From assembly GCF_016469035.1 (NCBI RefSeq), contig NZ_JAEHJZ010000026.1, positions 1 through 64,000 of the forward strand: a stretch of 64,000 nt of DNA, written 5' to 3'. A program made the position numbers and the translations under genes. This DNA comes from Gelidibacter salicanalis (GTDB taxonomy: Bacteria; Bacteroidota; Bacteroidia; Flavobacteriales; Flavobacteriaceae). The notes under the pieces were generated by a model. The model saw only the letters and a program-made list of their open reading frames with translations, was not told the origin of the DNA and searched no databases. The first letter of the stretch is position 1. The number at the start of each line of letters is the position of its first letter. Below, one piece after another: positions 1 through 64,000 of the stretch.

Positions 1-581
1 CTGAACACTTGGCTCATGGATTTTACGTTGAACAGGTAGTTGCCGTTATTCTTTGCTATTTTCCATTGTCCTGATCTGCTCAAACCACCGCCTGGCACAA
101 TGCAGTGCAGGTGAGGGTGCAAACTCATATTCTGGCCCCAAGTATGTAGCACCGCAATCATCCCCATTCTACCACCAAGGTGCTTGGGATTGTCCCCAAA
201 TTGCTGCAAGGTCTGCCAAGCAGCTCTGAACAGACTGCCGTACACTATTTTGCCGTGGCTCAATGCGTAGCTGTTAAACTCGCTGGGAAGGGTAAACACC
301 ACGTGAAAATAGGGAACGTCCAAGAGTTCATCCCCGCGTGCACGGATCCACTCCTCGCGCTTGTGCCCCTGACAGGTTGGGCAATGCCTGTTCCTGCAAC
401 TATTGTAACTGATGTGCAACGCATGGCAACAATCGCATTTATCAATATGTCCGCCCATAGCTTTGGTTCGGCACCTTCTTATGGCCTGCAAGGCTCGGTA
501 ATGCCAAGAGGTCAGGCTCAAATTTCTGAGCTGTAGCTGCTCCATTTCTAAAATATCAGCCACCGTATGTTTGGGGCGCAT
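1..581 (-). CDS. IS91-family HUH transposase, 3' part outside window
   Basis: Reading the minus strand from ATG at 581 gives 193 codons open to the window edge. The N-terminus holds a cysteine-rich zinc-binding region (KCDCCHAL, then CRNRHCPTCQGHKREEW) followed by TLPSEFN and the HUH motif in HPHLHCIVPGG. These are hallmarks of the IS91/ISCR transposases, which move by rolling-circle replication. The catalytic tyrosine(s) would lie beyond base 1 and cannot be checked. The start codon overlaps the stop of the upstream recombinase as TAATG, so the two genes are translationally coupled, a usual arrangement for this element type in Bacteroidota. Family assignment is firm; intactness is unknown. 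Confidence 0.9.
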   Translation of the reverse strand, partial: MRPKHTVADILEMEQLQLRNLSLTSWHYRALQAIRRCRTKAMGGHIDKCDCCHALHISYNSCRNRHCPTCQGHKREEWIRARGDELLDVPYFHVVFTLPSEFNSYALSHGKIVYGSLFRAAWQTLQQFGDNPKHLGGRMGMIAVLHTWGQNMSLHPHLHCIVPGGGLSRSGQWKIAKNNGNYLFNVKSMSQVF

Positions 582-1408
582 TAATCGTAGAGCTTATCCA
601 AAGGAGAAAACTTCGAACCACTGGGCAGATTGGCCACATGCAGATAGGTCAGGGTCATCTCGATATGCGCATGGCCCAAAAGTTCTTTTAGGCTGACAAT
701 GTCAACGCCATATTCCAACAAATGCGTGGCAAAGGTGTGGCGCAAGGTGTGGGCGGTTATCTTTTTGGAACTGCCTATTTTACTGCGGTTTTCCTTGATG
801 ACCCATCGGATTCCATTGGTGGTCAACCCCCGAGCTACTCCATCTTTGGTGACCTGACTGTTGAAAAGATAGCCTTGAGGATTTTCCGTTTTGATATATT
901 TCTTTAGCCCTCTGACCAGATATTTACTTAAAGGGACATAGCGGTCGATCTTCCCTTTTTTCTTGGGGATAAAGACCGTTCTGCGATCAAAATCGATGTC
1001 TGCCAATTTGAGATTGCAAAGTTCGTAGCTGCGAATTCCACAGCCGTAAAGCATTCCAATGATCAAACGGTGCTTAAGATACTTGGGCGCTTTTAAAAGA
1101 CGCTTGACCTCTTCCTGACTCAGAACAATCGGCAGTTTCAAATCCCGTTTGATCTGGGGCAAAGCTACCCGCTTGGTCTCCATGCCCATGATTTTGTAGG
1201 CGGCCCTCAGCCCAAAAATGGTGTGCTTAAAGAAACTTTCAGATGGGGTTTTGTGGAGTTTTTGGCAGTAATAAAGGTAAGACTCAATATTTTCCACCGA
1301 AAGCGTTTCTGGGCTCTGTTTATAATGCAGGGCAAGATGTGCTAGGCATCGGAGGTAATTGTTTAAGGTGCTTTTGGCTTTGCCGTTAATGGAAAAGCTC
1401 TGCTCCAA
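581..1408 (-). CDS. Tyrosine recombinase/integrase of the IS91-type element
   Basis: Phage-integrase-type tyrosine recombinase. It has an N-terminal SAM-like core-binding domain (about residues 1-90) and a C-terminal catalytic domain with Arg in GCGIRSYEL, HTLRHTFATH (HxxR), the second His in LLGHAH and the Tyr nucleophile in TLTYLHV. The open frame begins at a TTG (1408), but similar-looking protein sequence continues upstream in frame (TIAERAFEEVAGFSTLQNK). An ATG at 1484 would supply the start if an A8 tract (T8 on the plus strand, 1471-1478) were one base shorter. The true N-terminus is therefore either reached by slippage or lost by a frameshift. The stop overlaps the transposase start. 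Confidence 0.85.
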   Translation of the reverse strand: MEQSFSINGKAKSTLNNYLRCLAHLALHYKQSPETLSVENIESYLYYCQKLHKTPSESFFKHTIFGLRAAYKIMGMETKRVALPQIKRDLKLPIVLSQEEVKRLLKAPKYLKHRLIIGMLYGCGIRSYELCNLKLADIDFDRRTVFIPKKKGKIDRYVPLSKYLVRGLKKYIKTENPQGYLFNSQVTKDGVARGLTTNGIRWVIKENRSKIGSSKKITAHTLRHTFATHLLEYGVDIVSLKELLGHAHIEMTLTYLHVANLPSGSKFSPLDKLYD

Positions 1409-1505
1409 TTTGTTCTGGAGCGTACTGAAACCTGCTACTTCCTCAAAAGCGCGTTCAGCAATGGTTTTACTTTTTTTTAAACATGATATTAGATTTAATA
1501 TTTAG

Positions 1506-2924
1506 CTACAAATTAATAAATCTATTACATTTACAAAAAGAACATCCGATCTGAAAGGTTCAGGAGGGCTTCCGACCGGTAGGGAGGATTCGTTCAACAC
1601 AGATTCCAGTAAAGTTAATAGCATATTTTACGATGATGGCATTATCGCCAAAATAGTTTGGTATGGTGCTGATTCAAGAATAGATAGTTTAAAAACGTAT
1701 TATACTTCCGGAAATTTAAACGAAGTTTTCTACCATGATAACATTGGTCGGTTTTTAAAAGGAAAACAATATAATTCTGAAGGTGAGATTTTAACGACTT
1801 GGGATTTTAAAAATGGTACTGTATTAAAGCGTTCTGACTACAGACTTTCTTACAACACAAAAAACAAAGCGATTATTAACAAGGCTCAAGACGCAATAAA
1901 AAGTAGTAATGAAAAGCTTTTAAAAAATCCAGACGACTTTAATTCATTTTACAGCAGAGCTGCAGCTAGATATATATTAGGCAACTATACCTTAGCGCTT
2001 AGAGATTTTAAACTACTTGAAGGGAAAATAGACAAAATCGTTAAAGACAAAAACATAATAGGCCCTAATAAAACACAGGCGGCAGTTTTTGACTATTTAG
2101 CTGGTATTTATGAAAGTTATGAACTAGAGAATCACACGGTTCACTATAAAATAAAAGCCATTAACACCTCTCCAAAAGAAAGTCGATTATACTATAACTT
2201 AGGAGCTTACCTCACTAAAATAAAAGCTTACGATCTTAGCATCAGCTACTTAAATAAAGCTATAGAAATGGTTCCCAAACACGGTTTTGCACAATGGCTT
2301 TTGGCTATAGCGTATTCTGATTTAGGTGAAAATGAAAAAGCTATGAAAAACATTAATGTAGCTTTTCAGCATGAAGATGGCATTTATAGACGCAGTCAAG
2401 GTACAGCAGAAAGGGATTTAAGAACCACACGAGGCCTTCTCTATCACCGTTTGGGAGAATCTCAAAAAGGTATTTCTGATCTAAAAAAAGCTTTAAGAAT
2501 AAATAAAAACAACTCGTTTGCGTTACGCAACCTAGGCGTTATTTATCATGACCTTGGGGACTTCGCTAAAGCTTGCGAGGTATTAACAAAAGCCAAAGAT
2601 CTCGCTTATGAAAAAGTACATGACAAAACTGATTTACAACCTTATTTAAAAAATGCCTGCAATAAAGAGCATTCAGAGTTTGAGACCGTTGAACCGGCTC
2701 TACAACTGTCAGTATATCCAAATCCAACGCAAGATTTTGCCTACGTTAAAAACTTGGATGCTGAAAATTTTGAATATGAAATTTACAATTTTGAATCAAA
2801 GCTAATCAAGCAAGCGGTCGCTACTACTAACGCCATAGATTTCTCTGATCTTGCTACGGGTTTATACATTTTAAAAGTGAAGGCCAATAACAAAACACAC
2901 ACGTTTAGAGTGGTAAAAGAGTAA
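1506..2924 (+). pseudogene. 5'-truncated TPR protein with T9SS C-terminal sorting domain
   Basis: The frame is open from just after a TAG at 1503 to the stop at 2924, but the first in-frame ATG is at 2268, deep inside the protein. The upstream 250 codons are clearly coding: a MORN/YwqK-like region (YYTSGNLNEVFYHDNIG), then TPR-like helices (NPDDFNSFYSRAAARYILGNYTLALRDF, then ISYLNKAIEMVPKHGFAQWLLAIAYSDLGENEKAMKN). The last 75 residues (LSVYPNPTQDFAYV to TGLYILKVKANNKTHTFRVVKE) are a Por-type tail used for type IX secretion. The start and signal peptide are missing, and the IS91-like element ends exactly there. I infer that insertion removed the 5' end. A short product from ATG 2268 would lack a signal peptide. 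Confidence 0.75.
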
Positions 2925-2995
2925 ATTTTCGCTCCTTAAAATTATTAACTTTCTAGAATTTTATAGTATTAGAATCCGCTTTTTTTAGGTCCGTA

Positions 2996-3025
2996 TTTGA
3001 AAATCCTATTTAATTTCATACTTTG
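2996..3025 (+). promoter_or_regulatory. Putative promoter of the acyl-CoA ligase gene
   Basis: TTTG (2996-2999), a 19-bp spacer and TACTTTG (3019-3025), one base shorter than the Bacteroidota TANNTTTG -7 consensus. The ATG is 25 bp further on, a leader length seen at other promoters in this window. Confidence 0.4.
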
Positions 3026-3049
3026 CAGATACTAAACTCCATATAACTA

Positions 3050-4822
3050 ATGACGGACGTTACCAGAATTTTTGATATCCCTAGGCATCAATTAAAACAC
3101 TACAACCTTAAAAAGGCGCTTATTACAAAAAGTGACGGCGAATGGAAATCAATTTCTTCTAAAGAATATGTAGACCAAGCCAATGCCATTAGTAGAGGTT
3201 TATTACGCTTGGGGGTGCAGCCAAATGATAAGATTGCTGTCATTTCTACCAATAATAGAACGGAATGGAATGTTATGGACATTGGCATCTTGCAAATTGG
3301 AGCACAAAACACTCCTATCTATCCAACAATTTCTGAGCAAGATTACGAATATATCCTAAACCACTCTGAATCTGTCATCTGTTTTGTCTCTGATGAAGAG
3401 GTTTTGGCTAAAGTGAATGCCATCAAAGCCAATACGAAACTAAAAGCCATATATACTTTTGACGCTATTACAGGTGAAAAAAACTGGAACGAAATTTTAG
3501 AATTAGGTAAAGATGAGAGTAACCAACAGGAGGTAGAAGCACGGATGGCTGCTGTTAAACCAAACGATTTGGCCACTTTGATCTATACTTCTGGCACCAC
3601 GGGAAAACCAAAAGGCGTTATGCTATCTCATGACAATTTGGTATCTAATGTGTTAGCAAGTCAAAAACGTGTACCATTTGAAAATGGCAAGTCTAAAGCC
3701 TTAAGTTTTTTACCGGTTTGTCACGTTTTTGAGCGGATGGTTATCTACCTCTACCAATATTGTGGGGTAGAAATTTATTTTGCAGAATCAATTGACAAAA
3801 TGAGTGACAATCTGAAAGAAGTCAAGCCAAATGTGATGACCGCAGTGCCAAGGTTGTATGAAAAAGTATATGATAAGATTGTTGCCAAAGGAAGTGAATT
3901 AACAGGGATCAAGAAAAAATTATTCTTCTGGGCTATCGAGCTAGGTCTTAAATATGAGCCCTACGGCGCTAACGGTTGGTGGTATGAAACACAACTTAAA
4001 TTAGCCAGAAAACTCATTTTCAGCAAATGGAAAGAAGGCCTTGGTGGTCAATTAGAACTTATGGTTTCTGGAAGTGCTGCATTGCAACCACGACTGACGC
4101 GAACATTTGCTGCGGCAGGAATGCCTATCATGGAAGGCTACGGCTTAACGGAGACGTCTCCTGTAATTGCCGTAAATGATATGCGCGATGGTGGTTTCAG
4201 GGTAGGCACTGTTGGAAAGGTTTTAGACAAAGTGATGATTCAAATAGCTTCGGATGGAGAGATTCTTGTAAAGGGACCAAACGTAATGTTGGGCTATTTT
4301 AAAGAACCTGAAAAAACAAATGAAGCTATGACTGGCGATTATTTTCACACTGGCGACATTGGAGAAATTGATGCTGACGGCTTTTTAAAGATTACGGACC
4401 GTAAGAAAGAGATGTTTAAGACCTCTGGCGGAAAATATGTGGCCCCTGCGCTGATTGAAAACGAGTTAAAACAGTCGCGTTTTATTGAGCAAATTATGGT
4501 GATTGGTGAAGGCGAAAAAATGCCCGCCGCACTGATTCAGCCAAATTTTGAATTCATTAAAGATTGGATCAAACACAAACAAATGGATGTTCAGTTGGAC
4601 AATAATTCTATCGGAAAGTCAGAAATTGTGCTCGCAAGAATCCAAAAGGAAATAGATAAGGCTAATAAACATTTTGGCAACTGGGAACAGGTTAAGAAAT
4701 TTGAACTGACCCCCGATATTTGGACTATTGAAGGTGGACATTTAACCCCCACCCTAAAAATGAAACGAAAAATTATCAAAGAAATTTATAAAGATCTTAT
4801 TGAAAAGATTTACAGACCATAA
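3050..4822 (+). CDS. fadD: Long-chain acyl-CoA synthetase (AMP-forming)
   Basis: Activates free fatty acids to acyl-CoA with ATP and CoA, the entry step for beta-oxidation or phospholipid synthesis. The 590-residue length is normal for the family. Visible motifs are the phosphate-binding loop LIYTSGTTGKPKGVM (about residues 178-192), the adenylate motif GYGLTETSPV (about 362) and the hinge TGDIGEIDADGFLKITDRKKE (about 430-450). No signal peptide is present; it should be cytosolic or membrane-associated. It is transcribed alone and followed by a strong terminator, but the fad operon begins 1 kb downstream, so a shared role in fatty-acid degradation is likely. Substrate chain length cannot be read from sequence. 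Confidence 0.9.
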   Translation: MTDVTRIFDIPRHQLKHYNLKKALITKSDGEWKSISSKEYVDQANAISRGLLRLGVQPNDKIAVISTNNRTEWNVMDIGILQIGAQNTPIYPTISEQDYEYILNHSESVICFVSDEEVLAKVNAIKANTKLKAIYTFDAITGEKNWNEILELGKDESNQQEVEARMAAVKPNDLATLIYTSGTTGKPKGVMLSHDNLVSNVLASQKRVPFENGKSKALSFLPVCHVFERMVIYLYQYCGVEIYFAESIDKMSDNLKEVKPNVMTAVPRLYEKVYDKIVAKGSELTGIKKKLFFWAIELGLKYEPYGANGWWYETQLKLARKLIFSKWKEGLGGQLELMVSGSAALQPRLTRTFAAAGMPIMEGYGLTETSPVIAVNDMRDGGFRVGTVGKVLDKVMIQIASDGEILVKGPNVMLGYFKEPEKTNEAMTGDYFHTGDIGEIDADGFLKITDRKKEMFKTSGGKYVAPALIENELKQSRFIEQIMVIGEGEKMPAALIQPNFEFIKDWIKHKQMDVQLDNNSIGKSEIVLARIQKEIDKANKHFGNWEQVKKFELTPDIWTIEGGHLTPTLKMKRKIIKEIYKDLIEKIYRP

Positions 4823-4826
4823 AAAC

Positions 4827-4850
4827 AAAGAGCTTCATTGAAGCTCTTTT
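4827..4850 (+). terminator. Rho-independent terminator after acyl-CoA ligase
   Basis: Perfect stem AAAGAGCTTC / GAAGCTCTTT with an ATT loop, starting 5 bp after the stop codon and running into T residues. Confidence 0.85.
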
Positions 4851-4853
4851 ATA

Positions 4854-5606
4854 TTAGTTCAACCTCAACTTCTTATCCACAATCCGCTCAAAATAATCTT
4901 GTTAAAATTCCTGGCACGCTATTTATGTCGCTTCCATTCATGAGTTTTATTACCAATCAGATTATTCTCAAGATTTTTACCGTTAATATCATAAAAACCC
5001 ATGGCTTGTTGTCCATCAAACGTACAGATGTAATTGTCATGTAACATATGATATTACGGCGCGTTAGAGTTGATTACAAAAGGCACAACCCCATCTTCAG
5101 AAATCAGACTCCTACCCCAACTTCTAGAAGGTTCAATATATCCTATAATATCCAACAACGTTGGATAAATATTAATTTGCTGCGCCAAATCGGTATTTGT
5201 GCCAACCAAGCTTCCATCCGATTTATAAAACAGAATCGGTACCGATCGCCTATTGATGACGAAGTTGAACTTTTTATAAATAAATCCACAAAATTTAGTG
5301 CGCAGGCAATGAAGTTCTTCAAAAAATGCATAGAATAAGAGCTTACGGTACCAAGATCTGGTGTGGTAACGTTTAGCGGTACGATGGATAACAAAATAAG
5401 TAGGATATTGACATATAAAATGGCATCGTTATCAAAAGCCAATCCGTAATAAGACAGCCTCAAAAACTCCCCTGCAAAGTATGCTTCCAAAACATCATAA
5501 TTATAAAGAAAGAATAAAAACCTGCTAAAAAACAAAACACATAAACCAAAAACAGGCGGTAACATAAAATTGTGTATTCCCTGTTTCCTAAAAAATAAAG
5601 CCATGT
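4854..5606 (-). pseudogene. Decayed LTA-synthase-like sulfatase, internal deletion and frameshifts
   Basis: The minus strand carries pieces of one gene in different frames. The start region (MALFFRKQGIHNF, then FFSRFLFFLYNYDVLEAYF, then YYGLAFDNDAILYVNILLILLSIVP) matches the N-terminal membrane segments of alkaline-phosphatase-superfamily LTA synthase-like proteins. The end region (LAQQINIYPTLLDIIGYIEPSRSWGRSL, then ICTFDGQQAMGFYDINGKNLENNL, then QDYFERIVDKKLRLN) matches their C-terminus. The whole catalytic centre between them is absent and there are at least two frame changes, so it cannot make a working enzyme. Family identity is recognised from conserved segments only. Confidence 0.7.
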
Positions 5607-5751
5607 CAAAAGTGTGATGGTAAATAGTGGCGGCAAAAGTACAAATAACCCATACACAATAATAAAATCGTGCTAGATAATAGTCATTTACAAAGACTAA
5701 AAATCCCATGTCCCAACCTCTAAAATTTATAAATAAATTATCACAACTTAC

Positions 5752-5782
5752 TATGCATGCATAATAAATTTTTGTATATTTG
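5752..5782 (+). promoter_or_regulatory. Promoter and candidate MarR operator of the fad operon
   Basis: A perfect 12-bp palindrome TATGCATGCATA (5752-5763) lies just upstream of a perfect TANNTTTG -7 box (TATATTTG, 5775-5782). The ATG of the MarR gene follows 18 bp later. The palindrome overlaps the expected -33 region, so binding there would block transcription. Autorepression by the adjacent MarR protein is inferred. Confidence 0.6.
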
Positions 5783-5800
5783 GTTTCCTTATAATTAAAA

Positions 5801-6253
5801 ATGAAAGATAAAACCATTGATTATGTACTCAAAACCACTTGGTTAGCGGTTACTAAAATGTATAATGAAGAAGCTTCTAAGTTTGACAGTACCATGGCAA
5901 CAGGTTTCGCTCTATTGAGTATTGATCCTGAAAAAGGGACCCCATCTACAGCGATGGGACCCAAAATGGGAATGGAAGCCACAAGTTTGTCCAGAACTTT
6001 AAAGTCTATGGAAGCACGCGGCTTGATTGAGCGTCGCCCAAATCCGGAAGATGGCCGCGGAGTTTTGATTTTTTTAACTGATTTTGGAAAACAAAAGCGT
6101 GCCTATTCTAGAGAAAAAGTACTGATTTTTAATGAAACCATTCGAAAGAGCGTCACTGACGAACAACTGAAACACTTTTATGAAGTGGCTGAAGTAATCA
6201 ATAATATGATTTCAAACAAAAATATTTACAATCAAAAAGAAAATAGTTTATAA
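5801..6253 (+). CDS. MarR-family transcriptional regulator
   Basis: A 150-residue winged-helix protein with the MarR core: a helix-turn-helix region (SLSRTLKSMEARGLIERRPNPEDGRGVLIFLTDFGKQ, about residues 65-105) containing the typical beta-wing DGRG. It is first in the fad operon, only 4 bp before the FadJ-like gene, and has a palindrome in its promoter. It probably represses the operon until an acyl-CoA or fatty acid binds; the ligand is inferred from context, not visible in the sequence. Confidence 0.85.
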   Translation: MKDKTIDYVLKTTWLAVTKMYNEEASKFDSTMATGFALLSIDPEKGTPSTAMGPKMGMEATSLSRTLKSMEARGLIERRPNPEDGRGVLIFLTDFGKQKRAYSREKVLIFNETIRKSVTDEQLKHFYEVAEVINNMISNKNIYNQKENSL

Positions 6254-6257
6254 TAAC

Positions 6258-8651
6258 ATGAGCAAACGTAGAATAAAAAAAGTAGCCATTGTTGGCTCCG
6301 GAATTATGGGAAGCGGTATTGCATGTCATTTTGCCAATATTGGTGTTGATGTGTTGCTTCTTGACATTGTACCAAAAGAATTGACTGATGCTGAAAAAGC
6401 TAAAGGATTAACTTTAGAGGATAAAGCCGTTAGAAACAGAATTGTGAATGATTCTTTGACTGCATCTCTAAAATCGAAGCCCTCTCCTATTTACCACCAA
6501 TCTTTTGCGAGTAGAATTAGTACTGGTAATCTTGAAGATGACATTGCTAAAGTAAAGGATGTGGATTGGATTATGGAGGTGGTTGTGGAGCGCTTAGACA
6601 TTAAGCAACAAGTGTTTGAAAAACTTGAAAAGCACAGAACGCCTGGCACATTGATTACCTCTAACACTTCTGGTATCCCTATCCACTATATGAGTGAAGG
6701 AAGAAGTGAAGATTTCCAAAAACATTTCTGTGGCACGCACTTTTTCAACCCTGCGCGTTACTTAAAATTATTTGAAATCATTCCTGGGCCAAAAACCTCT
6801 CAAGAGGTATTGGATTTCTTAAATGGTTATGGCGAAAAATTCTTAGGAAAAACATCCGTAACAGCAAAAGATACACCTGCGTTTATTGGAAACCGTATCG
6901 GAATTTTTGGTATTCAGAGTTTGTTCCATCAAGTTAAGGAAATGGACTTAACGGTTGAAGAAGTTGACAAATTAACTGGTCCGGTTATTGGCCGTCCAAA
7001 ATCGGCCACCTTCAGAACTGTTGATGTGGTTGGATTGGATACATTAGTGCACGTGGCCAATGGTATTTATGAAAATTGTCCTAAAGATGAATCTCACGAG
7101 CTTTTCAAATTGCCAGATTTCATCAACACCATGATGGAAAACAAATGGTTGGGAAGTAAAACTGGCCAAGGCTTCTACAAAAAAGAAGGCAAGGATATTA
7201 GAACTTTAGATCTCAACACCTTAGAATATAGAGATAGGAAATCGGCACGCTTTGCGACTTTAGAACTGACAAAAACTGTGGATAAAGTGGTTGACCGCTT
7301 CCCGATTTTAATCTCAGGAAAAGATAAAGCTGGCAAATTTTACAGAAAGAATTTTGCAGCAATGTTTGCTTATGTTTCCCACAGGATTCCGGAAATAACA
7401 GAGGAGCTTTATAAAATAGATGACGCCATGAAAGCTGGATTTGGATGGGAACATGGGCCTTTCCAAATTTGGGATGCCGTTGGTGTGGAAAAAGGAATAG
7501 AATTGATGAAAGCGGAAGGCTTAGAACCTGCTGCTTGGGTTACTGAGATGCTGGCATCAGGTAACAAATCATTCTACACCGTTAAGGAAGGCAACACCTT
7601 CTTTTACAATATTCCATCAAAAAAGCAAGAAAAAGTTCCGGGACAGGATGCCTTTATCATTTTAGATAACATCCGTAAGTCGAAAGAAGTCTATAAAAAC
7701 TCTGGTGTTGTTGTTGAAGATTTAGGAGATGGCATTTTAAATGTAGAATTCCAATCTAAAATGAACACTATTGGTGGCGATGTGCTTTCTGGCTTAAATA
7801 AAGCGATTGACATTGCTGAAAAAGATTTCGTAGGATTGGTTGTTGGTAACCAAGCCGCAAACTTCTCTGTAGGTGCCAATATCGGAATGATCTTTATGAT
7901 GGCTGCAGAGCAGGAGTATGACGAATTGAATGCGGCAATCAAATATTTCCAAGATTCGATGATGCGTATGCGTTATTCTTCTATCCCAACCGTTGCGGCA
8001 CCTCATGGTATGGCACTTGGTGGTGGGTGTGAATTATCAATGCACGCTGATATGGTTGTTGCTGCAGCTGAAACTTATATGGGACTTGTAGAGTTTGGTG
8101 TAGGTGTGATTCCTGGCGGTGGTGGCTCAAAAGAGATGGCACTGCGCGCTCAGGACAACTTTAGAGAAGGTGATGTCAAATTAAACACACTTCAAGATTA
8201 CTTTTTAACAATTGCTATGGCCAAAGTCTCCACATCAGCTTATGAAGCTTTCGATTTGGGTGTATTACAAAAAGGAAAAGATGTTGTCGTAATCAATAAA
8301 GACAGACAATTAGCCACTGCTAAAGCACATGCTAAATTAATGGCAGATGCGGGTTATACCCAACCTATAAAACGCACCGATATCAAAGTACTTGGGAAAC
8401 AAGCGCTAGGGATGTTCTTAGTAGGAACAGACGCTATGGAAGACAGCAAATACATCAGCGAACACGACCAAAAGATTGCCAATAAACTGGCATACGTAAT
8501 GGCGGGAGGCGATTTATCAGAACCAACCCTAGTGTCTGAACAATATTTATTGGATTTAGAACGTGAAGCGTTCTTATCTCTTTGTACCGAAAGGAAAACT
8601 TTGGAAAGAATTCAACACATGTTGAAAACAGGGAAACCGTTACGTAATTAG
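6258..8651 (+). CDS. fadJ: 3-hydroxyacyl-CoA dehydrogenase / enoyl-CoA hydratase, bifunctional
   Basis: Catalyses the hydration and NAD-dependent dehydrogenation steps of beta-oxidation. Domain order is reversed compared with E. coli FadB: the NAD-binding dehydrogenase is N-terminal (VAIVGSGIMGSGIACHFAN, residues about 9-27; catalytic His in FCGTHFFNPARY), then its C-terminal domains, and the crotonase domain is C-terminal (about 480-690; oxyanion region NQAANFSVGANIG, PHGMALGGGCELSMHADM and VEFGVGVIPGGGG). The 797 residues match the form common in Bacteroidota. It is translated right after the MarR gene and precedes the thiolase, which uses its 3-ketoacyl-CoA product. Soluble, no signal peptide. 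Confidence 0.92.
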   Translation: MSKRRIKKVAIVGSGIMGSGIACHFANIGVDVLLLDIVPKELTDAEKAKGLTLEDKAVRNRIVNDSLTASLKSKPSPIYHQSFASRISTGNLEDDIAKVKDVDWIMEVVVERLDIKQQVFEKLEKHRTPGTLITSNTSGIPIHYMSEGRSEDFQKHFCGTHFFNPARYLKLFEIIPGPKTSQEVLDFLNGYGEKFLGKTSVTAKDTPAFIGNRIGIFGIQSLFHQVKEMDLTVEEVDKLTGPVIGRPKSATFRTVDVVGLDTLVHVANGIYENCPKDESHELFKLPDFINTMMENKWLGSKTGQGFYKKEGKDIRTLDLNTLEYRDRKSARFATLELTKTVDKVVDRFPILISGKDKAGKFYRKNFAAMFAYVSHRIPEITEELYKIDDAMKAGFGWEHGPFQIWDAVGVEKGIELMKAEGLEPAAWVTEMLASGNKSFYTVKEGNTFFYNIPSKKQEKVPGQDAFIILDNIRKSKEVYKNSGVVVEDLGDGILNVEFQSKMNTIGGDVLSGLNKAIDIAEKDFVGLVVGNQAANFSVGANIGMIFMMAAEQEYDELNAAIKYFQDSMMRMRYSSIPTVAAPHGMALGGGCELSMHADMVVAAAETYMGLVEFGVGVIPGGGGSKEMALRAQDNFREGDVKLNTLQDYFLTIAMAKVSTSAYEAFDLGVLQKGKDVVVINKDRQLATAKAHAKLMADAGYTQPIKRTDIKVLGKQALGMFLVGTDAMEDSKYISEHDQKIANKLAYVMAGGDLSEPTLVSEQYLLDLEREAFLSLCTERKTLERIQHMLKTGKPLRN

Positions 8652-8652
8652 A

Positions 8653-8752
8653 AAATAGAATAAAGAATAAAGAGAAGAGAAGCCATATAAGAATGTTTTG
8701 AAATAGATAAAAAAGTCTTATTTCTCTTATCTCTTTTCTCTTTTCTCACTAA
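8653..8752. repeat. Intergenic purine/pyrimidine hairpin repeat, gene-less copy
   Basis: The 118-bp gap holds a purine-rich arm (GAATAAAGAATAAAGAGAAG, from about 8658) and a pyrimidine-rich arm (CTTATTTCTCTTATCTCTTT, from about 8716). They are imperfect inverted repeats around a centre of some 35 bp. The arms resemble those flanking the S23 gene at 9970-10385, so this looks like a related element without an ORF. Confidence 0.5.
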
Positions 8753-8769
8753 AAACACATAATATAACC

Positions 8770-9960
8770 ATGAGAACCGCATATATAGTAAAAGCATACA
8801 GAACTGCTGTTGGTAAAGCGCCCAAAGGTGTCTTCCGATTTAAAAGGACTGACGAGCTCGCTGCCGAGACCATTCAGTACATGATGAAAGAATTGCCTAA
8901 CCTCGACAAAAAACGTATTGACGATGTTATTGTGGGTAATGCAATGCCAGAAGGCGCACAAGGCTTGAACATGGCTCGATTTATTTCGTTAATAGGCCTT
9001 GATAGTGTGGATGTACCTGGTGTTACCGTCAATCGTTTTTGCGCTTCAGGCATCGAAACCATTGGGATTGCTACAGCAAAGATTCAAGCAGGCATGGCCG
9101 ATTGCATCATTGCAGGTGGTGCCGAAAGCATGAGTGCTGTACCGATGACCGGATTTAAACCAGAATTGAATTATGATACCATAAAAGCTGGTCACCCTGA
9201 TTATTATTGGGGAATGGGAAATACGGCAGAAGCAGTTGCCAACCAGTTTAACGTCTCTCGTGAAGATCAGGATGAGTTTGCTTACCATTCGCATATGAAA
9301 GCTCTAAAAGCACAAGCCGAAAATCGCTTTCAAAATCAGATCGTGCCTATTACTGTGGATGAAACCTATGTGGATGCCAATGGCAAGAAAGCCACAAAAT
9401 CTTATACAGTAACTAAAGATGAAGGTCCCAGAGCTGGCACAAGTTTAGAGGCACTCGCCAAACTACGTCCAGTATTTGCCGCCAACGGAAGTGTGACCGC
9501 AGGAAATTCATCACAAATGAGTGATGGTGCTGCCTTTGTAATGATTATGAGTGAAGCCATGGTGAAAGAATTGAATCTGGAGCCCATTGCGCGATTAGTC
9601 AATTATGCAGCGGTAGGTGTTGAGCCTCGAATTATGGGAATTGGTCCTGTTAAGGCCATTCCGAAAGCATTAAAACAAGCAGGTTTAGAACAAAAAGATT
9701 TGGAATTAATTGAATTGAATGAGGCTTTTGCTTCTCAGTCCATTGCTGTCATCAGAGAGCTCAATCTAAACGCAGACATCGTTAACGTGAATGGTGGTGC
9801 AATTGCCCTAGGTCACCCATTGGGTTGTACAGGTACAAAATTATCGGTACAGTTATTTGATGAAATGCGCCAACGCAACATGCAAGGTAAATACGGTGCT
9901 GTCACGATGTGTGTAGGTACAGGTCAGGGAGCTTGTGGAATATTTGAATTCCTTAAGTAA
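8770..9960 (+). CDS. fadA: Acetyl-CoA C-acyltransferase (thiolase)
   Basis: Thiolytic cleavage of 3-ketoacyl-CoA to acetyl-CoA and a shortened acyl-CoA, the last step of beta-oxidation. The 396 residues are full length. The nucleophilic cysteine lies in VNRFCASGIETIG (about residue 93), the His in NGGAIALGHPLGCTGTK and the second catalytic Cys in MCVGTGQGACGIFEF near the C-terminus. Genomic position after the FadJ-like gene and before the acyl-CoA dehydrogenase supports a degradative thiolase rather than acetoacetyl-CoA synthesis. The gap to its upstream neighbour holds a hairpin repeat that may alter operon expression. Confidence 0.92.
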   Translation: MRTAYIVKAYRTAVGKAPKGVFRFKRTDELAAETIQYMMKELPNLDKKRIDDVIVGNAMPEGAQGLNMARFISLIGLDSVDVPGVTVNRFCASGIETIGIATAKIQAGMADCIIAGGAESMSAVPMTGFKPELNYDTIKAGHPDYYWGMGNTAEAVANQFNVSREDQDEFAYHSHMKALKAQAENRFQNQIVPITVDETYVDANGKKATKSYTVTKDEGPRAGTSLEALAKLRPVFAANGSVTAGNSSQMSDGAAFVMIMSEAMVKELNLEPIARLVNYAAVGVEPRIMGIGPVKAIPKALKQAGLEQKDLELIELNEAFASQSIAVIRELNLNADIVNVNGGAIALGHPLGCTGTKLSVQLFDEMRQRNMQGKYGAVTMCVGTGQGACGIFEFLK

Positions 9961-9969
9961 TTAGAACAT

Positions 9970-10385
9970 AGAGTAGAGAAAATAGACAAGAGACTTTTAT
10001 AATGGGGGTTAGAAAACGTCATAATTATAAAAATTTGAAAATTTGGTCTTTAGGATTGGAAATTGCAAATGATATTTCTGACCTATTGGTAGAGTTTCCA
10101 AAACACGAACGTTATGATCTAACTTCTCAATTGAGTAGGTGCTCTGTTTCAATACCAAGTAATATTGCTGAAGGATCCGCAAAAACTGATAAGTCATTTA
10201 GCAACTACCTGGATATATCTTTAGGGTCTTCCTTTGAATTAGGAACTCAATTATTAGTAGCCAAACACAGAAAATATATAAACGAACAAAAATTAAAAAC
10301 GCTAGAAGAAAAAAATAGAAGAATTCCAAAGGATGACCATGGGATTTCAAAATGGACTAAATCAATAGTCTATTTTCTCTACTCT
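9970..10385. repeat. Perfect 18-bp inverted repeats flanking the S23-type gene
   Basis: AGAGTAGAGAAAATAGAC at 9970-9987 is repeated exactly, in inverted orientation, at 10368-10385. The repeats enclose only the S23-type ORF; the right copy starts on the last base of its stop codon. Further A/G-rich sequence on the left and T/C-rich sequence on the right extend the pairing imperfectly. The layout is that of a small cassette inserted between thiolase and acyl-CoA dehydrogenase. Confidence 0.75.
10002..10368 (+). pseudogene. Four-helix-bundle S23 (23S rRNA intervening-sequence) protein, frameshifted
   Basis: The first about 104 residues (HNYKNLKIWSLGLEIANDISDLLVEFPKHERYDL, then SQLSRCSVSIPSNIAEGSAKTDKSFSNYL) are the S23/IVP four-helix-bundle family, also related to Avd of diversity-generating retroelements. 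An A7 tract at 10309-10315 puts the frame out. With six A's the end reads EEKIEEFQRMTMGFQNGLNQ and stops at 10366-10368, the family's normal length. The longer frame running to 10523 into the next gene is an artefact of this shift. It is either a real recent mutation or a sequencing error in a homopolymer. No function in fatty-acid metabolism is expected. Confidence 0.8.
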
Positions 10386-10411
10386 TTTCTCTCTTTTCTT
10401 AAACAAAAAAC

Positions 10412-12217
10412 ATGGAAACACAACAAGAAAAAGAAATACTACGCGGGGGTCAATTCCTCGTTAAGGAAACGAAATGCGAAGACATTTTTACGCCGGAAGA
10501 TTTTAATGAGGAGCAAAAAATGATGCGCGACTCAGTTATTGAGTTTAATGACCGTGAGATTATTCCGCACAGAGACCGTTTTGAAGCTAAAGATTATGCA
10601 CTGACAGAAGAAGTGATGCGTAAAGCAGGAGAAATGGGATTCTTAGGGGTTGCAGTTCCTGAAGCTTACGGCGGATTGGGTATGGGATTTGTGTCTACCA
10701 TGATTGTTTGCGAATACATTTCAAGTGGCACTGGATCGTTCAGTACAGCCTTTGGAGCGCATACCGGAATCGGAACCATGCCAATTACACTCTACGGAAC
10801 TGAAGAACAAAAACAAAAATATGTTCCAAAATTAGCGACTGGCGAATGGTTTGGCGCGTATGCATTAACAGAGCCTGGTGCGGGATCTGATGCCAACTCT
10901 GGTAAAACCACCGCTACTTTATCTGAAGACGGAAAATCTTATAAAATCAACGGACAAAAAATGTGGATCTCCAATGCTGGTTTCTGTGATTTGTTTATTG
11001 TATTCGCACGGATAGAAAATGATAAAAACATCACTGGTTTTATTATTGAAAAGGATCTTAATAATGGCATTTCTTTAGGTGAAGAAGAGCATAAATTAGG
11101 AATTCATGCATCCTCAACAAGACAAGTGTTCTTTAGTGATACTGTTGTTCCTGTTGAAAATATGCTAGCCGGTCGTGGTGAAGGCTTTAAAATTGCCATG
11201 AATGCATTAAATATTGGCCGTATTAAATTGGCTGCCGCCTGTCTTGACTCTCAAAGAAGAATTACCACCTCTGCCGTTCAATACGCTAATGAACGCAAGC
11301 AATTCAACACCCCAATTTCCGACTTTGGAGCTATTAAGTTAAAATTAGCGGAAATGGCAACCAATTGTTACGCCGGTGAATCAGCATCATACAGAGCTGC
11401 TAAAAACATTGAAGACCGTATTGCACTCCGCCAAGCGGCGGGTAACTCACATCAAGAAGCGGAATTGAAAGGTGTTGAAGAATACGCTATCGAATGTTCT
11501 ATCTTAAAAGTTGCCGTTTCTGAAGATGTCCAGCATTGTGCTGATGAAGGTATCCAAATTTTTGGAGGCATGGGCTTTTCTAAGGACACGCCTATGGAAG
11601 CTGCTTGGAGAGATGCACGTATTGCAAGAATTTATGAGGGCACCAATGAGATCAACAGAATGTTATCTGTGGGCATGTTGGTCAAAAAAGCGATGAAAGG
11701 CCATGTAGATTTATTAGGTCCTGCACAAGCAGTGGCTGATGAGTTAATGGGCATTCCTTCTTTTGACGCACCTGATTACTCTGAGTTATTTGCAGAAGAA
11801 AAAGAGATGGTGGCCAAACTTAAGAAAGTCTTCTTAATGGTTGCTGGTGCCGCAGCTCAAAAATTTGGTGAAAAATTAGATGACCAACAACAATTGTTAT
11901 TGGCTGCATCTGATATTCTGATCGAAATTTATATGGCAGAATCGACTATTTTGAGAACTGAGAAAAATGCAAAACGTTTTGGTGAGGCATCTCAAGAGAT
12001 TCAGATCGCAATGTCTAAATTATACTTATACAACGCTGTTTCTATAGTTGAGAAAAACGGTAAGGAAAGCATTATTTCATTCGCTGAAGGAGATGAACAA
12101 CGTATGATGCTGATGGGTCTGAAACGTTTTGTAAAATACACGAACTACCCGGATATCGTCGATTTACGTAAAGCAATTGCTGAAAAAGTTAAATCGGAAA
12201 ATAAATATAGTTTCTAA
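10412..12217 (+). CDS. Acyl-CoA dehydrogenase, long (ACAD9/VLCAD-like) form
   Basis: FAD-dependent alpha,beta-dehydrogenation of acyl-CoA, the first oxidation step of the pathway. The 601 residues exceed the usual about 380 because of a C-terminal extension (about residues 430-601) typical of VLCAD/ACAD9-like enzymes. Motifs: ALTEPGAGSDANSG (FAD/substrate loop, about 153-166), HASSTRQVFFSDTVVPVENML, and RIYEGTNEINRML (about 409-421) carrying the probable catalytic Glu. It ends the fad operon and is followed by a terminator. The 194 bp before its start are occupied largely by the frameshifted S23 gene and its right-hand repeat. Confidence 0.9.
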   Translation: METQQEKEILRGGQFLVKETKCEDIFTPEDFNEEQKMMRDSVIEFNDREIIPHRDRFEAKDYALTEEVMRKAGEMGFLGVAVPEAYGGLGMGFVSTMIVCEYISSGTGSFSTAFGAHTGIGTMPITLYGTEEQKQKYVPKLATGEWFGAYALTEPGAGSDANSGKTTATLSEDGKSYKINGQKMWISNAGFCDLFIVFARIENDKNITGFIIEKDLNNGISLGEEEHKLGIHASSTRQVFFSDTVVPVENMLAGRGEGFKIAMNALNIGRIKLAAACLDSQRRITTSAVQYANERKQFNTPISDFGAIKLKLAEMATNCYAGESASYRAAKNIEDRIALRQAAGNSHQEAELKGVEEYAIECSILKVAVSEDVQHCADEGIQIFGGMGFSKDTPMEAAWRDARIARIYEGTNEINRMLSVGMLVKKAMKGHVDLLGPAQAVADELMGIPSFDAPDYSELFAEEKEMVAKLKKVFLMVAGAAAQKFGEKLDDQQQLLLAASDILIEIYMAESTILRTEKNAKRFGEASQEIQIAMSKLYLYNAVSIVEKNGKESIISFAEGDEQRMMLMGLKRFVKYTNYPDIVDLRKAIAEKVKSENKYSF

Positions 12218-12248
12218 ATTTCTGACTAACATAAATTTGTTAACTAAG

Positions 12249-12281
12249 AAAAGCCAATTCATTAATTTGAATTGGCTTTTT
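12249..12281. terminator. Bidirectional terminator between convergent genes
   Basis: A 12-bp perfect stem AAAAGCCAATTC / GAATTGGCTTTT with an 8-bp loop, A-rich on one side and T-rich on the other. It can stop transcription of both the acyl-CoA dehydrogenase (+) and the BlaR1-like gene (-). Confidence 0.85.
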
Positions 12282-12301
12282 GATTGATGAAAATTGATAG
12301 T

Positions 12302-13720
12302 TTAGTTGGTTTTAAGCGCTCTGATTTTCAATAGACTTTCGTATAGTGACTTCGCGATAGATTCTTGATGATTGTTACTGGTTAAGATCGCTTTATCTTT
12401 ATCATTTGTAATAAATCCGAGTTCCAATAATACTGCCGGACATTCCACATTTTTTAGAATATAGAACCCTGCAACATTTATTTTACCGCGATTAGAGAAT
12501 TGATTTAACTGGTTTTCGACAAGAATTTTACTGTATGTATAAGAAGATTCCTGATAATTGCTTTTATCATAATAAAATCCCTCCACCCCACTAATATTGG
12601 AATCTTGATGGGCGTTAGAATGTAAACTGATCACTAAATCTGGATTGACTTGATTTATAAAACGTACCCTTTCAGATAAGTTTAAGGATTCATCGTTAGT
12701 TCTAGTTTCAATGATTTTGATTTTTTGATCGCTGTACGCGGCTAGTCTATTAGATATTTGAAGAACAACATCTTTTTCAATAAGGTTACCTGAATCTGTA
12801 CCACCGTGTCCAGCATCAACTACAACGACCAATTGTGGTTTGCTGTCTTTGAAAGAGCTTAAAGTGAAAATTGCTGCAAATAGCGTCAAGGCGATTAAAG
12901 ATTTAACTGTTCGTTTTAGTACTGATGATTTTGATTGATGTAACATGATGAGTCTGGTTTTTATATGATTAAAATTAAATCCGCTGGTAAAAGGCATTGG
13001 GCCATAGTTATTTCCTGAATAAATAATAGTGTTAGAATAGGTTGTAATATCTACTCCTGATTGAATGACCTGATCATCTGCTATGAATTCGTGATTTTCC
13101 CGAATCTGCCGTCTATAAAGCCACACAAAAGGATTGAACCAAAACACACAATTTAACAACTCAATAATCAGAATATCGAATGTATGCCACTGTTTTGAAT
13201 GGATCATCTCATGTTGAAGGACATTCTTCGCATAGGCTTCGTCTGCCAATTGTTTTGGGTCAATAAAGACATAATTAAAAAAACTTGAAGCATTCTGTTG
13301 TTCAGCAATCCCCACCAATTTTAAACCACCAATAGTCTTGTTGCTATTTTTGGTCAGCTTAATAATCCGAAAAAAATTAAGTCCATATCTTACCAAAAGC
13401 ACTAACAGGACAATGAAATAGCTTGACACCAAGAGGTTGTTGAAAGAATTGTCAGCCTTTTCCACTGTTTCCACAGTTCTCCCAGTAAGCAAATCTTCTG
13501 AAATTATTGCACTATCATCGGATTGAAAATTTATTTCAGGTAGACTTGGAATAGTATTAAAAAGCTCGACCTCCATAATAGGTGCTAGCAAACTAAGGAC
13601 GAGGGATGTTAATAGGAAAAATCGATTAAACTGAAACGTTTTTTGATTTTTTAGAAACAAACGATAGACTAAAAAAGAACATCCTAAACTGACTATGGTA
13701 TAAACGATATAATGGATCAT
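12302..13720 (-). CDS. BlaR1/MecR1-type M56 metalloprotease fused to N-acetylmuramoyl-L-alanine amidase
   Basis: N-terminal M56 membrane protease: hydrophobic segments at about residues 5-22, 34-50 and 95-115, zinc motif HEMIH (His170) with the downstream Glu in NHEFIADD, and a fourth hydrophobic segment at about 275-290. In classical BlaR1 the next domain is a periplasmic penicillin sensor. Here it is a complete Amidase_3 domain (about 300-470) with zinc ligand and catalytic residues in VVVVDAGHGGTDSG, TRTNDESLNLSERV, VISLHSNAH and VLLELGFITN. So the protein probably senses or trims peptidoglycan outside and cleaves the BlaI repressor inside; that signalling route is inferred. Its ATG shares a base with the BlaI stop codon, giving an operon. 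Confidence 0.85.
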   Translation of the reverse strand: MIHYIVYTIVSLGCSFLVYRLFLKNQKTFQFNRFFLLTSLVLSLLAPIMEVELFNTIPSLPEINFQSDDSAIISEDLLTGRTVETVEKADNSFNNLLVSSYFIVLLVLLVRYGLNFFRIIKLTKNSNKTIGGLKLVGIAEQQNASSFFNYVFIDPKQLADEAYAKNVLQHEMIHSKQWHTFDILIIELLNCVFWFNPFVWLYRRQIRENHEFIADDQVIQSGVDITTYSNTIIYSGNNYGPMPFTSGFNFNHIKTRLIMLHQSKSSVLKRTVKSLIALTLFAAIFTLSSFKDSKPQLVVVVDAGHGGTDSGNLIEKDVVLQISNRLAAYSDQKIKIIETRTNDESLNLSERVRFINQVNPDLVISLHSNAHQDSNISGVEGFYYDKSNYQESSYTYSKILVENQLNQFSNRGKINVAGFYILKNVECPAVLLELGFITNDKDKAILTSNNHQESIAKSLYESLLKIRALKTN

Positions 13721-14100
13721 TATTTTTTCTTTTGATCGATTTTTTGTTTGACTAATTCCTGGAGTTCTTCTAATTCTTCCATACTAAAATCGGCATTTTT
13801 GGTAAAAAAAGAGGCGAACTGAGACGTAGAATCATTAAAAAAATGAGTAATCATGGTTTTCATTTGTGAAGCGAAGTATTCATTCTTTTTAAGAATAGGA
13901 AAATATTCCTTGTCACGCCCTAACCTATTAAAGCCAATGTAATTTTTATCACACATTCTACTCAGCAAGGTCGAAACTGTTGTATATGCAGGTTTAGGCT
14001 CTGGAAAAAGATCTATAATATCTTTCATAAACCCTTTGTTGAGGATCCATAGATATTTCATCACTTGTAGTTCGGTTTTATTTAATTGTTTTATATCCAC
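13720..14100 (-). CDS. BlaI/MecI-family transcriptional repressor
   Basis: A 126-residue winged-helix repressor (LNKTELQVMKYLWILNKGFMKDIIDLFPEPKPAYTTVSTLLSRM) with the BlaI cleavage and dimerisation region C-terminal. The most upstream start is GTG at 14100; no ATG fits. It is the partner of the overlapping M56-amidase gene, which is expected to inactivate it on signal. A palindromic operator with TACA/TGTA cores lies 15-30 bp upstream and overlaps a -7 box, so the pair should be autorepressed. The usual output genes (beta-lactamase) are not nearby. Confidence 0.9.
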   Translation of the reverse strand: MDIKQLNKTELQVMKYLWILNKGFMKDIIDLFPEPKPAYTTVSTLLSRMCDKNYIGFNRLGRDKEYFPILKKNEYFASQMKTMITHFFNDSTSQFASFFTKNADFSMEELEELQELVKQKIDQKKK

Positions 14101-14114
14101 AAATATAGTTTTAA

Positions 14115-14130
14115 TACTACAAATGTAGTA
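14115..14130 (-). promoter_or_regulatory. BlaI-type operator over the -7 box of the blaI-M56 operon
   Basis: Perfect palindrome TACTACAAATGTAGTA (7-bp arms, 2-bp centre) with the TACA/TGTA cores known for BlaI/MecI operators. On the minus strand it contains TACATTTG (14120-14127), an exact TANNTTTG -7 box for blaI, so repressor binding would occlude the promoter. It also lies in the upstream region of the divergent gene at 14191. Confidence 0.75.
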
Positions 14131-14190
14131 ATATAAATTATATATGCAAGTTTAGATTGAAAAATTATATCTTTATGAAAATGAATTTCT

Positions 14191-15492
14191 ATGAGATCCT
14201 CTTTTTTATTCCTTTTAAGTTTTAACTATATATTTAGTTTCGCACAGCCTAATACAGAAGTTTTTCTATTTGATTTGAATGGTGCTAATGGAACTTTTAA
14301 AGTGTCAAATTTTAAAAATATTTCTAACAACGACGGTTATGACAATCAGCCTTCGTTCATGGATAATGGAACGATATTATATGCTGGAACTCGAAATGCC
14401 CAAACAGACATCATCAAATACAACCTCAACTACGGATTAAAAACTTGGATTAGCTTTACGGAAGGTGGCGAATATTCACCCTTAAAAATTCCAAATCAAA
14501 ATGCCGTGTCGGCAATTCGATTGGATCCTGATGGAAAGCAGCACCTGTATCGTTACGATTTAAAAACAATCACCAATGAAGTTCTCATTAAGGACCTAGT
14601 AATTGGCTATCATGTGTGGGCTGGCCAACATCAAATCGTTTCTGCTGTTTTAGAGGATGATGGGCTCTCATTGTATATTTCAGATTTAAGAACCAAAGAA
14701 AATAAAAGAGTGGCAACGAATATTGGTAGGTCGTTACACCAAATTCCTAATACGGATTTGATTGGTTTTATTTCTAAAAACACCTCTGGTATATCAGATA
14801 TCAAATCGTTCAATCCTATAAACGGTGCCATCAAAACTATTGCGAGAGCACTTCCAAATAGTGAGGACTTATATTGGCTCACAGTGAACAGCATATTAAT
14901 GCCCAAAGATGATGTTATTTATAAATTAGATACAAAGAGCACTATAGGTTGGACTGCAGCTGTCTCTTTAAAAGAGTTTGAGATTATCAACCTTACCCGA
15001 TTAGCGATCAGTCCTGACGGGACAAAGCTGGCCATTGTGGGCGAATTAAGTGATCAAGCAATTATGAACACAAGCGTTTCTGACCAACCCTTGGCCCCAA
15101 CCCTTGAAAACATCAAGTGGATTGCTGGCAATTGGAAAGGAGAGGCGTTTGGCGGACAAACCGAAGAAAACTGGAGTGAACCTTCAGGAGGTTCAATGAT
15201 GGCGACGTTTAAATTAATCGATAACGGTACTGTGGTCTTTTATGAGATCGAAATCATTCGGGAAGTTGAGAACAGCTTGATGTTACAGCTAAAACATTTT
15301 GGCAATGACCTTAAAGGCTGGGAAGAAAAAGATGAGACCATCGATTTTCCATTAAAGGAAATCACACCAACCAAAGTTGTTTTTGAAGGCATGACCTTCG
15401 AGAAAATAAGTGAAAATGAAATGAATATTTACGTCGATATTAAGCAAGATGATGGCAGCATTAAAAATGTAAAATTCAATTATACAAAATAA
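14191..15492 (+). CDS. Secreted beta-propeller (TolB/PD40-like) protein with C-terminal DUF6265 domain
   Basis: The N-terminal Sec signal (MRSSFLFLLSFNYIFSFAQ) is followed by propeller-type repeats (about residues 25-290; phrases such as NDGYDNQPSFMDNGTILYAGTRNAQTDIIKYN and AISPDGTKLAIVGE). The last about 130 residues (LENIKWIAGNWKGEAFGGQTEENWSEPSGGSMMATFKL to VKFNYTK) look like the small DUF6265 lipocalin-like domain, normally a separate protein. It is divergent from the blaI operon across a 90-bp gap with the BlaI operator and is followed 30 bp later by two peptidase genes. Function unknown; exported. Confidence 0.75.
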   Translation: MRSSFLFLLSFNYIFSFAQPNTEVFLFDLNGANGTFKVSNFKNISNNDGYDNQPSFMDNGTILYAGTRNAQTDIIKYNLNYGLKTWISFTEGGEYSPLKIPNQNAVSAIRLDPDGKQHLYRYDLKTITNEVLIKDLVIGYHVWAGQHQIVSAVLEDDGLSLYISDLRTKENKRVATNIGRSLHQIPNTDLIGFISKNTSGISDIKSFNPINGAIKTIARALPNSEDLYWLTVNSILMPKDDVIYKLDTKSTIGWTAAVSLKEFEIINLTRLAISPDGTKLAIVGELSDQAIMNTSVSDQPLAPTLENIKWIAGNWKGEAFGGQTEENWSEPSGGSMMATFKLIDNGTVVFYEIEIIREVENSLMLQLKHFGNDLKGWEEKDETIDFPLKEITPTKVVFEGMTFEKISENEMNIYVDIKQDDGSIKNVKFNYTK

Positions 15493-15522
15493 AAACAGAT
15501 CTAATTCCCTAAAAAAACTAAT

Positions 15523-16860
15523 ATGAATTATATTTTAAACTATAGTCTTGCCTTGTGTTTCTGTGCGAGTCTAAATGCACAAACAGATCAAAAAATCTAC
15601 GATATTATTGATGGTGTTTCTGCGGAGCGCATTGAAAAAGATGTTCAAACCCTTGTTAATTTTGGTACCCGAAACACGTTTAGTGATACTGTGTCTAATA
15701 CCCGTGGGATTGGTGCCGCCCGACGTTGGATAAAAAAAGAATTTGAAACCATCTCCAAGACCTGTAATAATTGTTTGGATGTATCCTACCAAAAGGATTT
15801 TGTAACCAAAGAAGGCAACAGTCGCGTGCCTCACGACGCTTGGATTGTTAACGTGCTGGCCGTTCAAAAAGGCAGCAAATATCCTAACCGCTATATCATT
15901 ATGAGCGGCGATATTGATTCGCGCGGCAGTGACACAATGGATTTCACCACAGATGCTCCAGGTGCCAATGATAACGCTTCCGGAATGGCGGGCACCATTG
16001 AGGCGGCTCGTGTCTTATCAAAATATAAATTTGAAAGCAGCATTATTTACGTAGGGCTATCCGGAGAAGAACAAGGGCTTTTTGGCGGTGCTGGCTTAGC
16101 TGCTTATGCTAAAGAACAAGGTTGGGACATTATTGGAGTTCTCAATAATGACATGATCGGAAATATTGAAGGTGTTGATGGGGTCATTGACAACCGTGCC
16201 TTTAGAATTTTCTCTGAACCCGTCCCTCCTACTGAAACTGAAAAAGAGCGTCAAATGCGCCGTTTTTATGGTGGGGAAGTCGATGGTATTTCACGTCAAT
16301 TGGCACGCTATGTGCATAAAACCACACAAACCTATATGCCGGAAATGAACCCAATGATGGTGTATAGATTGGATCGCTTTGGTCGTGGAGGCCATCATCG
16401 TCCTTTCAACGATTTAGGTTTTCCTGGCATCCGAATTATGGAAGCTCACGAAAATTACACTCAGCAACATCAAGATATTCGCACTGAAAATGGCATCACT
16501 TATGGAGACACCTTTGAACACGTTAATTTTCCATATGCTGCCAAACTAACCACGGTAAACGCCATAAATTTGGCTAGTTTGGCATTAGCGCCGCCACCAC
16601 CTAAAATGGTTGCCATTGGGGGCATTGTAGAGGCCTCAGCTAAATTAAAATGGGATTCTGTTGAAGGCGCTAAAGGCTACAAAATTTATTGGAGGGATAC
16701 AACCTCCCCAACTTGGGACCATTCTAGATACGTTGAAAATATTGAAGAATTCACCCTCAACGGAATTGTCATTGATAATTACTATTTTGGTATTGCTTCT
16801 GTAGGGCCTGATGGCCATGAAAGCGTGGTAGTGTTCCCAAATTCAATTTTAAGAAACTAA
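15523..16860 (+). CDS. Secreted M28-family zinc aminopeptidase
   Basis: A signal peptide (MNYILNYSLALCFCASLNAQ) precedes an M28 peptidase domain. Metal ligands appear in APGANDNASGMAGTIEAARVL (Asp), LSGEEQGLFGGAGLA (Glu-Glu) and VLNNDMIGN (Asp), with a further His near FEHVNFPYA. The C-terminal about 90 residues (AKLKWDSVEGAKGYKIYWRDTTSPTWDHSRYV) form a fibronectin-III-like domain. Probably removes N-terminal residues from peptides in the periplasm or outside. It lies 3 bp before the M1 peptidase gene, so the two are co-transcribed. Confidence 0.88.
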   Translation: MNYILNYSLALCFCASLNAQTDQKIYDIIDGVSAERIEKDVQTLVNFGTRNTFSDTVSNTRGIGAARRWIKKEFETISKTCNNCLDVSYQKDFVTKEGNSRVPHDAWIVNVLAVQKGSKYPNRYIIMSGDIDSRGSDTMDFTTDAPGANDNASGMAGTIEAARVLSKYKFESSIIYVGLSGEEQGLFGGAGLAAYAKEQGWDIIGVLNNDMIGNIEGVDGVIDNRAFRIFSEPVPPTETEKERQMRRFYGGEVDGISRQLARYVHKTTQTYMPEMNPMMVYRLDRFGRGGHHRPFNDLGFPGIRIMEAHENYTQQHQDIRTENGITYGDTFEHVNFPYAAKLTTVNAINLASLALAPPPPKMVAIGGIVEASAKLKWDSVEGAKGYKIYWRDTTSPTWDHSRYVENIEEFTLNGIVIDNYYFGIASVGPDGHESVVVFPNSILRN

Positions 16861-16863
16861 ATA

Positions 16864-18486
16864 ATGAACAAGTACATTTTAGCGGTTTTTGCATTAGTAA
16901 TAGTTCAATCCATAACAGCCCAAGAGAAATCCTTTACAATACAGGATACCTTGAGAGGTTCTATTACTCCAGAGCGCGCTTGGTGGGATTTGACGTATTA
17001 CCATTTGAATATTGAAGTTGATCCGGACTCTAAATCCATAAAAGGAAAAAACACCGTTCATTATAAAGTTTTAGAACCCCATACCGTGCTTCAAATTGAT
17101 TTGCAAGCGCCATTAACGATTACCAAGGTGATTCAAAATAATACACCTTTGGAAGTTAAGCATCAGGGCAATGCACATTTTATTACCTTAAAAAGTGCTC
17201 AGGAATTAGGAAGCATGCAAAGTTTGGACGTCTATTATGAAGGGCACCCAAAAGAAGCCGTCCGAGCACCTTGGGATGGGGGGGTTTCTTGGAAAAAAGA
17301 TGACAATGGTAATGATTTTGTGGCAACCTCTTGCCAAGGGCTGGGTGCCAGCGTGTGGTGGCCTAACAAAGACCATATGTATGATGAAGTAGATAGTATG
17401 CTCATCAGCGTTACTGTTCCGAAGAATTTGATGAATGTCTCCAACGGACAGCTGCGTAGTATTGAAGATCATACAGATGGCAAAAAAACTTATAATTGGT
17501 ATGTTAACAATCCCATCAACAATTATGGGGTCAATGTAAATATTGGCGATTACGTTCATTTTTCTGAAGTTTATAAGGGCGAAAAAGGTCCGCTCAAAAT
17601 GGATTATTATGTCCTAAAATACAACTTAGAAAAGGCGAAAAAACAATTTAAAGATGCACCACGCATGATGGAAGCTTTTGAACATTGGTTTGGACCCTAT
17701 CCGTTTTATGAAGATGGTTTTAAATTGGTAGAAGTGCCGTATTTGGGAATGGAGCACCAAAGCTCAGTCACTTATGGTAACGGGTATGAAAACGGGTACT
17801 TAGGACGTGATTTATCAGGTACTGGTTGGGGTTTAAAGTTTGATTTTATCATCATCCACGAGTCAGGCCATGAATGGTTTGCGAATAACATCACCTACAA
17901 GGATATTGCTGATATGTGGATTCATGAGAGTTTTACCGCTTATTCCGAAAGTTTGTTTTTAGATTATTTTTATGGAAAGACCGCGGGCGCCGAATATGTT
18001 ATTGGTACGAGACAGGCAATCCAAAACGATACCCCAATAATTGGGCCGTATCATGTCAATCAATCTGGCTCTAGCGACATGTACTATAAAGGCTCCAACA
18101 TGCTGCATACCTTAAGACAATGGATCAATAACGATGACAAGTGGCGAGAAATTTTAAGAGGATTAAACGAAACATTCTACCATCAAACCGTCACTACCGC
18201 ACAAATTGAAAATTATATTTCTGAAACTTCAGCAATTGATTTGAGCGCTTTTTTCAATCAATACTTGAGAGACAATAGAATTCCCACCTTGGAATATGAA
18301 CTTAAAGACCAACACTTGAAATACCGTTGGATCCATACAGTCCCGAATTTTGAAATGCCCATTGCCGTGTCTATCGATGGGGAATATCAAAAACTAACAC
18401 CTAAAACAAATTGGTCCACCATGACCGTTAATGGAAATACCATGATTGTTGATTCTAATTATTATGTGACTTCGAAAAAACTCTAA
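16864..18486 (+). CDS. Secreted M1-family aminopeptidase
   Basis: Gluzincin aminopeptidase. The signal peptide (MNKYILAVFALVIVQSITAQ) is followed by the N-terminal beta domain with LTYYHLNIEVDPDSKSIKGKNTVHYKV and the exopeptidase region YLGMEHQSSVTYGNG. The zinc motif HESGHEW is followed by the distal Glu in IADMWIHESFTAYSE, about residues 335-362. At 540 residues it lacks the long C-terminal helical domain of E. coli PepN, as is common for Bacteroidota forms. It is the last gene of the transcription unit starting at 14191 or 15523 and is followed by a terminator. Peptide nutrition is the likely role. Confidence 0.9.
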   Translation: MNKYILAVFALVIVQSITAQEKSFTIQDTLRGSITPERAWWDLTYYHLNIEVDPDSKSIKGKNTVHYKVLEPHTVLQIDLQAPLTITKVIQNNTPLEVKHQGNAHFITLKSAQELGSMQSLDVYYEGHPKEAVRAPWDGGVSWKKDDNGNDFVATSCQGLGASVWWPNKDHMYDEVDSMLISVTVPKNLMNVSNGQLRSIEDHTDGKKTYNWYVNNPINNYGVNVNIGDYVHFSEVYKGEKGPLKMDYYVLKYNLEKAKKQFKDAPRMMEAFEHWFGPYPFYEDGFKLVEVPYLGMEHQSSVTYGNGYENGYLGRDLSGTGWGLKFDFIIIHESGHEWFANNITYKDIADMWIHESFTAYSESLFLDYFYGKTAGAEYVIGTRQAIQNDTPIIGPYHVNQSGSSDMYYKGSNMLHTLRQWINNDDKWREILRGLNETFYHQTVTTAQIENYISETSAIDLSAFFNQYLRDNRIPTLEYELKDQHLKYRWIHTVPNFEMPIAVSIDGEYQKLTPKTNWSTMTVNGNTMIVDSNYYVTSKKL

Positions 18487-18562
18487 CAACATAGGCTACA
18501 CCAAAATCATGAAAAAATGGGACTAAGTTAATAGTAACTTTATATTGAGTCCATCCCGTAAG

Positions 18563-18591
18563 AAAACCCAGTAGCATCCTAATGGGTTTTT
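18563..18591 (+). terminator. Terminator after the M1 peptidase gene
   Basis: Stem AAAACCCA / TGGGTTTT with a 12-base loop, ending in T residues, 77 bp after the stop codon. Confidence 0.75.
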
Positions 18592-18622
18592 AATACAATC
18601 AAACCAAAATGGAACATCTTAG

Positions 18623-19372
18623 TTTGTCATGTCGAATGCAATGAGACTTCACATAGTTTGTCATGTCGAATACAATGAGACATCACATAACAGAAGTCTA
18701 CCGAGGATTACTGTTATGGGATTCCTCCTTACGTCGGAATGACAAACTCTAAGAGGAAGGACCAAGACACAGTTTGTCATGTCGAATGCAATGAGACATC
18801 ACATAACAGATGTCTACCGAGGATTACTGTTATGGGATTCCTCCTTACGTCGGAATGACAAACTCTAAGAGGAAGGACCAAGACACAGTTTGTCATGTCG
18901 AATGCAATAAGACATCACATAACAGATGTCTACCGAGGATTACTGTTATGGGATTCCTCCTTACGTCGGAATGACAAGTTCTAAGGGGAATGATCGAGAC
19001 ATAGCTTGTCATATCGAATGCAATAAGACATCACATAACAGATGTCTACCGAGGATTACTGTTATGGGATTCCTCCTTACGTCGGAATGACAAACTCTAA
19101 GAGGAAGGACCAAGACACAGTTTGTCATGTCGAATGCAATGAGACTTCACATAACAGAAGTCTACCGTGGATTACTGTTATGGGATTCCTCCTGACGTCG
19201 GAATGACAAACTCTAAGAGGAAGGACCAAGACACAGTTTGTCATGTCGAATGCAATGAGACTTCACATAACAGAAGTCTACCGTGGATTACTGTTATGGG
19301 ATTCCTCCTTACGTCGGAATGACAAAATCGAAAGGCAATGAGACATCACATAATATAGGTCTACCGAGGATT
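18623..19372. repeat. Tandem array of 116-bp palindromic (REP-like) repeats
   Basis: Full units begin at 18657, 18773, 18889, 19005, 19121 and 19237, exactly 116 bp apart, with a partial unit before (18623) and a degenerate one after (about 19327-19372). Each unit begins TTTGTCATGTCG and about 90 bp later has CGGAATGACAAA, an inverted repeat; inside it CATAACAG and CTGTTATG also pair. A spacer of about 26 bp (CTCTAAGAGGAAGGACCAAG type) separates units. Copies differ at a few positions only. The array fills the gap between convergent genes and no coding frame is convincing in it. Confidence 0.92.
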
Positions 19373-19408
19373 TTACCATTGATAATTGAGCTTAATCAAT
19401 ACTTTACT

Positions 19409-20875
19409 CTAAATCCCACTTATAAAACTGCCGTAGGGATCTTGAAATTGAGTGCCTTCAGAAAACCGAAACTTATTTAATTGTTTAAATTCCACCAAAG
19501 CCCACAGCACGAATTCTTTTACGAAATAGCTCTCGTGCTTATTAAGGTTAGGTTGGTGTGATGCTAACAACTCATCTAAAGGGGTAATAGCATCTAACAG
19601 ATTTTTATACTCTTTATCAGTTAAATCATCTAACAGTTCAAATCCATCCTTTTGATTAAAGAACCAAGAAATAACATCGTCATAAGCAGTCTCAGCATCA
19701 TCTTTCTTCAATTTCTCGATCTTCGGGAAAAACTCTTCAAACAGACTTTTGACAGCTTCGCCAATTAAATTATAAGCCACTACTGCGGCACCTTCCTGTT
19801 CGCCTTCATACACCAATTCTACTTTTCCTGTGATGGATGGAATGATGCCAACAAAATCACTCAAGCGCACGATTGTTTTTTCATCGCCAGCTTTTAAAGC
19901 GCGACGCTCCGCAGTACTCAATAAGTTCTCTAAGGCTGTAATGCTCAAACGAGCACTGACACCACTCTTGGAATCAATAAAGTCACTATCCCGAGCTTCA
20001 AAAACAATCTGCTCCAGTAAATCTCTTGCCAAATCAGGAACCTCAACCATCTCTTTTTGTCCTTCCACTAAGCGCGCTTCTTGTTCCGTAATTAAGCGTG
20101 CCGTTTCAATATCCGATGGATAATGGGTCAGAATTTGAGAACCAATTCTATCTTTCAATGGTGTAACAATGCTGCCTCTGTTGGTGTAATCTTCAGGGTT
20201 TGCCGTAAATAGAAATTGAATATCCAAAGGCAATCTTAATTTGAAGCCTCTAATTTGAATATCGCCTTCCTGTAAAATATTAAACAAGGCCACTTGAATC
20301 CGTGCTTGTAAATCAGGTAATTCATTAATGACAAATATGCATCGGTTGGCACGCGGAATCATCCCGTAGTGAATCACACGATCATCAGCGTAACTCAATT
20401 TTAAATTGGCTGCTTTAATCGGATCTACATCACCAATTAAATCGGCAACAGTCACATCTGGTGTTGCCAATTTCTCAGCAAAACGCTCGCTTCGATGTAA
20501 CCAAAAAATAGGCGTATCATCGCCTTTCTCTTTGATCAATTCTCTGGCAAACCTAGAAATAGGGTGTAATGGATCATCATTAATTTCTGAACCTTCTACA
20601 ACGGGAATATATTCATCCAAAAGATTGAGCATCAAACGCGCTAAACGCGTTTTTGCCTGTCCACGTAAGCCTAATAGATTGATATTATGTCTTGATAAAA
20701 TGGCGCGTTCCAATTCCGGAATAACGGTATTTTCGTAACCATGGACACCTTCAAAAGTGGTTTCTCTGTTTTTAATTTTCAGAATCAGATTATCTCGTAA
20801 TTCATCTTTTATGGATTTGCTTTGGTATCCGGCTTTTTTAAGTTCGCCTAAGGTTGTTATCTTTTTTATATTCAT
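19409..20875 (-). CDS. MoxR/magnesium-chelatase-I-like AAA+ ATPase
   Basis: A 488-residue AAA+ protein often called a magnesium chelatase subunit, though no bacteriochlorophyll genes are present. The Walker A is atypical: LLGLRGQAKTRLARLML (about residues 62-78) has Q-A in place of the usual xG before KT. The Walker B-like segment reads CIFVINELPDL (about 178-188), and a sensor motif FLFTANPEDYTNRGSIVTPLKDRIG follows. It is paired with the VWA-protein gene upstream on the same strand (125-bp gap holding a pyrimidine-rich repeat). Such AAA/VWA pairs act as chaperone-like remodelling systems; the client here is unknown. Confidence 0.85.
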   Translation of the reverse strand: MNIKKITTLGELKKAGYQSKSIKDELRDNLILKIKNRETTFEGVHGYENTVIPELERAILSRHNINLLGLRGQAKTRLARLMLNLLDEYIPVVEGSEINDDPLHPISRFARELIKEKGDDTPIFWLHRSERFAEKLATPDVTVADLIGDVDPIKAANLKLSYADDRVIHYGMIPRANRCIFVINELPDLQARIQVALFNILQEGDIQIRGFKLRLPLDIQFLFTANPEDYTNRGSIVTPLKDRIGSQILTHYPSDIETARLITEQEARLVEGQKEMVEVPDLARDLLEQIVFEARDSDFIDSKSGVSARLSITALENLLSTAERRALKAGDEKTIVRLSDFVGIIPSITGKVELVYEGEQEGAAVVAYNLIGEAVKSLFEEFFPKIEKLKKDDAETAYDDVISWFFNQKDGFELLDDLTDKEYKNLLDAITPLDELLASHQPNLNKHESYFVKEFVLWALVEFKQLNKFRFSEGTQFQDPYGSFISGI

Positions 20876-20928
20876 TTTTTATTTTTTAAGTCTGAGAAAG
20901 CCAACAGTAGTTCTTTCGGTAAGTATTA

Positions 20929-20997
20929 CTCTCTATCCGCAATCTCTTCTCTCTTTTCTAAATTCTATTTTCTCTTTTCTCTATTCTCTACTCTTAA
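20929..20997. repeat. Pyrimidine-rich repeat, single arm
   Basis: A C/T-rich run including TTCTATTTTCTCTTTTCTCT and ATTCTCTACTC, very like the right arm of the S23-gene repeat at 10368-10385 and the hairpin at 8653-8752. No clear partner arm or ORF is present, so it is probably a decayed copy. It sits between the VWA and AAA genes. Confidence 0.45.
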
Positions 20998-21000
20998 AAC

Positions 21001-22149
21001 TCACCCCCTAATTCTTTTCTTCCTATTCGTTTCATAATCTTCAAAAATCATCTCGCCTAAACCTTTAAGTCCGGTGTAAAATGCTTTTCCTTGGTTGGCA
21101 TGTGTAAATTCTCTCACAAACTGCATTAAGTAGGGATCTTGAGCAATCATAAACGTGGTAATTGGAATATGCAATCTTCTGGCCTGCTGGGCCATATCAT
21201 AGCACTTGTTGGTAATGTACGGATTCAACCCCACACTGTCTTTATAATATTGTCCATCAGGCAAGCGCAAACAACTGGGCTTCCCATCCGTAATCATAAA
21301 AATTTGTTTGTTGGTATTTCGCTTTCGTCGTAGTAAATCCATTGCCAATTGCAAACCGGCAACAGTATTGGTATGATAAGGACCAACTTTTAAATAAGGC
21401 AAATCCTTAATTTCAATCTGCCAAGCGTCATTTCCGAATACGATAATATCTAAGGTGTCTTTTGGATAACGTGTAGTGATCAGTTCTGCTAAAGCCATGG
21501 CGACTTTTTTAGCGGGGGTGATGCGGTCTTCGCCGTATAAAATCATACTGTGGCTGATATCAATCATTAAGACTGTACTCATTTGCGATTTATACAATGT
21601 TTCTTCAACCACCAAATCGTCTTCAGATAATCTGAAATCGCCAATACCGTGGTTGATTTGTGCATTTTTTAAACTCTCAGTCATCGATACTTTATCTAAA
21701 GCATCCCCAAACTGATAATTCCTAAAATCGCCCGTATGCTCATCGCCAATTCCGGGGCTTTTACTTTTATGATTCCCTTGTCCGCTGCGTTTGATACTCC
21801 CAAAAATATGGTCTAAGGCTTGTTGGCGGATGGCGCGCTCTGTTTTTGCAGTAATGGCCATTCCGCCCTTGCCGTCAGGATCAATTTCTTCTTTGATATA
21901 GCCTTTTTTCTTGAGGTCTTCAATAAAATCATCAACGGTATATTCTGCAGTAGTCAGTTTATACTCCTTATCTAGCTCGCGTAACCAATCAATGGCTTCG
22001 TCAAAATCGCCAGAAGTATGTGTAATCAGTTCCTTGAAAATTTCAAATAATTTATCAAAAGGCGACTGAAATGGGGCTTCGTAGGTCTTAAAGACAAAGC
22101 CTTTACGTTTATTTTTATCATTTGTCATAGCCTTATAAAAATACGACAT
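21001..22149 (-). CDS. von Willebrand factor A domain protein, partner of the AAA+ ATPase
   Basis: The C-terminal VWA domain has a complete MIDAS start, MIDISHSM (about residues 193-200), and TDGKPS later; the N-terminal half is basic and helical. It resembles the ChlD/VWA partners of MoxR-type ATPases and should be cytosolic. The first possible start is ATG 22149, but MTNDKNKRKG from 22128 is an equally good and more usual beginning. It is upstream of the AAA gene on the same strand; the two almost certainly work as a complex. Confidence 0.85.
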   Translation of the reverse strand: MSYFYKAMTNDKNKRKGFVFKTYEAPFQSPFDKLFEIFKELITHTSGDFDEAIDWLRELDKEYKLTTAEYTVDDFIEDLKKKGYIKEEIDPDGKGGMAITAKTERAIRQQALDHIFGSIKRSGQGNHKSKSPGIGDEHTGDFRNYQFGDALDKVSMTESLKNAQINHGIGDFRLSEDDLVVEETLYKSQMSTVLMIDISHSMILYGEDRITPAKKVAMALAELITTRYPKDTLDIIVFGNDAWQIEIKDLPYLKVGPYHTNTVAGLQLAMDLLRRKRNTNKQIFMITDGKPSCLRLPDGQYYKDSVGLNPYITNKCYDMAQQARRLHIPITTFMIAQDPYLMQFVREFTHANQGKAFYTGLKGLGEMIFEDYETNRKKRIRG

Positions 22150-22309
22150 TTTACACGATCACTATTGCTATTAACATCGATTTTGCTAATCAAGTAATAC
22201 GTTTTTGTTATCTTTAGGGCAAGTCATTGATCTATAGCGCTTCACTAGCCTATAGGATCAACAACCTTCATGAGCATAACTGTAACTAATCAACACAAAA
22301 ACCAATCAC

Positions 22310-24250
22310 ATGAAACATTTTATTTTCATCTTCTTAATTCTTTTATGCACGAGTTGCAAAGATAACAAAGAAGCACAAAAAAAAGACACAGCAGAGGCCG
22401 TACAGCAGTACACCATTGAACAATTTATGGACAACGAAGCCGTAGGTGGCGGAAGTTTTTCTTATGACAATTCCAAACTTTTAATATCCAGTAACCGTTC
22501 GGGAATATATAACGTGTACACCGTACCCACTACTGGAGGCAACTATACTCCCATTACAGCATCAGACAGTACATCTTATTTTGCAGAATCCTTTTTTCCA
22601 CATGATGACCGTATGCTGATTTCTGCAGATAGTAATGGCGATGAAATCAGCCATATTTTTTTACGGGACAGTACTGGAACCATCAAAGACTTAACGCCAG
22701 AAAAAGGAGCGAAAGCACAATTTTACGGATGGGCAGATGATGGCAAGTCTTTTTACTTCGGCTCTAACAAAATGAATCCGAAATTTTTCGATGTCTATGA
22801 AATGGATGTTACCAATTTCAACTCTAAGATGATTTATCAAAATAATGACGGTCTCAATTTTAGCGCCATTTCTAAGGACAAAAACCACATTGCCTTAGTA
22901 CAATCGTTAAATACCAATGACAGCGACTTATTTGTTTATAATGTAAAAACGAGACAGAAAACAAAAATCAACGTCAACCAAAGTGGGAATTCAGCACAAG
23001 ATTTTTCTAATGATAGTGACGCATTGTATTACACGACTGATGACGGGGTAGAATTTTCCTATTTAATGACGTATGATTTGAACACCAAAGAAACCTCTAA
23101 CGTGCTGCAAAAACCATGGGATATAGTTGGTACCGGATTTACAGAAAAAGGCACCTATATGGTAGTTTACGTTAATGAGGACGGAAAGAACGCTATTGAA
23201 GTTATTGACACAAAAACCAACAAACCTATAGATTTACCCGATTTTGGAGATCAAAGTATTACCAGCGTTGGCTTTAGCAATGACGAAAAATGGATGCGTC
23301 TATATGTGGGTGGGTCAAATATGCCTTCCAACTTATTTACTTACAATTTTGAAACGAAGGAACAACACCAACTCACCAATGTTTTAAATGAGGAGATTCA
23401 CCCAGAAGATTTGGTTACCGCTAAAGTGGTACGTTACAAATCTTTTGATGGTGTTGAAATTCCTGCCATTTATTACTTGCCGCACCAGGCTTCTGAAGAC
23501 AATAAAGTACCCGCAATGGTTTGGGTTCACGGAGGTCCTGGTGGACAAACCCGTCAGAATTTCAGTTCTATGATCCAATATATGGTCAATCAAGGCTATG
23601 CTGTATTGGCGGTTAACAACCGCGGAAGCAGTGGTTATGGGAAAACATTTTACCAAATGGACGACTTAAATCATGGTGAAAAAGATTTACAGGATTGTGT
23701 AGAGGGTAAAAATTGGCTGGCCAACCAACCCGAAATTGATGGCGGCAAAATAGGAATTATTGGTGGTTCTTACGGCGGATATATGACCATGGCAGCCCTA
23801 ACTTATGCACCCGAAGAATTTGATGTGGGGGTAAATTTATTTGGCGTTACCAACTGGATCAGAACCCTGAAAAGTATTCCACCATATTGGGAATCAATGC
23901 GAAAATCATTGTATTTGGAATTAGGCGATCCGTTTACTGCTGATTCTGTACGACTCAAACGTATTTCGCCATTATTCCATACCGATAAAGTCACTAAGCC
24001 ACTCATCGTTTTGCAAGGCTCCCAAGATCCTAGGGTTTTACAAGTAGAGTCCGATGAAATTGTAGCGGGTGTCCGAAAAAATGGCGTTCCTGTGGAGTAT
24101 GTGCTGTTTGAGGATGAAGGTCACGGGTTTGTAAAAAAGGAGAACCAAATAGAAGCGTATAGTAGAGTGGTTCAGTTTTTGGATACCTATTTAAAAAACA
24201 AAGAGCAGCAAACTGATAGTGAACTAAAAACAGAAAAGACACCCCAATAA
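22310..24250 (+). CDS. S9-family prolyl oligopeptidase-type peptidase, lipoprotein
   Basis: The lipoprotein signal MKHFIFIFLILLCTSC is followed by a WD40-like beta-propeller (about residues 40-370) and an alpha/beta-hydrolase domain. The nucleophile lies in IIGGSYGGYM (Ser about 487), the Asp in LQGSQDPRVLQ and the His in DEGHGF (about 605). HGGPGGQTRQNF provides the oxyanion loop. It is anchored in the envelope, where it would cut short peptides or acyl-peptides. It is monocistronic, with its own upstream region. Confidence 0.9.
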   Translation: MKHFIFIFLILLCTSCKDNKEAQKKDTAEAVQQYTIEQFMDNEAVGGGSFSYDNSKLLISSNRSGIYNVYTVPTTGGNYTPITASDSTSYFAESFFPHDDRMLISADSNGDEISHIFLRDSTGTIKDLTPEKGAKAQFYGWADDGKSFYFGSNKMNPKFFDVYEMDVTNFNSKMIYQNNDGLNFSAISKDKNHIALVQSLNTNDSDLFVYNVKTRQKTKINVNQSGNSAQDFSNDSDALYYTTDDGVEFSYLMTYDLNTKETSNVLQKPWDIVGTGFTEKGTYMVVYVNEDGKNAIEVIDTKTNKPIDLPDFGDQSITSVGFSNDEKWMRLYVGGSNMPSNLFTYNFETKEQHQLTNVLNEEIHPEDLVTAKVVRYKSFDGVEIPAIYYLPHQASEDNKVPAMVWVHGGPGGQTRQNFSSMIQYMVNQGYAVLAVNNRGSSGYGKTFYQMDDLNHGEKDLQDCVEGKNWLANQPEIDGGKIGIIGGSYGGYMTMAALTYAPEEFDVGVNLFGVTNWIRTLKSIPPYWESMRKSLYLELGDPFTADSVRLKRISPLFHTDKVTKPLIVLQGSQDPRVLQVESDEIVAGVRKNGVPVEYVLFEDEGHGFVKKENQIEAYSRVVQFLDTYLKNKEQQTDSELKTEKTPQ

Positions 24251-24277
24251 AAGAATGCAATCCCAGACTCTATACAA

Positions 24278-24308
24278 TGAATCCAAAATCCAAAAGACTT
24301 TGGATTCA
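24278..24308. terminator. Hairpin between convergent genes
   Basis: TGAATCCAAA pairs with TTTGGATTCA around an 11-base loop, 16 bp before the end of the convergent phosphatase gene. T runs are weak, so termination is probable rather than certain. Confidence 0.5.
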
Positions 24309-24324
24309 TCAGTGTATCAAAAAA

Positions 24325-25293
24325 TCAGATAATACCAATAGATTTTGAATGTTCTATTGCTTTGTGGCTAAATTGATAGTAACAGGTGGCCACGCCCATA
24401 TCTGCTACATTGGCTAAAATAGTGGCTACCTTATTTTTTTTTGCGCTCGATGTCTGCCGGATATACACCGCTTTAATATTTTTAGGGAAAATTTTACAAA
24501 TGCGTTCATAAATTTGAGGATCATGCTGTGAATCATCACCCAAAAGCACATAATCCAATTGCGGATAAAACGAAATAATGTCCTTAATCTTGACAAATTT
24601 ATGATCGTGACTTCCTCTTCCCGTAAATAAGAAATCAGAAATCCCAGCTTTTATTTTTTTAAGTTTTATAACCGCTTTAGGAAGTTCATGTAGACGTGCA
24701 AAGGTTTCGATAAATTCGTATAGATTCCATTCACTGCTCGATACATAGAAAAAAGAATTAGACGCCTGGTTGTTAGTTTGTCCTGCCGTACTAAGCGCTT
24801 TGTAGTGCTGCACGACATCTTCAAAAATTTTCCGATTATTGACATTTCTCAATAAAAGCACATACAATTTCTTAAAAAAATTATTGCTGTGCGAAATCAA
24901 AAAGGTATCATCAATATCTGAAATAATTCCTAATTTGCTTTTAAAGGGCTTTAAGATCTCACCGTAGTTGACAATCCCAAAATCATATAATTTACAGGTC
25001 ACCTGATAAGGATGCCATCCACTTTCCAAATCTTCATTAAAAGGAACGGTGAACCTAAAAAAACCATCGTCCAAAGTTCTGGTGGTCACTTTAAGGTCTT
25101 TGAAGCTTAGAGTTACTTCAACATTGGAAAAGGGTTTAATCCTGAACATATGGAGAATGGCTACGGCATGCCTAATTCCTTTTTTATCTAACCGGTATTT
25201 ATCTGGTGCCCAAGATTTAAAAACATGCCCAGAAACAATGAGTTCCTGATCATTAACATAGCCGCGGTATAGTTTTAAATCGAGTTTTGACAA
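24325..25293 (-). CDS. App1-type phosphatidate phosphatase (DUF2183)
   Basis: A 322-residue protein with an N-terminal beta-sandwich-like region (YRGYVNDQELIVSGHVFKSW) and a C-terminal HAD-like App1 catalytic domain containing ISDIDDTFLISHSNNFFKKL and LLGDDSQHDPQIYERI. In yeast App1 this fold dephosphorylates phosphatidic acid to diacylglycerol. No signal peptide. The start is TTG (25293): there is no ATG in frame before an upstream stop. It is divergent, with 62 bp between, from a diacylglycerol kinase that does the reverse reaction. Confidence 0.82.
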   Translation of the reverse strand: MSKLDLKLYRGYVNDQELIVSGHVFKSWAPDKYRLDKKGIRHAVAILHMFRIKPFSNVEVTLSFKDLKVTTRTLDDGFFRFTVPFNEDLESGWHPYQVTCKLYDFGIVNYGEILKPFKSKLGIISDIDDTFLISHSNNFFKKLYVLLLRNVNNRKIFEDVVQHYKALSTAGQTNNQASNSFFYVSSSEWNLYEFIETFARLHELPKAVIKLKKIKAGISDFLFTGRGSHDHKFVKIKDIISFYPQLDYVLLGDDSQHDPQIYERICKIFPKNIKAVYIRQTSSAKKNKVATILANVADMGVATCYYQFSHKAIEHSKSIGII

Positions 25294-25355
25294 TTGAAAA
25301 ATAATTATTTATAATAAGTTACAAATTACTAAATTTAAGCAGTTTTATAGGTGTT

Positions 25356-26252
25356 ATGGATTCGAAAAATAAATTATTATTAGTGGTCAATCCCATTTCT
25401 GGTGGTTCAGGTAAAGAACAATTGATCCAAGAAATCACCGAGGTGCTAAATCACCGTAAAGTAGTGTTTACAACTTATGAAACCACGGGTGAGAAGGATG
25501 AATCCCATATCAGAAAAATCATAGAGACGCAATCCATTCAAAAGATAATGGTTGTGGGCGGGGATGGTACCATACAAACGGTCGCAAAAGCTGTAGATAA
25601 AAGAGATGTTGCCCTAAGTCTAATTCCTGCGGGTTCTGCCAATGGCCTGGCCTCCAATTTTCAATTTCCAACCACCGTAGAAGATCAAATAGACATTGCT
25701 TTGGGAGACTCTTATATACTTCTGGATATGATCTCTATCAATGACCATCTCTGTTTGCATATTGCTGATCTTGGCATCAACGCTACACTGATAAAAAATT
25801 ACGAAAACTCCGAGATACGCGGTAAACTGGGGTATGCACTTCAAACCATCCCTACGCTAATGGAATCTGATCTGCCCTATAGCTTTTCCTTGACCATTGA
25901 CGACCAGACTATCAACCTACAAGGGGTGATGGTGGCTATTGCCAATGCCAAACAATTTGGGACTGGCGCTGTCATCAATCCTGAAGGACAAATGGACGAT
26001 GGTATATTTGAAGTGTTGATATTTAAAAAATTGATGCTCATTGATATCTTAAAAACCTTAGACGAAGACTCCTATAGAAATCCTGAATTTGTAGAGTGCT
26101 ACCCAGCCACAAAAGTCAGTATAGCGTGTCCATCTGAAGTTTCGTTGCAAGTGGATGGTGAATTCATAGGCAATGTCAAGCGTGTTTCGGCAGAACTGCT
26201 CTCTACAAAACTAAAAATCATGGTTCCCACGCAAGAGCCTAACAATTTATAG
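25356..26252 (+). CDS. Diacylglycerol/lipid kinase family protein
   Basis: DAGK-catalytic family (YegS/DgkB-like), 298 residues. VVNPISGGSGK (residues 9-19), the nucleotide loop VVGGDGTIQTVAK and the SAGN-type PAGSANGLASNF are visible, with VSLQVDGEF at the C-terminus. It would phosphorylate diacylglycerol or another lipid at the membrane surface. Divergent from the App1-type phosphatase, so the pair may balance phosphatidate and diacylglycerol. The exact lipid substrate cannot be read from sequence. Confidence 0.88.
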   Translation: MDSKNKLLLVVNPISGGSGKEQLIQEITEVLNHRKVVFTTYETTGEKDESHIRKIIETQSIQKIMVVGGDGTIQTVAKAVDKRDVALSLIPAGSANGLASNFQFPTTVEDQIDIALGDSYILLDMISINDHLCLHIADLGINATLIKNYENSEIRGKLGYALQTIPTLMESDLPYSFSLTIDDQTINLQGVMVAIANAKQFGTGAVINPEGQMDDGIFEVLIFKKLMLIDILKTLDEDSYRNPEFVECYPATKVSIACPSEVSLQVDGEFIGNVKRVSAELLSTKLKIMVPTQEPNNL

Positions 26253-26373
26253 TTTCGAGAATACTGGTAATATAGCAACAGGAGTGGGTTTTAAAGTGAG
26301 GCTATTGAAGGGAAAAACAAGCACTTCCAATCAATTAACAACTTTCACCCTAAATCCTTATAGACTCGTTTCG

Positions 26374-27051
26374 TTATTCAACACGTGCCAGATCCTTCAA
26401 GTTTTCAATTTTGATCCTTTTTCCGGAAGTAGAAATCAATCCTTCTTTTTTAAACTGAGACAATATCCTAATGGCAGATTCTGTTGCGGTTCCTACAATG
26501 CTCGCATAATCTTCACGTGATAAATGGACCTTCAAATACCCTTCTTTATCCACCCCAAAATTTTTGCTTACATAAATAATGGTTGCCGCGAGACGTTCCC
26601 TAACCGTCTTTTGCGCCATATTGATCAAATCGTCTTCAGCTTCTCTTAAATCTTGGGCAAGATTCTGTAAAATATCAAATGAAAATTCTTGGTTGGTTTT
26701 AATAGTGCTTATAATTTGTTCTTTTGGCACATAACAGAGTTCCATATCGTTTAGCGCAATGGCGCTTAAGTTTGTCCTTTCATTACTAATAATAGACCGT
26801 TGCCCAATGAGATCTCCTTTTCCCATCAATTTAATGGTGTGATCTTTCCCGTTGGCACTTAGTTTTGTCAATTTACAAAGACCTTCTCTTACACAATACA
26901 CCCCATTGAGCATTTCATTCTCGTTAAAAATAACATCACCCTTTTTATAAAACCGCGTAGTCTTACATGCTGCAACCTGTTTCATCTCCTCTTTGGTCAA
27001 TGTATTCATCGCATTTAACTGACGCGCAATACATTGTTTACAACTACTCAT
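26374..27051 (-). CDS. Crp/Fnr-family regulator, probable oxygen/NO sensor of the respiration island
   Basis: A 225-residue protein with an N-terminal cyclic-nucleotide-type beta-barrel (about 25-140) and a C-terminal helix-turn-helix (LSREDYASIVGTATESAIRILSQFKKEGLIS). The extreme N-terminus has C4 and C7 (SCKQC) with another Cys at about residue 29, the region where Fnr holds its Fe-S ligands; a cluster is possible but not proven. The gene faces ccoI across 92 bp with a shared Fnr-like box, and such boxes recur at cco, nos, nirK and hemN. It is the obvious candidate to bind them. Its own -7 (27071-27078) lies so that the box would repress it. Confidence 0.85.
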   Translation of the reverse strand: MSSCKQCIARQLNAMNTLTKEEMKQVAACKTTRFYKKGDVIFNENEMLNGVYCVREGLCKLTKLSANGKDHTIKLMGKGDLIGQRSIISNERTNLSAIALNDMELCYVPKEQIISTIKTNQEFSFDILQNLAQDLREAEDDLINMAQKTVRERLAATIIYVSKNFGVDKEGYLKVHLSREDYASIVGTATESAIRILSQFKKEGLISTSGKRIKIENLKDLARVE

Positions 27052-27070
27052 AGCTCTTATAATTGACCTT

Positions 27071-27131
27071 CAAAATTACGAAAAACATGACAAATATCAT
27101 AGTTTAAATTGCGATCAATTTCGCACCTTTG
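27071..27131. promoter_or_regulatory. Divergent fnr/ccoI promoter region with Fnr-like box
   Basis: The box ATGACAAATATCAT is at 27087-27100. Rightward, a -7-like CACCTTTG (27124-27131) ends 37.5 bp from the box centre, fitting activation of ccoI. Leftward, TAATTTTG (27071-27078, minus) for fnr ends only 22.5 bp away, fitting autorepression. AGGAGGT at 27133-27139 precedes ATG 27144. Confidence 0.65.
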
Positions 27132-27143
27132 CAGGAGGTATAA

Positions 27144-29531
27144 ATGAGCATAATTATGGAGCAATCGAGCTGTTTCCACTGTGGCGATCCTTGTGAGACG
27201 TCCACAGTTCTTCATGATGATAAATCTTTTTGTTGTCAAGGCTGCAAGACGGTTTATGAGATTTTCTCAGAAAATGACCTTACCTCCTATTACGACTTAC
27301 AATCCAACCCAGGCACCACCCCAAAAGACATTCAGGGTAAATACGATTTCCTTTCCCAACCAAATATTATCGAGAAATTAGTAGAGTTTGATGATGGCAA
27401 ATCGCAAATCACCACACTGTACATTCCGCAAATTCATTGTAGTTCCTGTATTTGGGTGCTAGAAAACCTGAACAAACTTAACCCGAACATTTCATCACCT
27501 CAAGTTGATTTTGGAAAGAAAACGGTGCGTCTTCAATATAATTCAGAGACCTACAGTTTAAAAGAGGTGGTCATTTTGCTCAGTAGCATTGGTTACGAGC
27601 CTTATATCAGTTTAGAGGATTTTTCTACTGGAAAAAACCACGTCAATCGTTCCCTAATTTACAAGCTTGGCATTGCAGGATTTGCTTTCGGGAATGTGAT
27701 GTTTTTATCCTTTCCAGAATATTTTGAGGTCAATGAATTTTGGCTAGAGCAGTACAAACCATTTTTTAGATGGTTGATGTTTGCGTTTTCACTTCCCGTA
27801 GTATTTTATGCGTCATCAGATTATTTTATATCGGCCTACAAAGGCTTGCGTGCAAAAGCCTTAAATATAGATGTGCCTATTGCATTGGGGATTATTGTGC
27901 TGTTTTTAAGAAGTACAGTAGACATCATGTTCGACCTAGGGTCTGGATTCTTTGACAGCTTAACAGGATTACTTTTCTTTTTATTGTTAGGGAAATTCTT
28001 CCAGCAAAAAACCTATTCCTTTTTATCGTTTGAACGGGATTACAAATCCTATTTTCCAATCGCCATTACCAAAATAACAAAGGATGGCAAAGAACAGCCT
28101 GTTCAGGTGTATGACATTAAAGAAGGTGACCGATTGCTCATTAGAAACGAAGAACTGATTCCGGTAGACGGCGTGCTCATAAAAGGAAACGCCAAAATTG
28201 ATTACAGTTTTGTAACGGGAGAATCTGAAGCATTAAGAAAAATCTCAGGAGACAAACTCTTTGCTGGTGGCAAACAAACCTCAGGAAGTATAGAAATGGA
28301 AGCCTTAAAAAGTGTTGAACAAAGTTACTTGACCCAGTTATGGGGCAACGATGTGTTTAATAAATCTAAAGAAGATGGCTTTACGACGCTGACCAATGTT
28401 ATCAGTAAACGTTTTACCATTGTCGTGCTGAGTATTGCCTTTATCTCCACAACGTTCTGGTTATTTGCAGATTCCAGTAAAGCACTAAATGTTTTTACAT
28501 CTGTTCTAATTATTGCCTGTCCTTGTGCCATTGCGTTGGCTGCTCCATTTACCCTTGGTAATATGCTGCGGATTTTTGGAAAACATAAGTTCTATTTAAA
28601 AAACGCCACAGTCATTGAACAAATGGCGGCGATCAATACCGTCATTTTTGACAAAACGGGAACCATCACTTCCAATAAACAAAGTACAGCAACCTACGAA
28701 GGGGATTCTTTATCGTCTTCAGAAGAGCTTTTATTAAAAAACACCCTAAGAGGTTCAAATCATCCACTCAGTAGAACGCTTTATGCGCTTCTAGAAGAAA
28801 ATGACATCATTACGCTCGATGAATTTGAAGAGCATTTAGGTCAAGGCATTGAAGGAGTACATCAACAGGATCGGATCAAAATTGGATCGGCAAATTTTGT
28901 AGGTAAAACCAATGAGGCAGCCTTACTAAACACTGCCGTCCACATTAGTAGCAACAACACCTACAAAGGGAAGTACACGTTTTACAATAGCTACAGAAAA
29001 GGATTGGCAAAGTTGTTCAACACCCTGAAAAAACAGTACGATTTGGCCATTTTGTCGGGAGACAATGAAGGCGAACTGGAAAACCTAAAAAAATTATTGC
29101 CGGCAAGAACCAAAATGCTGTTCAATCAAAAACCAGATGATAAACTGGAATATATAAAATACCATCAAACTGAGGGCGCCAAAGTAATGATGATTGGCGA
29201 CGGATTAAATGATGCGGGTGCGTTGGCGCAAAGCAACGTTGGTATTGCTCTTTCTGAAAATGTGAACGTCTTCTCTCCTGCCTGTGATGCCATTTTAGAT
29301 GCAGAGAACTTTAACAATTTGGGAGATTTCCTTAATTTATCTAAGTCGGCCATCAAAATTGTCAATTGGAGCTTTATGCTGTCCTTATTCTATAATGTGA
29401 TTGGTGTTTATTTTGCAGTCACCGGACAATTGGCTCCCGTCATTGCTGCAATCCTAATGCCTTTAAGTTCTATTAGTGTGGTGGTATTTACCACAATTGC
29501 AACCAATTGGGTGTCCCGAAAATTGAAATAA
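27144..29531 (+). CDS. ccoI: Copper-translocating P-type ATPase for cbb3 oxidase assembly
   Basis: FixI/CcoI-type P1B ATPase, 795 residues. It has an N-terminal Cys-rich metal-binding region (CFHCGDPC, CCQGCKTVYEI), a heavy-metal-associated domain with IHCSSCIWVLENL (about 96-108), a phosphatase loop with TGES, the membrane CPC motif (IIACPCAIALAAP), DKTGT phosphorylation and GDGLNDAGAL. It moves copper across the inner membrane to supply the CuB site. It directly precedes ccoS and ccoNO, and an Fnr-like box is at its promoter. The start could instead be ATG 27156 (MEQSSCFHCGD), which would give a leader length like those of ccoS and hemN. Confidence 0.92.
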   Translation: MSIIMEQSSCFHCGDPCETSTVLHDDKSFCCQGCKTVYEIFSENDLTSYYDLQSNPGTTPKDIQGKYDFLSQPNIIEKLVEFDDGKSQITTLYIPQIHCSSCIWVLENLNKLNPNISSPQVDFGKKTVRLQYNSETYSLKEVVILLSSIGYEPYISLEDFSTGKNHVNRSLIYKLGIAGFAFGNVMFLSFPEYFEVNEFWLEQYKPFFRWLMFAFSLPVVFYASSDYFISAYKGLRAKALNIDVPIALGIIVLFLRSTVDIMFDLGSGFFDSLTGLLFFLLLGKFFQQKTYSFLSFERDYKSYFPIAITKITKDGKEQPVQVYDIKEGDRLLIRNEELIPVDGVLIKGNAKIDYSFVTGESEALRKISGDKLFAGGKQTSGSIEMEALKSVEQSYLTQLWGNDVFNKSKEDGFTTLTNVISKRFTIVVLSIAFISTTFWLFADSSKALNVFTSVLIIACPCAIALAAPFTLGNMLRIFGKHKFYLKNATVIEQMAAINTVIFDKTGTITSNKQSTATYEGDSLSSSEELLLKNTLRGSNHPLSRTLYALLEENDIITLDEFEEHLGQGIEGVHQQDRIKIGSANFVGKTNEAALLNTAVHISSNNTYKGKYTFYNSYRKGLAKLFNTLKKQYDLAILSGDNEGELENLKKLLPARTKMLFNQKPDDKLEYIKYHQTEGAKVMMIGDGLNDAGALAQSNVGIALSENVNVFSPACDAILDAENFNNLGDFLNLSKSAIKIVNWSFMLSLFYNVIGVYFAVTGQLAPVIAAILMPLSSISVVVFTTIATNWVSRKLK

Positions 29532-29693
29532 ACGATATGTTTATGTTTCTTTAAAACATTTAATTGAACACTAAATTTTTAATTGAATCCTCAAAGGTAT
29601 ATTTTAACAAAAAATTGTATAAATTTGAAAGCAAAGAGGGTCACAAATTTTCTAAAATATATCAGGTTTTAGTGGGTGTAAAAAACACAATAC

Positions 29694-29737
29694 ATGATAA
29701 ATATCATAAAATAACTTTGGCATCAACTGTAATTTTG
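29694..29737 (+). promoter_or_regulatory. Fnr-like box and -7 of the ccoS/cbb3 operon
   Basis: Perfect palindrome ATGATAAATATCAT (29694-29707) and a TANNTTTG box TAATTTTG (29730-29737); the box centre is 36.5 bp from the last G. A second -7 match, TAACTTTG (29712-29719), is too close for class II activation. There is no -33 element, as expected for an activated promoter. Confidence 0.75.
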
Positions 29738-29758
29738 AGCCATAACTTCTAAATAGGT

Positions 29759-29944
29759 ATGAGCGTTATATACATTTTACTGACTATCAGCATTGTAGTT
29801 GCTGTCATTTTTTTTATTGCCTTTATCGTGGCAGTTAAAAGCGGGCAATATGATGACAGTTACACCCCTTCCGTTCGCATGCTTTTTGAAGATGAGCTCA
29901 TAAAAGAAAAACCAAAAACATCAAAACTAACTAATCAAGAATAA
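29759..29944 (+). CDS. ccoS: cbb3 oxidase maturation protein CcoS
   Basis: A 61-residue single-membrane-span protein (MSVIYILLTISIVVAVIFFIAFIVAVKSGQYDD followed by a short polar tail), the size and pattern of CcoS, which helps insert redox cofactors into the oxidase. It is first gene after the Fnr-regulated promoter, 15 bp before ccoNO. Confidence 0.88.
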   Translation: MSVIYILLTISIVVAVIFFIAFIVAVKSGQYDDSYTPSVRMLFEDELIKEKPKTSKLTNQE

Positions 29945-29954
29945 TCTTTTTACT

Positions 29955-32138
29955 ATGGAAATGCAACAATTTTATTACGATAATAAAATCGTCAAAAAAT
30001 TCCTATATGCCACCATGTTCTGGGGCGTGATAGGGATGTTGGTGGGTCTATTACTGGCTTTCTTATTTCTTTTCCCCAATCTTACGGACGGTGTTTCATG
30101 GTTGAGCTTTGGAAGATTGAGACCTTTGCACACCAATGCCGTAATCTTCGCCTTTGTGGGGAATGCCATTTTTGCAGGTATTTATTATTCTTCTCAGCGG
30201 TTATTAAAAGCAAGAATGTTTAGTGATGCTTTAAGTAACTTCAATTTTTGGGGATGGCAATTGATTATCGTTGGTGCCGCCATCACACTTCCCTTAGGTT
30301 TTTCGTCTTCTAAGGAATATGCTGAATTGGAATGGCCCTTTGATATTGCAATTGCAGTAGTTTGGGTCGTTTTTGGTTGGAACCTTATCGGAACCATATT
30401 GAGAAGACGGCAACGACATTTATATGTGGCCATTTGGTTTTACCTCGCCACGTTTGTAACGGTTGCCGTACTCCATATTTTTAATAGTTTAGCTATTCCT
30501 GTAAGTGCCTTTAAAAGTTACTCCGTATATGCAGGTGTTCAGGATGCCCTGGTACAATGGTGGTACGGGCATAATGCTGTTGCGTTTTTCTTAACAACAC
30601 CGTTTTTGGGGCTGATGTACTATTTTGTACCTAAAGCGGCCAACAGACCCGTGTATTCTTACAGACTTTCCATAGTTCACTTCTGGTCGTTAATCTTTAT
30701 CTATATATGGGCTGGACCTCACCATTTATTATATACAGCGTTACCAGAATGGGCACAAAATTTAGGTGTAGCATTCTCCATCATGTTATTAATGCCATCT
30801 TGGGGGGGTATGATCAACGGACTCCTTACACTTCGTGGTGCTTGGGATAAAGTAAGAACCGACCCTGTTTTAAAATTTATGGTGGTTGCCATTACAGGTT
30901 ATGGTATGGCCACGTTTGAAGGGCCAATGCTGTCCTTGAAAAACGTTAATGCTATAGCCCATTATACAGACTGGATTATTGCCCACGTTCACGTTGGTGC
31001 CTTAGCCTGGAATGGGTTTTTAACTTTTGGGATGATCTATTGGTTAATTCCACGTATGACCAAAAGCAAACTGTACTCTGTTGCTTTAGCAAACGTTCAC
31101 TTCTGGATTGGAACTTTAGGGATCATTATGTATGCCCTACCCTTATATGTTGCAGGGTTTATACAGGCCAGTATGTGGAAACAATTCAATCCTGACGGCA
31201 CATTGGTTTATGGTAACTTCTTAGAAACTGTTACTGAAATTATGCCCATGTACTGGATGCGCGCCATTGGTGGTACATTATTTATAACAGGAATGCTCAT
31301 CATGTGTTATAATGTCATTCAAACCATCAGAAAAGGTAGCGAAGTAACTGATGAACTTGCTGAATCTGTAGCCCTACAGCGCGTGTCTAAAAAACGTGTT
31401 GCAGGAGAACATTGGCACAGCTGGTTAGAACGCAGACCAATTCAATTGACTATTGGTGCTACTGTTGCCATTCTTATTGGTGGTATCATTCAAATAGTAC
31501 CCACCATCATGATCAAATCAAACATTCCTACAATTACAAGTGTTAAACCCTATACACCCTTAGAACTTGAAGGTAGAGATCTATATATTCGCGAAGGTTG
31601 CGTGGGCTGTCACTCTCAAATGATTAGACCGTTTAGAGATGAAGTAGAACGTTACGGCGAATTTTCAAAGGCGGGTGAATTTGTATATGATCATCCATTC
31701 CTTTGGGGCAGTAAACGTACAGGACCTGATTTGCACAGAATTGGAGGCAAATATTCTGACAACTGGCATTTCAACCATATGTATGACCCTCAGAGTACGT
31801 CCTCAGGATCTATCATGCCGGCTTACAAATGGCTAATTACCACTGAATTGGACAAATCCAATACAGAGACCAAAATGAAAGCCATGGTTAATTTGGGCGT
31901 GCCTTATTCTGATGAGGAAATTGCCAACGCGCAACAGCACATGGCTGAGCAAGGGGAACAAATTGAAAAGAACCTCTATTCTGACCCTGACTTTGTAGAA
32001 TCTTACGAAGCAGATAAACAAAGTAGTGGCGCAGACTTCGTAGATATGAGAGATCGTGAGATTGTAGCCATAATCGCTTATTTACAGCGCTTAGGAACTG
32101 ATATCAAAATACAAGATTTAGAAACGACTAAAAACTAA
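29955..32138 (+). CDS. ccoNO: Fused cbb3 cytochrome c oxidase subunits I and II (CcoNO)
   Basis: High-affinity terminal oxidase core. Residues about 1-480 are CcoN: many membrane spans with heme/CuB histidines in RPLHTNAVIF, WWYGHNAVAFF, WAGPHHLLYTALPEW and AHVHVGALAWNGF. Residues about 500-727 are CcoO, with one c-type heme site, EGCVGCHSQMIRPF (about 548), and a distal GSIMPAYKW. In Proteobacteria these are two genes; the fusion is typical of Bacteroidota. It reduces oxygen to water and pumps protons under microaerobic conditions. It is preceded by ccoS and followed by ccoQ with 5 bp between. Confidence 0.95.
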   Translation: MEMQQFYYDNKIVKKFLYATMFWGVIGMLVGLLLAFLFLFPNLTDGVSWLSFGRLRPLHTNAVIFAFVGNAIFAGIYYSSQRLLKARMFSDALSNFNFWGWQLIIVGAAITLPLGFSSSKEYAELEWPFDIAIAVVWVVFGWNLIGTILRRRQRHLYVAIWFYLATFVTVAVLHIFNSLAIPVSAFKSYSVYAGVQDALVQWWYGHNAVAFFLTTPFLGLMYYFVPKAANRPVYSYRLSIVHFWSLIFIYIWAGPHHLLYTALPEWAQNLGVAFSIMLLMPSWGGMINGLLTLRGAWDKVRTDPVLKFMVVAITGYGMATFEGPMLSLKNVNAIAHYTDWIIAHVHVGALAWNGFLTFGMIYWLIPRMTKSKLYSVALANVHFWIGTLGIIMYALPLYVAGFIQASMWKQFNPDGTLVYGNFLETVTEIMPMYWMRAIGGTLFITGMLIMCYNVIQTIRKGSEVTDELAESVALQRVSKKRVAGEHWHSWLERRPIQLTIGATVAILIGGIIQIVPTIMIKSNIPTITSVKPYTPLELEGRDLYIREGCVGCHSQMIRPFRDEVERYGEFSKAGEFVYDHPFLWGSKRTGPDLHRIGGKYSDNWHFNHMYDPQSTSSGSIMPAYKWLITTELDKSNTETKMKAMVNLGVPYSDEEIANAQQHMAEQGEQIEKNLYSDPDFVESYEADKQSSGADFVDMRDREIVAIIAYLQRLGTDIKIQDLETTKN

Positions 32139-32143
32139 CAATC

Positions 32144-32329
32144 ATGCTAAAATATGTCAAAAACCACATGGACAGCATTTCGGGTATAGAAATATACCCG
32201 GTGATTTCCTTACTTATATTTTTTACTTTTTTTGTAGCCCTCTTTTGGTGGGTATTCACCGCTAAAAAAGACTATATCAAAAAAATGAGCAATATCCCTT
32301 TAGACAACCAAAACGAAACAACACTATGA
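32144..32329 (+). CDS. ccoQ: CcoQ/FixQ-like cbb3 oxidase small subunit
   Basis: A 61-residue protein with one membrane span (YPVISLLIFFTFFVALFWWVFTAKKDYI), lying between ccoNO and ccoP and overlapping ccoP by 4 bp (ATGA). The pattern, length and position fit the CcoQ/FixQ subunit that stabilises the oxidase. Confidence 0.85.
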   Translation: MLKYVKNHMDSISGIEIYPVISLLIFFTFFVALFWWVFTAKKDYIKKMSNIPLDNQNETTL

Positions 32330-33201
32330 GACATTTAATTCCATCTTACGTCAGGGTGCCTTTGATATTCTTTATCATATGGGGTCTAATTGAATTCTTT
32401 GTGGACTCAGGAAATGAACCTGCGTTTATGAATAATCCCATGATCATGCTTTTCCTAGTATTGGTATTGGTGATTCTTCTCGCTATCGAGGCTATTGTAG
32501 CCGCCTTGGAAAACGTGATGTATCAAAGCTTGGATGAAACCGCTAAAGCACGATTCCGCGCCACTAAAAATTCACCATCTAAAATTGGAGAATGGATCAG
32601 TACCACCTATACTAAAATGTTGGGTTCAAAACCTATTGAAAAAGAAGGCGAAATTGTTCTTGACCATGATTATGATGGGATTAGAGAACTTGATAATGAT
32701 CTTCCGCCTTGGTGGCTCTATGGTTTCTACGCGTCTATAGTCTTTGCGGCTGTTTACTTGATCCGTTACCATGTTTTTGATGGTGAAAATCAGTATGAAG
32801 AATTGGAAACTACTTTAGAAATCGCTAAAGCAGAGCTAGAAGAGTATAAGAAGACCGCTAAGGATTTGGTAGATATCAACTCCGTAGCCGTGTTGACAGA
32901 TCCGGCAGATTTGGCCAATGGCAGAACTATTTACGAAGCCAACTGTGTGGCCTGTCATATGGCAGATGGTGGTGGAGGTATTGGCCCTAACCTTGCGGAT
33001 GAGCATTGGATTTTGGGTGGTGGTATCAAGAACATTTTTAACACCATTAGTGAAGGTGGCCGAAGTGGAAAAGGAATGATCGCCTGGAAATCTACCTTAA
33101 AGCCTAATGAAATGGCGCAAGTTGCCAGTTATATTATGACTTTTGAAGGAACCACGCCTGCAAAACCGAAAGAGCCTGAAGGTGATATTTGGAAGGAATA
33201 G
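32326..33201 (+). CDS. ccoP: cbb3 oxidase diheme-type subunit CcoP, single-heme form
   Basis: A membrane-anchored cytochrome c, 291 residues: hydrophobic segments at about residues 10-25, 34-58 and 127-147, the last starting PPWWLYGFY. One heme c motif, CVACHMADGGGGIGPNLAD (about residue 206), is present with IMTFEGTTP near the end. Proteobacterial CcoP has two heme domains; only one is here. The 3' flank reads in another frame as a Pro/Ala/Lys-rich tail (KVTAPAKSVEAKTNDVS), so the C-terminus may have been shortened by a small indel. Confidence 0.92.
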   Translation: MRHLIPSYVRVPLIFFIIWGLIEFFVDSGNEPAFMNNPMIMLFLVLVLVILLAIEAIVAALENVMYQSLDETAKARFRATKNSPSKIGEWISTTYTKMLGSKPIEKEGEIVLDHDYDGIRELDNDLPPWWLYGFYASIVFAAVYLIRYHVFDGENQYEELETTLEIAKAELEEYKKTAKDLVDINSVAVLTDPADLANGRTIYEANCVACHMADGGGGIGPNLADEHWILGGGIKNIFNTISEGGRSGKGMIAWKSTLKPNEMAQVASYIMTFEGTTPAKPKEPEGDIWKE

Positions 33202-33276
33202 AAATGTCGCTAAAGTTACGGCACCAGCTAAATCTGTTGAAGCCAAAACTAACGATGTAAGTTAGTACTGAAAAGT

Positions 33277-33338
33277 AAGTGATACTCTATTTCCTTTAAG
33301 TGATACTCTATTTCCTTTAAGTGATACTCTATTTCCTT
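33277..33338 (+). repeat. Three tandem copies of a 21-bp repeat
   Basis: AAGTGATACTCTATTTCCTTT occurs at 33277-33297 and 33298-33318, with a third copy lacking the last base at 33319-33338, in the 185-bp gap between ccoP and ccoG. Confidence 0.9.
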
Positions 33339-33386
33339 AGCGGAGAACAAGCGAATAGGTAGCGTACAATAGATAAAAAATAACAA

Positions 33387-34811
33387 GTGAAAACTCCCCA
33401 AAACGAAAGCTTTAGAGACACCCTAGGCACTCTTACTGATGAAGGTAAGCGTAAATGGGTCTTTCCTAAAAAACCAAGCGGCAAATTTTACGACTATCGT
33501 AAATGGGTCAGCTATGTACTTTTGGGGTTCTTTTTATTGGCGCCTTTTATCAAAATAAACGGCAATCAGTTTTTGATGTTTAATATTTTGGAACGCCGTT
33601 TTAATATCTTCGGTTTTCCTTTTTGGCCACAAGATTTTCATCTATTTGTCATCTCTATGCTGATAGGTGTGATTTTTATAGCACTGTTTACTGTAGCTTT
33701 CGGAAGAATTTTCTGCGGATGGATTTGCCCACAAACGATATTTATGGAAATGGTCTTCAGACGTATTGAATATTGGATTGACGGCGATAGAGGTGCCCAA
33801 ATGCGTTTGGATAGACAAGAATGGAATGTTGAAAAAATCAGAAAACGCGGTCTAAAATGGTTTTTATTTTTAGTGATTTCTTTTGTCATTTCAAATGTGT
33901 TTTTAGCGTATTTAATAGGAAGTGATAAATTGATCAGTTATATTCTTGCGGGACCAATGGCTAATGTCAGTACGCTGATTTCTCTTCTTATTTTTACTGC
34001 AGTCTTTTATTTCGTATTTGCATGGTTTAGAGAGCAAGTATGTATTATTGCATGTCCGTACGGCAGGTTGCAGGGCGTTTTGTTAGACAATAAATCTATT
34101 GTTGTGGCCTATGACCATAAACGTGGCGAAGCAGAGAATGGCAGAAAGAAATTCCGTAAAAATGAAGATAGGGAAGCCTTGGGGCATGGCGATTGTATTG
34201 ATTGTTTCCAATGCGTTAACGTTTGCCCTACAGGTATCGATATTAGAAACGGGACGCAGTTGGAGTGTGTCAATTGTACTGCCTGCATTGATGAATGTGA
34301 CCATATTATGGAAAGTATCAACCTTCCAAAAGGTCTCATAAGATATGCTAGTGAAGAAAACATTGAGAAGAAAAAGAAATTTGAGTTTACACCACGTCTT
34401 AAAGGTTATTCGGCTGTATTAGTCATTTTAACAGGTCTTCTTATCGGAATGTTGATGTTAAGAAACGATGTAGAAGCACGCGTATTGAGACTTCCAGGTC
34501 AACTATTTGAACATAAGGATAACAATATTATCAGTAATGTGTTTACCTATAAATTGATTAACAAAACAACCAGAGATATCCCTGAAATAAACTTCAAATT
34601 GAGAAGTTATAAAGGGACCATTAAAGTGGTTTCTGCTGAAGACCGTTTTACGGTCCCTAAACAAGGAATGGCAGAAGGCACCTTATTTATTGAAATCAAT
34701 CAAGGCGACCTAAAATCAGACAAAAATAAATTGATGATTGAGGTGTACAGTGACGATGATTTGATTGAAACCACAACGGTTAATTTCTTAGGACCTAGAA
34801 GTTATAAGTAA
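33387..34811 (+). CDS. ccoG: cbb3 oxidase accessory Fe-S membrane protein CcoG (RdxA/FixG)
   Basis: A 474-residue polytopic protein with cysteines in GRIFCGWICPQTIFME and REQVCIIACPYGRLQ, then two 4Fe-4S clusters in CIDCFQCVNVCPTGID and CVNCTACIDECDHIM (about residues 270-320), and a C-terminal periplasmic IG-like domain. CcoG reduces Cu(II) to Cu(I) for oxidase assembly. The start is GTG (33387): GTG-AAA-ACT begins the conserved N-terminus KTPQNESFRDTLGTL. It is part of the cco operon. Confidence 0.93.
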   Translation: MKTPQNESFRDTLGTLTDEGKRKWVFPKKPSGKFYDYRKWVSYVLLGFFLLAPFIKINGNQFLMFNILERRFNIFGFPFWPQDFHLFVISMLIGVIFIALFTVAFGRIFCGWICPQTIFMEMVFRRIEYWIDGDRGAQMRLDRQEWNVEKIRKRGLKWFLFLVISFVISNVFLAYLIGSDKLISYILAGPMANVSTLISLLIFTAVFYFVFAWFREQVCIIACPYGRLQGVLLDNKSIVVAYDHKRGEAENGRKKFRKNEDREALGHGDCIDCFQCVNVCPTGIDIRNGTQLECVNCTACIDECDHIMESINLPKGLIRYASEENIEKKKKFEFTPRLKGYSAVLVILTGLLIGMLMLRNDVEARVLRLPGQLFEHKDNNIISNVFTYKLINKTTRDIPEINFKLRSYKGTIKVVSAEDRFTVPKQGMAEGTLFIEINQGDLKSDKNKLMIEVYSDDDLIETTTVNFLGPRSYK

Positions 34812-34860
34812 TTTAAACCGTTAAAATTAGTGTTGAAAAACATTTAGTTATACGAAAGAA

Positions 34861-34888
34861 AGAATCCCTCCTACGGGAGAATGATAAA
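34861..34888. repeat. Isolated arm of a REP-like element
   Basis: GAATCCCTCCTACGGGAGAATGATAAA resembles the GGATTCCTCCTTACGTCGGA / ATGACAAA end of the 116-bp units at 18.6-19.4 kb and can itself form a small TCCC/GGGA hairpin. It lies between ccoG and ccoH. Confidence 0.4.
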
Positions 34889-34900
34889 AGAGATAGTATT

Positions 34901-35347
34901 ATGAAATTCAATTGGGGTACGGGTATTGTATTAGCATTTATAGGCTTTATAAGCTTTATATTGTATTTTGTTATTTCCATGACGGTTAACAAAAAATATG
35001 AGCACGACTTGGTGACAGAAAACTATTATGGCCAAGAGTTGGAATTTGAAAATGAGCTGCACAAGCAAAGACATGCGCAAACCCTAGAAAAAGATCTTTT
35101 TTGGACACATACTGAAGAGGGGTTAGTAATTACGTTTCCTGAAAGCATGACGCCATCAGATATTAAAGGTAAAGTGTTCCTATACAGACCATCTAATAAA
35201 CAATTAGACTTTGAAAGTACAATTTCATTGTCTAACCATAATTTGCTCATACCTGACAAAAGTTTGTTAGGTGGTCGTTGGAACATTAAAGTAGATTGGC
35301 AATATAAAGAAGATTCGTACATCTTTAAAAGAGATATTACCTATTAA
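34901..35347 (+). CDS. ccoH: FixH/CcoH-family oxidase assembly protein
   Basis: 148 residues: one N-terminal membrane span (NWGTGIVLAFIGFISFILYFVISM) followed by the FixH pattern YEHDLVTENYYGQELEFENELHKQRHA and a periplasmic beta-domain. It is required for stable cbb3 assembly in other bacteria. It is directly adjacent to the next gene (no gap) and downstream of ccoG. Confidence 0.88.
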   Translation: MKFNWGTGIVLAFIGFISFILYFVISMTVNKKYEHDLVTENYYGQELEFENELHKQRHAQTLEKDLFWTHTEEGLVITFPESMTPSDIKGKVFLYRPSNKQLDFESTISLSNHNLLIPDKSLLGGRWNIKVDWQYKEDSYIFKRDITY

Positions 35348-36049
35348 ATGCTGTGGTCTGCGCTCATATTCGGATTATTGGGTAGCTTCCACTGTGTGGG
35401 CATGTGCGGTCCTATTGCCTTTATGCTGCCGGTTGACCGGTCCAACTCTACCAAAAAAGTAGCACAGATTTTCACTTATCACTTGGGGCGGATTTTGGCC
35501 TATAGCCTTATTGGTCTTTTCTTTGGACTGGTTGGTAAAAGTCTTTACATCTTTGGTCTCCAACAACAGCTCTCTATATTAATTGGCATATTGATGATTG
35601 TAGTAGTCTTAATCCCTACAAAAACAATTAACAATTACAACTTCTCCAAACCCATTTACAAAATTATTTCTAAAGTAAAATCCTCCTTAGGACAAGCCCT
35701 AAAGAAAAAAACCGCCGATACTTTTCTTACCATCGGTTTCCTTAACGGGTTCTTGCCTTGCGGCCTTGTGTATATGGCTGTATTTGCCTCTTTAGCCATG
35801 AACAGTGCTCTACAGGGCAGTTTGTATATGGCCTTGTTTGGTTTAGGAACCATTCCTTTAATGACCTCTGCTATTTATTTGGGAAAATTTTTAAATACCC
35901 GTGTCAAGCAGCGCATCCAAAAGGCCATTCCTGTGTTTGTGGTAATTATAGGCATCTTATTTATATTACGCGGTATGGGCCTTGGCATTCCTTACCTCTC
36001 TCCTGCTCCAGCTATTGAAATGGCTCAAGGTGAGATAGAATGTCATTAA
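35348..36049 (+). CDS. Sulfite exporter TauE/SafE-type (UreH-like) membrane protein of the cco operon
   Basis: Six or so membrane spans in 233 residues, with the paired motifs LGSFHCVGMCGPIAFML (residues 11-27) and GFLNGFLPCGLVYMAVF. Family members at the end of cco operons are thought to move copper or help oxidase biogenesis. The start immediately follows the ccoH stop. The Cys/Met/His motif and C-terminal ECH support metal handling, but this is inference. Confidence 0.82.
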   Translation: MLWSALIFGLLGSFHCVGMCGPIAFMLPVDRSNSTKKVAQIFTYHLGRILAYSLIGLFFGLVGKSLYIFGLQQQLSILIGILMIVVVLIPTKTINNYNFSKPIYKIISKVKSSLGQALKKKTADTFLTIGFLNGFLPCGLVYMAVFASLAMNSALQGSLYMALFGLGTIPLMTSAIYLGKFLNTRVKQRIQKAIPVFVVIIGILFILRGMGLGIPYLSPAPAIEMAQGEIECH

Positions 36050-36080
36050 AAGTAGTTAAAAAAACAACTAAATTTTAATG

Positions 36081-36119
36081 CGGATAATTTTGTCCTATTT
36101 AAAATTTAATGTATCTTTG
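36081..36119 (+). promoter_or_regulatory. Promoter of the Rrf2 gene with NsrR-like palindrome
   Basis: CGGATAATTTTGTCCT (36081-36096) is followed by a perfect -7 box TATCTTTG (36112-36119). The palindrome centre is 30.5 bp from the final G, i.e. over the -33 region, suggesting autorepression. The same 18-mer TTTTGTCCTATTTAAAAT, starting in the box, occurs upstream of nirK. Confidence 0.65.
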
Positions 36120-36140
36120 AACCAACAAAATAATCAATTT

Positions 36141-36575
36141 ATGTTTTCTAAAGCTTGCGAATACGGTCTTAAAGCGTCTATTTTTATAGCATCCAATTCT
36201 TATGATGGTGAACGTGTAAGCTTAAAGGAAATTGCAAAGGAAATCAATTCACCAGAAGCCTTTACTGCAAAAATACTACAAGATTTAGTAAGACATAAGA
36301 TTATCAATTCAGTGAAAGGTGCTTATGGTGGATTTGAAATTCCTAAAAATGAGATTTCATCCATCAAACTCTCACAAATAGTGAATGCCATTGATGGCGA
36401 TAGTATTTATAGAGGTTGTGGTTTAGGCCTGCATGTGTGCGATGAGAACCATCCATGCCCTGTACATGATCAATTTAAGGATATTAGAATGCAGTTAAAG
36501 GATATGTTGCAAAACACCAATCTTGAACAGTTGGCACTTGATATCAAATCGGGTGCAAGCTTTCTAAAATTATAA
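36141..36575 (+). CDS. Rrf2-family (NsrR-like) Fe-S regulator
   Basis: 144 residues from ATG 36141 (MFSKACEYGLKASIFIAS). An earlier in-frame ATG at 36078 lies upstream of the -7 box and cannot be the start. A winged helix (VSLKEIAKEINSPEAFTAKILQDLVRHKIINSVKGAYGGF) precedes three cysteines C93, C100 and C106 (CGLGLHVCDENHPC), the Fe-S cluster pattern of NsrR/IscR. The next gene is the di-iron repair protein Ric, a typical NsrR target, so NO sensing is the best guess. Palindromes of one type are found before this gene, ric, nos and nirK. Confidence 0.88.
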   Translation: MFSKACEYGLKASIFIASNSYDGERVSLKEIAKEINSPEAFTAKILQDLVRHKIINSVKGAYGGFEIPKNEISSIKLSQIVNAIDGDSIYRGCGLGLHVCDENHPCPVHDQFKDIRMQLKDMLQNTNLEQLALDIKSGASFLKL

Positions 36576-36596
36576 AAAAAAAATTTGAATACAAAT

Positions 36597-36645
36597 AGGA
36601 TAATTTTATCCGAATAAACACTTGTCTAATTTAACCCCCCCCCCC
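36597..36645 (+). promoter_or_regulatory. ric promoter: NsrR-like palindrome and C11 tract
   Basis: AGGATAATTTTATCCG (36597-36612) holds the perfect palindrome GGATAATTTTATCC. A weak -7, TAATTTAA (36627-36634), is followed immediately by eleven consecutive C residues (36635-36645), so the transcription start would fall in or next to the C run. The ATG is at 36683. Confidence 0.55.
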
Positions 36646-36682
36646 TTAAACCTCCTTATTTATAAAGGATTGGGACAGATTT

Positions 36683-37414
36683 ATGGAAACATTACAAAAA
36701 GATTCACAAAAACAAATCGGTCAATTTGTGGCTGAAGATTTTAGAACCGCAGCCGTATTTTCTAATTATGGTATCGATTTTTGCTGTAAAGGCGATAGAA
36801 CCGTTGAAGAGGTATGCACTAAAAACAAAATAGATATCGATGAATTATTAGGAAAACTAGAAAATATACAGTCCTCCAACAGTCAGCAGTCCATTGATTA
36901 CAAGTCTTGGCCCTTAGACTTACTGGCAGAATATATTGAGAAAAAACACCACCGCTATGTTGAAGAAAAAACACCAGTGTTGCGACAATTTTTAGATAAA
37001 CTCTGCAAAGTACACGGACAAAGGCATCCTGAGCTATTAGAGATTACAGCGTTATTTATTGGCTGTTCTAAAGAATTGGCAGCTCATATGAAAAAAGAAG
37101 AGTTGATCCTCTTCCCATTTATCAAACGTATGGTAAAAGCAAAATCAGATGGTACTCAAATTGAATCTCCTCAATTTAATACCGTTGAAAACCCAATCGC
37201 CATGATGAAAGATGAGCATGAAGCTGAGGGCGAACGTTTCAGAAAAATTGCAGAATTAACTGACAATTATACCCCACCTGCTGACGGATGTAATACTTAT
37301 AAAGTAACCTTTGCAATGTTAGAGGAATTTGAAAAAGATTTGCATTTGCATATTCATTTAGAAAATAACATCTTGTTTCCTGAAGCAATTAAGCTGGAAG
37401 CATCCTTAAAATAA
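36683..37414 (+). CDS. ric: Iron-sulfur cluster repair di-iron protein Ric (ScdA/YtfE)
   Basis: 243 residues. The N-terminal ScdA_N domain has VAEDFRTAAVFSNYGIDFCCKGDRTVEEVC with the Cys pair; the hemerythrin-like di-iron domain follows (about 75-243), with ligands in KKHHRYVEE, KVHGQRHPE, AHMKKEELILFPF, KDEHEAEGERF and HLHIHLENNILFPE. It repairs Fe-S clusters damaged by NO or oxidants. It follows the Rrf2 regulator and carries the same palindrome, so NO induction is likely. A large terminator hairpin follows. Confidence 0.93.
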   Translation: METLQKDSQKQIGQFVAEDFRTAAVFSNYGIDFCCKGDRTVEEVCTKNKIDIDELLGKLENIQSSNSQQSIDYKSWPLDLLAEYIEKKHHRYVEEKTPVLRQFLDKLCKVHGQRHPELLEITALFIGCSKELAAHMKKEELILFPFIKRMVKAKSDGTQIESPQFNTVENPIAMMKDEHEAEGERFRKIAELTDNYTPPADGCNTYKVTFAMLEEFEKDLHLHIHLENNILFPEAIKLEASLK

Positions 37415-37442
37415 TTTTTATTTGGTTTTGATTGTTGAAGTG

Positions 37443-37539
37443 ACACTTCCTTTTCATAACTCATTCTACTGTGCTACTACGTTTCTATGAGGGGAATTTA
37501 GCGCCTGTTAAATGAGTTATGATGGGAAGTGTTTTTTTT
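37443..37539 (+). terminator. Long-stem terminator after ric
   Basis: Arms ACACTTCCTTTTCATAACTC... (37443-37465) and its near complement AATGAGTTATGATGGGAAGT (from 37511) form a stem of about 22 bp with a 45-base loop, followed by T8 (37532-37539). The loop is unusually long for a simple terminator. Confidence 0.7.
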
Positions 37540-37581
37540 CTTTCTATTATTAGTAACTTTATGCGACCAAATTTACTTTAA

Positions 37582-38787
37582 ATGCAAAAAAAACTTATTG
37601 CTGTATGTCTGATCAACTTTTTGATCGCCGCTTTAATGGGTTTGGCATTACGCTACATTTTTGTACAACCTCTTGGCATTAATTTCAGATACCTTACGCA
37701 TGCACATTCACACGTTGCCATGCTCGGTTGGGTCTACTTAATGCTCTATCTTTTAATTGTACACTACTTTATTCCAGAAAAGAAACCCATTTACAACCGC
37801 TTATTTTGGGTAACACAATTTGCCGTTATAGGCATGATGGTAAGTTTTCCTTTTACAGGGTATGCTGCAATTTCCATTACATTTTCATGCTTGCATATTT
37901 TCTGTAGTTACTATTTTGTAAGATTGGTTTGGAAAAACCACAAAGTCACCTCCTCTCCCATCCGTAAGTTATTAAAATCATCTTTGGTGTTTATGGTGCT
38001 CTCCACCATAGGTGTTTGGTGCCTGGGTCCTGCCGTGGCCATTTTGGGTCAAGCCTCAGCATTTTATCAAATTGCCATACAGTTCTTCTTACATTTTCAG
38101 TTTAATGGTTGGTTTATGTTGGCTGTATTGGCTGTATTTCTACATCAATTTCCTATAGATAATTCAGCGCTATTTAAACAGTTTTTCAATACTCTTATAG
38201 CCGCCACCATCCTCACATTTGCATTGCCTGTAAGTTGGTTTTTATACCATCCATTATGGTTGATCATTAACGGATTAGGCGTTCTTTTACAACTGCTATC
38301 TGGCTATTATTTTATCCTATTGCTAAAACCACACTGGACTACCTTCTGGTCTGGAATTTCAACCCTGACCAAAGCGCTATATGGGTTGGCACTGATTTCA
38401 TTTATCCTCAAAATTGTACTGCAAACGGCTTCAATTATTCCACTAGTTGCTCAAATGGCACATCAATACCGTAACTTCGTTATTGGATTTATCCATTTAA
38501 TGATGTTGGGCGTTATCAGCGGATTTTTATTTGCATTTTTATTACAGAAGTATTCAAAAACAAACACTAACAAAAGCCTTAGTTTTGGTATTTATACTTT
38601 TATATTAGGGTTCGTTTCCACAGAAATATTACTCATTCTTCAGGGTATATTTTACTTTTTTGGATGGGGAATGTTGCCTCAGTATTATCTCATTCTGCTG
38701 TTATGCAGCATCTTTCTGCCCTTGGGCATCTTATTTTTCATTTTAAATCTCAGAAATTATGACACAAAAACCCTTAAAACGACATAA
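37582..38787 (+). CDS. Heme-copper-oxidase-subunit-I-like/NnrS-like membrane protein
   Basis: A 401-residue protein with about 12 hydrophobic segments. A His cluster THAHSHVAMLGWVYL (H40, H42, H44), FFLHFQFNGWFMLAVLAVFLHQF and NFVIGFIHLMMLGVISGFLF recall heme-binding helices of the oxidase/NnrS type, but the full CuB ligand set is not evident and there is no adjacent cytochrome subunit. It lies after ric and overlaps a hemerythrin gene by 29 bp, so it most likely belongs to the NO/oxygen stress response. It is not a recognisable NorB. Exact function unknown. Confidence 0.7.
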   Translation: MQKKLIAVCLINFLIAALMGLALRYIFVQPLGINFRYLTHAHSHVAMLGWVYLMLYLLIVHYFIPEKKPIYNRLFWVTQFAVIGMMVSFPFTGYAAISITFSCLHIFCSYYFVRLVWKNHKVTSSPIRKLLKSSLVFMVLSTIGVWCLGPAVAILGQASAFYQIAIQFFLHFQFNGWFMLAVLAVFLHQFPIDNSALFKQFFNTLIAATILTFALPVSWFLYHPLWLIINGLGVLLQLLSGYYFILLLKPHWTTFWSGISTLTKALYGLALISFILKIVLQTASIIPLVAQMAHQYRNFVIGFIHLMMLGVISGFLFAFLLQKYSKTNTNKSLSFGIYTFILGFVSTEILLILQGIFYFFGWGMLPQYYLILLLCSIFLPLGILFFILNLRNYDTKTLKTT

Positions 38788-39220
38788 AGCACTTCAACCT
38801 TTAAGTAGAGAGCACCACCACGGATTATTGCTGTCTTGGAAAATCAGAAGTGGATTCAGTAAAAACATTGAAACCAAGCGCATCAAGATCTATGCAGACT
38901 GGTTTTTTGAGAACCATTTGATCCCTCACTTTAAACTGGAAGAGACGCATATTTTTACCATTTTGGATGAAGACCACGAATTTGTCAAGCGCGCTTTGGC
39001 AGATCATAGACGGTTAAAACGTCTGTTCACCAATGGCGAAGATGCCACTAAAAATCTTCATAGAATTGAGGAAGAATTAGAGCAGCATATTCGTTTTGAA
39101 GAACGTACCTTGTTCCCTGAAATTCAGAAAGCAGCCACCGAAGAACAATTGGCACTCATTGCCGAAATCCATCATGAAGACGGCTTTGTAGACAATGTAG
39201 AGGATGAATTCTGGCGTTAA
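38759..39220 (+). CDS. Hemerythrin-domain protein
   Basis: 153 residues with iron-ligand candidates in LSREHHHGLLLSW, HFKLEETHIF, ADHRRLKRLF, HIRFEERTLFPEI and HHEDG. A hemerythrin/HHE-type di-iron four-helix protein, probably binding O2 or NO. It overlaps the end of the HCO-like gene by 29 bp, so they are translated as a pair. Its stop is 1 bp from the remnant TonB-receptor gene on the other strand. Confidence 0.88.
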   Translation: MTQKPLKRHKALQPLSREHHHGLLLSWKIRSGFSKNIETKRIKIYADWFFENHLIPHFKLEETHIFTILDEDHEFVKRALADHRRLKRLFTNGEDATKNLHRIEEELEQHIRFEERTLFPEIQKAATEEQLALIAEIHHEDGFVDNVEDEFWR

Positions 39221-39221
39221 T

Positions 39222-39484
39222 TTAATGGATAACAAAAGACATGTTCATATAAAAATTACGGCCTTGTCGCAAAATGTTGTTCCAATCCGCATAAGTAGAA
39301 TAACTCGCATCCAAAATGTTTTCGATTCCATATTTCAAAACAACATTATGGTTTTGAATGGTCAATTCATTCCCTAAATTCAGATTCAGAATTGCATATC
39401 CAGGTGTCTCATCTTCGCCATAAAAACGGCCATAGTTACTTTGGTTGCCATTCCCTTCCAACTGAAGCGCGGCATTAAAAAAAA
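39222..39484 (-). pseudogene. C-terminal fragment of a TonB-dependent receptor
   Basis: About 86 residues (FFNAALQLEGNGNQSNYGRF, then TPGYAILNLNLGNE, then LKYGIENILDASYSTYADWNNI) are the last beta-strands of a TonB receptor, ending in an aromatic-rich strand (RNFYMNMSFVIH). Upstream the frame is lost at the hairpin repeat at 39482. The rest of the receptor is absent. NosZ-linked copper receptors exist in other bacteria, but the substrate of this remnant cannot be told. Confidence 0.8.
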
Positions 39485-39565
39485 TCCACGAAAATCTCCG
39501 TAATCAGCGGGAAAATTAGTAAGCGTATGGACAAATTATCCCGCAGATCTCACCGATTTACGCTG
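39482..39565. repeat. Imperfect inverted-repeat element at the TonB gene break
   Basis: Arm AATCCACGAAAATCTCCGTA... (39482-39511, ending AGCGGGA) pairs imperfectly with TCCCGCAGATCTCACCGATT... (39538-39565). Such CGTAATCAGCGGGA palindromes are a dispersed type in Bacteroidota. It begins exactly where the receptor fragment ends. Confidence 0.6.
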
Positions 39566-39729
39566 AAAAACAAATATTCCATCTTTTTTAATGAAATATA
39601 CGTTATCATAATGAATCAATTTATATCCTTATGATATTTTACAGATAACCAAAAAAGAAAAAAACAAAGGTTTTTTTATACCGAAAAGAATTAACTAAAA
39701 TTTGGTAGAGGATTCTTGATATCTGGGAA

Positions 39730-40033
39730 TCAGGTGAGTTTCGAAATAAAAATGCGCATTTTGAAGTCTTGTGGGAACATCGTTTTAGCCGCTGCACGCT
39801 CTGTTTCAAATAAACCTAACACATCAAAAGACAGGCGTCTTGTTTCTTGAGCAGGCAAGTCTGTATTAGATTTTGGTGTACTTTGTTTGATTTCTTTGGT
39901 CAACTGGTACTTTCCGTTACAACCTTGCTGACTGTCTTTTGATACGGCTGTTTTTTGCCATAACGGCTTGGTTCGCTAAAAAACCGACAATAATCTCGAG
40001 GGTGTTGCTAGTATGTGTGATGCCTGCAATCAT
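39730..40033 (-). pseudogene. Remnant of an unrecognised short gene with an Fnr-type promoter
   Basis: After the promoter at 40038-40081 there is ATG 40033 (MIAGITHTSNTLEIIVGFLANQAVMAKNS), then a frame change. An open frame reads QKTAVSKDSQQGCNGKYQLTKE, then TPKSNTDLPAQETRRLSFDVLGLFETERAAAKTMFPQDFKMRIFISKLT, ending at 39730. I do not recognise the family. The frames do not join into one protein, so it is probably dead. The TonB fragment and a repeat lie next to it, so this 0.8 kb is a debris zone. Confidence 0.4.
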
Positions 40034-40037
40034 ATTA

Positions 40038-40081
40038 CAAATTTACGGACTAGGATCTCAACTTTAAGTGACAATGGTCAC
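40038..40081 (-). promoter_or_regulatory. Fnr-like promoter in front of the dead gene
   Basis: Perfect palindrome GTGACAATGGTCAC (40068-40081) and, on the minus strand, -7 box TAAATTTG (40038-40045). The box centre to last G is again 36.5 bp. The half-sites are TGAC/GTCA rather than TGAT/ATCA. Confidence 0.6.
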
Positions 40082-40105
40082 AATTTAAATGCCATCTGTA
40101 ATGCG

Positions 40106-40888
40106 TTAAAAATCCTTTTTCTTCGATTTATAGACGATTCGTAATACCGGTACTATTACCCATAAACTTAAGGCTATAAACGAAACAATCAAACCGTAAT
40201 TGGTGCCAAAAAACTGTTTAAAAATGGCGCCTGTATACCCAAGTAATGCTGAAATATCCAATTTCAACAATATCAAGGTTCTCGACAAATCTATAGGATT
40301 CAGCATGGTGCCAATTAAGGACACCTTATCTAGTGGATACTCTTCAAAGCCTATCAACACCAATAAGAAGATGCCGTCATAAATAACCGCTAAAAAGAGC
40401 CATAGCAAGATGGCATATCCAAATCCTTTGATCTTATTTTCATTCGAAAGTGCGATGTTAAAAGCGAGCGCAGTAAAAATTAAGGTCAAAAATGTACCCG
40501 TTATCAACAACAAGGAGAAATCCCAGATGGCACTACTCTCGAACAGCCCGTAGAACACAAATGGCAATCCCAATCCTAAGATTAAACTCATGGAGAGCGA
40601 AATAGCGACGCCCAGATATTGTCCTAAAAATATGGAAGAGCGTTTTAGCGGTTGCGCCAACAGGAGTTCTGTAAATTCTTTAGAATTGTAATAATACATT
40701 ACTCCAAAAATGGTTCCTATTAATGGCACCAGAATAATGATGACATTCATTAAGGTAATGACCGCTTTTGATAAATCGTTATTTAAGAATAACAAGACGA
40801 TGCCGAGCAGGAGATAAAATGCAAAATAGACATAACTCCAACGGCTGCGCATCAGGTCATAAAAACTATATTTTAATATTTTAAGCAT
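40106..40888 (-). CDS. nosY: Nos ABC transporter permease NosY
   Basis: 260 residues, six membrane spans, ABC-2-type permease of the NosDFY complex that supports assembly of the copper centre of N2O reductase. Motif GVMYYYNSKEFTELLLAQPLKRSSIFLGQYLGV is characteristic. It overlaps nosF by 8 bp and is the last gene of the nos operon. Confidence 0.92.
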   Translation of the reverse strand: MLKILKYSFYDLMRSRWSYVYFAFYLLLGIVLLFLNNDLSKAVITLMNVIIILVPLIGTIFGVMYYYNSKEFTELLLAQPLKRSSIFLGQYLGVAISLSMSLILGLGLPFVFYGLFESSAIWDFSLLLITGTFLTLIFTALAFNIALSNENKIKGFGYAILLWLFLAVIYDGIFLLVLIGFEEYPLDKVSLIGTMLNPIDLSRTLILLKLDISALLGYTGAIFKQFFGTNYGLIVSFIALSLWVIVPVLRIVYKSKKKDF

Positions 40889-41588
40889 GGTTGTCAGTTA
40901 AGATAGACGCAATAGCATGTTCAAAATCTGGCTGATTGGTCTTGGTTTTTAATTCTGATATGGTGCCTTTAAAGTAAATTTTACCTTCCAAAATGAAAAC
41001 TATTTCGTCTGAAATTTCTTCAACAAAACTCATAATGTGAGAGGTGATTAAAATGGTTTTTCCCTTTTCTTTTTCAACTTGGATCAAATCTTTTAAACGA
41101 AGCATTGAAATTGGATCCAAGCCTGAGGTAGGCTCATCTAAAATAATGATGGGACTGTCAAACATAAACGTCAACACGAGGTTCACTTTTTGTTTTGTAC
41201 CTCCCGAAAGTTGGCCTAATTTTTTATCCAAAAACGGCGTTAGTTTGAACAATTCTATCAAGCGTTCATCTTCTTTCGTGGATTTCCGTAAATCTTTAAT
41301 CATTTTAATGAGTTCCCTAACTTTTAAGTTACTTGGGAAATTTGCTATTTGCGGCAAATAATCAATCTGATGGCGGTAATCTGAATTCTGGGTAATGTTT
41401 TTACCCAAAACCGTAATCTCACCTTTATCAGGAATAACCATTCCTAATACCGACTTTATTAAGGTGGTCTTTCCTGAACCATTTGGCCCCAGAATGGCGA
41501 AGATGCCGCCTGCACCAATACTTAAATCCAGTCCGCTTAAGACATGGTTTTTTCCGAATTTTTTATGTAAACCTTGTATCGTTACCAT
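40881..41588 (-). CDS. nosF: Nos ABC transporter ATP-binding protein NosF
   Basis: 235-residue ABC ATPase: Walker A GPNGSGKTT (residues 34-42), signature LSGGTKQKV, Walker B IIILDEPTSGLDP and switch His in TSHIMSF. It partners with NosY and periplasmic NosD. It overlaps nosD by 7 bp and nosY by 8 bp, indicating tight coupling. Confidence 0.93.
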   Translation of the reverse strand: MVTIQGLHKKFGKNHVLSGLDLSIGAGGIFAILGPNGSGKTTLIKSVLGMVIPDKGEITVLGKNITQNSDYRHQIDYLPQIANFPSNLKVRELIKMIKDLRKSTKEDERLIELFKLTPFLDKKLGQLSGGTKQKVNLVLTFMFDSPIIILDEPTSGLDPISMLRLKDLIQVEKEKGKTILITSHIMSFVEEISDEIVFILEGKIYFKGTISELKTKTNQPDFEHAIASILTDNHA

Positions 41589-42817
41589 GTGGCTTTTTTC
41601 ATTAAAGGGTTATTGTCCAACAAATCATCTGGGGTGAAAACAGGCGATACTTTTTCAGAGAAATCAATAATATCGATAAACATACTCCGCAATAAAATGA
41701 TGGTTTCTGGAGTGCGATTGACGATGTATGAAAACAATTTCACCGGTCTATAAGGAATATCGCCAATCCCGTTTTTATTTAAATCATAACCGGTATAGCT
41801 GCTCCAATAATTTCGATCGAATGTATTGTCATTAACATTGCTGTTATAGGCAATATCAAAAGAGTTATATAAAAAATTGTTTTCGGTGAAGGTATTGGTA
41901 TAGCAGGCACCGCGGACTTTAATGGCCCAACCATTATTCCTGAAATTATTGTGTTTGTAAATAATGCGGTTAGATCCTTCTATGTTAATGCCAATAGTAT
42001 TATCGTGAAAAGTATTGCCAATTATTTCTGCATCGTTGATTTCTTTGAGCAACATACCGTAAGAAGCGGTTCCCCAATTATCCTTGAACAAATTATTATA
42101 CATCTTTATCCGTTTGGAAAACATGACTGCAACACCAGCGCCATTATTAGAAAATTCATTACCCTCATAGACATCGTCGTTAGAGAACATAAAATGCAGG
42201 CCATATCTCACATTTAAGGAGCTCAGGTTGTTTTTGATGGTACAAAAATCAGAGAATTCTAGATAAATGCCATCCCGCACGTGTTGAACGATATTATTTT
42301 CAATTTGAACATTCTTACTGTACCATAACTGAATCCCATTTCCGGAGTTGTATTCTTCTACCGCATCTCCGATGATCTTATTATTGAGGATCTTTCCGTC
42401 ACTAGATCTTTCAATATATATTCCGAAAAAAAGTTTTTCTAGAACAACATTTTGAATGGTGAAATTTTTACTTCTTTTCACACGAATAGCCGCATAATCT
42501 GCGGTATAACTTGTCCCAACATTTTTAATCATCAATCCGTCAATGGTTACATTGTCTGAGGTTATGGTGATAATTTCACCCTTCAGTTCTCCATCAATAA
42601 CAGGTTGATCCTTTCCGATGATGGTGAGGGGTTTATCAAAGTTAAGATTGTGTTCTTTATAAGTACCTTTCTTAACCACGATGGTATCAAATGCCTTCGC
42701 CTGGGTTATGGCTGCCTGCACTGAGGTGATAGCACAGGTTTTGCACACTTCTAAAGTTTGGGCAGTAGTTGCACCCGTCATCAACATGACGCTCATAAAA
42801 ACGACTAACTTTTTCAT
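41582..42817 (-). CDS. nosD: Periplasmic copper-site maturation protein NosD
   Basis: 411 residues: Sec signal (MKKLVVFMSVMLMTGATTAQ) then a right-handed beta-helix of CASH/PbH1 repeats (ITSDNVTIDGLMIKN, FTIQNVVLEKLFFGIYIERS, NKIIGDAVEEYNSGNGIQLWYS, NNIVQHVRDGIYLEFS and others). It works with NosFY in supplying the CuZ centre of NosZ. It begins 4 bp after nosL ends. Confidence 0.93.
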   Translation of the reverse strand: MKKLVVFMSVMLMTGATTAQTLEVCKTCAITSVQAAITQAKAFDTIVVKKGTYKEHNLNFDKPLTIIGKDQPVIDGELKGEIITITSDNVTIDGLMIKNVGTSYTADYAAIRVKRSKNFTIQNVVLEKLFFGIYIERSSDGKILNNKIIGDAVEEYNSGNGIQLWYSKNVQIENNIVQHVRDGIYLEFSDFCTIKNNLSSLNVRYGLHFMFSNDDVYEGNEFSNNGAGVAVMFSKRIKMYNNLFKDNWGTASYGMLLKEINDAEIIGNTFHDNTIGINIEGSNRIIYKHNNFRNNGWAIKVRGACYTNTFTENNFLYNSFDIAYNSNVNDNTFDRNYWSSYTGYDLNKNGIGDIPYRPVKLFSYIVNRTPETIILLRSMFIDIIDFSEKVSPVFTPDDLLDNNPLMKKATW

Positions 42818-42821
42818 GTGG

Positions 42822-43259
42822 CTAGCCTTTAAGATGCATTAGTAGTTCCTCCCAAGAATACAAGTCGCCGCCTTTTTCAGCTTGCATCTTCTCAGCATCC
42901 GCTGTGCTTTTAAAAGCTGAAAGATAAGCGCCCATAGGGCTTGGAATATTTTTACTGATCAAGAATGTAGCTTTTTTAGCATCAATCAACGTCCCTGGTT
43001 CTGAATAATCATTAGAGAGAAAAAGTTCGATCTCTGAAGTCTCAAAATCGTCCATAAAATTGACCATACATTCTGTAGCATCAAATTTATAGGCTTTATT
43101 TTTTTTGGTTACAAGTTCTGCAGCATGTGTCTTGTCTACAATGGTCATTTTACAAAAACTGCAGCCATCATTACCATAATCTATGGCTTTGGGAGACACA
43201 GTGCAATTGAACATGAATAGCAATAAGGCAAGAATTGAATAGTGTTTTAGTGTTTTCAT
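42822..43259 (-). CDS. nosL: Copper chaperone NosL, lipoprotein
   Basis: 145 residues with lipobox LLLFMFNC and the NosL copper motif DGCSFCKMTIVDKTHAAELVTKKNKAYKFDATECMVNF. An outer- or inner-membrane-anchored Cu(I) chaperone that delivers copper to apo-NosZ. It sits between the membrane-protein gene and nosD in the operon. Confidence 0.92.
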   Translation of the reverse strand: MKTLKHYSILALLLFMFNCTVSPKAIDYGNDGCSFCKMTIVDKTHAAELVTKKNKAYKFDATECMVNFMDDFETSEIELFLSNDYSEPGTLIDAKKATFLISKNIPSPMGAYLSAFKSTADAEKMQAEKGGDLYSWEELLMHLKG

Positions 43260-43289
43260 GAGTTTAGTGTTTTAATGCACGCATGGCGT

Positions 43290-43910
43290 TTACTGCGTGG
43301 TTGCCTTTACGCTTGTCCTTCTGCCTAACCAGAATGCCACCAGCGTTAAAAGCATACCCACGAACATCAGGTATCCACCTGTATGTGGTAAAGAGGTTAC
43401 ATCAAAATTTAGCAACTTTTGAAAGCCAAATAATGGTGGTTTATAAGACATTGGCGAACCGTCTGGATTGGTCACTTTAATAATTGCATTGGGATCCAAA
43501 TCACTGCCGTAAGAGATCAGCCAATTATTAAAATCATACATCCCAAGAAGGCCTAATACTGACATCAATACAAACCAACCTAAAAAGAATTTATAACTTA
43601 CTTTTCCAAAAAATCCTAACACACCAATCACCACACCCAAGATTGACATGCCTAAAATAACTTTTGGAAACACGGAGAACTCCCACATTTCTTCGGGTTT
43701 TGGAATGGTTTTCATCCCAATGTAATGATTAATGCCATCAATGTTTTGTAAATCAAATTCTTCAACACCTTTAATTCCATCAATATAAATATTCATACCC
43801 AGTGGATCTGGATATTGTGGTGCTCCAAGCATGATGTTCCATAGGGGGAATTTAAAAAGTCCCAATAAAAGCAATGAACCGAATATCATTATAATCGCAG
43901 CTGTTTTCAT
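43290..43910 (-). CDS. Four-span membrane protein of the nos operon (NosB-like candidate)
   Basis: 206 residues with hydrophobic segments at about 5-22, 85-105, 110-130 and 180-197 and a periplasmic loop between (YPDPLGMNIYIDGIKGVEEFDLQNIDGINHYIGMKTIPKPEEMWEF). It has the NosL-neighbour position seen in clade II nos clusters. In Wolinella a membrane protein called NosB lies next to nosZ; similarity to it is a suggestion from size and context, not demonstrated. The conserved HYIGMK and Met/His residues could bind metal. Confidence 0.6.
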   Translation of the reverse strand: MKTAAIIMIFGSLLLLGLFKFPLWNIMLGAPQYPDPLGMNIYIDGIKGVEEFDLQNIDGINHYIGMKTIPKPEEMWEFSVFPKVILGMSILGVVIGVLGFFGKVSYKFFLGWFVLMSVLGLLGMYDFNNWLISYGSDLDPNAIIKVTNPDGSPMSYKPPLFGFQKLLNFDVTSLPHTGGYLMFVGMLLTLVAFWLGRRTSVKATTQ

Positions 43911-43979
43911 CTTAAAATAATTTAGTACCGTTACTTGTGAAAAAGCTTCTTTTGAAGAGGCTTTAGTGATTTAAAAAAG

Positions 43980-44018
43980 AAAGGCGAGAGCGAAATCACA
44001 ACCCTCGCCTTTCATAGG
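43980..44018 (-). terminator. Hairpin between nosZ and the downstream nos genes
   Basis: On the minus strand AAAGGCGAG pairs with CTCGCCTTT (43980-43988 and 44004-44012), followed by TTTCTTTTTT-type sequence. It lies 50 bp after the nosZ stop and may terminate most transcripts, so that nosZ is made in excess over the assembly genes. Confidence 0.7.
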
Positions 44019-44064
44019 AAAATAAACACTAAAACAAAATTTCCCTATCTGTTATTATTTAAAA

Positions 44065-46026
44065 TTAGTCACCTAGTGACCAAGACAATTCTATGTTGGA
44101 ATCTGCTGGAGACACACGAACATAGCCTTGCATTTCTTGGTGAAGTGCAGAACAGAAATCTGTACAATAGAATGGCCATACGCCAACTTTTTTTGGTTCC
44201 CAGGTTAAGGTTCTCGTTTGACCTGGAGAGATTAACAACTCGGCATTATTAGCACCAATCATCGCAAAACCGTGTGGTACATCAAAATCCTGTTCGAGGT
44301 TGGTCACGTGGAAGAACACTTTGTCTCCTACTTTTACCCCTTCTATATTGTCTGGTGAAAAGTGACTACGGATTGTGGTCATATACACATGAACGTTTTT
44401 ACCATCACGCACCACTTTAGTATCAGCATCAATAGTTGCTTTTCTTGGATGCTTGTTCTCTGCTAACCTGTAGATCTTTTTAGAATTATTTTTAATGATC
44501 TCTGCAGGAATGGCAGCTGCATAATGCGGTTCACCATGTGTTGGGAAATCTAATAATAATTCCATTTTATCTCCAGAAATATCATACAGCTGCGCTGAAT
44601 GCTCCATCTCTGGTCCTGTAGGCAAGTAACGGTCTTTGGTGATTTTGTTCATGGCGAACATATATTTACCAAACGGCTCTCTTGAGTTTCCTCCAGGAAT
44701 TGTTAAATGACCAACAGAATAGTAGGTTGGTTTTCTATCAAGCACTTCCCAAGTCCCTAATTTCCATTTTACAACTTCAGAAGAAATAAAGAAAGTGGTG
44801 TATGCATTTCCTTTCCCGTCAAATTCTGTATGTAACGGGCCTAAGCCTGGCTGCTCAACTGAACCTGCCAATACATCTTCAAATCTCAGGATTGGAATAC
44901 CGTAAGCATCACCGTCAAATTTTTTCTTTTCGATGGCATCCAACATTTTAGTAAATGAATGCACCGTTAGATTGGCTGATAATTTACCATTACCAACAAT
45001 ATATTCTCCTGATGGATCAACGTCACAACCGTGTGGCGATTTTGGTGTTGGCAATAAGTAAATTGCGCCAGGGATCTCTGCAGGATCTACAACTCGTACT
45101 TCTTTTTTCATGGTTGACGTTGCAGTATGCGTCGCTTCATCATGTAAGTTATGTGTGTATTCAGCTGGCATCATCTTACCACCGCCATTATTTACGTATG
45201 CTTCAATTTTTTTCCAATTGATAGCAGCAATAAAATCTTTATCATTTTGAGAGGCATTAACCTCTAGCAATGTGCTTGCCTCTTCTGTATTATAGGTCGT
45301 AAAGAAGAACCAACCGTGCGATTTTCCACGCCCAGGGTGTGATAAGTCATAGTTAAAACCTGGCATAAGAATTTGGAATTTGATATCCATATGTCCGTGT
45401 TCAGGATCTACAGCAATAAAGGTTAAGGCTCCTTTAAAATTACCTTTATAATCTTTAATTGGCATGTCTCTTTGAGGTACCGGCACAGAAAAACGTGTCC
45501 CCGCAACTACATACTCTGTGTTTTCTGTAATGAAAGAGGAACTGTGGTTTCCTGCACTATTTGGAACTTCAATAATTTCTTCAGTTTCAAATGTAGTCAA
45601 ACTGATTCTAGCAATACGTGGGGTATTGTTCCCATTGATAAAAATCCAACGTCCGTCCAGTTTTCCATTGGTTTGTGAAATGTCAGGGTGATGTGAATCA
45701 TCCCAAGGAACAAATCCAAAGGACGTTTCTAGCATCGGCTTGGTCTCTTCAGAATAGCCATAACCATTAGTTGGAAACTGGGAGAATACGGGAATTTCTT
45801 TAAACATACGTCCAGAAGGTAAGCCGTAAACCGTTAGGTTCCCGCTATATCCTCCGGAAATAAATGCGTAATGCGAGTCATGTTCACCTGGCGCCACGTA
45901 GACTTTTTCAGCAACATTACTTGCCAAAGCACCTGATCTGCCCTTTGATTTTTCTGAATTATTGCAACTTGTTAAACCCGCCAGGACAGCGACAAGAGCA
46001 ACTGTTATTTTTAATGTTTTTTTCAT
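44065..46026 (-). CDS. nosZ: Nitrous-oxide reductase, clade II type
   Basis: Reduces N2O to N2. 653 residues: a lipoprotein-type Sec signal (MKKTLKITVALVAVLAGLTSC) in place of the Tat signal of clade I, a seven-bladed propeller with many His (CuZ ligands, e.g. DDSHHPDIS, SPHGCDVDP, HTEFDGKG, HSAQLYD), and a cupredoxin domain with the CuA motif YCTDFCSALHQEMQGYV (about 615-631). It is third in an operon beginning with a cytochrome c and a fasciclin protein. No NosR is present, as usual for this clade. Electrons probably come from the operon's cytochrome c. Confidence 0.96.
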   Translation of the reverse strand: MKKTLKITVALVAVLAGLTSCNNSEKSKGRSGALASNVAEKVYVAPGEHDSHYAFISGGYSGNLTVYGLPSGRMFKEIPVFSQFPTNGYGYSEETKPMLETSFGFVPWDDSHHPDISQTNGKLDGRWIFINGNNTPRIARISLTTFETEEIIEVPNSAGNHSSSFITENTEYVVAGTRFSVPVPQRDMPIKDYKGNFKGALTFIAVDPEHGHMDIKFQILMPGFNYDLSHPGRGKSHGWFFFTTYNTEEASTLLEVNASQNDKDFIAAINWKKIEAYVNNGGGKMMPAEYTHNLHDEATHTATSTMKKEVRVVDPAEIPGAIYLLPTPKSPHGCDVDPSGEYIVGNGKLSANLTVHSFTKMLDAIEKKKFDGDAYGIPILRFEDVLAGSVEQPGLGPLHTEFDGKGNAYTTFFISSEVVKWKLGTWEVLDRKPTYYSVGHLTIPGGNSREPFGKYMFAMNKITKDRYLPTGPEMEHSAQLYDISGDKMELLLDFPTHGEPHYAAAIPAEIIKNNSKKIYRLAENKHPRKATIDADTKVVRDGKNVHVYMTTIRSHFSPDNIEGVKVGDKVFFHVTNLEQDFDVPHGFAMIGANNAELLISPGQTRTLTWEPKKVGVWPFYCTDFCSALHQEMQGYVRVSPADSNIELSWSLGD

Positions 46027-46052
46027 GGTTTCTGAATTTAGGTAAGTGTTAG

Positions 46053-46628
46053 TTAATTTTTAGCTGGCGGCAACAATACTTTGTCTATGATGTGGACAAT
46101 CCCGTTGCCTGCAGGTACGCTCGCAATGATTTTAGCACCACCAACCATCGGTTCGCCATCTATCACTTCTATCTGTACATCTTGATTATTGGCTTGTCCC
46201 AACTTTTTGAATTTCGTTAAGAACTCTTTCGAATAATTGCCAGGAGTTACATGGTATTTAAGAATATCAGCCAGAGCATTTTTGTTTTCTGGTTTTAATA
46301 AATTCTCAACAGTTCCCGCTGGCAAGGCATCAAAGGCTTCATTGGTTGGCGCAAATACCATTAGAGGACCTGCATTTACCAAAACATTCTCCAATTGTGC
46401 CGCTTGCACGGCTGCCACCAACGTAGAATGGTCTTTTGACCCCATAGCTATTTGTAAAACATTTGGAGTGGCAACATCATCTTCAATAAAAGCTTGACCT
46501 TTATTTTTGTCTTGAATTGATTCCGAAGTGGTTGTTTGTGCTTCTGGTTGTTGCTCTTTATTTTCCTTGCAGGACACAAACGCGACTACTAGAATAAGAA
46601 AGCTCAAAAATTTAAAACTTGTTTTCAT
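46053..46628 (-). CDS. Fasciclin (FAS1)-domain lipoprotein of the nos operon
   Basis: 191 residues: lipobox VVAFVSCKENK, then one FAS1 domain (ILQIAMGSKDHSTLVAAVQAAQLENVLVNAGPLMVFAPTNEAFDALP, then ILKYHVTPG and VIDGEPMVGGAKI, to GIVHIIDKVLLPP). FAS1 domains mediate protein-protein contact. Its place between the cytochrome c and nosZ suggests a scaffold for envelope electron transfer or assembly; this role is inference. Confidence 0.88.
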   Translation of the reverse strand: MKTSFKFLSFLILVVAFVSCKENKEQQPEAQTTTSESIQDKNKGQAFIEDDVATPNVLQIAMGSKDHSTLVAAVQAAQLENVLVNAGPLMVFAPTNEAFDALPAGTVENLLKPENKNALADILKYHVTPGNYSKEFLTKFKKLGQANNQDVQIEVIDGEPMVGGAKIIASVPAGNGIVHIIDKVLLPPAKN

Positions 46629-46639
46629 AAGAAAAATAT

Positions 46640-47131
46640 TTATAAGGTTCTAAAATACTCTAGTACAGCCCTTGCTTCCTCTTCAGAAAGATGTTGGTTT
46701 GCCATTGGCGCACCATTAAACTCCATCAGTAAATCTTTAGCAAGAGGATCTTGTTTAACCATCTCTTCAGGATTCAAAATCATGTTCATAATCCATTCCG
46801 GTGATCTTCGGGTTAAAATTCCAGTAGGAGGAGGACCAATGAACTTCTTATCAGCTTTATGACAGGCCGTACACATTTTTTCATAAACATCTTTTCCGTG
46901 AGCAACCATAGTTTGATCAATCTCTGTTGGAAGTGCTAACGACGTAATAGGCCCTACTCCTTTATTGTTCAACTCTACACGTTCAGAAGCTGGTACTTTA
47001 GATTTTGCTGGTGCTGCTTGTTCTGTAGGAGTGGATTTCTCATACGGAGAATCTTTCTTCTTCTCTCCATCTCCACACGCCATGAACAGCATCATGCCAA
47101 ATCCTGTAATAATCATTACTACTTTTTTCAT
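46640..47131 (-). CDS. Cytochrome c lipoprotein of the nos operon
   Basis: 163 residues with lipobox MLFMACGDGEK, a Lys/Pro-rich linker, one heme c site (CTACHK, with downstream GPPPTG and the likely axial Met in NGAPMANQHL). A class-I type monoheme cytochrome anchored in the envelope, probably the electron donor to NosZ. First gene of the operon, with a leader of about 80 nt after the Fnr-like promoter. Confidence 0.9.
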   Translation of the reverse strand: MKKVVMIITGFGMMLFMACGDGEKKKDSPYEKSTPTEQAAPAKSKVPASERVELNNKGVGPITSLALPTEIDQTMVAHGKDVYEKMCTACHKADKKFIGPPPTGILTRRSPEWIMNMILNPEEMVKQDPLAKDLLMEFNGAPMANQHLSEEEARAVLEYFRTL

Positions 47132-47216
47132 TGTTTTATAGTTTTGTTTCTAATTAAATTTCTTGCAACTCCGTTTATGATAACAAAACGCAAGCTTCAT
47201 TTTTGGTTTTCTTTAA

Positions 47217-47280
47217 CAAATTTAAAACCTTAAATGTTCAAAAAACATGATAAAAATCATATAAAGGACAATATTGTCCT
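47217..47280 (-). promoter_or_regulatory. nos operon promoter with Fnr-like and NsrR-like boxes
   Basis: Minus strand -7 TAAATTTG (47217-47224); Fnr-like perfect palindrome ATGATAAAAATCAT (47247-47260), centre 36.5 bp from the last G; second perfect palindrome AGGACAATATTGTCCT (47265-47280), centre 19 bp further upstream, at about -61 relative to the inferred start. The same arrangement occurs at nirK. Confidence 0.75.
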
Positions 47281-47452
47281 ATTAAAGGAAAGATTATTTT
47301 TCAATGTATCAGAAGCACAGCACCACTTCAAAACACATACACTATAACAACAACTTAAAATCATAACACAAAAAAAATCCCTCTCTATTCTATGGAGAAT
47401 ATTGAAGGATATTTTGGCTCATTATTCCATTACTGGAAAATTTGAACAAATA

Positions 47453-48706
47453 TTATTTAGTGTGTGTAAAAAGTTTTGGTTTAAATACAAACATTGCCCA
47501 AGCCCAATTGTTAGTAGTGTCATTATTACCGCCTTTAAGTAGTTGCATGGTGTCTGAAGCAAACATGTGTGAATACCCCAATTGAAAATCGATATTACCG
47601 GCAATTTTATAGCCCAAAGAAAAATCAATTTCGGTACCCAAATAATTATCTTGCTCCTCGCCCAAAAGATCTACAACCGTTGCTGCTGATGAAAATACGT
47701 GTGGTATGAGCTGCAGTGTCAATTTATCTTTCTGATATTTTATTGGCAGATTGACATCCACCAAGCCCACAGAATTGATATGGTTGCCCACATAGAAATA
47801 ATCCATCCAACCATTAAATTTATGATTGGTACCAAATAGCGGATTAAAAGCTTTTATATCAGAATCTGTACTGTTCATATCTGTACCTGACAAATATTCA
47901 GCTCCTATACCTATATTGAAGTTTGAAGTTGCCTGGTAATGTAAATTTCCGGACAAATTAAAAGCACTCAAATCACGATCAGCAATTTGTCCTGTTTGGA
48001 AATATACAGAAGCATCTGCCTTGATCCTATCCTTTCCGAAATCTAAAAATGCACCAATGGTTTGGTTATAATCTACTTCCTGATCACCATCTTTATCAAA
48101 CGTAAATCCTGTGTTTAAGGCTAACAGACTTAAATTAAAATTATCGAAGTTTGTGTGGTACCGTAAATATTGAAATGCTTTGTAATTATTGACGTTATAA
48201 TCCGTTTTAAAAAGGGTTTCGTCTTCTTCATTTAAGGCAATACCTAAATCAAGTCGATTTTTTGCATTGGGTTGATAGGTAGCAATAAAAGCATCATGAC
48301 TGCGTCCTGTTTGTGACCAATCGACATTTCCAAACATTCGAGAATCGTCATATATAATTTCCTGACGTCCCATTTTGAAGCTAAATAAAGAATCTAATTT
48401 AAAGGACGCCCAAGCTTCATGAATTGCAGTTCCATTTGCATCGCTAGATGATAACGTAGCCACCTCTCCCCATACTCTAATATTTTGCAAAGAGATATAA
48501 GCATTCAACTTTTCACTGCCGTAGTTAAAATTAAGCCGTGACCGTTGTGAGACAAAAGTAGCAGCATCTACATGATCAGGCATCAAGGTTTTATAGCCAT
48601 GCCGATATTCAACCCGCGGTCTTAATTGGAGATCAATACCAAATTCTTGCGCAAAGGTTGTGTGGCCCAACATGCCGAGGCATGCCAAAATGATTAGTTT
48701 TTTCAT
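47453..48706 (-). CDS. Alginate-export/OprD-like outer-membrane porin
   Basis: 417 residues with signal peptide (MKKLIILACLGMLGHTTFAQ) and a beta-barrel of the alginate_exp type: LRPRVEYRHGYKTLMPDHVDAATFVSQRSRLNFNYGSEKLNAYISLQNIRVWGE and KMGRQEIIYDDSRMFGNVDWSQTGRSHDAF. Last gene of the nirK-nirV-SCO group. In this context it may pass nitrite or another small ligand rather than alginate; substrate is unknown. Confidence 0.8.
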   Translation of the reverse strand: MKKLIILACLGMLGHTTFAQEFGIDLQLRPRVEYRHGYKTLMPDHVDAATFVSQRSRLNFNYGSEKLNAYISLQNIRVWGEVATLSSSDANGTAIHEAWASFKLDSLFSFKMGRQEIIYDDSRMFGNVDWSQTGRSHDAFIATYQPNAKNRLDLGIALNEEDETLFKTDYNVNNYKAFQYLRYHTNFDNFNLSLLALNTGFTFDKDGDQEVDYNQTIGAFLDFGKDRIKADASVYFQTGQIADRDLSAFNLSGNLHYQATSNFNIGIGAEYLSGTDMNSTDSDIKAFNPLFGTNHKFNGWMDYFYVGNHINSVGLVDVNLPIKYQKDKLTLQLIPHVFSSAATVVDLLGEEQDNYLGTEIDFSLGYKIAGNIDFQLGYSHMFASDTMQLLKGGNNDTTNNWAWAMFVFKPKLFTHTK

Positions 48707-48743
48707 GATTTTATGAGTTTTTTTTTAATTCAAATTACAAGAC

Positions 48744-49457
48744 TTATCGGCTTGCAATTGCTTCTTCAATATGTTTTACTGTGGCGTCAGAATTAACCCC
48801 AAGACCTTCTTGTTGGAACATCATTTCCCCTCGTTTGTTAAAAACACTAATAATATTTGAATGTGAAAAGTCTAAAGGTGAAATCTTTTTGTAATTGACA
48901 GCCATTACCGCTGCAAATTCTCGTGTATTATCTTCTGACGATCGCAGGAACAGCCAAGGTGCCTTATCCATAACATTCTCTTCAGCAAAAGCCTTTAAGC
49001 GTTCTGGCGTGTCAGTTTTAGGATCAATACTCACAAAAACCAATTTTAAATTGTCTTTTGCGTTTTTCGGAAGGCGTTCTTCAATGTTTCTCATGTCTGC
49101 CACCAATCTTGGGCAAGCAGCTTTACATGAGGTATAAATCATGACCATTACCAATACATCTCCTTTTAATTCTTCTAGTTGAAGATCTTCACCGTTTTGG
49201 TCAGTCCATGTAGAGGTCAGGTTAAAGATTGAAGTTTCTGAAATTTCATCAGAAGCCAATGCTATTTCCTTTTCAACGGGCACCAAATCCATATTACAAA
49301 CGGGGCAACTGCCAGGTTCATCATAGGTTTTATCACCTTCACACTCCATTGGGCAGTAGTAAGCTACAACCTCTTCTGAACTCTTGGATGAATCATTTTT
49401 ACAGGCGCTGAGGCCGATAAACAGGATGCTACAAAATATATAAAGTATTTTTTTCAT
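48744..49457 (-). CDS. SCO1/SenC copper chaperone with N-terminal heavy-metal-binding domain
   Basis: 237 residues: lipobox IGLSAC, a small heavy-metal-binding domain (YYCPMECEGDKTYDEPGSCPVCNMDLVPV, residues about 33-61), then a SCO thioredoxin fold with copper motif TSCKAAC (about 110-116) and the distal His in DFSHSN. Both domains bind Cu, and their fusion suggests handover from the small domain to SCO. It lies 1 bp after nirV and before the porin in the nirK operon, so it probably loads NirK copper. Confidence 0.9.
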   Translation of the reverse strand: MKKILYIFCSILFIGLSACKNDSSKSSEEVVAYYCPMECEGDKTYDEPGSCPVCNMDLVPVEKEIALASDEISETSIFNLTSTWTDQNGEDLQLEELKGDVLVMVMIYTSCKAACPRLVADMRNIEERLPKNAKDNLKLVFVSIDPKTDTPERLKAFAEENVMDKAPWLFLRSSEDNTREFAAVMAVNYKKISPLDFSHSNIISVFNKRGEMMFQQEGLGVNSDATVKHIEEAIASR

Positions 49458-49458
49458 G

Positions 49459-50238
49459 TTATTTAATGTTTTCAGCGTCTTTGGCGCATCTGAATCCTAG
49501 ATTTTTAATAGCATAGTTTGCCTTAATGCTCCCTCTAAAGGCGTAACGCATAAACGCTGCGTAATTCATTAAATCTGTACTCCCTAAGGAGGCGCTTCCG
49601 CAGAAAAGATTGTTATCTTTTTCATTGTCCTTTCGAGATTCTCCGGAAAGCAGTACGGAGTTAAAATCAGAAGTCCATTCCCAAACCAAGCCGTGCAAAT
49701 CGTGAACACCCCAAAAGTTTTTAGGGTTTTGTCCAATTACATTTTCATTAGATCGTGGTGCTTCATACCAGGACAAGATTTGTTCGTTGTATGATTTTTT
49801 AATCCGTGCATCCTTCAAAGTTTCGTCAGCCATAGCAGCATATTCCCACTCATCCATGGTTGGCAAACGTTTGCCCTGACATTCACAATAGGCTTTTGCC
49901 GCAAACCAACTCACGTAGGTCACTGGACTATTGAGCAGTTCGCTATCCTTAAGTTCAAGATCGTTTGTCCAATTTCTTAAATAAGAACCATCTGCAAATA
50001 TTTTTTTGGCTTTGGATTTTTGCCATTTAGGGAAGTTCTTAACAAAATCGAGATACTGTTTATTGGTTACAGGATATACATCCAATTCGAAATCTTTGAC
50101 TTCAACTACAGTAGAATCCCTACCGTAGAGTGGAATGTAGCGTGCACCGTCTATATGCGCCATACCTTCAGATTGTCCAAAACTAAACATATGGATAAAC
50201 ATCATTATAAAGGACAATCTGAAGATTTTGGTACGCAT
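49459..50238 (-). CDS. nirV: NirV-like formylglycine-generating-enzyme-family protein
   Basis: 259 residues with a signal peptide (FIMMFIHMFSFGQSEG) and the FGE-sulfatase fold: MAHIDGARYIPLYGRDSTVVEVKDFELDVYPVTNKQYLDFV, VTYVSWFAAKAYCECQGKRLPTMDEWEYAA and WEWTSDFNS, then GSASLGSTDLMNYAAFMRYAFRGS and LGFRCAKD. Genes of this family next to nirK are called nirV in denitrifiers. It is directly downstream of nirK. Biochemical role not known. Confidence 0.85.
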   Translation of the reverse strand: MRTKIFRLSFIMMFIHMFSFGQSEGMAHIDGARYIPLYGRDSTVVEVKDFELDVYPVTNKQYLDFVKNFPKWQKSKAKKIFADGSYLRNWTNDLELKDSELLNSPVTYVSWFAAKAYCECQGKRLPTMDEWEYAAMADETLKDARIKKSYNEQILSWYEAPRSNENVIGQNPKNFWGVHDLHGLVWEWTSDFNSVLLSGESRKDNEKDNNLFCGSASLGSTDLMNYAAFMRYAFRGSIKANYAIKNLGFRCAKDAENIK

Positions 50239-50356
50239 GACTAACTATCTTTAAACTAGGGTTATTATGTCTAGCTCACTAGTGTTAGTGTCTAGTTTAT
50301 TGTTTTAGAGTTGCAATCGCGTTTATTGTCGACTGTGGTGCTCCGCGTAAGTGCTG

Positions 50357-51802
50357 TTATTTGCCACTTACTTTTTTAACCATTGCTGGCGTTACGACTG
50401 TTTTATTATTACCCCAGCTGTTGTAGACATACGTCAATACGTTGGCCACTTCCTCTTGGGAAATCATTTGTTTGGTCATGATACTATTGTATTTCTCGCC
50501 ATTTACGGTGATTTCTCCACTTAAACCGTGTAGCACAGCATCAATAGCTCTGTCAACATCAGCATTTAGATAATCTGATTTTGCTAATGGAGGAAATGCA
50601 TTTGGGATACCCTGACCTTCTGATTGATGACAGGCAATACATGTTTGACCGTATATCTGTTTTCCAAACTCCATTTGTTCAGCAAACGATTTTGCAGGAA
50701 CATCAGACTCTTTAATTTCATCTGTAGTAGGCATGGTTTGAATTCCAGGACCTTCAGGCACATAGATACTCTCCATTAACTCTCCAGAAAATATTTTCTT
50801 ATTTTCTTCGCCTTCTACTTTCAACATGCCTAAGGCACCTTTGTTAAAAGCTCTAAAAATAGAGTGGTCTACTAAGATGAACGTTCCTGGTACTTCAACT
50901 TTAAACTCCACTATGGCTGCTCCACCAGCAGGAATCAAGGTGGTTTGAACGTTGGTATTCACGAGGTCTCCACCTTCTACATACACCCTATCAAAAATTT
51001 CACCGATAACATGGAACGACGACACTAAGCCAGGACCACCATTTCCAACGAATAATCTTACCGTTTCTCCTACTTTGGCAGTTAATGCACCATCACCAGT
51101 TAAAGATCCTACTTTACCGTTAAATACAACATAATCTGCTCTTTCATCAACAGCTTTTTGCATATCAAAAGGTTGCAATCCGCGTTCGCCATTGGCGCCT
51201 TTGGTATAAAAATCACCTTGCATGACGTAGTATTCTTTATCTACAGGAGGCAAACCACCTTCTGGTTCAATTAAAATAAGTCCGTACATTCCGTTTGCAA
51301 TATGCATCCCAACAGGTGCTGTAGCACAATGGTACACATAAAGACCTGGATTCAGCACTTTAAATGAGAACACTTTTTCGTGGCCTGGCGCAACAAAGGA
51401 AGATTCCGCTCCTCCACCTGGACCATTAACCGCATGCAAGTCAATGTTATGAGGTAATTTATTGTCAGGGTGGTTTTGTAAATGGAATTCAATTTCATCT
51501 CCTACCCGAGCTCTGATAAAACTCCCTGGAACTGATCCTCCAAAGGTCCAATATACATAGCTTACCCCATCAGTAATTTCTCCTACTTCTTCAAGGATTT
51601 CCATTTTTACAATAAGCTTTTTAGCTTTACGCTTCCCAACTGGGGTTGGCACATGTGGCGGTGCCGTTAATTCTGCAATCATCTCTCGACTGACTGGAAT
51701 TTCTTCTGCGGATGCATATTCGGTTTTTTTGTCTTCAAAGCAACTGAACATTAATAGTAATGACAGCAGCGACACTGATTTTAATAGGCTTTGTAATTTC
51801 AT
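50357..51802 (-). CDS. nirK: Copper nitrite reductase NirK with C-terminal cytochrome c domain
   Basis: Reduces nitrite to NO. ATG 51802 gives 481 residues with lipobox [12 protein letters not shown]. An earlier ATG (51826) lies upstream of the inferred start of transcription and is unlikely. Two cupredoxin domains carry type-1/type-2 copper ligands ([46 protein letters not shown]), followed by a cytochrome c domain ([29 protein letters not shown]) at about 380-465 that gives intramolecular electron transfer. The operon nirK-nirV-SCO-porin starts here. Confidence 0.95.
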
Positions 51803-51823
51803 GTTATAATTGGTTTTATAGTT

Positions 51824-51887
51824 CAAAATTAATTTTTTTAATATAGAAAAAACATGACGATTATCATATTTAAGACATTTTTGTCCT
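51824..51887 (-). promoter_or_regulatory. nirK promoter with Fnr-like and NsrR-like boxes
   Basis: Minus strand -7 TAATTTTG (51824-51831); Fnr-like box ATGACGATTATCAT (51854-51867), centre 36.5 bp from the last G; NsrR-like box AAGACATTTTTGTCCT (51872-51887), its centre 19 bp from the Fnr box centre. The predicted start fixes nirK translation at ATG 51802. Confidence 0.72.
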
Positions 51888-51903
51888 ATTTAAAATATAG
51901 CTC

Positions 51904-51932
51904 AAAAGAAGCTGAACTTCCGTCCAGCTTCT
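51904..51932 (-). terminator. Terminator of the universal stress protein gene
   Basis: AGAAGCTG / CAGCTTCT stem with a 10-base loop, followed on the minus strand by TTTT (51904-51907). It lies 30 bp after the usp stop and separates it from the nirK promoter. Confidence 0.75.
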
Positions 51933-51961
51933 AAGGTTCATATTTATTTTTATATCCGTTT

Positions 51962-52792
51962 TCAGATCTTAAAGGTCATTACAGGCAAATTGGCATGGTT
52001 TACCAAATCTTCAGATATACTGCCCTCAAAAAAATGGGCTAAGCCTTTTCTACCATGGGTAGGTATCATTATCAAATCAGCGCCCAGAAGATTGGAGAAA
52101 TTAATAATCCCTTTTTCAATGGTGTAATCTGAAACATAATTAACAGTATTCAGCTGGTTCATATTACCGTCTGCCTTCTTTAAAAAATTAGCTACTTCCT
52201 GTTCCATTTCGGCAGTGCTTTTAAAATTCTCTCCAGGTACGTTTACATATAACAGCTGCATCTTTGAGGAGTCTTGTAGCATTTTTGTAGCTCTAATATA
52301 AGAACTAACTGCATTTTCTGAAAAATTAGATGCAAAAATAACCGTCTCAAAATTAAGGTTATTAGGTTTTTGCTTGATCACCAACACTGGTATTTCTGAA
52401 TGGCGCACCACTTTTTCAGTGTTAGAACCCACAAACACCTCTGTAAACCCGCTTACACCATGGGACCCCATAACAATCAAATCTGCATTGTGTTCTTTTG
52501 CCACCTCACTCACCTCACTAAATACTTTAGAATGTTTAACTATTGGTGTGATTTTAATACCTTCTAAATACTCTTTGTTTAAAAATTCTTCAAATTTTTG
52601 TTGGGCAAGTTTTAGAAAAAATAACACTTTTGGCTTTTGGCCCTTATCAGATCCTGAAAACAGTCCGTCTGACATTTCTAGCATGTGCAATACCAAAATT
52701 TCAGCATTATTTTGTTTTGCCAAAATAGCGGCTGCCTCTAAAGCATATTCAGAATATTTCGAAAAATCTATAGGTACGATTATTTTATCCAT
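51962..52792 (-). CDS. Tandem universal stress protein
   Basis: 276 residues with two UspA domains. The first has IIVPIDFSKYSEYALEAA and the ATP-binding GSHGVSGFTEVFVGSNTEKVVRHSEIPVLVIK; the second, shorter, ends HGRKGLAHFFEGSISEDLVNHANLPVMTFKI. It is soluble and probably binds nucleotides under stress or anoxia. It lies downstream of hemN on the same strand, behind a terminator that may be partial, as no convincing promoter of its own is visible. Confidence 0.88.
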   Translation of the reverse strand: MDKIIVPIDFSKYSEYALEAAAILAKQNNAEILVLHMLEMSDGLFSGSDKGQKPKVLFFLKLAQQKFEEFLNKEYLEGIKITPIVKHSKVFSEVSEVAKEHNADLIVMGSHGVSGFTEVFVGSNTEKVVRHSEIPVLVIKQKPNNLNFETVIFASNFSENAVSSYIRATKMLQDSSKMQLLYVNVPGENFKSTAEMEQEVANFLKKADGNMNQLNTVNYVSDYTIEKGIINFSNLLGADLIMIPTHGRKGLAHFFEGSISEDLVNHANLPVMTFKI

Positions 52793-52820
52793 GGTAACAT
52801 GTTTTAAACTGTGTAATAGA

Positions 52821-52872
52821 AAGGTAATCCTATAAAAGTAAGCTTATGAAATGACTTTTTATGGATTACCTT
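52821..52872 (-). terminator. Long hairpin after hemN
   Basis: AAGGTAATCCTATAAAAGT (52821-52839) pairs, with small mismatches, with the arm at 52854-52872 (ACTTTTTATGGATTACCTT). The arm includes part of the hemN stop region. Loop of 14 bases. T-rich sequence follows on the minus strand. Confidence 0.65.
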
Positions 52873-54235
52873 AAACCGTCATTGAAAACAATCGCGTTTG
52901 GGGCTGTTTTCTTCTCAACAGCAAATCAAAAGCCATACATATGTTTCTCACAAATGGTTTCCCTTTTTCTGTCACAGTTAATGTTGTGCCATTACTAATT
53001 AACAACCCGTCACTTTCCATTTCTTCCAAACCTTTCAACACCTCTGGCAATTCTTTAAAATAGAGTTGGGAATCGCTCCAAGAGGTTTCAAATTGACACA
53101 TCAAATTAAGAATGTGCTGTCTAATAATCAAATCTTCAGTACTTAAGATGTGACCTTTAACTACAGGAATAATACCTTCCTTTATTAAACTGTAATACTC
53201 TTCTATGTTTTTTACGTTTTGGGCAAAGCCATACCAACTATCACTAATTGAGGACACTCCCAAGCCAATCATCGCTTTTGTTTTTGAAGCCGTATAGCCC
53301 ATAAAATTGCGATGCAAAGTTTTATTGGTCATGGATTGATACAATGAATCTGATGCCAGCGCAAAATGATCCATGCCAATTTCATGATAGCCTGCCTCAG
53401 AGAGTAGGGTTTTACCCAATTCATATTGTTGGCGTTTGGACTTACCAGACGGTAAATTACTTTCGTCAAAACCACGTTGACCATTTCCTTTAATCCAAGG
53501 CACATGTGCATAGCTGTAAAAAGCAATTCTGTCGGGCTTCAAAGATTTCGTTTTAGCTATTGTTTCTCTTACATGATCCTCGGTTTGAAAAGGCAATCCA
53601 AATATAATATCATGGCTTACAGAGGTATAACCAATGGCTCTCGCCTGCTCAGTAACGCGCTTCACATTTTCAAAAGGTTGGATTCTATGAATGGCTTTTT
53701 GTACCACTTCATTATAATCCTGCACTCCATAACTGACCCGTCTAAAACCAAGATCATAAAATGTTTGCAAGTGTTCTTTGGTAGTATTGTTTGGGTGCCC
53801 CTCAAAGCTGAATTCGTAAGTATCTGCTAAGGTAGCGCTTCTTAAAAGACTATTAATTAGCAGGTTTAAATTTTCTGGAGAAAAGAACGTTGGTGTACCT
53901 CCCCCCAAATGCAATTCTTTAATTTTAGGTTTTGAAGGCAAAATATCACAATATAAATCCCATTCTTTAATCAAGGCATTGATATACGGAATTTCTACAC
54001 TGTGCTGCTTTGTAATGCGCTTATGGCAGCCACAAAAGGTGCACAGGCTCTCGCAAAACGGCAAGTGCAGATATAAGCTTATGCCTTCTTCTTCATTACT
54101 CTCCTCAAATGTTTTGAGCAGGGAATCTTTCCATTTTTTCATGGAAAATGTGCTGGTATCCCAATACGGAACTGTAGGGTAGCTCGTGTATCTTGGACCA
54201 GCAACATTGTATTTATCAATTAAAGACCTCGTCAT
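52871..54235 (-). CDS. hemN: Oxygen-independent coproporphyrinogen III oxidase
   Basis: Radical-SAM enzyme that makes protoporphyrinogen without oxygen, needed for anaerobic heme supply. From ATG 54235 the protein is MTRSLIDKYNVAGPRYTSYPTVPYWD, 454 residues; an ATG at 54262 is upstream of the inferred transcription start. The SAM motif lies in LPFCESLCTFCGCHKRI (CxxxCxxC), with GGGTPTFF, SYGVQDYN and DHIIFGLPFQT-type segments. HemN-specific C-terminal domain present. The Fnr-like promoter fits its anaerobic role beside the cco, nos and nir genes. Confidence 0.94.
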   Translation of the reverse strand: MTRSLIDKYNVAGPRYTSYPTVPYWDTSTFSMKKWKDSLLKTFEESNEEEGISLYLHLPFCESLCTFCGCHKRITKQHSVEIPYINALIKEWDLYCDILPSKPKIKELHLGGGTPTFFSPENLNLLINSLLRSATLADTYEFSFEGHPNNTTKEHLQTFYDLGFRRVSYGVQDYNEVVQKAIHRIQPFENVKRVTEQARAIGYTSVSHDIIFGLPFQTEDHVRETIAKTKSLKPDRIAFYSYAHVPWIKGNGQRGFDESNLPSGKSKRQQYELGKTLLSEAGYHEIGMDHFALASDSLYQSMTNKTLHRNFMGYTASKTKAMIGLGVSSISDSWYGFAQNVKNIEEYYSLIKEGIIPVVKGHILSTEDLIIRQHILNLMCQFETSWSDSQLYFKELPEVLKGLEEMESDGLLISNGTTLTVTEKGKPFVRNICMAFDLLLRRKQPQTRLFSMTV

Positions 54236-54259
54236 TGTAAATTTACTTAAAATTAGATT

Positions 54260-54303
54260 CAAAATTATTTTAAATAGGCTATAAAAAATATGATATAAGT
54301 CAT
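54260..54303 (-). promoter_or_regulatory. hemN promoter with Fnr-like box
   Basis: -7 box TAATTTTG (54260-54267, minus) and box ATGATATAAGTCAT (54290-54303), centre 36.5 bp from the last G. No NsrR-like box is found 19 bp upstream, unlike nos and nirK. Confidence 0.7.
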
Positions 54304-54445
54304 ATAACAGTCTTACTTTAGATTAATTTTATGAATTGTTTAACAGAAGCCAACCTTAGAGCGACCTCATATTTTATGAACGGATGGTTGTCTAAGCCCT
54401 AAATTAATACTAACTTTAAGAATTAAATACTAAAAACCTTAACCC

Positions 54446-55027
54446 ATGAAACGATTATCATTCTTATTCATTGCTGTGTTTGCACTGACCATGACCACTT
54501 CTTGTAAAAATGAGAAGAAAGACACGAGGACAGAAGTAAAAGAAGAAATGCCAATGGAAACTAAGACCAACGACATCAAAAAAATGCAAATTGCCCTAGA
54601 ATCTAAAAGCGGTAGTAGCGTAAAAGGAAACGCTGTATTTACTGAAGAAGATGGTGTAGTAACCATGGTGGCCGTAGTGGGCAGCCTTAAGGAAGGCGAA
54701 CACGCCATCCATCTTCATGAAAAAGCAGATTGTTCTGCAGATGATGGGACGTCTTCTGGAGGACATTGGAACCCAACCAACCAGCCGCACGGTAAATGGG
54801 GAAGTCCTGATGGATACCACAAAGGTGATATTGGAAACTTTATGGCCGATGCCAATGGAAACGGAACGATTACTATAACTACGGACGAGTGGTGTATTGA
54901 TTGTGGAGATGCCAACAAAGACATTGTAGGTAAAGCAATCATTATACATGAAAACGTTGATGATTTTACAACTCAGCCAACAGGTAATGCTGGTGGACGT
55001 GTGAGTTGTGGTGGCATTATTCAATAA
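54446..55027 (+). CDS. sodC: Cu/Zn superoxide dismutase, lipoprotein
   Basis: 193 residues with lipobox LTMTTSC and the SodC fold: EGEHAIHLHEKADCS, SSGGHWNPTNQPHG and HKGDIGNF (Cu/Zn ligands), then AIIIHENVDDFTTQPTGNAGGRVSCGGII. An extra CIDCGD pair sits in DEWCIDCGDANKD and could form an additional disulfide or metal site. Envelope anchored, it removes superoxide near the copper respiratory enzymes. A strong terminator follows. Confidence 0.93.
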   Translation: MKRLSFLFIAVFALTMTTSCKNEKKDTRTEVKEEMPMETKTNDIKKMQIALESKSGSSVKGNAVFTEEDGVVTMVAVVGSLKEGEHAIHLHEKADCSADDGTSSGGHWNPTNQPHGKWGSPDGYHKGDIGNFMADANGNGTITITTDEWCIDCGDANKDIVGKAIIIHENVDDFTTQPTGNAGGRVSCGGIIQ

Positions 55028-55056
55028 GCCAATAACGTTAGCACATTTAACAACCT

Positions 55057-55084
55057 AAAAGCCACTTTAAAAAGTGGCTTTTTT
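55057..55084 (+). terminator. Terminator after sodC
   Basis: AAAAGCCACTTT / AAAGTGGCTTTT perfect 12-bp stem, two-base loop, T run. Confidence 0.9.
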
Positions 55085-55115
55085 CTTCTCATAAGTCATA
55101 TCTAAATTAAGCCAT

Positions 55116-55646
55116 ATGCAATTAGAATTATTGATCTCAAAATTCCAGCAAAAAGATGTTAAAGCATTTGAAGAGCTCTACAATATGTATAGCGACAGTA
55201 TGCACGGGGTTATTTACAACATTGTGAGAGATCATGATATTGCGGAAGAGCTCATGCAGGATGTTTTTATCAAAGCCTGGAACAGTGCTAGCAGTTATTC
55301 AGCCGAAAAAGGCCGGTTTTTTACTTGGATTTTGAACATCTCCAGAAATGCTGCAATTGACAAAACGCGATCGAAGGCGTTTAAGAATTCTAAAAAAAAC
55401 CTTGACGCTGAATATTTCGTAGATATTTTGGAACACAGTGATAGTTTAGATGCCCAAACAGATGCCATAGGCATTAAAAAATTTGTAGGTCAACTTGCCA
55501 AAAAATGTATTGAAGTTATTGAGCTTTTATACTTTAAGGGATATACCCAAAAAGAAGCCTCAGAAACTCTTGATATGCCTATTGGCACCATCAAAACCCG
55601 GAACAGAAATTGCATTAAGGAATTAAGAACCATTGTACTCAACTAA
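55116..55646 (+). CDS. ECF-family RNA polymerase sigma factor
   Basis: 176 residues. Region 2 has FEELYNMYSDSMHGVIYNIVRDHDIAEELMQDVFIKAWNSASSYSAEKGRFFTWILNISRNAAID; region 4 has IEVIELLYFKGYTQKEASETLDMPIGTIKTRNRNCIKEL. Only 1 bp separates its stop from the start of the anti-sigma gene. Sigma-K/RskA-type pair; targets unknown. Confidence 0.92.
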   Translation: MQLELLISKFQQKDVKAFEELYNMYSDSMHGVIYNIVRDHDIAEELMQDVFIKAWNSASSYSAEKGRFFTWILNISRNAAIDKTRSKAFKNSKKNLDAEYFVDILEHSDSLDAQTDAIGIKKFVGQLAKKCIEVIELLYFKGYTQKEASETLDMPIGTIKTRNRNCIKELRTIVLN

Positions 55647-55647
55647 T

Positions 55648-56469
55648 ATGGACATAACCGCTTACATAGAATCTGGAATTTTAGAGCTTTACGTTGCAGG
55701 CGCGCTTTCTGAAAATGAAAATAGAGAGGTGTACAAACTTATGCGTCAACATCCAGAAATACTTCAGGAAGTTGAGGCCATAGAGCTTGCAATTAAGAAA
55801 CTAACAGCCGCGACAGCACCTAGCCGTAGAGCTGGATTGTTTGAAAACATCAAAGCAAAAATAGTACACCTATCTGGAAACGCAGCTACAGACAGCAAAG
55901 TTATCCCGATGGTCAAATCCAAATACGACTGGTTAACTTATACCGGTTGGGCCGCAGCTATTATTATTGGGGCTGGATTGTTTTGGACATTAAATCAAAA
56001 TAATGAACTGGAATCCAATTTAACAACTGCTGAAATAGAAAACAGTTATTTGGAAGAACAAATTGCAAATGCAAAAACAGACCTTGCAGCATCTAAAAAT
56101 TTGTTGAACATTTTACGGGATAAGGACATCATTTCAGTGCCTTTAGGTGGCCAAGGTGAATTTGCAAACACCTACGCCAAAGTCTATTGGAGTAAGAAAG
56201 ATAACAGCATTTATTTAGATGCCCAAGGACTTCCGGAGGCACCTGCTGGCAAAGTTTACCAAGTTTGGTCATTAAAATTGAACCCTTTAACGCCTACCAG
56301 CCTAGGCACTATTGACGATTTTAACACAGACGACAACAAAATATTTGCCATTGCCAACGCCAATGAAAGTGAAGCGTTTGGGATTACCTTAGAACCAGAA
56401 GGTGGTAGTGAAACTCCTACTATGGACCAATTATACACCTTAGGTGTTGTCGTAACAGCAGCACCATAA
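55648..56469 (+). CDS. RskA-type membrane anti-sigma factor
   Basis: 273 residues from ATG 55648 (MDITAYIESGILELYVAGALSENE). A TTG at 55633 would extend it into the sigma gene and is less likely. Structure: cytoplasmic sigma-binding N-terminus, one membrane span (WLTYTGWAAAIIIGAGLFWTL), a coiled coil (NELESNLTTAEIENSYLEEQIANAKTDLAASKN) and the periplasmic RskA domain (YLDAQGLPEAPAGKVYQVWSLKLNPLTPTSLGTI). It holds the ECF sigma inactive until a periplasmic signal arrives. Confidence 0.92.
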   Translation: MDITAYIESGILELYVAGALSENENREVYKLMRQHPEILQEVEAIELAIKKLTAATAPSRRAGLFENIKAKIVHLSGNAATDSKVIPMVKSKYDWLTYTGWAAAIIIGAGLFWTLNQNNELESNLTTAEIENSYLEEQIANAKTDLAASKNLLNILRDKDIISVPLGGQGEFANTYAKVYWSKKDNSIYLDAQGLPEAPAGKVYQVWSLKLNPLTPTSLGTIDDFNTDDNKIFAIANANESEAFGITLEPEGGSETPTMDQLYTLGVVVTAAP

Positions 56470-56490
56470 ACAGAAATAAATTTCATTCTT

Positions 56491-56520
56491 AAAGCACCAG
56501 CAATTGTTGGTGCTTTTTTT
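56491..56520 (+). terminator. Terminator after the anti-sigma gene
   Basis: AAAGCACCAGCAA / TTGTTGGTGCTTT stem followed by T7. Confidence 0.88.
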
Positions 56521-56850
56521 ATGGAAGATTTTAAATGTGGACGTTTAATTCTTAGAGTATGGTGCCATTTAAATTTCTAGAGACTATCATCACGATTATA
56601 AAGACCAAAAGAAAATTATGGCAGGAATCATGTGTATGACATTTCAATTGGAAATGCAGCTCAGATTGAATTCGCGCTAACTATCTATTTGATAGCCCTT
56701 ATTTATTTTAATCGATCTTATCATTCCGATTTCTGATTTTAAACCAACTCTTAATACACATTATAAGGTAGAATTATTCTTAAACGCATGTATTTCTTCC
56801 TAAATTAAAAAAAGTATCTTCGTGAGCATCGATATTTTATAAGGTAACAC
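56521..56850. other. Intergenic region, no gene recognised
   Basis: About 330 bp, A/T-rich, without a convincing reading frame, repeat or RNA. TATCTTCG (about 56812-56819) near the antiporter start is a weak -7 candidate. Confidence 0.5.
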
Positions 56851-58314
56851 ATGAATTTAACCATTGAAAACATCCTATTAATTGGCTCTATTTTACTTTT
56901 TATAAGCATTATTGTGGGTAAAACATCCTATAAATTTGGTGTGCCAACTTTAATATTATTTTTAGCAATAGGCATGTTGGCTGGCTCTGATGGTATTGGT
57001 GGTATTCGTTTTGATAACCCAAAAAACGCACAGCTTATTGGCATCATTTCCCTCAATTTTATTTTATTTTCTGGTGGACTTGACACCAACTGGGGTTCTA
57101 TAAAACCCGTTCTTAAAGAAGGCATTATGCTCTCCACCTTTGGGGTGTTGTTAACCGCTGTTTCCCTAGGCACCTTTGTGTATTACGTAACTGACTTTAC
57201 GATTTATGAGAGTATGTTATTAGGCTCTATCGTATCTTCCACTGATGCCGCAGCGGTATTCTCAATTCTACGTTCTAAAAATCTCGCCCTAAAAACGAAC
57301 CTCAGACCGACATTAGAATTAGAAAGCGGTAGTAATGATCCCATGGCATATGTGTTGACCATTGCTTTTTTGACGTTAGTCATCAATCAGGACCAAAGTC
57401 TTATCTCTGTTATTCCCATGTTTTTACGCCAAATGATTGTGGGTGCAGCCGCAGGATTCGGATTTGGAGTGGCCAGTAAATTTATAATCAACAGGATCAG
57501 ACTTGATTTTGAAGGGCTTTACCCTGTTTTGGTCATCGCGCTCATGTTCATGACCTTTTCCGCAACAGATTTTGTGGGCGGTAATGGTTTTCTAGCCATC
57601 TATATTTGTGCGGTGTATCTTGGCAATCAAGACATCATCCATAAGAAATCCATCTTGAAAATGTTTGATGGATTAGCTTGGTTGATGCAAATTGTGCTCT
57701 TCCTTACCTTAGGATTGCTGGTTTTTCCTTCCCAAATTGCACCATATATTGGTATTGGAATGCTCATTTCATTGTTTCTGATCCTTATTGCGCGTCCCGT
57801 GGGGGTTTTTATAAGCTTAATTTTTTTCAAAATGAAATTGAGACGACGCTTTTATATTTCTTGGGTAGGCTTGCGGGGCGCTGTTCCTATTGTTTTTGCA
57901 ACCTATCCGCTTTTAGCCGGTATTGAAAAAGCAAATATGATATTTAGTATTGTTTTCTTTATCTCAGTAACATCAATCCTGATTCAGGGTACAACCTTGT
58001 CTGTTTTAGCAAAATGGCTAAACGTAGGATTGCCCGAAAAGTCTAAAATAATAAACGAAATTGACCAACTCCTCTTAGATCTACCCAAATCTTCATTGCA
58101 AGAATTCAATGTTTTATCCAACTTTTTCGCTGTCAATAAACGCATTGTCGATTTGAATTTCCCAAAATCGGCGTTTATAATTATGATAAAACGCGACAAT
58201 CAATTTATTCGTCCAGGGGGATCTACTGAAATAAAATCGGAGGATATTTTGATGGTGCTTGCAGATGATGAAGGCGACTATTTAAAAGTCCATGAAGCTC
58301 TTAAATATAAATAA
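56851..58314 (+). CDS. Potassium/proton antiporter (CvrA/NhaP2 type)
   Basis: 487 residues. CPA1-type transporter with about 12 membrane spans (for example LILFLAIGMLAGSDGIGGI, SIVSSTDAAAVFSILRS, LELESGSNDPMAYVLTIAF and WVGLRGAVPIVFATYPLL); STDAA and SGSNDP are the ion-binding core. The C-terminus (about 400-487) carries a TrkA-C-like regulatory domain ending in VLADDEGDYLKVHEAL. Controls cytoplasmic pH or K+. Confidence 0.9.
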   Translation: MNLTIENILLIGSILLFISIIVGKTSYKFGVPTLILFLAIGMLAGSDGIGGIRFDNPKNAQLIGIISLNFILFSGGLDTNWGSIKPVLKEGIMLSTFGVLLTAVSLGTFVYYVTDFTIYESMLLGSIVSSTDAAAVFSILRSKNLALKTNLRPTLELESGSNDPMAYVLTIAFLTLVINQDQSLISVIPMFLRQMIVGAAAGFGFGVASKFIINRIRLDFEGLYPVLVIALMFMTFSATDFVGGNGFLAIYICAVYLGNQDIIHKKSILKMFDGLAWLMQIVLFLTLGLLVFPSQIAPYIGIGMLISLFLILIARPVGVFISLIFFKMKLRRRFYISWVGLRGAVPIVFATYPLLAGIEKANMIFSIVFFISVTSILIQGTTLSVLAKWLNVGLPEKSKIINEIDQLLLDLPKSSLQEFNVLSNFFAVNKRIVDLNFPKSAFIIMIKRDNQFIRPGGSTEIKSEDILMVLADDEGDYLKVHEALKYK

Positions 58315-59013
58315 TAGCATAAACGACTGACATTAGTTGTTCAAAGTAACGGTAGTTGTATGTTGATCTGATAGTGTGGATTCCTAATATTTTATTAATA
58401 AGGGCACTACCCACTCAAAACCAATGTTACGAATAGAAATAATTTCAGGTTATTATTTTGTATTGTAGGTCTGGTAGTGTATTTTGCAAAAGAAGATAAA
58501 ACACAAGACATTCAAAAACTAAATTTTAATTTCTGACATCGTCTCATTTCCACTATACCTGAATGGGTTTTAAGTCTCTATGGGTAATCTCGACTGAAGA
58601 CTTAGTCTTTTATTGAATCAATAGTTCGTTTATTCTAAATTTTAAACCTGACACTTTCAATGTTTTAATATTTTATACATTTATCCAGCACAAACAGTCT
58701 GTCGTTTCATTATCACAGAGAAAGATACGTACTGAAAAAATCTATAGATACTTATTCGAATATATGCGTTTCAAAAATATTCAGAAGAGCAACTAAAATA
58801 TCAAACGATTTTTAGCGTAAATAAGGGAATAGGATCATTGTAGCACAAATCATTCTACCTCTATAAAATTACTGGTGTTTTATTGGGTTAATGATAATTT
58901 CTTTTTGATATGGCGCAATAGATATTGTTTTGTCGCTTTTGAGAAAGAGAAATGATTAAAACTCTGTTTCCTCAAAAATATCTTTAGTTTATAAATAATG
59001 ATGTTACTACTAT
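58315..59013. other. Large intergenic region, possible short gene remnant
   Basis: About 700 bp, strongly A/T-rich. One short frame (ending at 58536; LLFCIVGLVVYFAKEDKTQDIQKLNFNF) looks like the end of a small membrane protein but has no start and a stop just upstream, so it is probably debris. No tRNA, clear terminator or repeat is seen. Confidence 0.45.
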
Positions 59014-60099
59014 ATGCCTGATTCTACACTAAACAATGATTATAATTTTGAACGATTCTTTAACTTAAGTCCAGTTATTCTTTGTATTGCCGGTTATGAC
59101 GGTTACTTTAAAAAGATCAACCCAGCGTTACCTAACTTGCTTGGTTACAGCCAAGAGGAGTTAATGCAAGTTCCCATTGATGATTTTATACATGAAGATG
59201 ATAGAAAAACAACGTCTTCCTCTAGAGAAAATGTTAAAAACAACATACCTATCTTTAATTTCACCAATAGATATGTCAGTAAAACAGGAGAAAGTGTATG
59301 GTTATCATGGACTTCCATATCAGAAGAAGAGAATCAACTGATCTACGGTGTTGCCCAAGACATAACTCAACTTAAGAAGTTAGAAGAAGAGCGCAATATA
59401 TTATTACTAAACTTAACGAGGTTAAATGCGGATATTAAGAAGTTTACCTATATGGTTTCCCATGATTTAAGATCGCCGGTAAACAACGTTATTTCTATAT
59501 TCGGCCTGCTCGATCTTGCCAAAATCAAAGACGAAGAAACCCGAGAATACGTAGAATTTTTAAATACCTCCAATTTAGAAATGAAGCAGACTTTAGACCT
59601 ATATATTGATGCTTTACGGACCGATAGAAATATAAATGAAGAAATAGAATTTTTAAATTTGGACACGACTCTCAGTTCGGTTAAAAATACGATTAATGAA
59701 CTCATTAAAAACTCCAAAGCCCAGTTTAAAGTAGATTTTTCAAAACTGACACATCTTAACTTTAGCAAATTCTTTCTTCAAAGTATATTCCTTAATCTTA
59801 TATCTAATTCTTTAAAGTTTTCAAGCCCAAATAGAGGCTTGATAATTACGATTAGCTCTCATCAATTGGGAGATGAACTTCAGGTAATTTTTAGGGATAA
59901 TGGTGTTGGTTTTGATATGGAGAAGATAGGAGGGAATGTTTTTAAATTACATCGAAAATTTAGCAATAATAGCCAGAGCAAAGGAATAGGTTTATATTTG
60001 GTCAGAAACCACATGGAAAGCTTAGGAGGTAAAATAGAGGTTAACAGTGAAATCGATGTAGGCACCACCTTTGTTCTGACTTTCGCACCTATCTTATAG
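59014..60099 (+). CDS. Soluble PAS-domain sensor histidine kinase
   Basis: 361 residues: one PAS domain (about 10-120; LSPVILCIAGYDGYFKKINPALPNLLGYSQEELMQVPIDDFIHEDD), a dimerisation/phosphoacceptor helix with the His in YMVSHDLRSPVNNVISIFGLL (about residue 150), then HATPase_c (LISNSLKFSS, FRDNGVGFDMEKIG, SKGIGLYLVRNHMESLGGKIEVNSE). No membrane segment. No response-regulator gene is adjacent, so it is an orphan kinase. The PAS ligand is unknown. Confidence 0.88.
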   Translation: MPDSTLNNDYNFERFFNLSPVILCIAGYDGYFKKINPALPNLLGYSQEELMQVPIDDFIHEDDRKTTSSSRENVKNNIPIFNFTNRYVSKTGESVWLSWTSISEEENQLIYGVAQDITQLKKLEEERNILLLNLTRLNADIKKFTYMVSHDLRSPVNNVISIFGLLDLAKIKDEETREYVEFLNTSNLEMKQTLDLYIDALRTDRNINEEIEFLNLDTTLSSVKNTINELIKNSKAQFKVDFSKLTHLNFSKFFLQSIFLNLISNSLKFSSPNRGLIITISSHQLGDELQVIFRDNGVGFDMEKIGGNVFKLHRKFSNNSQSKGIGLYLVRNHMESLGGKIEVNSEIDVGTTFVLTFAPIL

Positions 60100-60396
60100 A
60101 ATTTAAAATTATGTTGAGGAGATTGGCATCATTTTAAAACAATGCTTTCTTGCTTAAAACAAAAAACAGTTAATGGTGCTATGACATGCAAGTGCCCCGC
60201 AGCTTTTAAGGTTACCCAATGGTCTTGTCCCTAAAACAGGAAAGCACCTAACCATATCACTACGGCTAAGTACTTTCCACTAACAAAAAACTCTAAAAAA
60301 CTACCACAACTCACGTGGTCTCTTTACAAAATGAACTCAGTTCATTTGTGTCAGCCTTCAATAACCTTTAGTTATTGGGCCATAAAATCGTTTATA
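60100..60396. other. Intergenic region with two hairpins, convergent genes
   Basis: AAATGAACT-C-AGTTCATTT (60329-60347) and CAATAAC...GTTATTG (60359-60377) are inverted repeats that could end transcription of the TonB gene from the right or the kinase from the left. Otherwise no gene is seen in about 300 bp. Confidence 0.5.
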
Positions 60397-62631
60397 TTAA
60401 AATTTATAGGCAATTGTGCCTTTAATAAAAAATGGTGTTCCTGGTGTAAAATGGATTTCTTCCACCGCTTGCGCTTCATTTTGAAGTCTGGATTCTGTAG
60501 CAAATTGAGTTTCATTCCATGCCACATCAAATAGGTTTTCAATTGCAAATCCTATTGTTACATTATCAAAACTATAATTGGCATTAAAATCTGTTATAAA
60601 GTAGCCTCCAGCCACTATTGTATTGTCTTCATTTGCTGGCCTATCATCAACAAAACGGTATCTCAATCCACCAGAAAAACCCTTCCAATCATTAAGTGAT
60701 AAACCTCCTGCCATAGTGAAATCTGGGGCCAACGGAATATAATTCTGTCCTTTTATATCTTCAGTACTTCTAGCATGCGTCAAGGTCATATCGGTATCTA
60801 AAAACAACCACTCGTTAAACTGATATCTGAACCCGAAATCCAATCCATAGCGTTCTGTTTTGCCACTTGGCTCAACGATTCCTGCATCACCAACATACAC
60901 AAACTCTTGTTCTAAAAACAAATACCACAAGGTAGTGTTGACCACTAAGTTTGGTAGAGGTTTCCAGATGTCTCCTAAGTCTAGGCCATAAGCTCTTGGC
61001 AAAATATCTTTACCTTGATTGCTTACAACCACTCGTGTATCATTGCTGTGAAAACCGATTCCCGATTTCAAAAAGACTTGATAATTGTCCTTTACATCCC
61101 AATAAAAGTTCAACTTAGGACTTACAATGGTTTTTGTTTCAGATAAATTTTGGTACTTCGTTTGCAATTTATCAGTGTATAAAAACTTAAAATAATCCAA
61201 ACGTAAGGCTGGTGCAATTCTAAATCTACCCAATTCAAACTCAGCATTGACAAAAGCGTTCACGTTGGTTTCATTTAAATCGCCCAACTGAATATTCTGC
61301 AAAATCGTGCGTCTGTCTAAAGTGTGCGACAATTCAATATCTTCTACCCTATCGTTTCTAAACCCCAAACCTGAGGTTAACGTTAATGGCGTGTTTCCTA
61401 AATTGGTGTCGTGCACAATTGAAGTGTTCAACCCGAGTATTTGTCGGTCTTCTTTTTGTTTGATTTGATCCCCATTGATAGGGTCTTCCAAAAAGAAAGT
61501 AAAGTTAGAATACAGCTCAAACGCATAATGGGAGTAAAACGCATTGGTCTTAAACTTTGTGTTGTTTGCTATGTACTTGTTGAACTCAACGTTTAAATTA
61601 GTACGTTTCGTTTCGCCACCTTCTGTAGCGTCAATAGCACCAAATCTTGTGATACTTCCATTGTCAACGGCGCGTTGGGGTATTTGCCCGGAAGCATCCC
61701 AGCGACTGGTAAAATGGGACGCCGATACCGATAGTTTATCATTATTGGGCGAAAACGTCACATATTTTCCAAAAATATTGATGCGGTCAAAATTTTGAGG
61801 GGAATCATAAGGACCGTCATTGGCTAAATATTCTGCTGCGATATACGCATTCTGATGTTTTGTATTCTCCAACAGATTGAATAATCCTAAAGTACGTAAG
61901 CTATTAAATTGACCGGCAGTTACCGAGATTGAACTTTCCTTCAAGAAATCCCGTGTTGAAAAATCGACATAGCCCGCAGTTGCAAAATTGCCATGTTTGG
62001 CATCATAAGGTCCTTTTCCAAAATCAACCTTATTAACGGTTTCTGGAATTAAAAAATGCAAATCGCTATAACCTTGTCCGTGGGCATGAGATACCATGTT
62101 AACCGGCATTCCGTCAACTGAAATTGAGATGTCAGTACCATGATCTATATCAAAACCTCTCAAAAAAATCTGCTCTGCCTTACCACCACCCGCATGCTGA
62201 CCGATGATCAACCCAGGAATTTTCCGCAAGGCTTCCTGTGATGAGTTGAGCGGATTGGTGTTTAAATCCAACCGGCTGATCGTACTCACAGGATTCAACT
62301 CCTCAGTAAGCACCATCTCATCCAACTGAAAAGCTTTCTCCTCAAGCATTGTGGTGATCGTCTGTCTGAAATTAGAGTCGTTCAAAGCAATAATTTTTGT
62401 TCCGTAGCCTAACAGTCCTATTTTAAGACTATCCCCTACCTGATTATTCTCGATAATGAATACGCCATTTTCAGAGGTGTGGGCATGGCTTTTACTATTA
62501 AGGTTGTAAACATAAGCGGTTTCTAACGGCTGATTTTGCATATCTGTAATCTTTCCTTTTATCTGTTGCGCTTGGGTCATGGCTATGCCACCCAACACTG
62601 CAAACAGTGTTGCTAAATTTGCAAATTTCAT
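60397..62631 (-). CDS. TonB-dependent outer-membrane receptor
   Basis: 744 residues: signal peptide (to TQAQQ), an N-terminal carboxypeptidase-like regulatory domain (QIKGKITDMQNQPLETAYVYNL, to about residue 95), the plug (about 115-235; LRKIPGLIIGQHAGGGKAEQIFLRGFDIDHGTDISISVDGMP and NMVSHAHGQGYSDLHFLIPETV) and the barrel ending in a C-terminal aromatic (IKGTIAYKF). The plug is rich in His, which hints at a metal or metal chelate. Substrate not provable. It follows the TPR lipoprotein gene with 12 bp between. Confidence 0.9.
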   Translation of the reverse strand: MKFANLATLFAVLGGIAMTQAQQIKGKITDMQNQPLETAYVYNLNSKSHAHTSENGVFIIENNQVGDSLKIGLLGYGTKIIALNDSNFRQTITTMLEEKAFQLDEMVLTEELNPVSTISRLDLNTNPLNSSQEALRKIPGLIIGQHAGGGKAEQIFLRGFDIDHGTDISISVDGMPVNMVSHAHGQGYSDLHFLIPETVNKVDFGKGPYDAKHGNFATAGYVDFSTRDFLKESSISVTAGQFNSLRTLGLFNLLENTKHQNAYIAAEYLANDGPYDSPQNFDRINIFGKYVTFSPNNDKLSVSASHFTSRWDASGQIPQRAVDNGSITRFGAIDATEGGETKRTNLNVEFNKYIANNTKFKTNAFYSHYAFELYSNFTFFLEDPINGDQIKQKEDRQILGLNTSIVHDTNLGNTPLTLTSGLGFRNDRVEDIELSHTLDRRTILQNIQLGDLNETNVNAFVNAEFELGRFRIAPALRLDYFKFLYTDKLQTKYQNLSETKTIVSPKLNFYWDVKDNYQVFLKSGIGFHSNDTRVVVSNQGKDILPRAYGLDLGDIWKPLPNLVVNTTLWYLFLEQEFVYVGDAGIVEPSGKTERYGLDFGFRYQFNEWLFLDTDMTLTHARSTEDIKGQNYIPLAPDFTMAGGLSLNDWKGFSGGLRYRFVDDRPANEDNTIVAGGYFITDFNANYSFDNVTIGFAIENLFDVAWNETQFATESRLQNEAQAVEEIHFTPGTPFFIKGTIAYKF

Positions 62632-62643
62632 ATGGGTTCCCTT

Positions 62644-63933
62644 TTAAAGTTGGCTTACGCTTTCTGCCATTATCGGACCCAGTTCATATGCACTAGCCAT
62701 TAAATCAGGCTTGAGTTCCTTTACGCGTTGAACATCTCCTGCCGCTTTCAAAATTTCTGCACTATGATACAATGCCATTGGTTCAGAAGTATGTCCTAAT
62801 ACATATTTCTCGGTCAGTGACAAAGCTTCATTCAATTGTCCATTTTTAAAGTAAGACCAGGCCAATAAATCATAGGAATGTGGTGTTGGTCTGTTTTCTA
62901 TTTCAATCATTGCAATGTTTATAGCCTCTTGTAGGTTCATGTTTTCCTGAGTATACAGTTGGACATTGTATTGATTGTACATAGCACCATAAGCTTTATC
63001 TTTTACAGCACTATTATACAATGCAATCTGTTCTTTCTTCGCAACAACGTCACCCTTAAATTCATAAATTTGAGATTTTAATAGGTAATAATCTGGGGCG
63101 TGATAATCTTTAGTAACAGTATTTAAAATACGCAAAGCTTCATCAGCATTTTTCTCGTGTGAATACACTATCCACGCGATCCCCTTTTTAGCATAAGCAT
63201 CATTTGGATCGAGTTCCAATGCCTTTAAAAAATGCTCATAAGAATCCTGTATTTTACCGGCATGTCCATAAAAATCAGCCAGGTTGGTATAAGACCATTG
63301 TTTGATGCTTTTCAAATTTGACGATTCTGCAATGGCTTTGGCCTGTTCCATATACTCTATCGCAGCATCCAAGTTGCCTTGATGGTCACTCCATTTGGAC
63401 AATCTGATCAAATAATCAAAATCTGACATGTTTTCAAATTTTTCCAAATAGGCTTTTGCCAATTTATAATTGCCTAATTCTAAATGCACATCAAATAACA
63501 TCTTTTGAGTGTCTTTGAGATGATCGCCATTCATTTCAGCTTTGTGTAATAATTGCAGAGCCTCCTTAAATTTATGCTGGGAAATGTAGTTGGCAGCCAA
63601 GCTTTTCAACGGGCCTGAAGATTCGTAATTTCTCACCTCATTAAGTTTAATAAGATTGCTTTCTGCCGATTTTAAGTAATCGATTTTTCCGGTTGAAGCA
63701 AACATTGCTGCGTTAGAATGAGCAATTTTACTTAAGTAGCTATATTGGTTGGTTGCATCTTCTAATTTTTTATTCCAAAAATCATAATCCTTTTGGGCAT
63801 TTGTCCATGTTTCATTTTCGGTCGGGTCCAAATAAAGATCGTAATCTGAAATGTTTGAAACTTTTTGTGAAGAGTTAGTGCAACTACTTAATATAACCAA
63901 AAAGCAAAATGCTAAGATATATTTTGAGTTCAT
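62644..63933 (-). CDS. TPR lipoprotein upstream of the TonB receptor
   Basis: 429 residues: lipobox FLVILSSCTNSSQK, then a run of tetratricopeptide repeats across most of the length (for example AIEYMEQAKAIAES, YTNLADFYGHAGKIQDSYEHFLKALELDPNDAYAKKGIAWIVYSHEKNADEALRIL and YDLLAWSYFKNGQLNEALSLTEKYV). Anchored in the envelope, probably facing the periplasm or outside, and co-transcribed with the receptor. It may recruit or tether a partner for uptake; this is inference. Confidence 0.85.
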   Translation of the reverse strand: MNSKYILAFCFLVILSSCTNSSQKVSNISDYDLYLDPTENETWTNAQKDYDFWNKKLEDATNQYSYLSKIAHSNAAMFASTGKIDYLKSAESNLIKLNEVRNYESSGPLKSLAANYISQHKFKEALQLLHKAEMNGDHLKDTQKMLFDVHLELGNYKLAKAYLEKFENMSDFDYLIRLSKWSDHQGNLDAAIEYMEQAKAIAESSNLKSIKQWSYTNLADFYGHAGKIQDSYEHFLKALELDPNDAYAKKGIAWIVYSHEKNADEALRILNTVTKDYHAPDYYLLKSQIYEFKGDVVAKKEQIALYNSAVKDKAYGAMYNQYNVQLYTQENMNLQEAINIAMIEIENRPTPHSYDLLAWSYFKNGQLNEALSLTEKYVLGHTSEPMALYHSAEILKAAGDVQRVKELKPDLMASAYELGPIMAESVSQL

Positions 63934-64000
63934 GAGGTTGTTTTTTGAGTTTTTTTGTTTTGTGTCTTTTAAAATAACCCTGAAATAACGTGAGACATTA

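Follow-up and report, generated by a model that had tools for sequence, protein, structure and literature searches.

A conserved palindrome, putatively an Rrf2-type operator, abuts Fnr-like sites at nos and nirK promoters of Bacteroidota

In Proteobacteria, Bacillus and Streptomyces, NsrR regulons are described as including dnrN (ric/ytfE), norB and nirK, as well as nos in Photobacterium profundum, and in some species DNR or FNR control operates alongside (PMC1274295). In Neisseria, aniA (nirK) is reported to require FNR and to be repressed by NsrR until NO lifts the repression (PMC10187123, PMC1802743). In Magnetospirillum, NsrR is described as activating mamH, where it has a site at -57 to -75 and another over -35, and as repressing the denitrification genes napF, nirT, norC and nosZ (PMC11014258). 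In metagenomes, Rrf2 regulators were noted on scaffolds carrying clade II nosZ, and their role was called difficult to predict (PMC6264515).

The window, meaning the whole 64-kb stretch of DNA that was analysed, combines genes of these kinds with a recurrent 16-bp palindrome. The features are as follows.

27087: Fnr-like site without a box
29694: Fnr-like site without a box, upstream of the ORF at 29955 (cbb3 oxidase by earlier naming and by reading)
36081..36096, plus strand: putative Rrf2 box CGGATAATTTTGTCCT, centre 30.5 bp before the last base of the rrf2 -7 element
36112..36119, plus strand: rrf2 -7 promoter element TATCTTTG (TAnnTTTG)
36141..36575, plus strand: rrf2, Rrf2-family regulator of 144 aa with Cys93, Cys100, Cys106 and His109
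36597..36612, plus strand: putative Rrf2 box AGGATAATTTTATCCG, between rrf2 and ric
36683..37414, plus strand: ric (ytfE/scdA), di-iron Fe-S cluster repair protein (TIGR03652, 241.5 bits, cutoff 204.7)
44065..46026, minus strand: nosZ, Sec-dependent nitrous-oxide reductase of the type called clade II (TIGR04246, 940.8 bits, cutoff 625)
46640..47131, minus strand: first gene of the nos operon, 163-aa cytochrome c
47247..47260, minus strand: Fnr-like site of the nos operon, ATGATAAAAATCAT, reading ATGATTTTTATCAT on the nos strand
47265..47280, minus strand: putative Rrf2 box AGGACAATATTGTCCT of the nos operon, centre 47272.5, 19 bp upstream of the Fnr-like centre
50357..51826, minus strand: nirK, copper nitrite reductase with a C-terminal cytochrome c domain (TIGR02376, 350.2 bits, cutoff 296.3); the ORF starts with TTG, and an in-frame ATG lies 24 bases further in
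51854..51867, minus strand: Fnr-like site of nirK, ATGACGATTATCAT, reading ATGATAATCGTCAT on the nirK strand
51872..51887, minus strand: putative Rrf2 box AGGACAAAAATGTCTT (nirK strand), centre 51879.5, 19 bp upstream of the Fnr-like centre
54290: Fnr-like site without a box, upstream of the ORF named hemN by an earlier note on this DNA

The palindrome reads [AC]GGAYAAATTTRTCC[GT] and very probably serves Rrf2-family regulators as their operator. The earlier note had placed boxes at rrf2, ric, nos and nirK, and exactly these sequences stand there. They are also the four best sites of the window (22.8, 22.8, 20.6 and 16.4) under a weight matrix built from 60 rrf2 and ric boxes of other genomes, two of them from one genome of the same genus; the fifth-ranked site reaches only 9.4. 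By contrast, just 18 of 200 dinucleotide-preserving shuffles of the window had any site scoring at least 16. A consensus scan allowing up to three mismatches gave five matches in the window where 1.26 were expected, the nos palindrome contributing one per strand. Since that consensus had been fitted to these very boxes, the matrix from other genomes is the fairer test. The three other Fnr-like sites of the window (ATGAYN4RTCAT) have no box, the best score within about 70 bp being at most -5.1, which agrees with the earlier claim that the hemN and ccoS promoters lack one.

The pattern lacks genome-wide enrichment, a point against the model favoured below. The strict pattern GGAYANNNNTRTCC is not over-represented in the window's own genome, with 16 sites against 22 for the reversed control. 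A looser pattern exceeded its control in two of six genomes (G013, 10 vs 5; G134, 9 vs 5) and fell below it in the other four. Position and conservation were therefore used to assess enrichment. Five of the 16 strict sites lie at rrf2, ric, nos, a second rrf2-cupin-norB operon and a cupin operon, and two of the seven examined lie inside genes. In the second of these rrf2 operons, where cupin and norB follow the regulator gene, the box is upstream. A gene with a cNMP-binding domain adjoins norB.

The ATG at 36078 in the mechanical ORF list was rejected as the rrf2 start, the reading frame beginning at 36141. Among 46 loci from 45 genomes of the family, the box starts 42-63 bp before the rrf2 ATG in 41. 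The -7 element, for which TAnnTTTG is the Bacteroidota consensus, was found in 43 loci, and in 32 of these the box centre precedes its end by 30.5-31.5 bp. The box thus covers the -33 region, as claimed before, and is very probably an autoregulatory operator. In an out-of-sample set of 25 rrf2 orthologues belonging to further families within the class, 19 have an upstream score of at least 8 and 16 of at least 13. Where no more than 550 bp separate the starts of rrf2 and ric, 21 of 23 loci have a box between the two genes.

At nos, 195 genomes gave a match, and we considered the 90 loci that resemble the window most. A box scoring at least 8 occurs anywhere in 280 bp in 75 of these 90, compared with 1.7% of mononucleotide-shuffled regions, and 74 loci have both the box and an Fnr-like site. 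The centre distance of 19 bp, previously reported for nos and nirK of the window, is exact at both. Across the 74 two-site loci it is 19 bp in 61, 20 bp in ten and 18 bp in two, and the same tally for named organisms, a set partly overlapping the 90, gives 55 of the 65 with both sites. About 19 bp is the closest packing of the two conserved motifs without overlap. Seven of the 15 loci scoring below 8 have their weak top match exactly at 19 bp. The low-scoring loci include G115, G093 and G072, all with a ric-type Rrf2, and the site is therefore not essential. Among 16 additional loci, mostly more distant ones, with nosZ verified alongside, only six have a box of at least 8, and only three of those six boxes precede the Fnr-like site by 18-19 bp. 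Many genera thus keep the 19-bp spacing at nos, which fades in more distant members. A model of the combined box-Fnr element was trained on 39 nos sites with this spacing, and its nos matches are therefore partly circular.

The -7 element was sought as TAnnTTTG 25-45 bp downstream of the Fnr-like site, and where it was found the Fnr-like centre lies 36.5 bp before its last base in 86 of 88 nos promoters (of 90) and 33 of 35 nirK promoters (of 54). The fixed distance between activator and core that marks class II Fnr-type promoters is thus present at both genes.

The position of the box at nirK is less constant. It lies 17-19 bp upstream of the Fnr-like site in six genomes, with spacings of 17, 18 and 19 within the window's genus. 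In 19 genomes it lies about 55 bp (51-62) downstream of that site, past the promoter, mostly 13.5-25.5 bp beyond the -7 element, which is a repressor-type position, and the Fnr-like site stays put. A box of at least 8 is absent from 22 of 54 nirK loci. On a NirK tree the upstream-box label requires two changes, compatible with one or more origins. A single spacing rule for nirK and nos was therefore rejected on account of the variable nirK position. Conservation of 19 bp in relatives, on which the earlier note had staked its reading, holds at nos but not at nirK.

Several observations tie the box to Rrf2 proteins. A divergent rrf2 gene stands beside the nos site in 44 of the best 90 loci, and Rrf2 genes (E 1e-16) occur in 52 of 54 nirK genomes vs 166 of 299 overall. 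A comparison of box presence with Rrf2 presence was set aside: boxes are present at 81 of 100 loci in Rrf2-bearing genomes (75/89 and 6/11) vs none of six in Rrf2-less ones (Fisher 1e-4; G124, G031, G094, G078, G160 and G279), but this tally was made by hand, counts boxes at any place and is confounded by relatedness, and nosZ was confirmed beside just five of the six Rrf2-less loci and beside a minority of the 89. It leaves out the Rrf2-less G035, G057 and G137 and the Rrf2-bearing G084, near which no nosZ was found. The conserved autoregulatory position at rrf2, kept across genera and families, the divergent rrf2 at nos, and box letters that track the nos-linked Rrf2 type together indicate that the box very probably belongs to an Rrf2-type regulator. 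The earlier attribution to this family is upheld in that respect, but its reference to a single Rrf2 protein is ambiguous, as the genome encodes three paralogues.

The window protein itself is a member of the superfamily (PF02082, 85.4 bits, cutoff 30; TIGR00738, 86.6 bits, cutoff 73.3). It falls under the NCBIfam equivalog cutoffs for NsrR (PRK11014, 29.6 vs 182 bits) and IscR (TIGR02010, 53.8 vs 207.55 bits), and the nearest solved structures by sequence are CymR (E 1.8e-6) and IscR (E 6.8e-5). All 46 ric-type and all 44 nos-type proteins share Cys93, Cys100, Cys106 and His109, so that the three cysteines by which NsrR is recognised are all present. Their spacing, CX6CX5CX2H, supplies an IscR-like Cys-Cys-Cys-His set, three cysteines and a histidine being the ligands of IscR. 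The Rrf2 regulators of this group probably contain an Fe-S cluster.

The sites, their conservation, their geometry and their link to rrf2 genes can be read directly from the DNA; from these we infer Rrf2 binding, the sign of its effect at each site and the transcription starts. We consider it rather likely that this Bacteroidota Rrf2 group is NsrR-like and represses everywhere, and that at nos and nirK it gates Fnr-driven transcription until NO or Fe-S damage relieves it. Boxes at ric, nirK, nos and rrf2-cupin-norB join NO detoxification to denitrification as in an NsrR-type regulon, and this regulon and the conserved cysteines point to NO as the signal. In the absence of NO, the DNA-bound regulator would repress its own gene from over -33, and likewise ric and the second rrf2-cupin-norB operon. 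In many relatives it would repress nirK from directly downstream of the promoter. At nos, the box abuts a putative site for a class II Fnr-type activator, with 19 bp between the centres and a position about -60 from the predicted start (-60.5, against -41.5 for the Fnr-like centre), and nirK of the window's relatives shares this abutment as a lineage-specific arrangement. The regulator would most likely block both genes by masking or contacting the Fnr-type activator until NO or Fe-S damage intervenes. Expression of nos and nirK would therefore need both lack of oxygen, through the Fnr-type protein, and an NO or Fe-S signal.

Which Rrf2 protein acts at nos is a separate matter. The nos box may be bound by a dedicated nos-linked Rrf2 where there is one, and otherwise by the norB- or ric-linked paralogue, so that the ric-linked protein of the window may not act at nos or nirK; we give this somewhat less than an even chance. 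Besides the number of paralogues, the octapeptide AFTAKILQ in the presumed recognition helix is common to the ric-type and norB-type proteins and is missing from the third paralogue. Box letters at nos also follow the Rrf2 type, an outer G...C pair occurring at one of 38 nos loci with an adjacent rrf2 vs 18 of 36 without (Fisher 1.8e-6). However, seven genomes (G006, G130, G141, G155, G209, G230 and G282) have strong nos boxes, no rrf2 on the nos side and a single Rrf2 (E 1e-16) of ric type, and the ric-type protein can therefore be the only candidate there.

Less probable, and put forward tentatively, is co-activation. An Rrf2 dimer near -60 at nos and nirK would contact the Fnr-type protein, RNA polymerase or both, and would repress rrf2, ric and norB. 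An Fe-S Rrf2 and a Crp/Fnr protein side by side on a rigid 40-bp element could then form a joint NO/oxygen co-activator of clade II nos, with the same Rrf2 repressing its own and the NO-defence genes, and nirK of the window's lineage carrying the nos-type element where its relatives have the downstream repressor site. A rigid place near -60 is a classical activator position and counts against repression at nos. Such a dimer would fit the rigidity of 73 of 74 nos loci at 18-20 bp, contrasting with the loose downstream position at nirK, and Magnetospirillum NsrR is described as activating from -57 to -75 (PMC11014258). Against it, the shift of the nirK box to a repressor position among relatives is simplest if both positions repress, and the remaining box positions look repressive. 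Spacings one turn longer (29-30 bp) are absent among the 74 nos loci, and nos promoters without a good box still keep the Fnr-like site and the -7 element. The earlier proposal of activation at -61 and repression at rrf2 is thus unproven; we did not accept that -61 must mean activation, and repression at both is likelier because the nirK box sits at about -61 in some relatives and where repressors typically bind in others.

It is improbable that the 19-bp spacing reflects common ancestry and is functionless in itself. In favour of this, the nos promoters are homologous, the 4-bp spacer between box and Fnr-like site is conserved along with them and the -7 element, and the geometry is less uniform in more distant loci. 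Yet most flanking positions are near background, and the genes start at widely differing distances from the Fnr-like site. Shifts of 1 bp from 19 occur (12/74) but spacings outside 18-20 bp hardly do (1/74), and 19 bp is kept with (31/38) and without (30/36) an adjacent rrf2. That the box is another regulator's site found at rrf2 by chance is very improbable, since the link, though drawn from sequence, combines an autoregulatory position kept across families, divergent rrf2 genes at nos and co-variation of box and Rrf2 type.

Bacteria carrying clade II nosZ are regarded as important sinks for N2O. For Rrf2 regulators linked to clade II nos, the analysis supplies a defined candidate operator, a likely regulator family and a geometry relative to an Fnr-type site. 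The nirK genes provide a natural experiment, one box at two positions among relatives, by which activation and repression become testable. The pairing of box and Fnr-like site is likewise a testable switch for a greenhouse-gas-consuming enzyme and recurs in many related bacteria.

The system resembles NsrR in its proposed Rrf2-family repressor and comparable regulon genes, but its palindrome differs from the NsrR motif gATGyAT-N5-ATrCATc, and the available parts of the NsrR accounts do not describe a fixed abutment with an Fnr-like site (PMC1274295). The proposed two-input control of nirK is shared with Neisseria aniA, which belongs to another organism group and for which the accessible descriptions mention no fixed spacing (PMC10187123, PMC1802743). 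Magnetospirillum NsrR is one Rrf2 protein reported both to activate and to repress, but its motif differs from the box, and a composite with an Fnr site is not part of the description available (PMC11014258). Clade II nos clusters from metagenomes have the same Rrf2 neighbourhood, with neither operator nor spacing given in the accessible text (PMC6264515). The pattern of three cysteines and a histidine recalls IscR, but the bit score lies below the IscR cutoff and no isc or suf genes were seen by eye beside the window's rrf2. Neither the box motif nor the 19-bp spacing was found in the literature, judged mostly from titles and abstracts. The kind of regulator, NsrR- or IscR-like, is known; the motif and the composite architecture appear to be new.

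The 16-bp palindromes that the earlier note placed at rrf2 (36081), ric (36597), nos (47265) and nirK (51872) were all borne out, and the distance from box centre to Fnr-like centre is exactly 19 bp at nos (Fnr-like site 47247-47260) and nirK (51854-51867). From 46 loci in 45 family genomes, 62 boxes preceding rrf2 or ric served to train a weight matrix; no nos or nirK site entered the training set. Its consensus is [AC]GGAYAAATTTRTCC[GT], with 18.7 bits. After retraining without the window's genome (60 boxes), the top four matches in the window were the four boxes, scoring at least 16.4, with the next match at 9.4; when the window was shuffled 200 times, 18 of the shuffled sequences contained a site of at least 16. 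The matrix scan detected no box near the other three Fnr-like sites of the window.

Rrf2 relatives, including remote ones, were detected at E 1e-10 in 95 of the 149 genomes of the family. The box starts 42-63 bp upstream of the rrf2 start codon in 41 of the 46 loci examined, and its centre lies 30.5-31.5 bp ahead of the end of the -7 element TAnnTTTG in 32 of the 43 loci having this element. The box at rrf2 covers the -33 region. Outside the family, the 25 best-scoring orthologues in the class, none of which was used in matrix training, have a box scoring at least 8 upstream in 19 cases. Where rrf2 and ric start no more than 550 bp apart, the box is repeated ahead of ric in 21 of 23 loci; in most loci it sits shortly upstream of the ric start codon. 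In the AT-rich window genome, the leader between this box and the ric start codon contains a run of 11 C (36635-36645) absent from the sister genome G013, which could be a phase-variable tract or an assembly error. A 401-aa membrane protein without a confident family match is encoded 3' of ric (37582-38787), and its gene also adjoins rrf2-ric in G013. The window genome carries three Rrf2 paralogues and two further boxes, located as follows.

36141-36575 of the window: rrf2, Rrf2-superfamily regulator
7121-11023 of locus L058 (contig C507): second rrf2 - cupin - norB operon, box 5' of rrf2
5937-8784 of locus L062 (contig C284): third Rrf2 paralogue
5003-8252 of locus L059 (contig C434): cupin-like gene, box 5' of the gene

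A gene for a protein with a cNMP-binding domain (Crp-like) lies directly 3' of the norB operon. The L059 cupin resembles the norB-linked cupin and is followed, by eye, by OsmC-like and AhpD-like genes, making this operon a possible further regulon member. The third paralogue carries other letters in the supposed recognition helix, and no box was found at its locus with the pattern used. It is preceded by a small protein and a membrane protein, the latter with a weak COX1 match and NnrS-like by reading.

Conservation of the spacing was assessed at 90 nos loci, in which nearer relatives are over-represented because the loci were chosen for highest similarity to the window's nos cytochrome, which has a match in 195 of 299 genomes. 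The best box within 280 bp was picked regardless of spacing. A box of at least 8 was found in 75 loci, 74 of which also have an Fnr-like site; score 8 was reached in 1.7% of mononucleotide-shuffled regions. The 19-bp spacing at nos is kept in many relatives, the nearest Fnr-like site being 19 bp away in 61 of the 74, 20 in 10, 18 in 2 and 27 in 1. In seven of the 15 lower-scoring loci, the weak best match is also at 19 bp. Of 80 named nos loci retrieved, partially overlapping this set, 78 include the cytochrome gene; both sites are present in 65 of these, at 19 bp in 55, 20 in 5 and 18 in 3, with one at 20 bp on the opposite side and one at 51. Further, mostly more distant loci with verified nosZ have a box of at least 8 in 6 of 16, upstream of the Fnr-like site in four (19 bp in two, 18 in one, 28 in one) and downstream of it in two. 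In the Flavobacteriaceae genome SAT49 (G114; L253 / L291), where a ric-type rrf2 adjoins the nos locus, the element is naturally rearranged, with the box lying downstream of the Fnr-like site at a distance of 20 bp.

When the 61 nos promoters with 19-bp spacing are profiled together, the box, spacer (AAAT), Fnr-like site, T-run and TAnnTTTG stand out, with weaker A-runs ahead of the box and past the -7 element; most flanking positions are near background. A sequence-only model of the composite element, built from 39 nos sites at 19 bp, found 77 places with E <7e-7 in 299 genomes. Seventy precede the nos cytochrome gene, three precede nirK (G000, the window's genome, G115 and G245) and four lie elsewhere, three of them on the nos contig 0.7-4.1 kb away. 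Second element-like sites ~0.7-4 kb from the nos promoter occur in G201, G217 and G253, and weaker ones in G074, G080, G104 and G229.

Sequence co-variation links the boxes to the Rrf2 type. A divergent rrf2 directly adjoins the box in 44 of the 90 nos loci. These boxes lean to AAGAY...RTCTT, whereas those without an adjoining rrf2 are closer to the ric-type operator; the outer G...C pair occurs in 1 of 38 versus 18 of 36 boxes (p 1.8e-6), and the median matrix score of the site 18-20 bp from the Fnr-like centre is 9.5 (44 loci) versus 16.1 (46 loci; p 0.0018). The supposed recognition helix reads AFTAK in ric-type proteins and AYIAK or AYLAK in most nos-type proteins. Of the sequence evidence for recognition of the box by Rrf2 proteins, this co-variation is the strongest. 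An Fe-S protein is suggested by the invariant Cys93, Cys100, Cys106 and His109.

The fixed 19-bp spacing proposed for nirK held in four loci (the window, G168, G115 and G245), but the distance varies within the window's own genus, with 18 bp in G244 and 17 in G013. A box of at least 8 is present in 32 of 54 nirK loci, 30 of which also have an Fnr-like site. The box is upstream of that site in the six loci at 17-19 bp, 51-62 bp on its other side in nineteen and at other distances in five. Most of the downstream boxes follow the -7 element by 13.5-25.5 bp, and the Fnr-like position is constant (33/35). In the NirK tree, the upstream-box class falls inside a clade also holding downstream-class members, and two changes are needed. 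The NirK of the window (50357-51826) has a C-terminal cytochrome c domain.

Judged by position, the boxes at rrf2, norB and, in most box-bearing relatives, nirK are putative repressor sites, and the shift of the nirK box would be simplest if both positions repress. Class II activator sites conventionally lie at -41.5. The Fnr-like centre is 36.5 bp ahead of the TAnnTTTG end in 86 of 88 nos promoters having both, which fits such a site and would thus put the nos box near -60. Rigid placement there would also suit co-activation by Rrf2 at nos, and the NsrR of Magnetospirillum activates according to excerpts of PMC11014258; on these two grounds we give co-activation a smaller but real probability. 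The 19-bp spacing is about the tightest packing at nos without overlap of box and Fnr-like motif, and no longer helical-repeat spacings occur among the 74 loci. This points to Rrf2 either touching an Fnr-type protein directly or the two excluding each other. We favour repression at nos, in which Rrf2 would block the Fnr-type activator and be relieved by NO or Fe-S damage. NO is the probable signal since the targets are ric, norB, nirK and nos.

The open-access literature searched, covered partly as excerpts, yielded no publication showing the box operator or its 19-bp spacing. The sections of PMC6264515 consulted report Rrf2 genes close to clade II nos in metagenomes, with no role assigned there. 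NsrR regulons comprise the same genes, although the NsrR motif differs from the box in the portion of PMC1274295 consulted. By family cutoffs, the window Rrf2 protein is neither NsrR nor IscR; it is likened to NsrR by its regulon.
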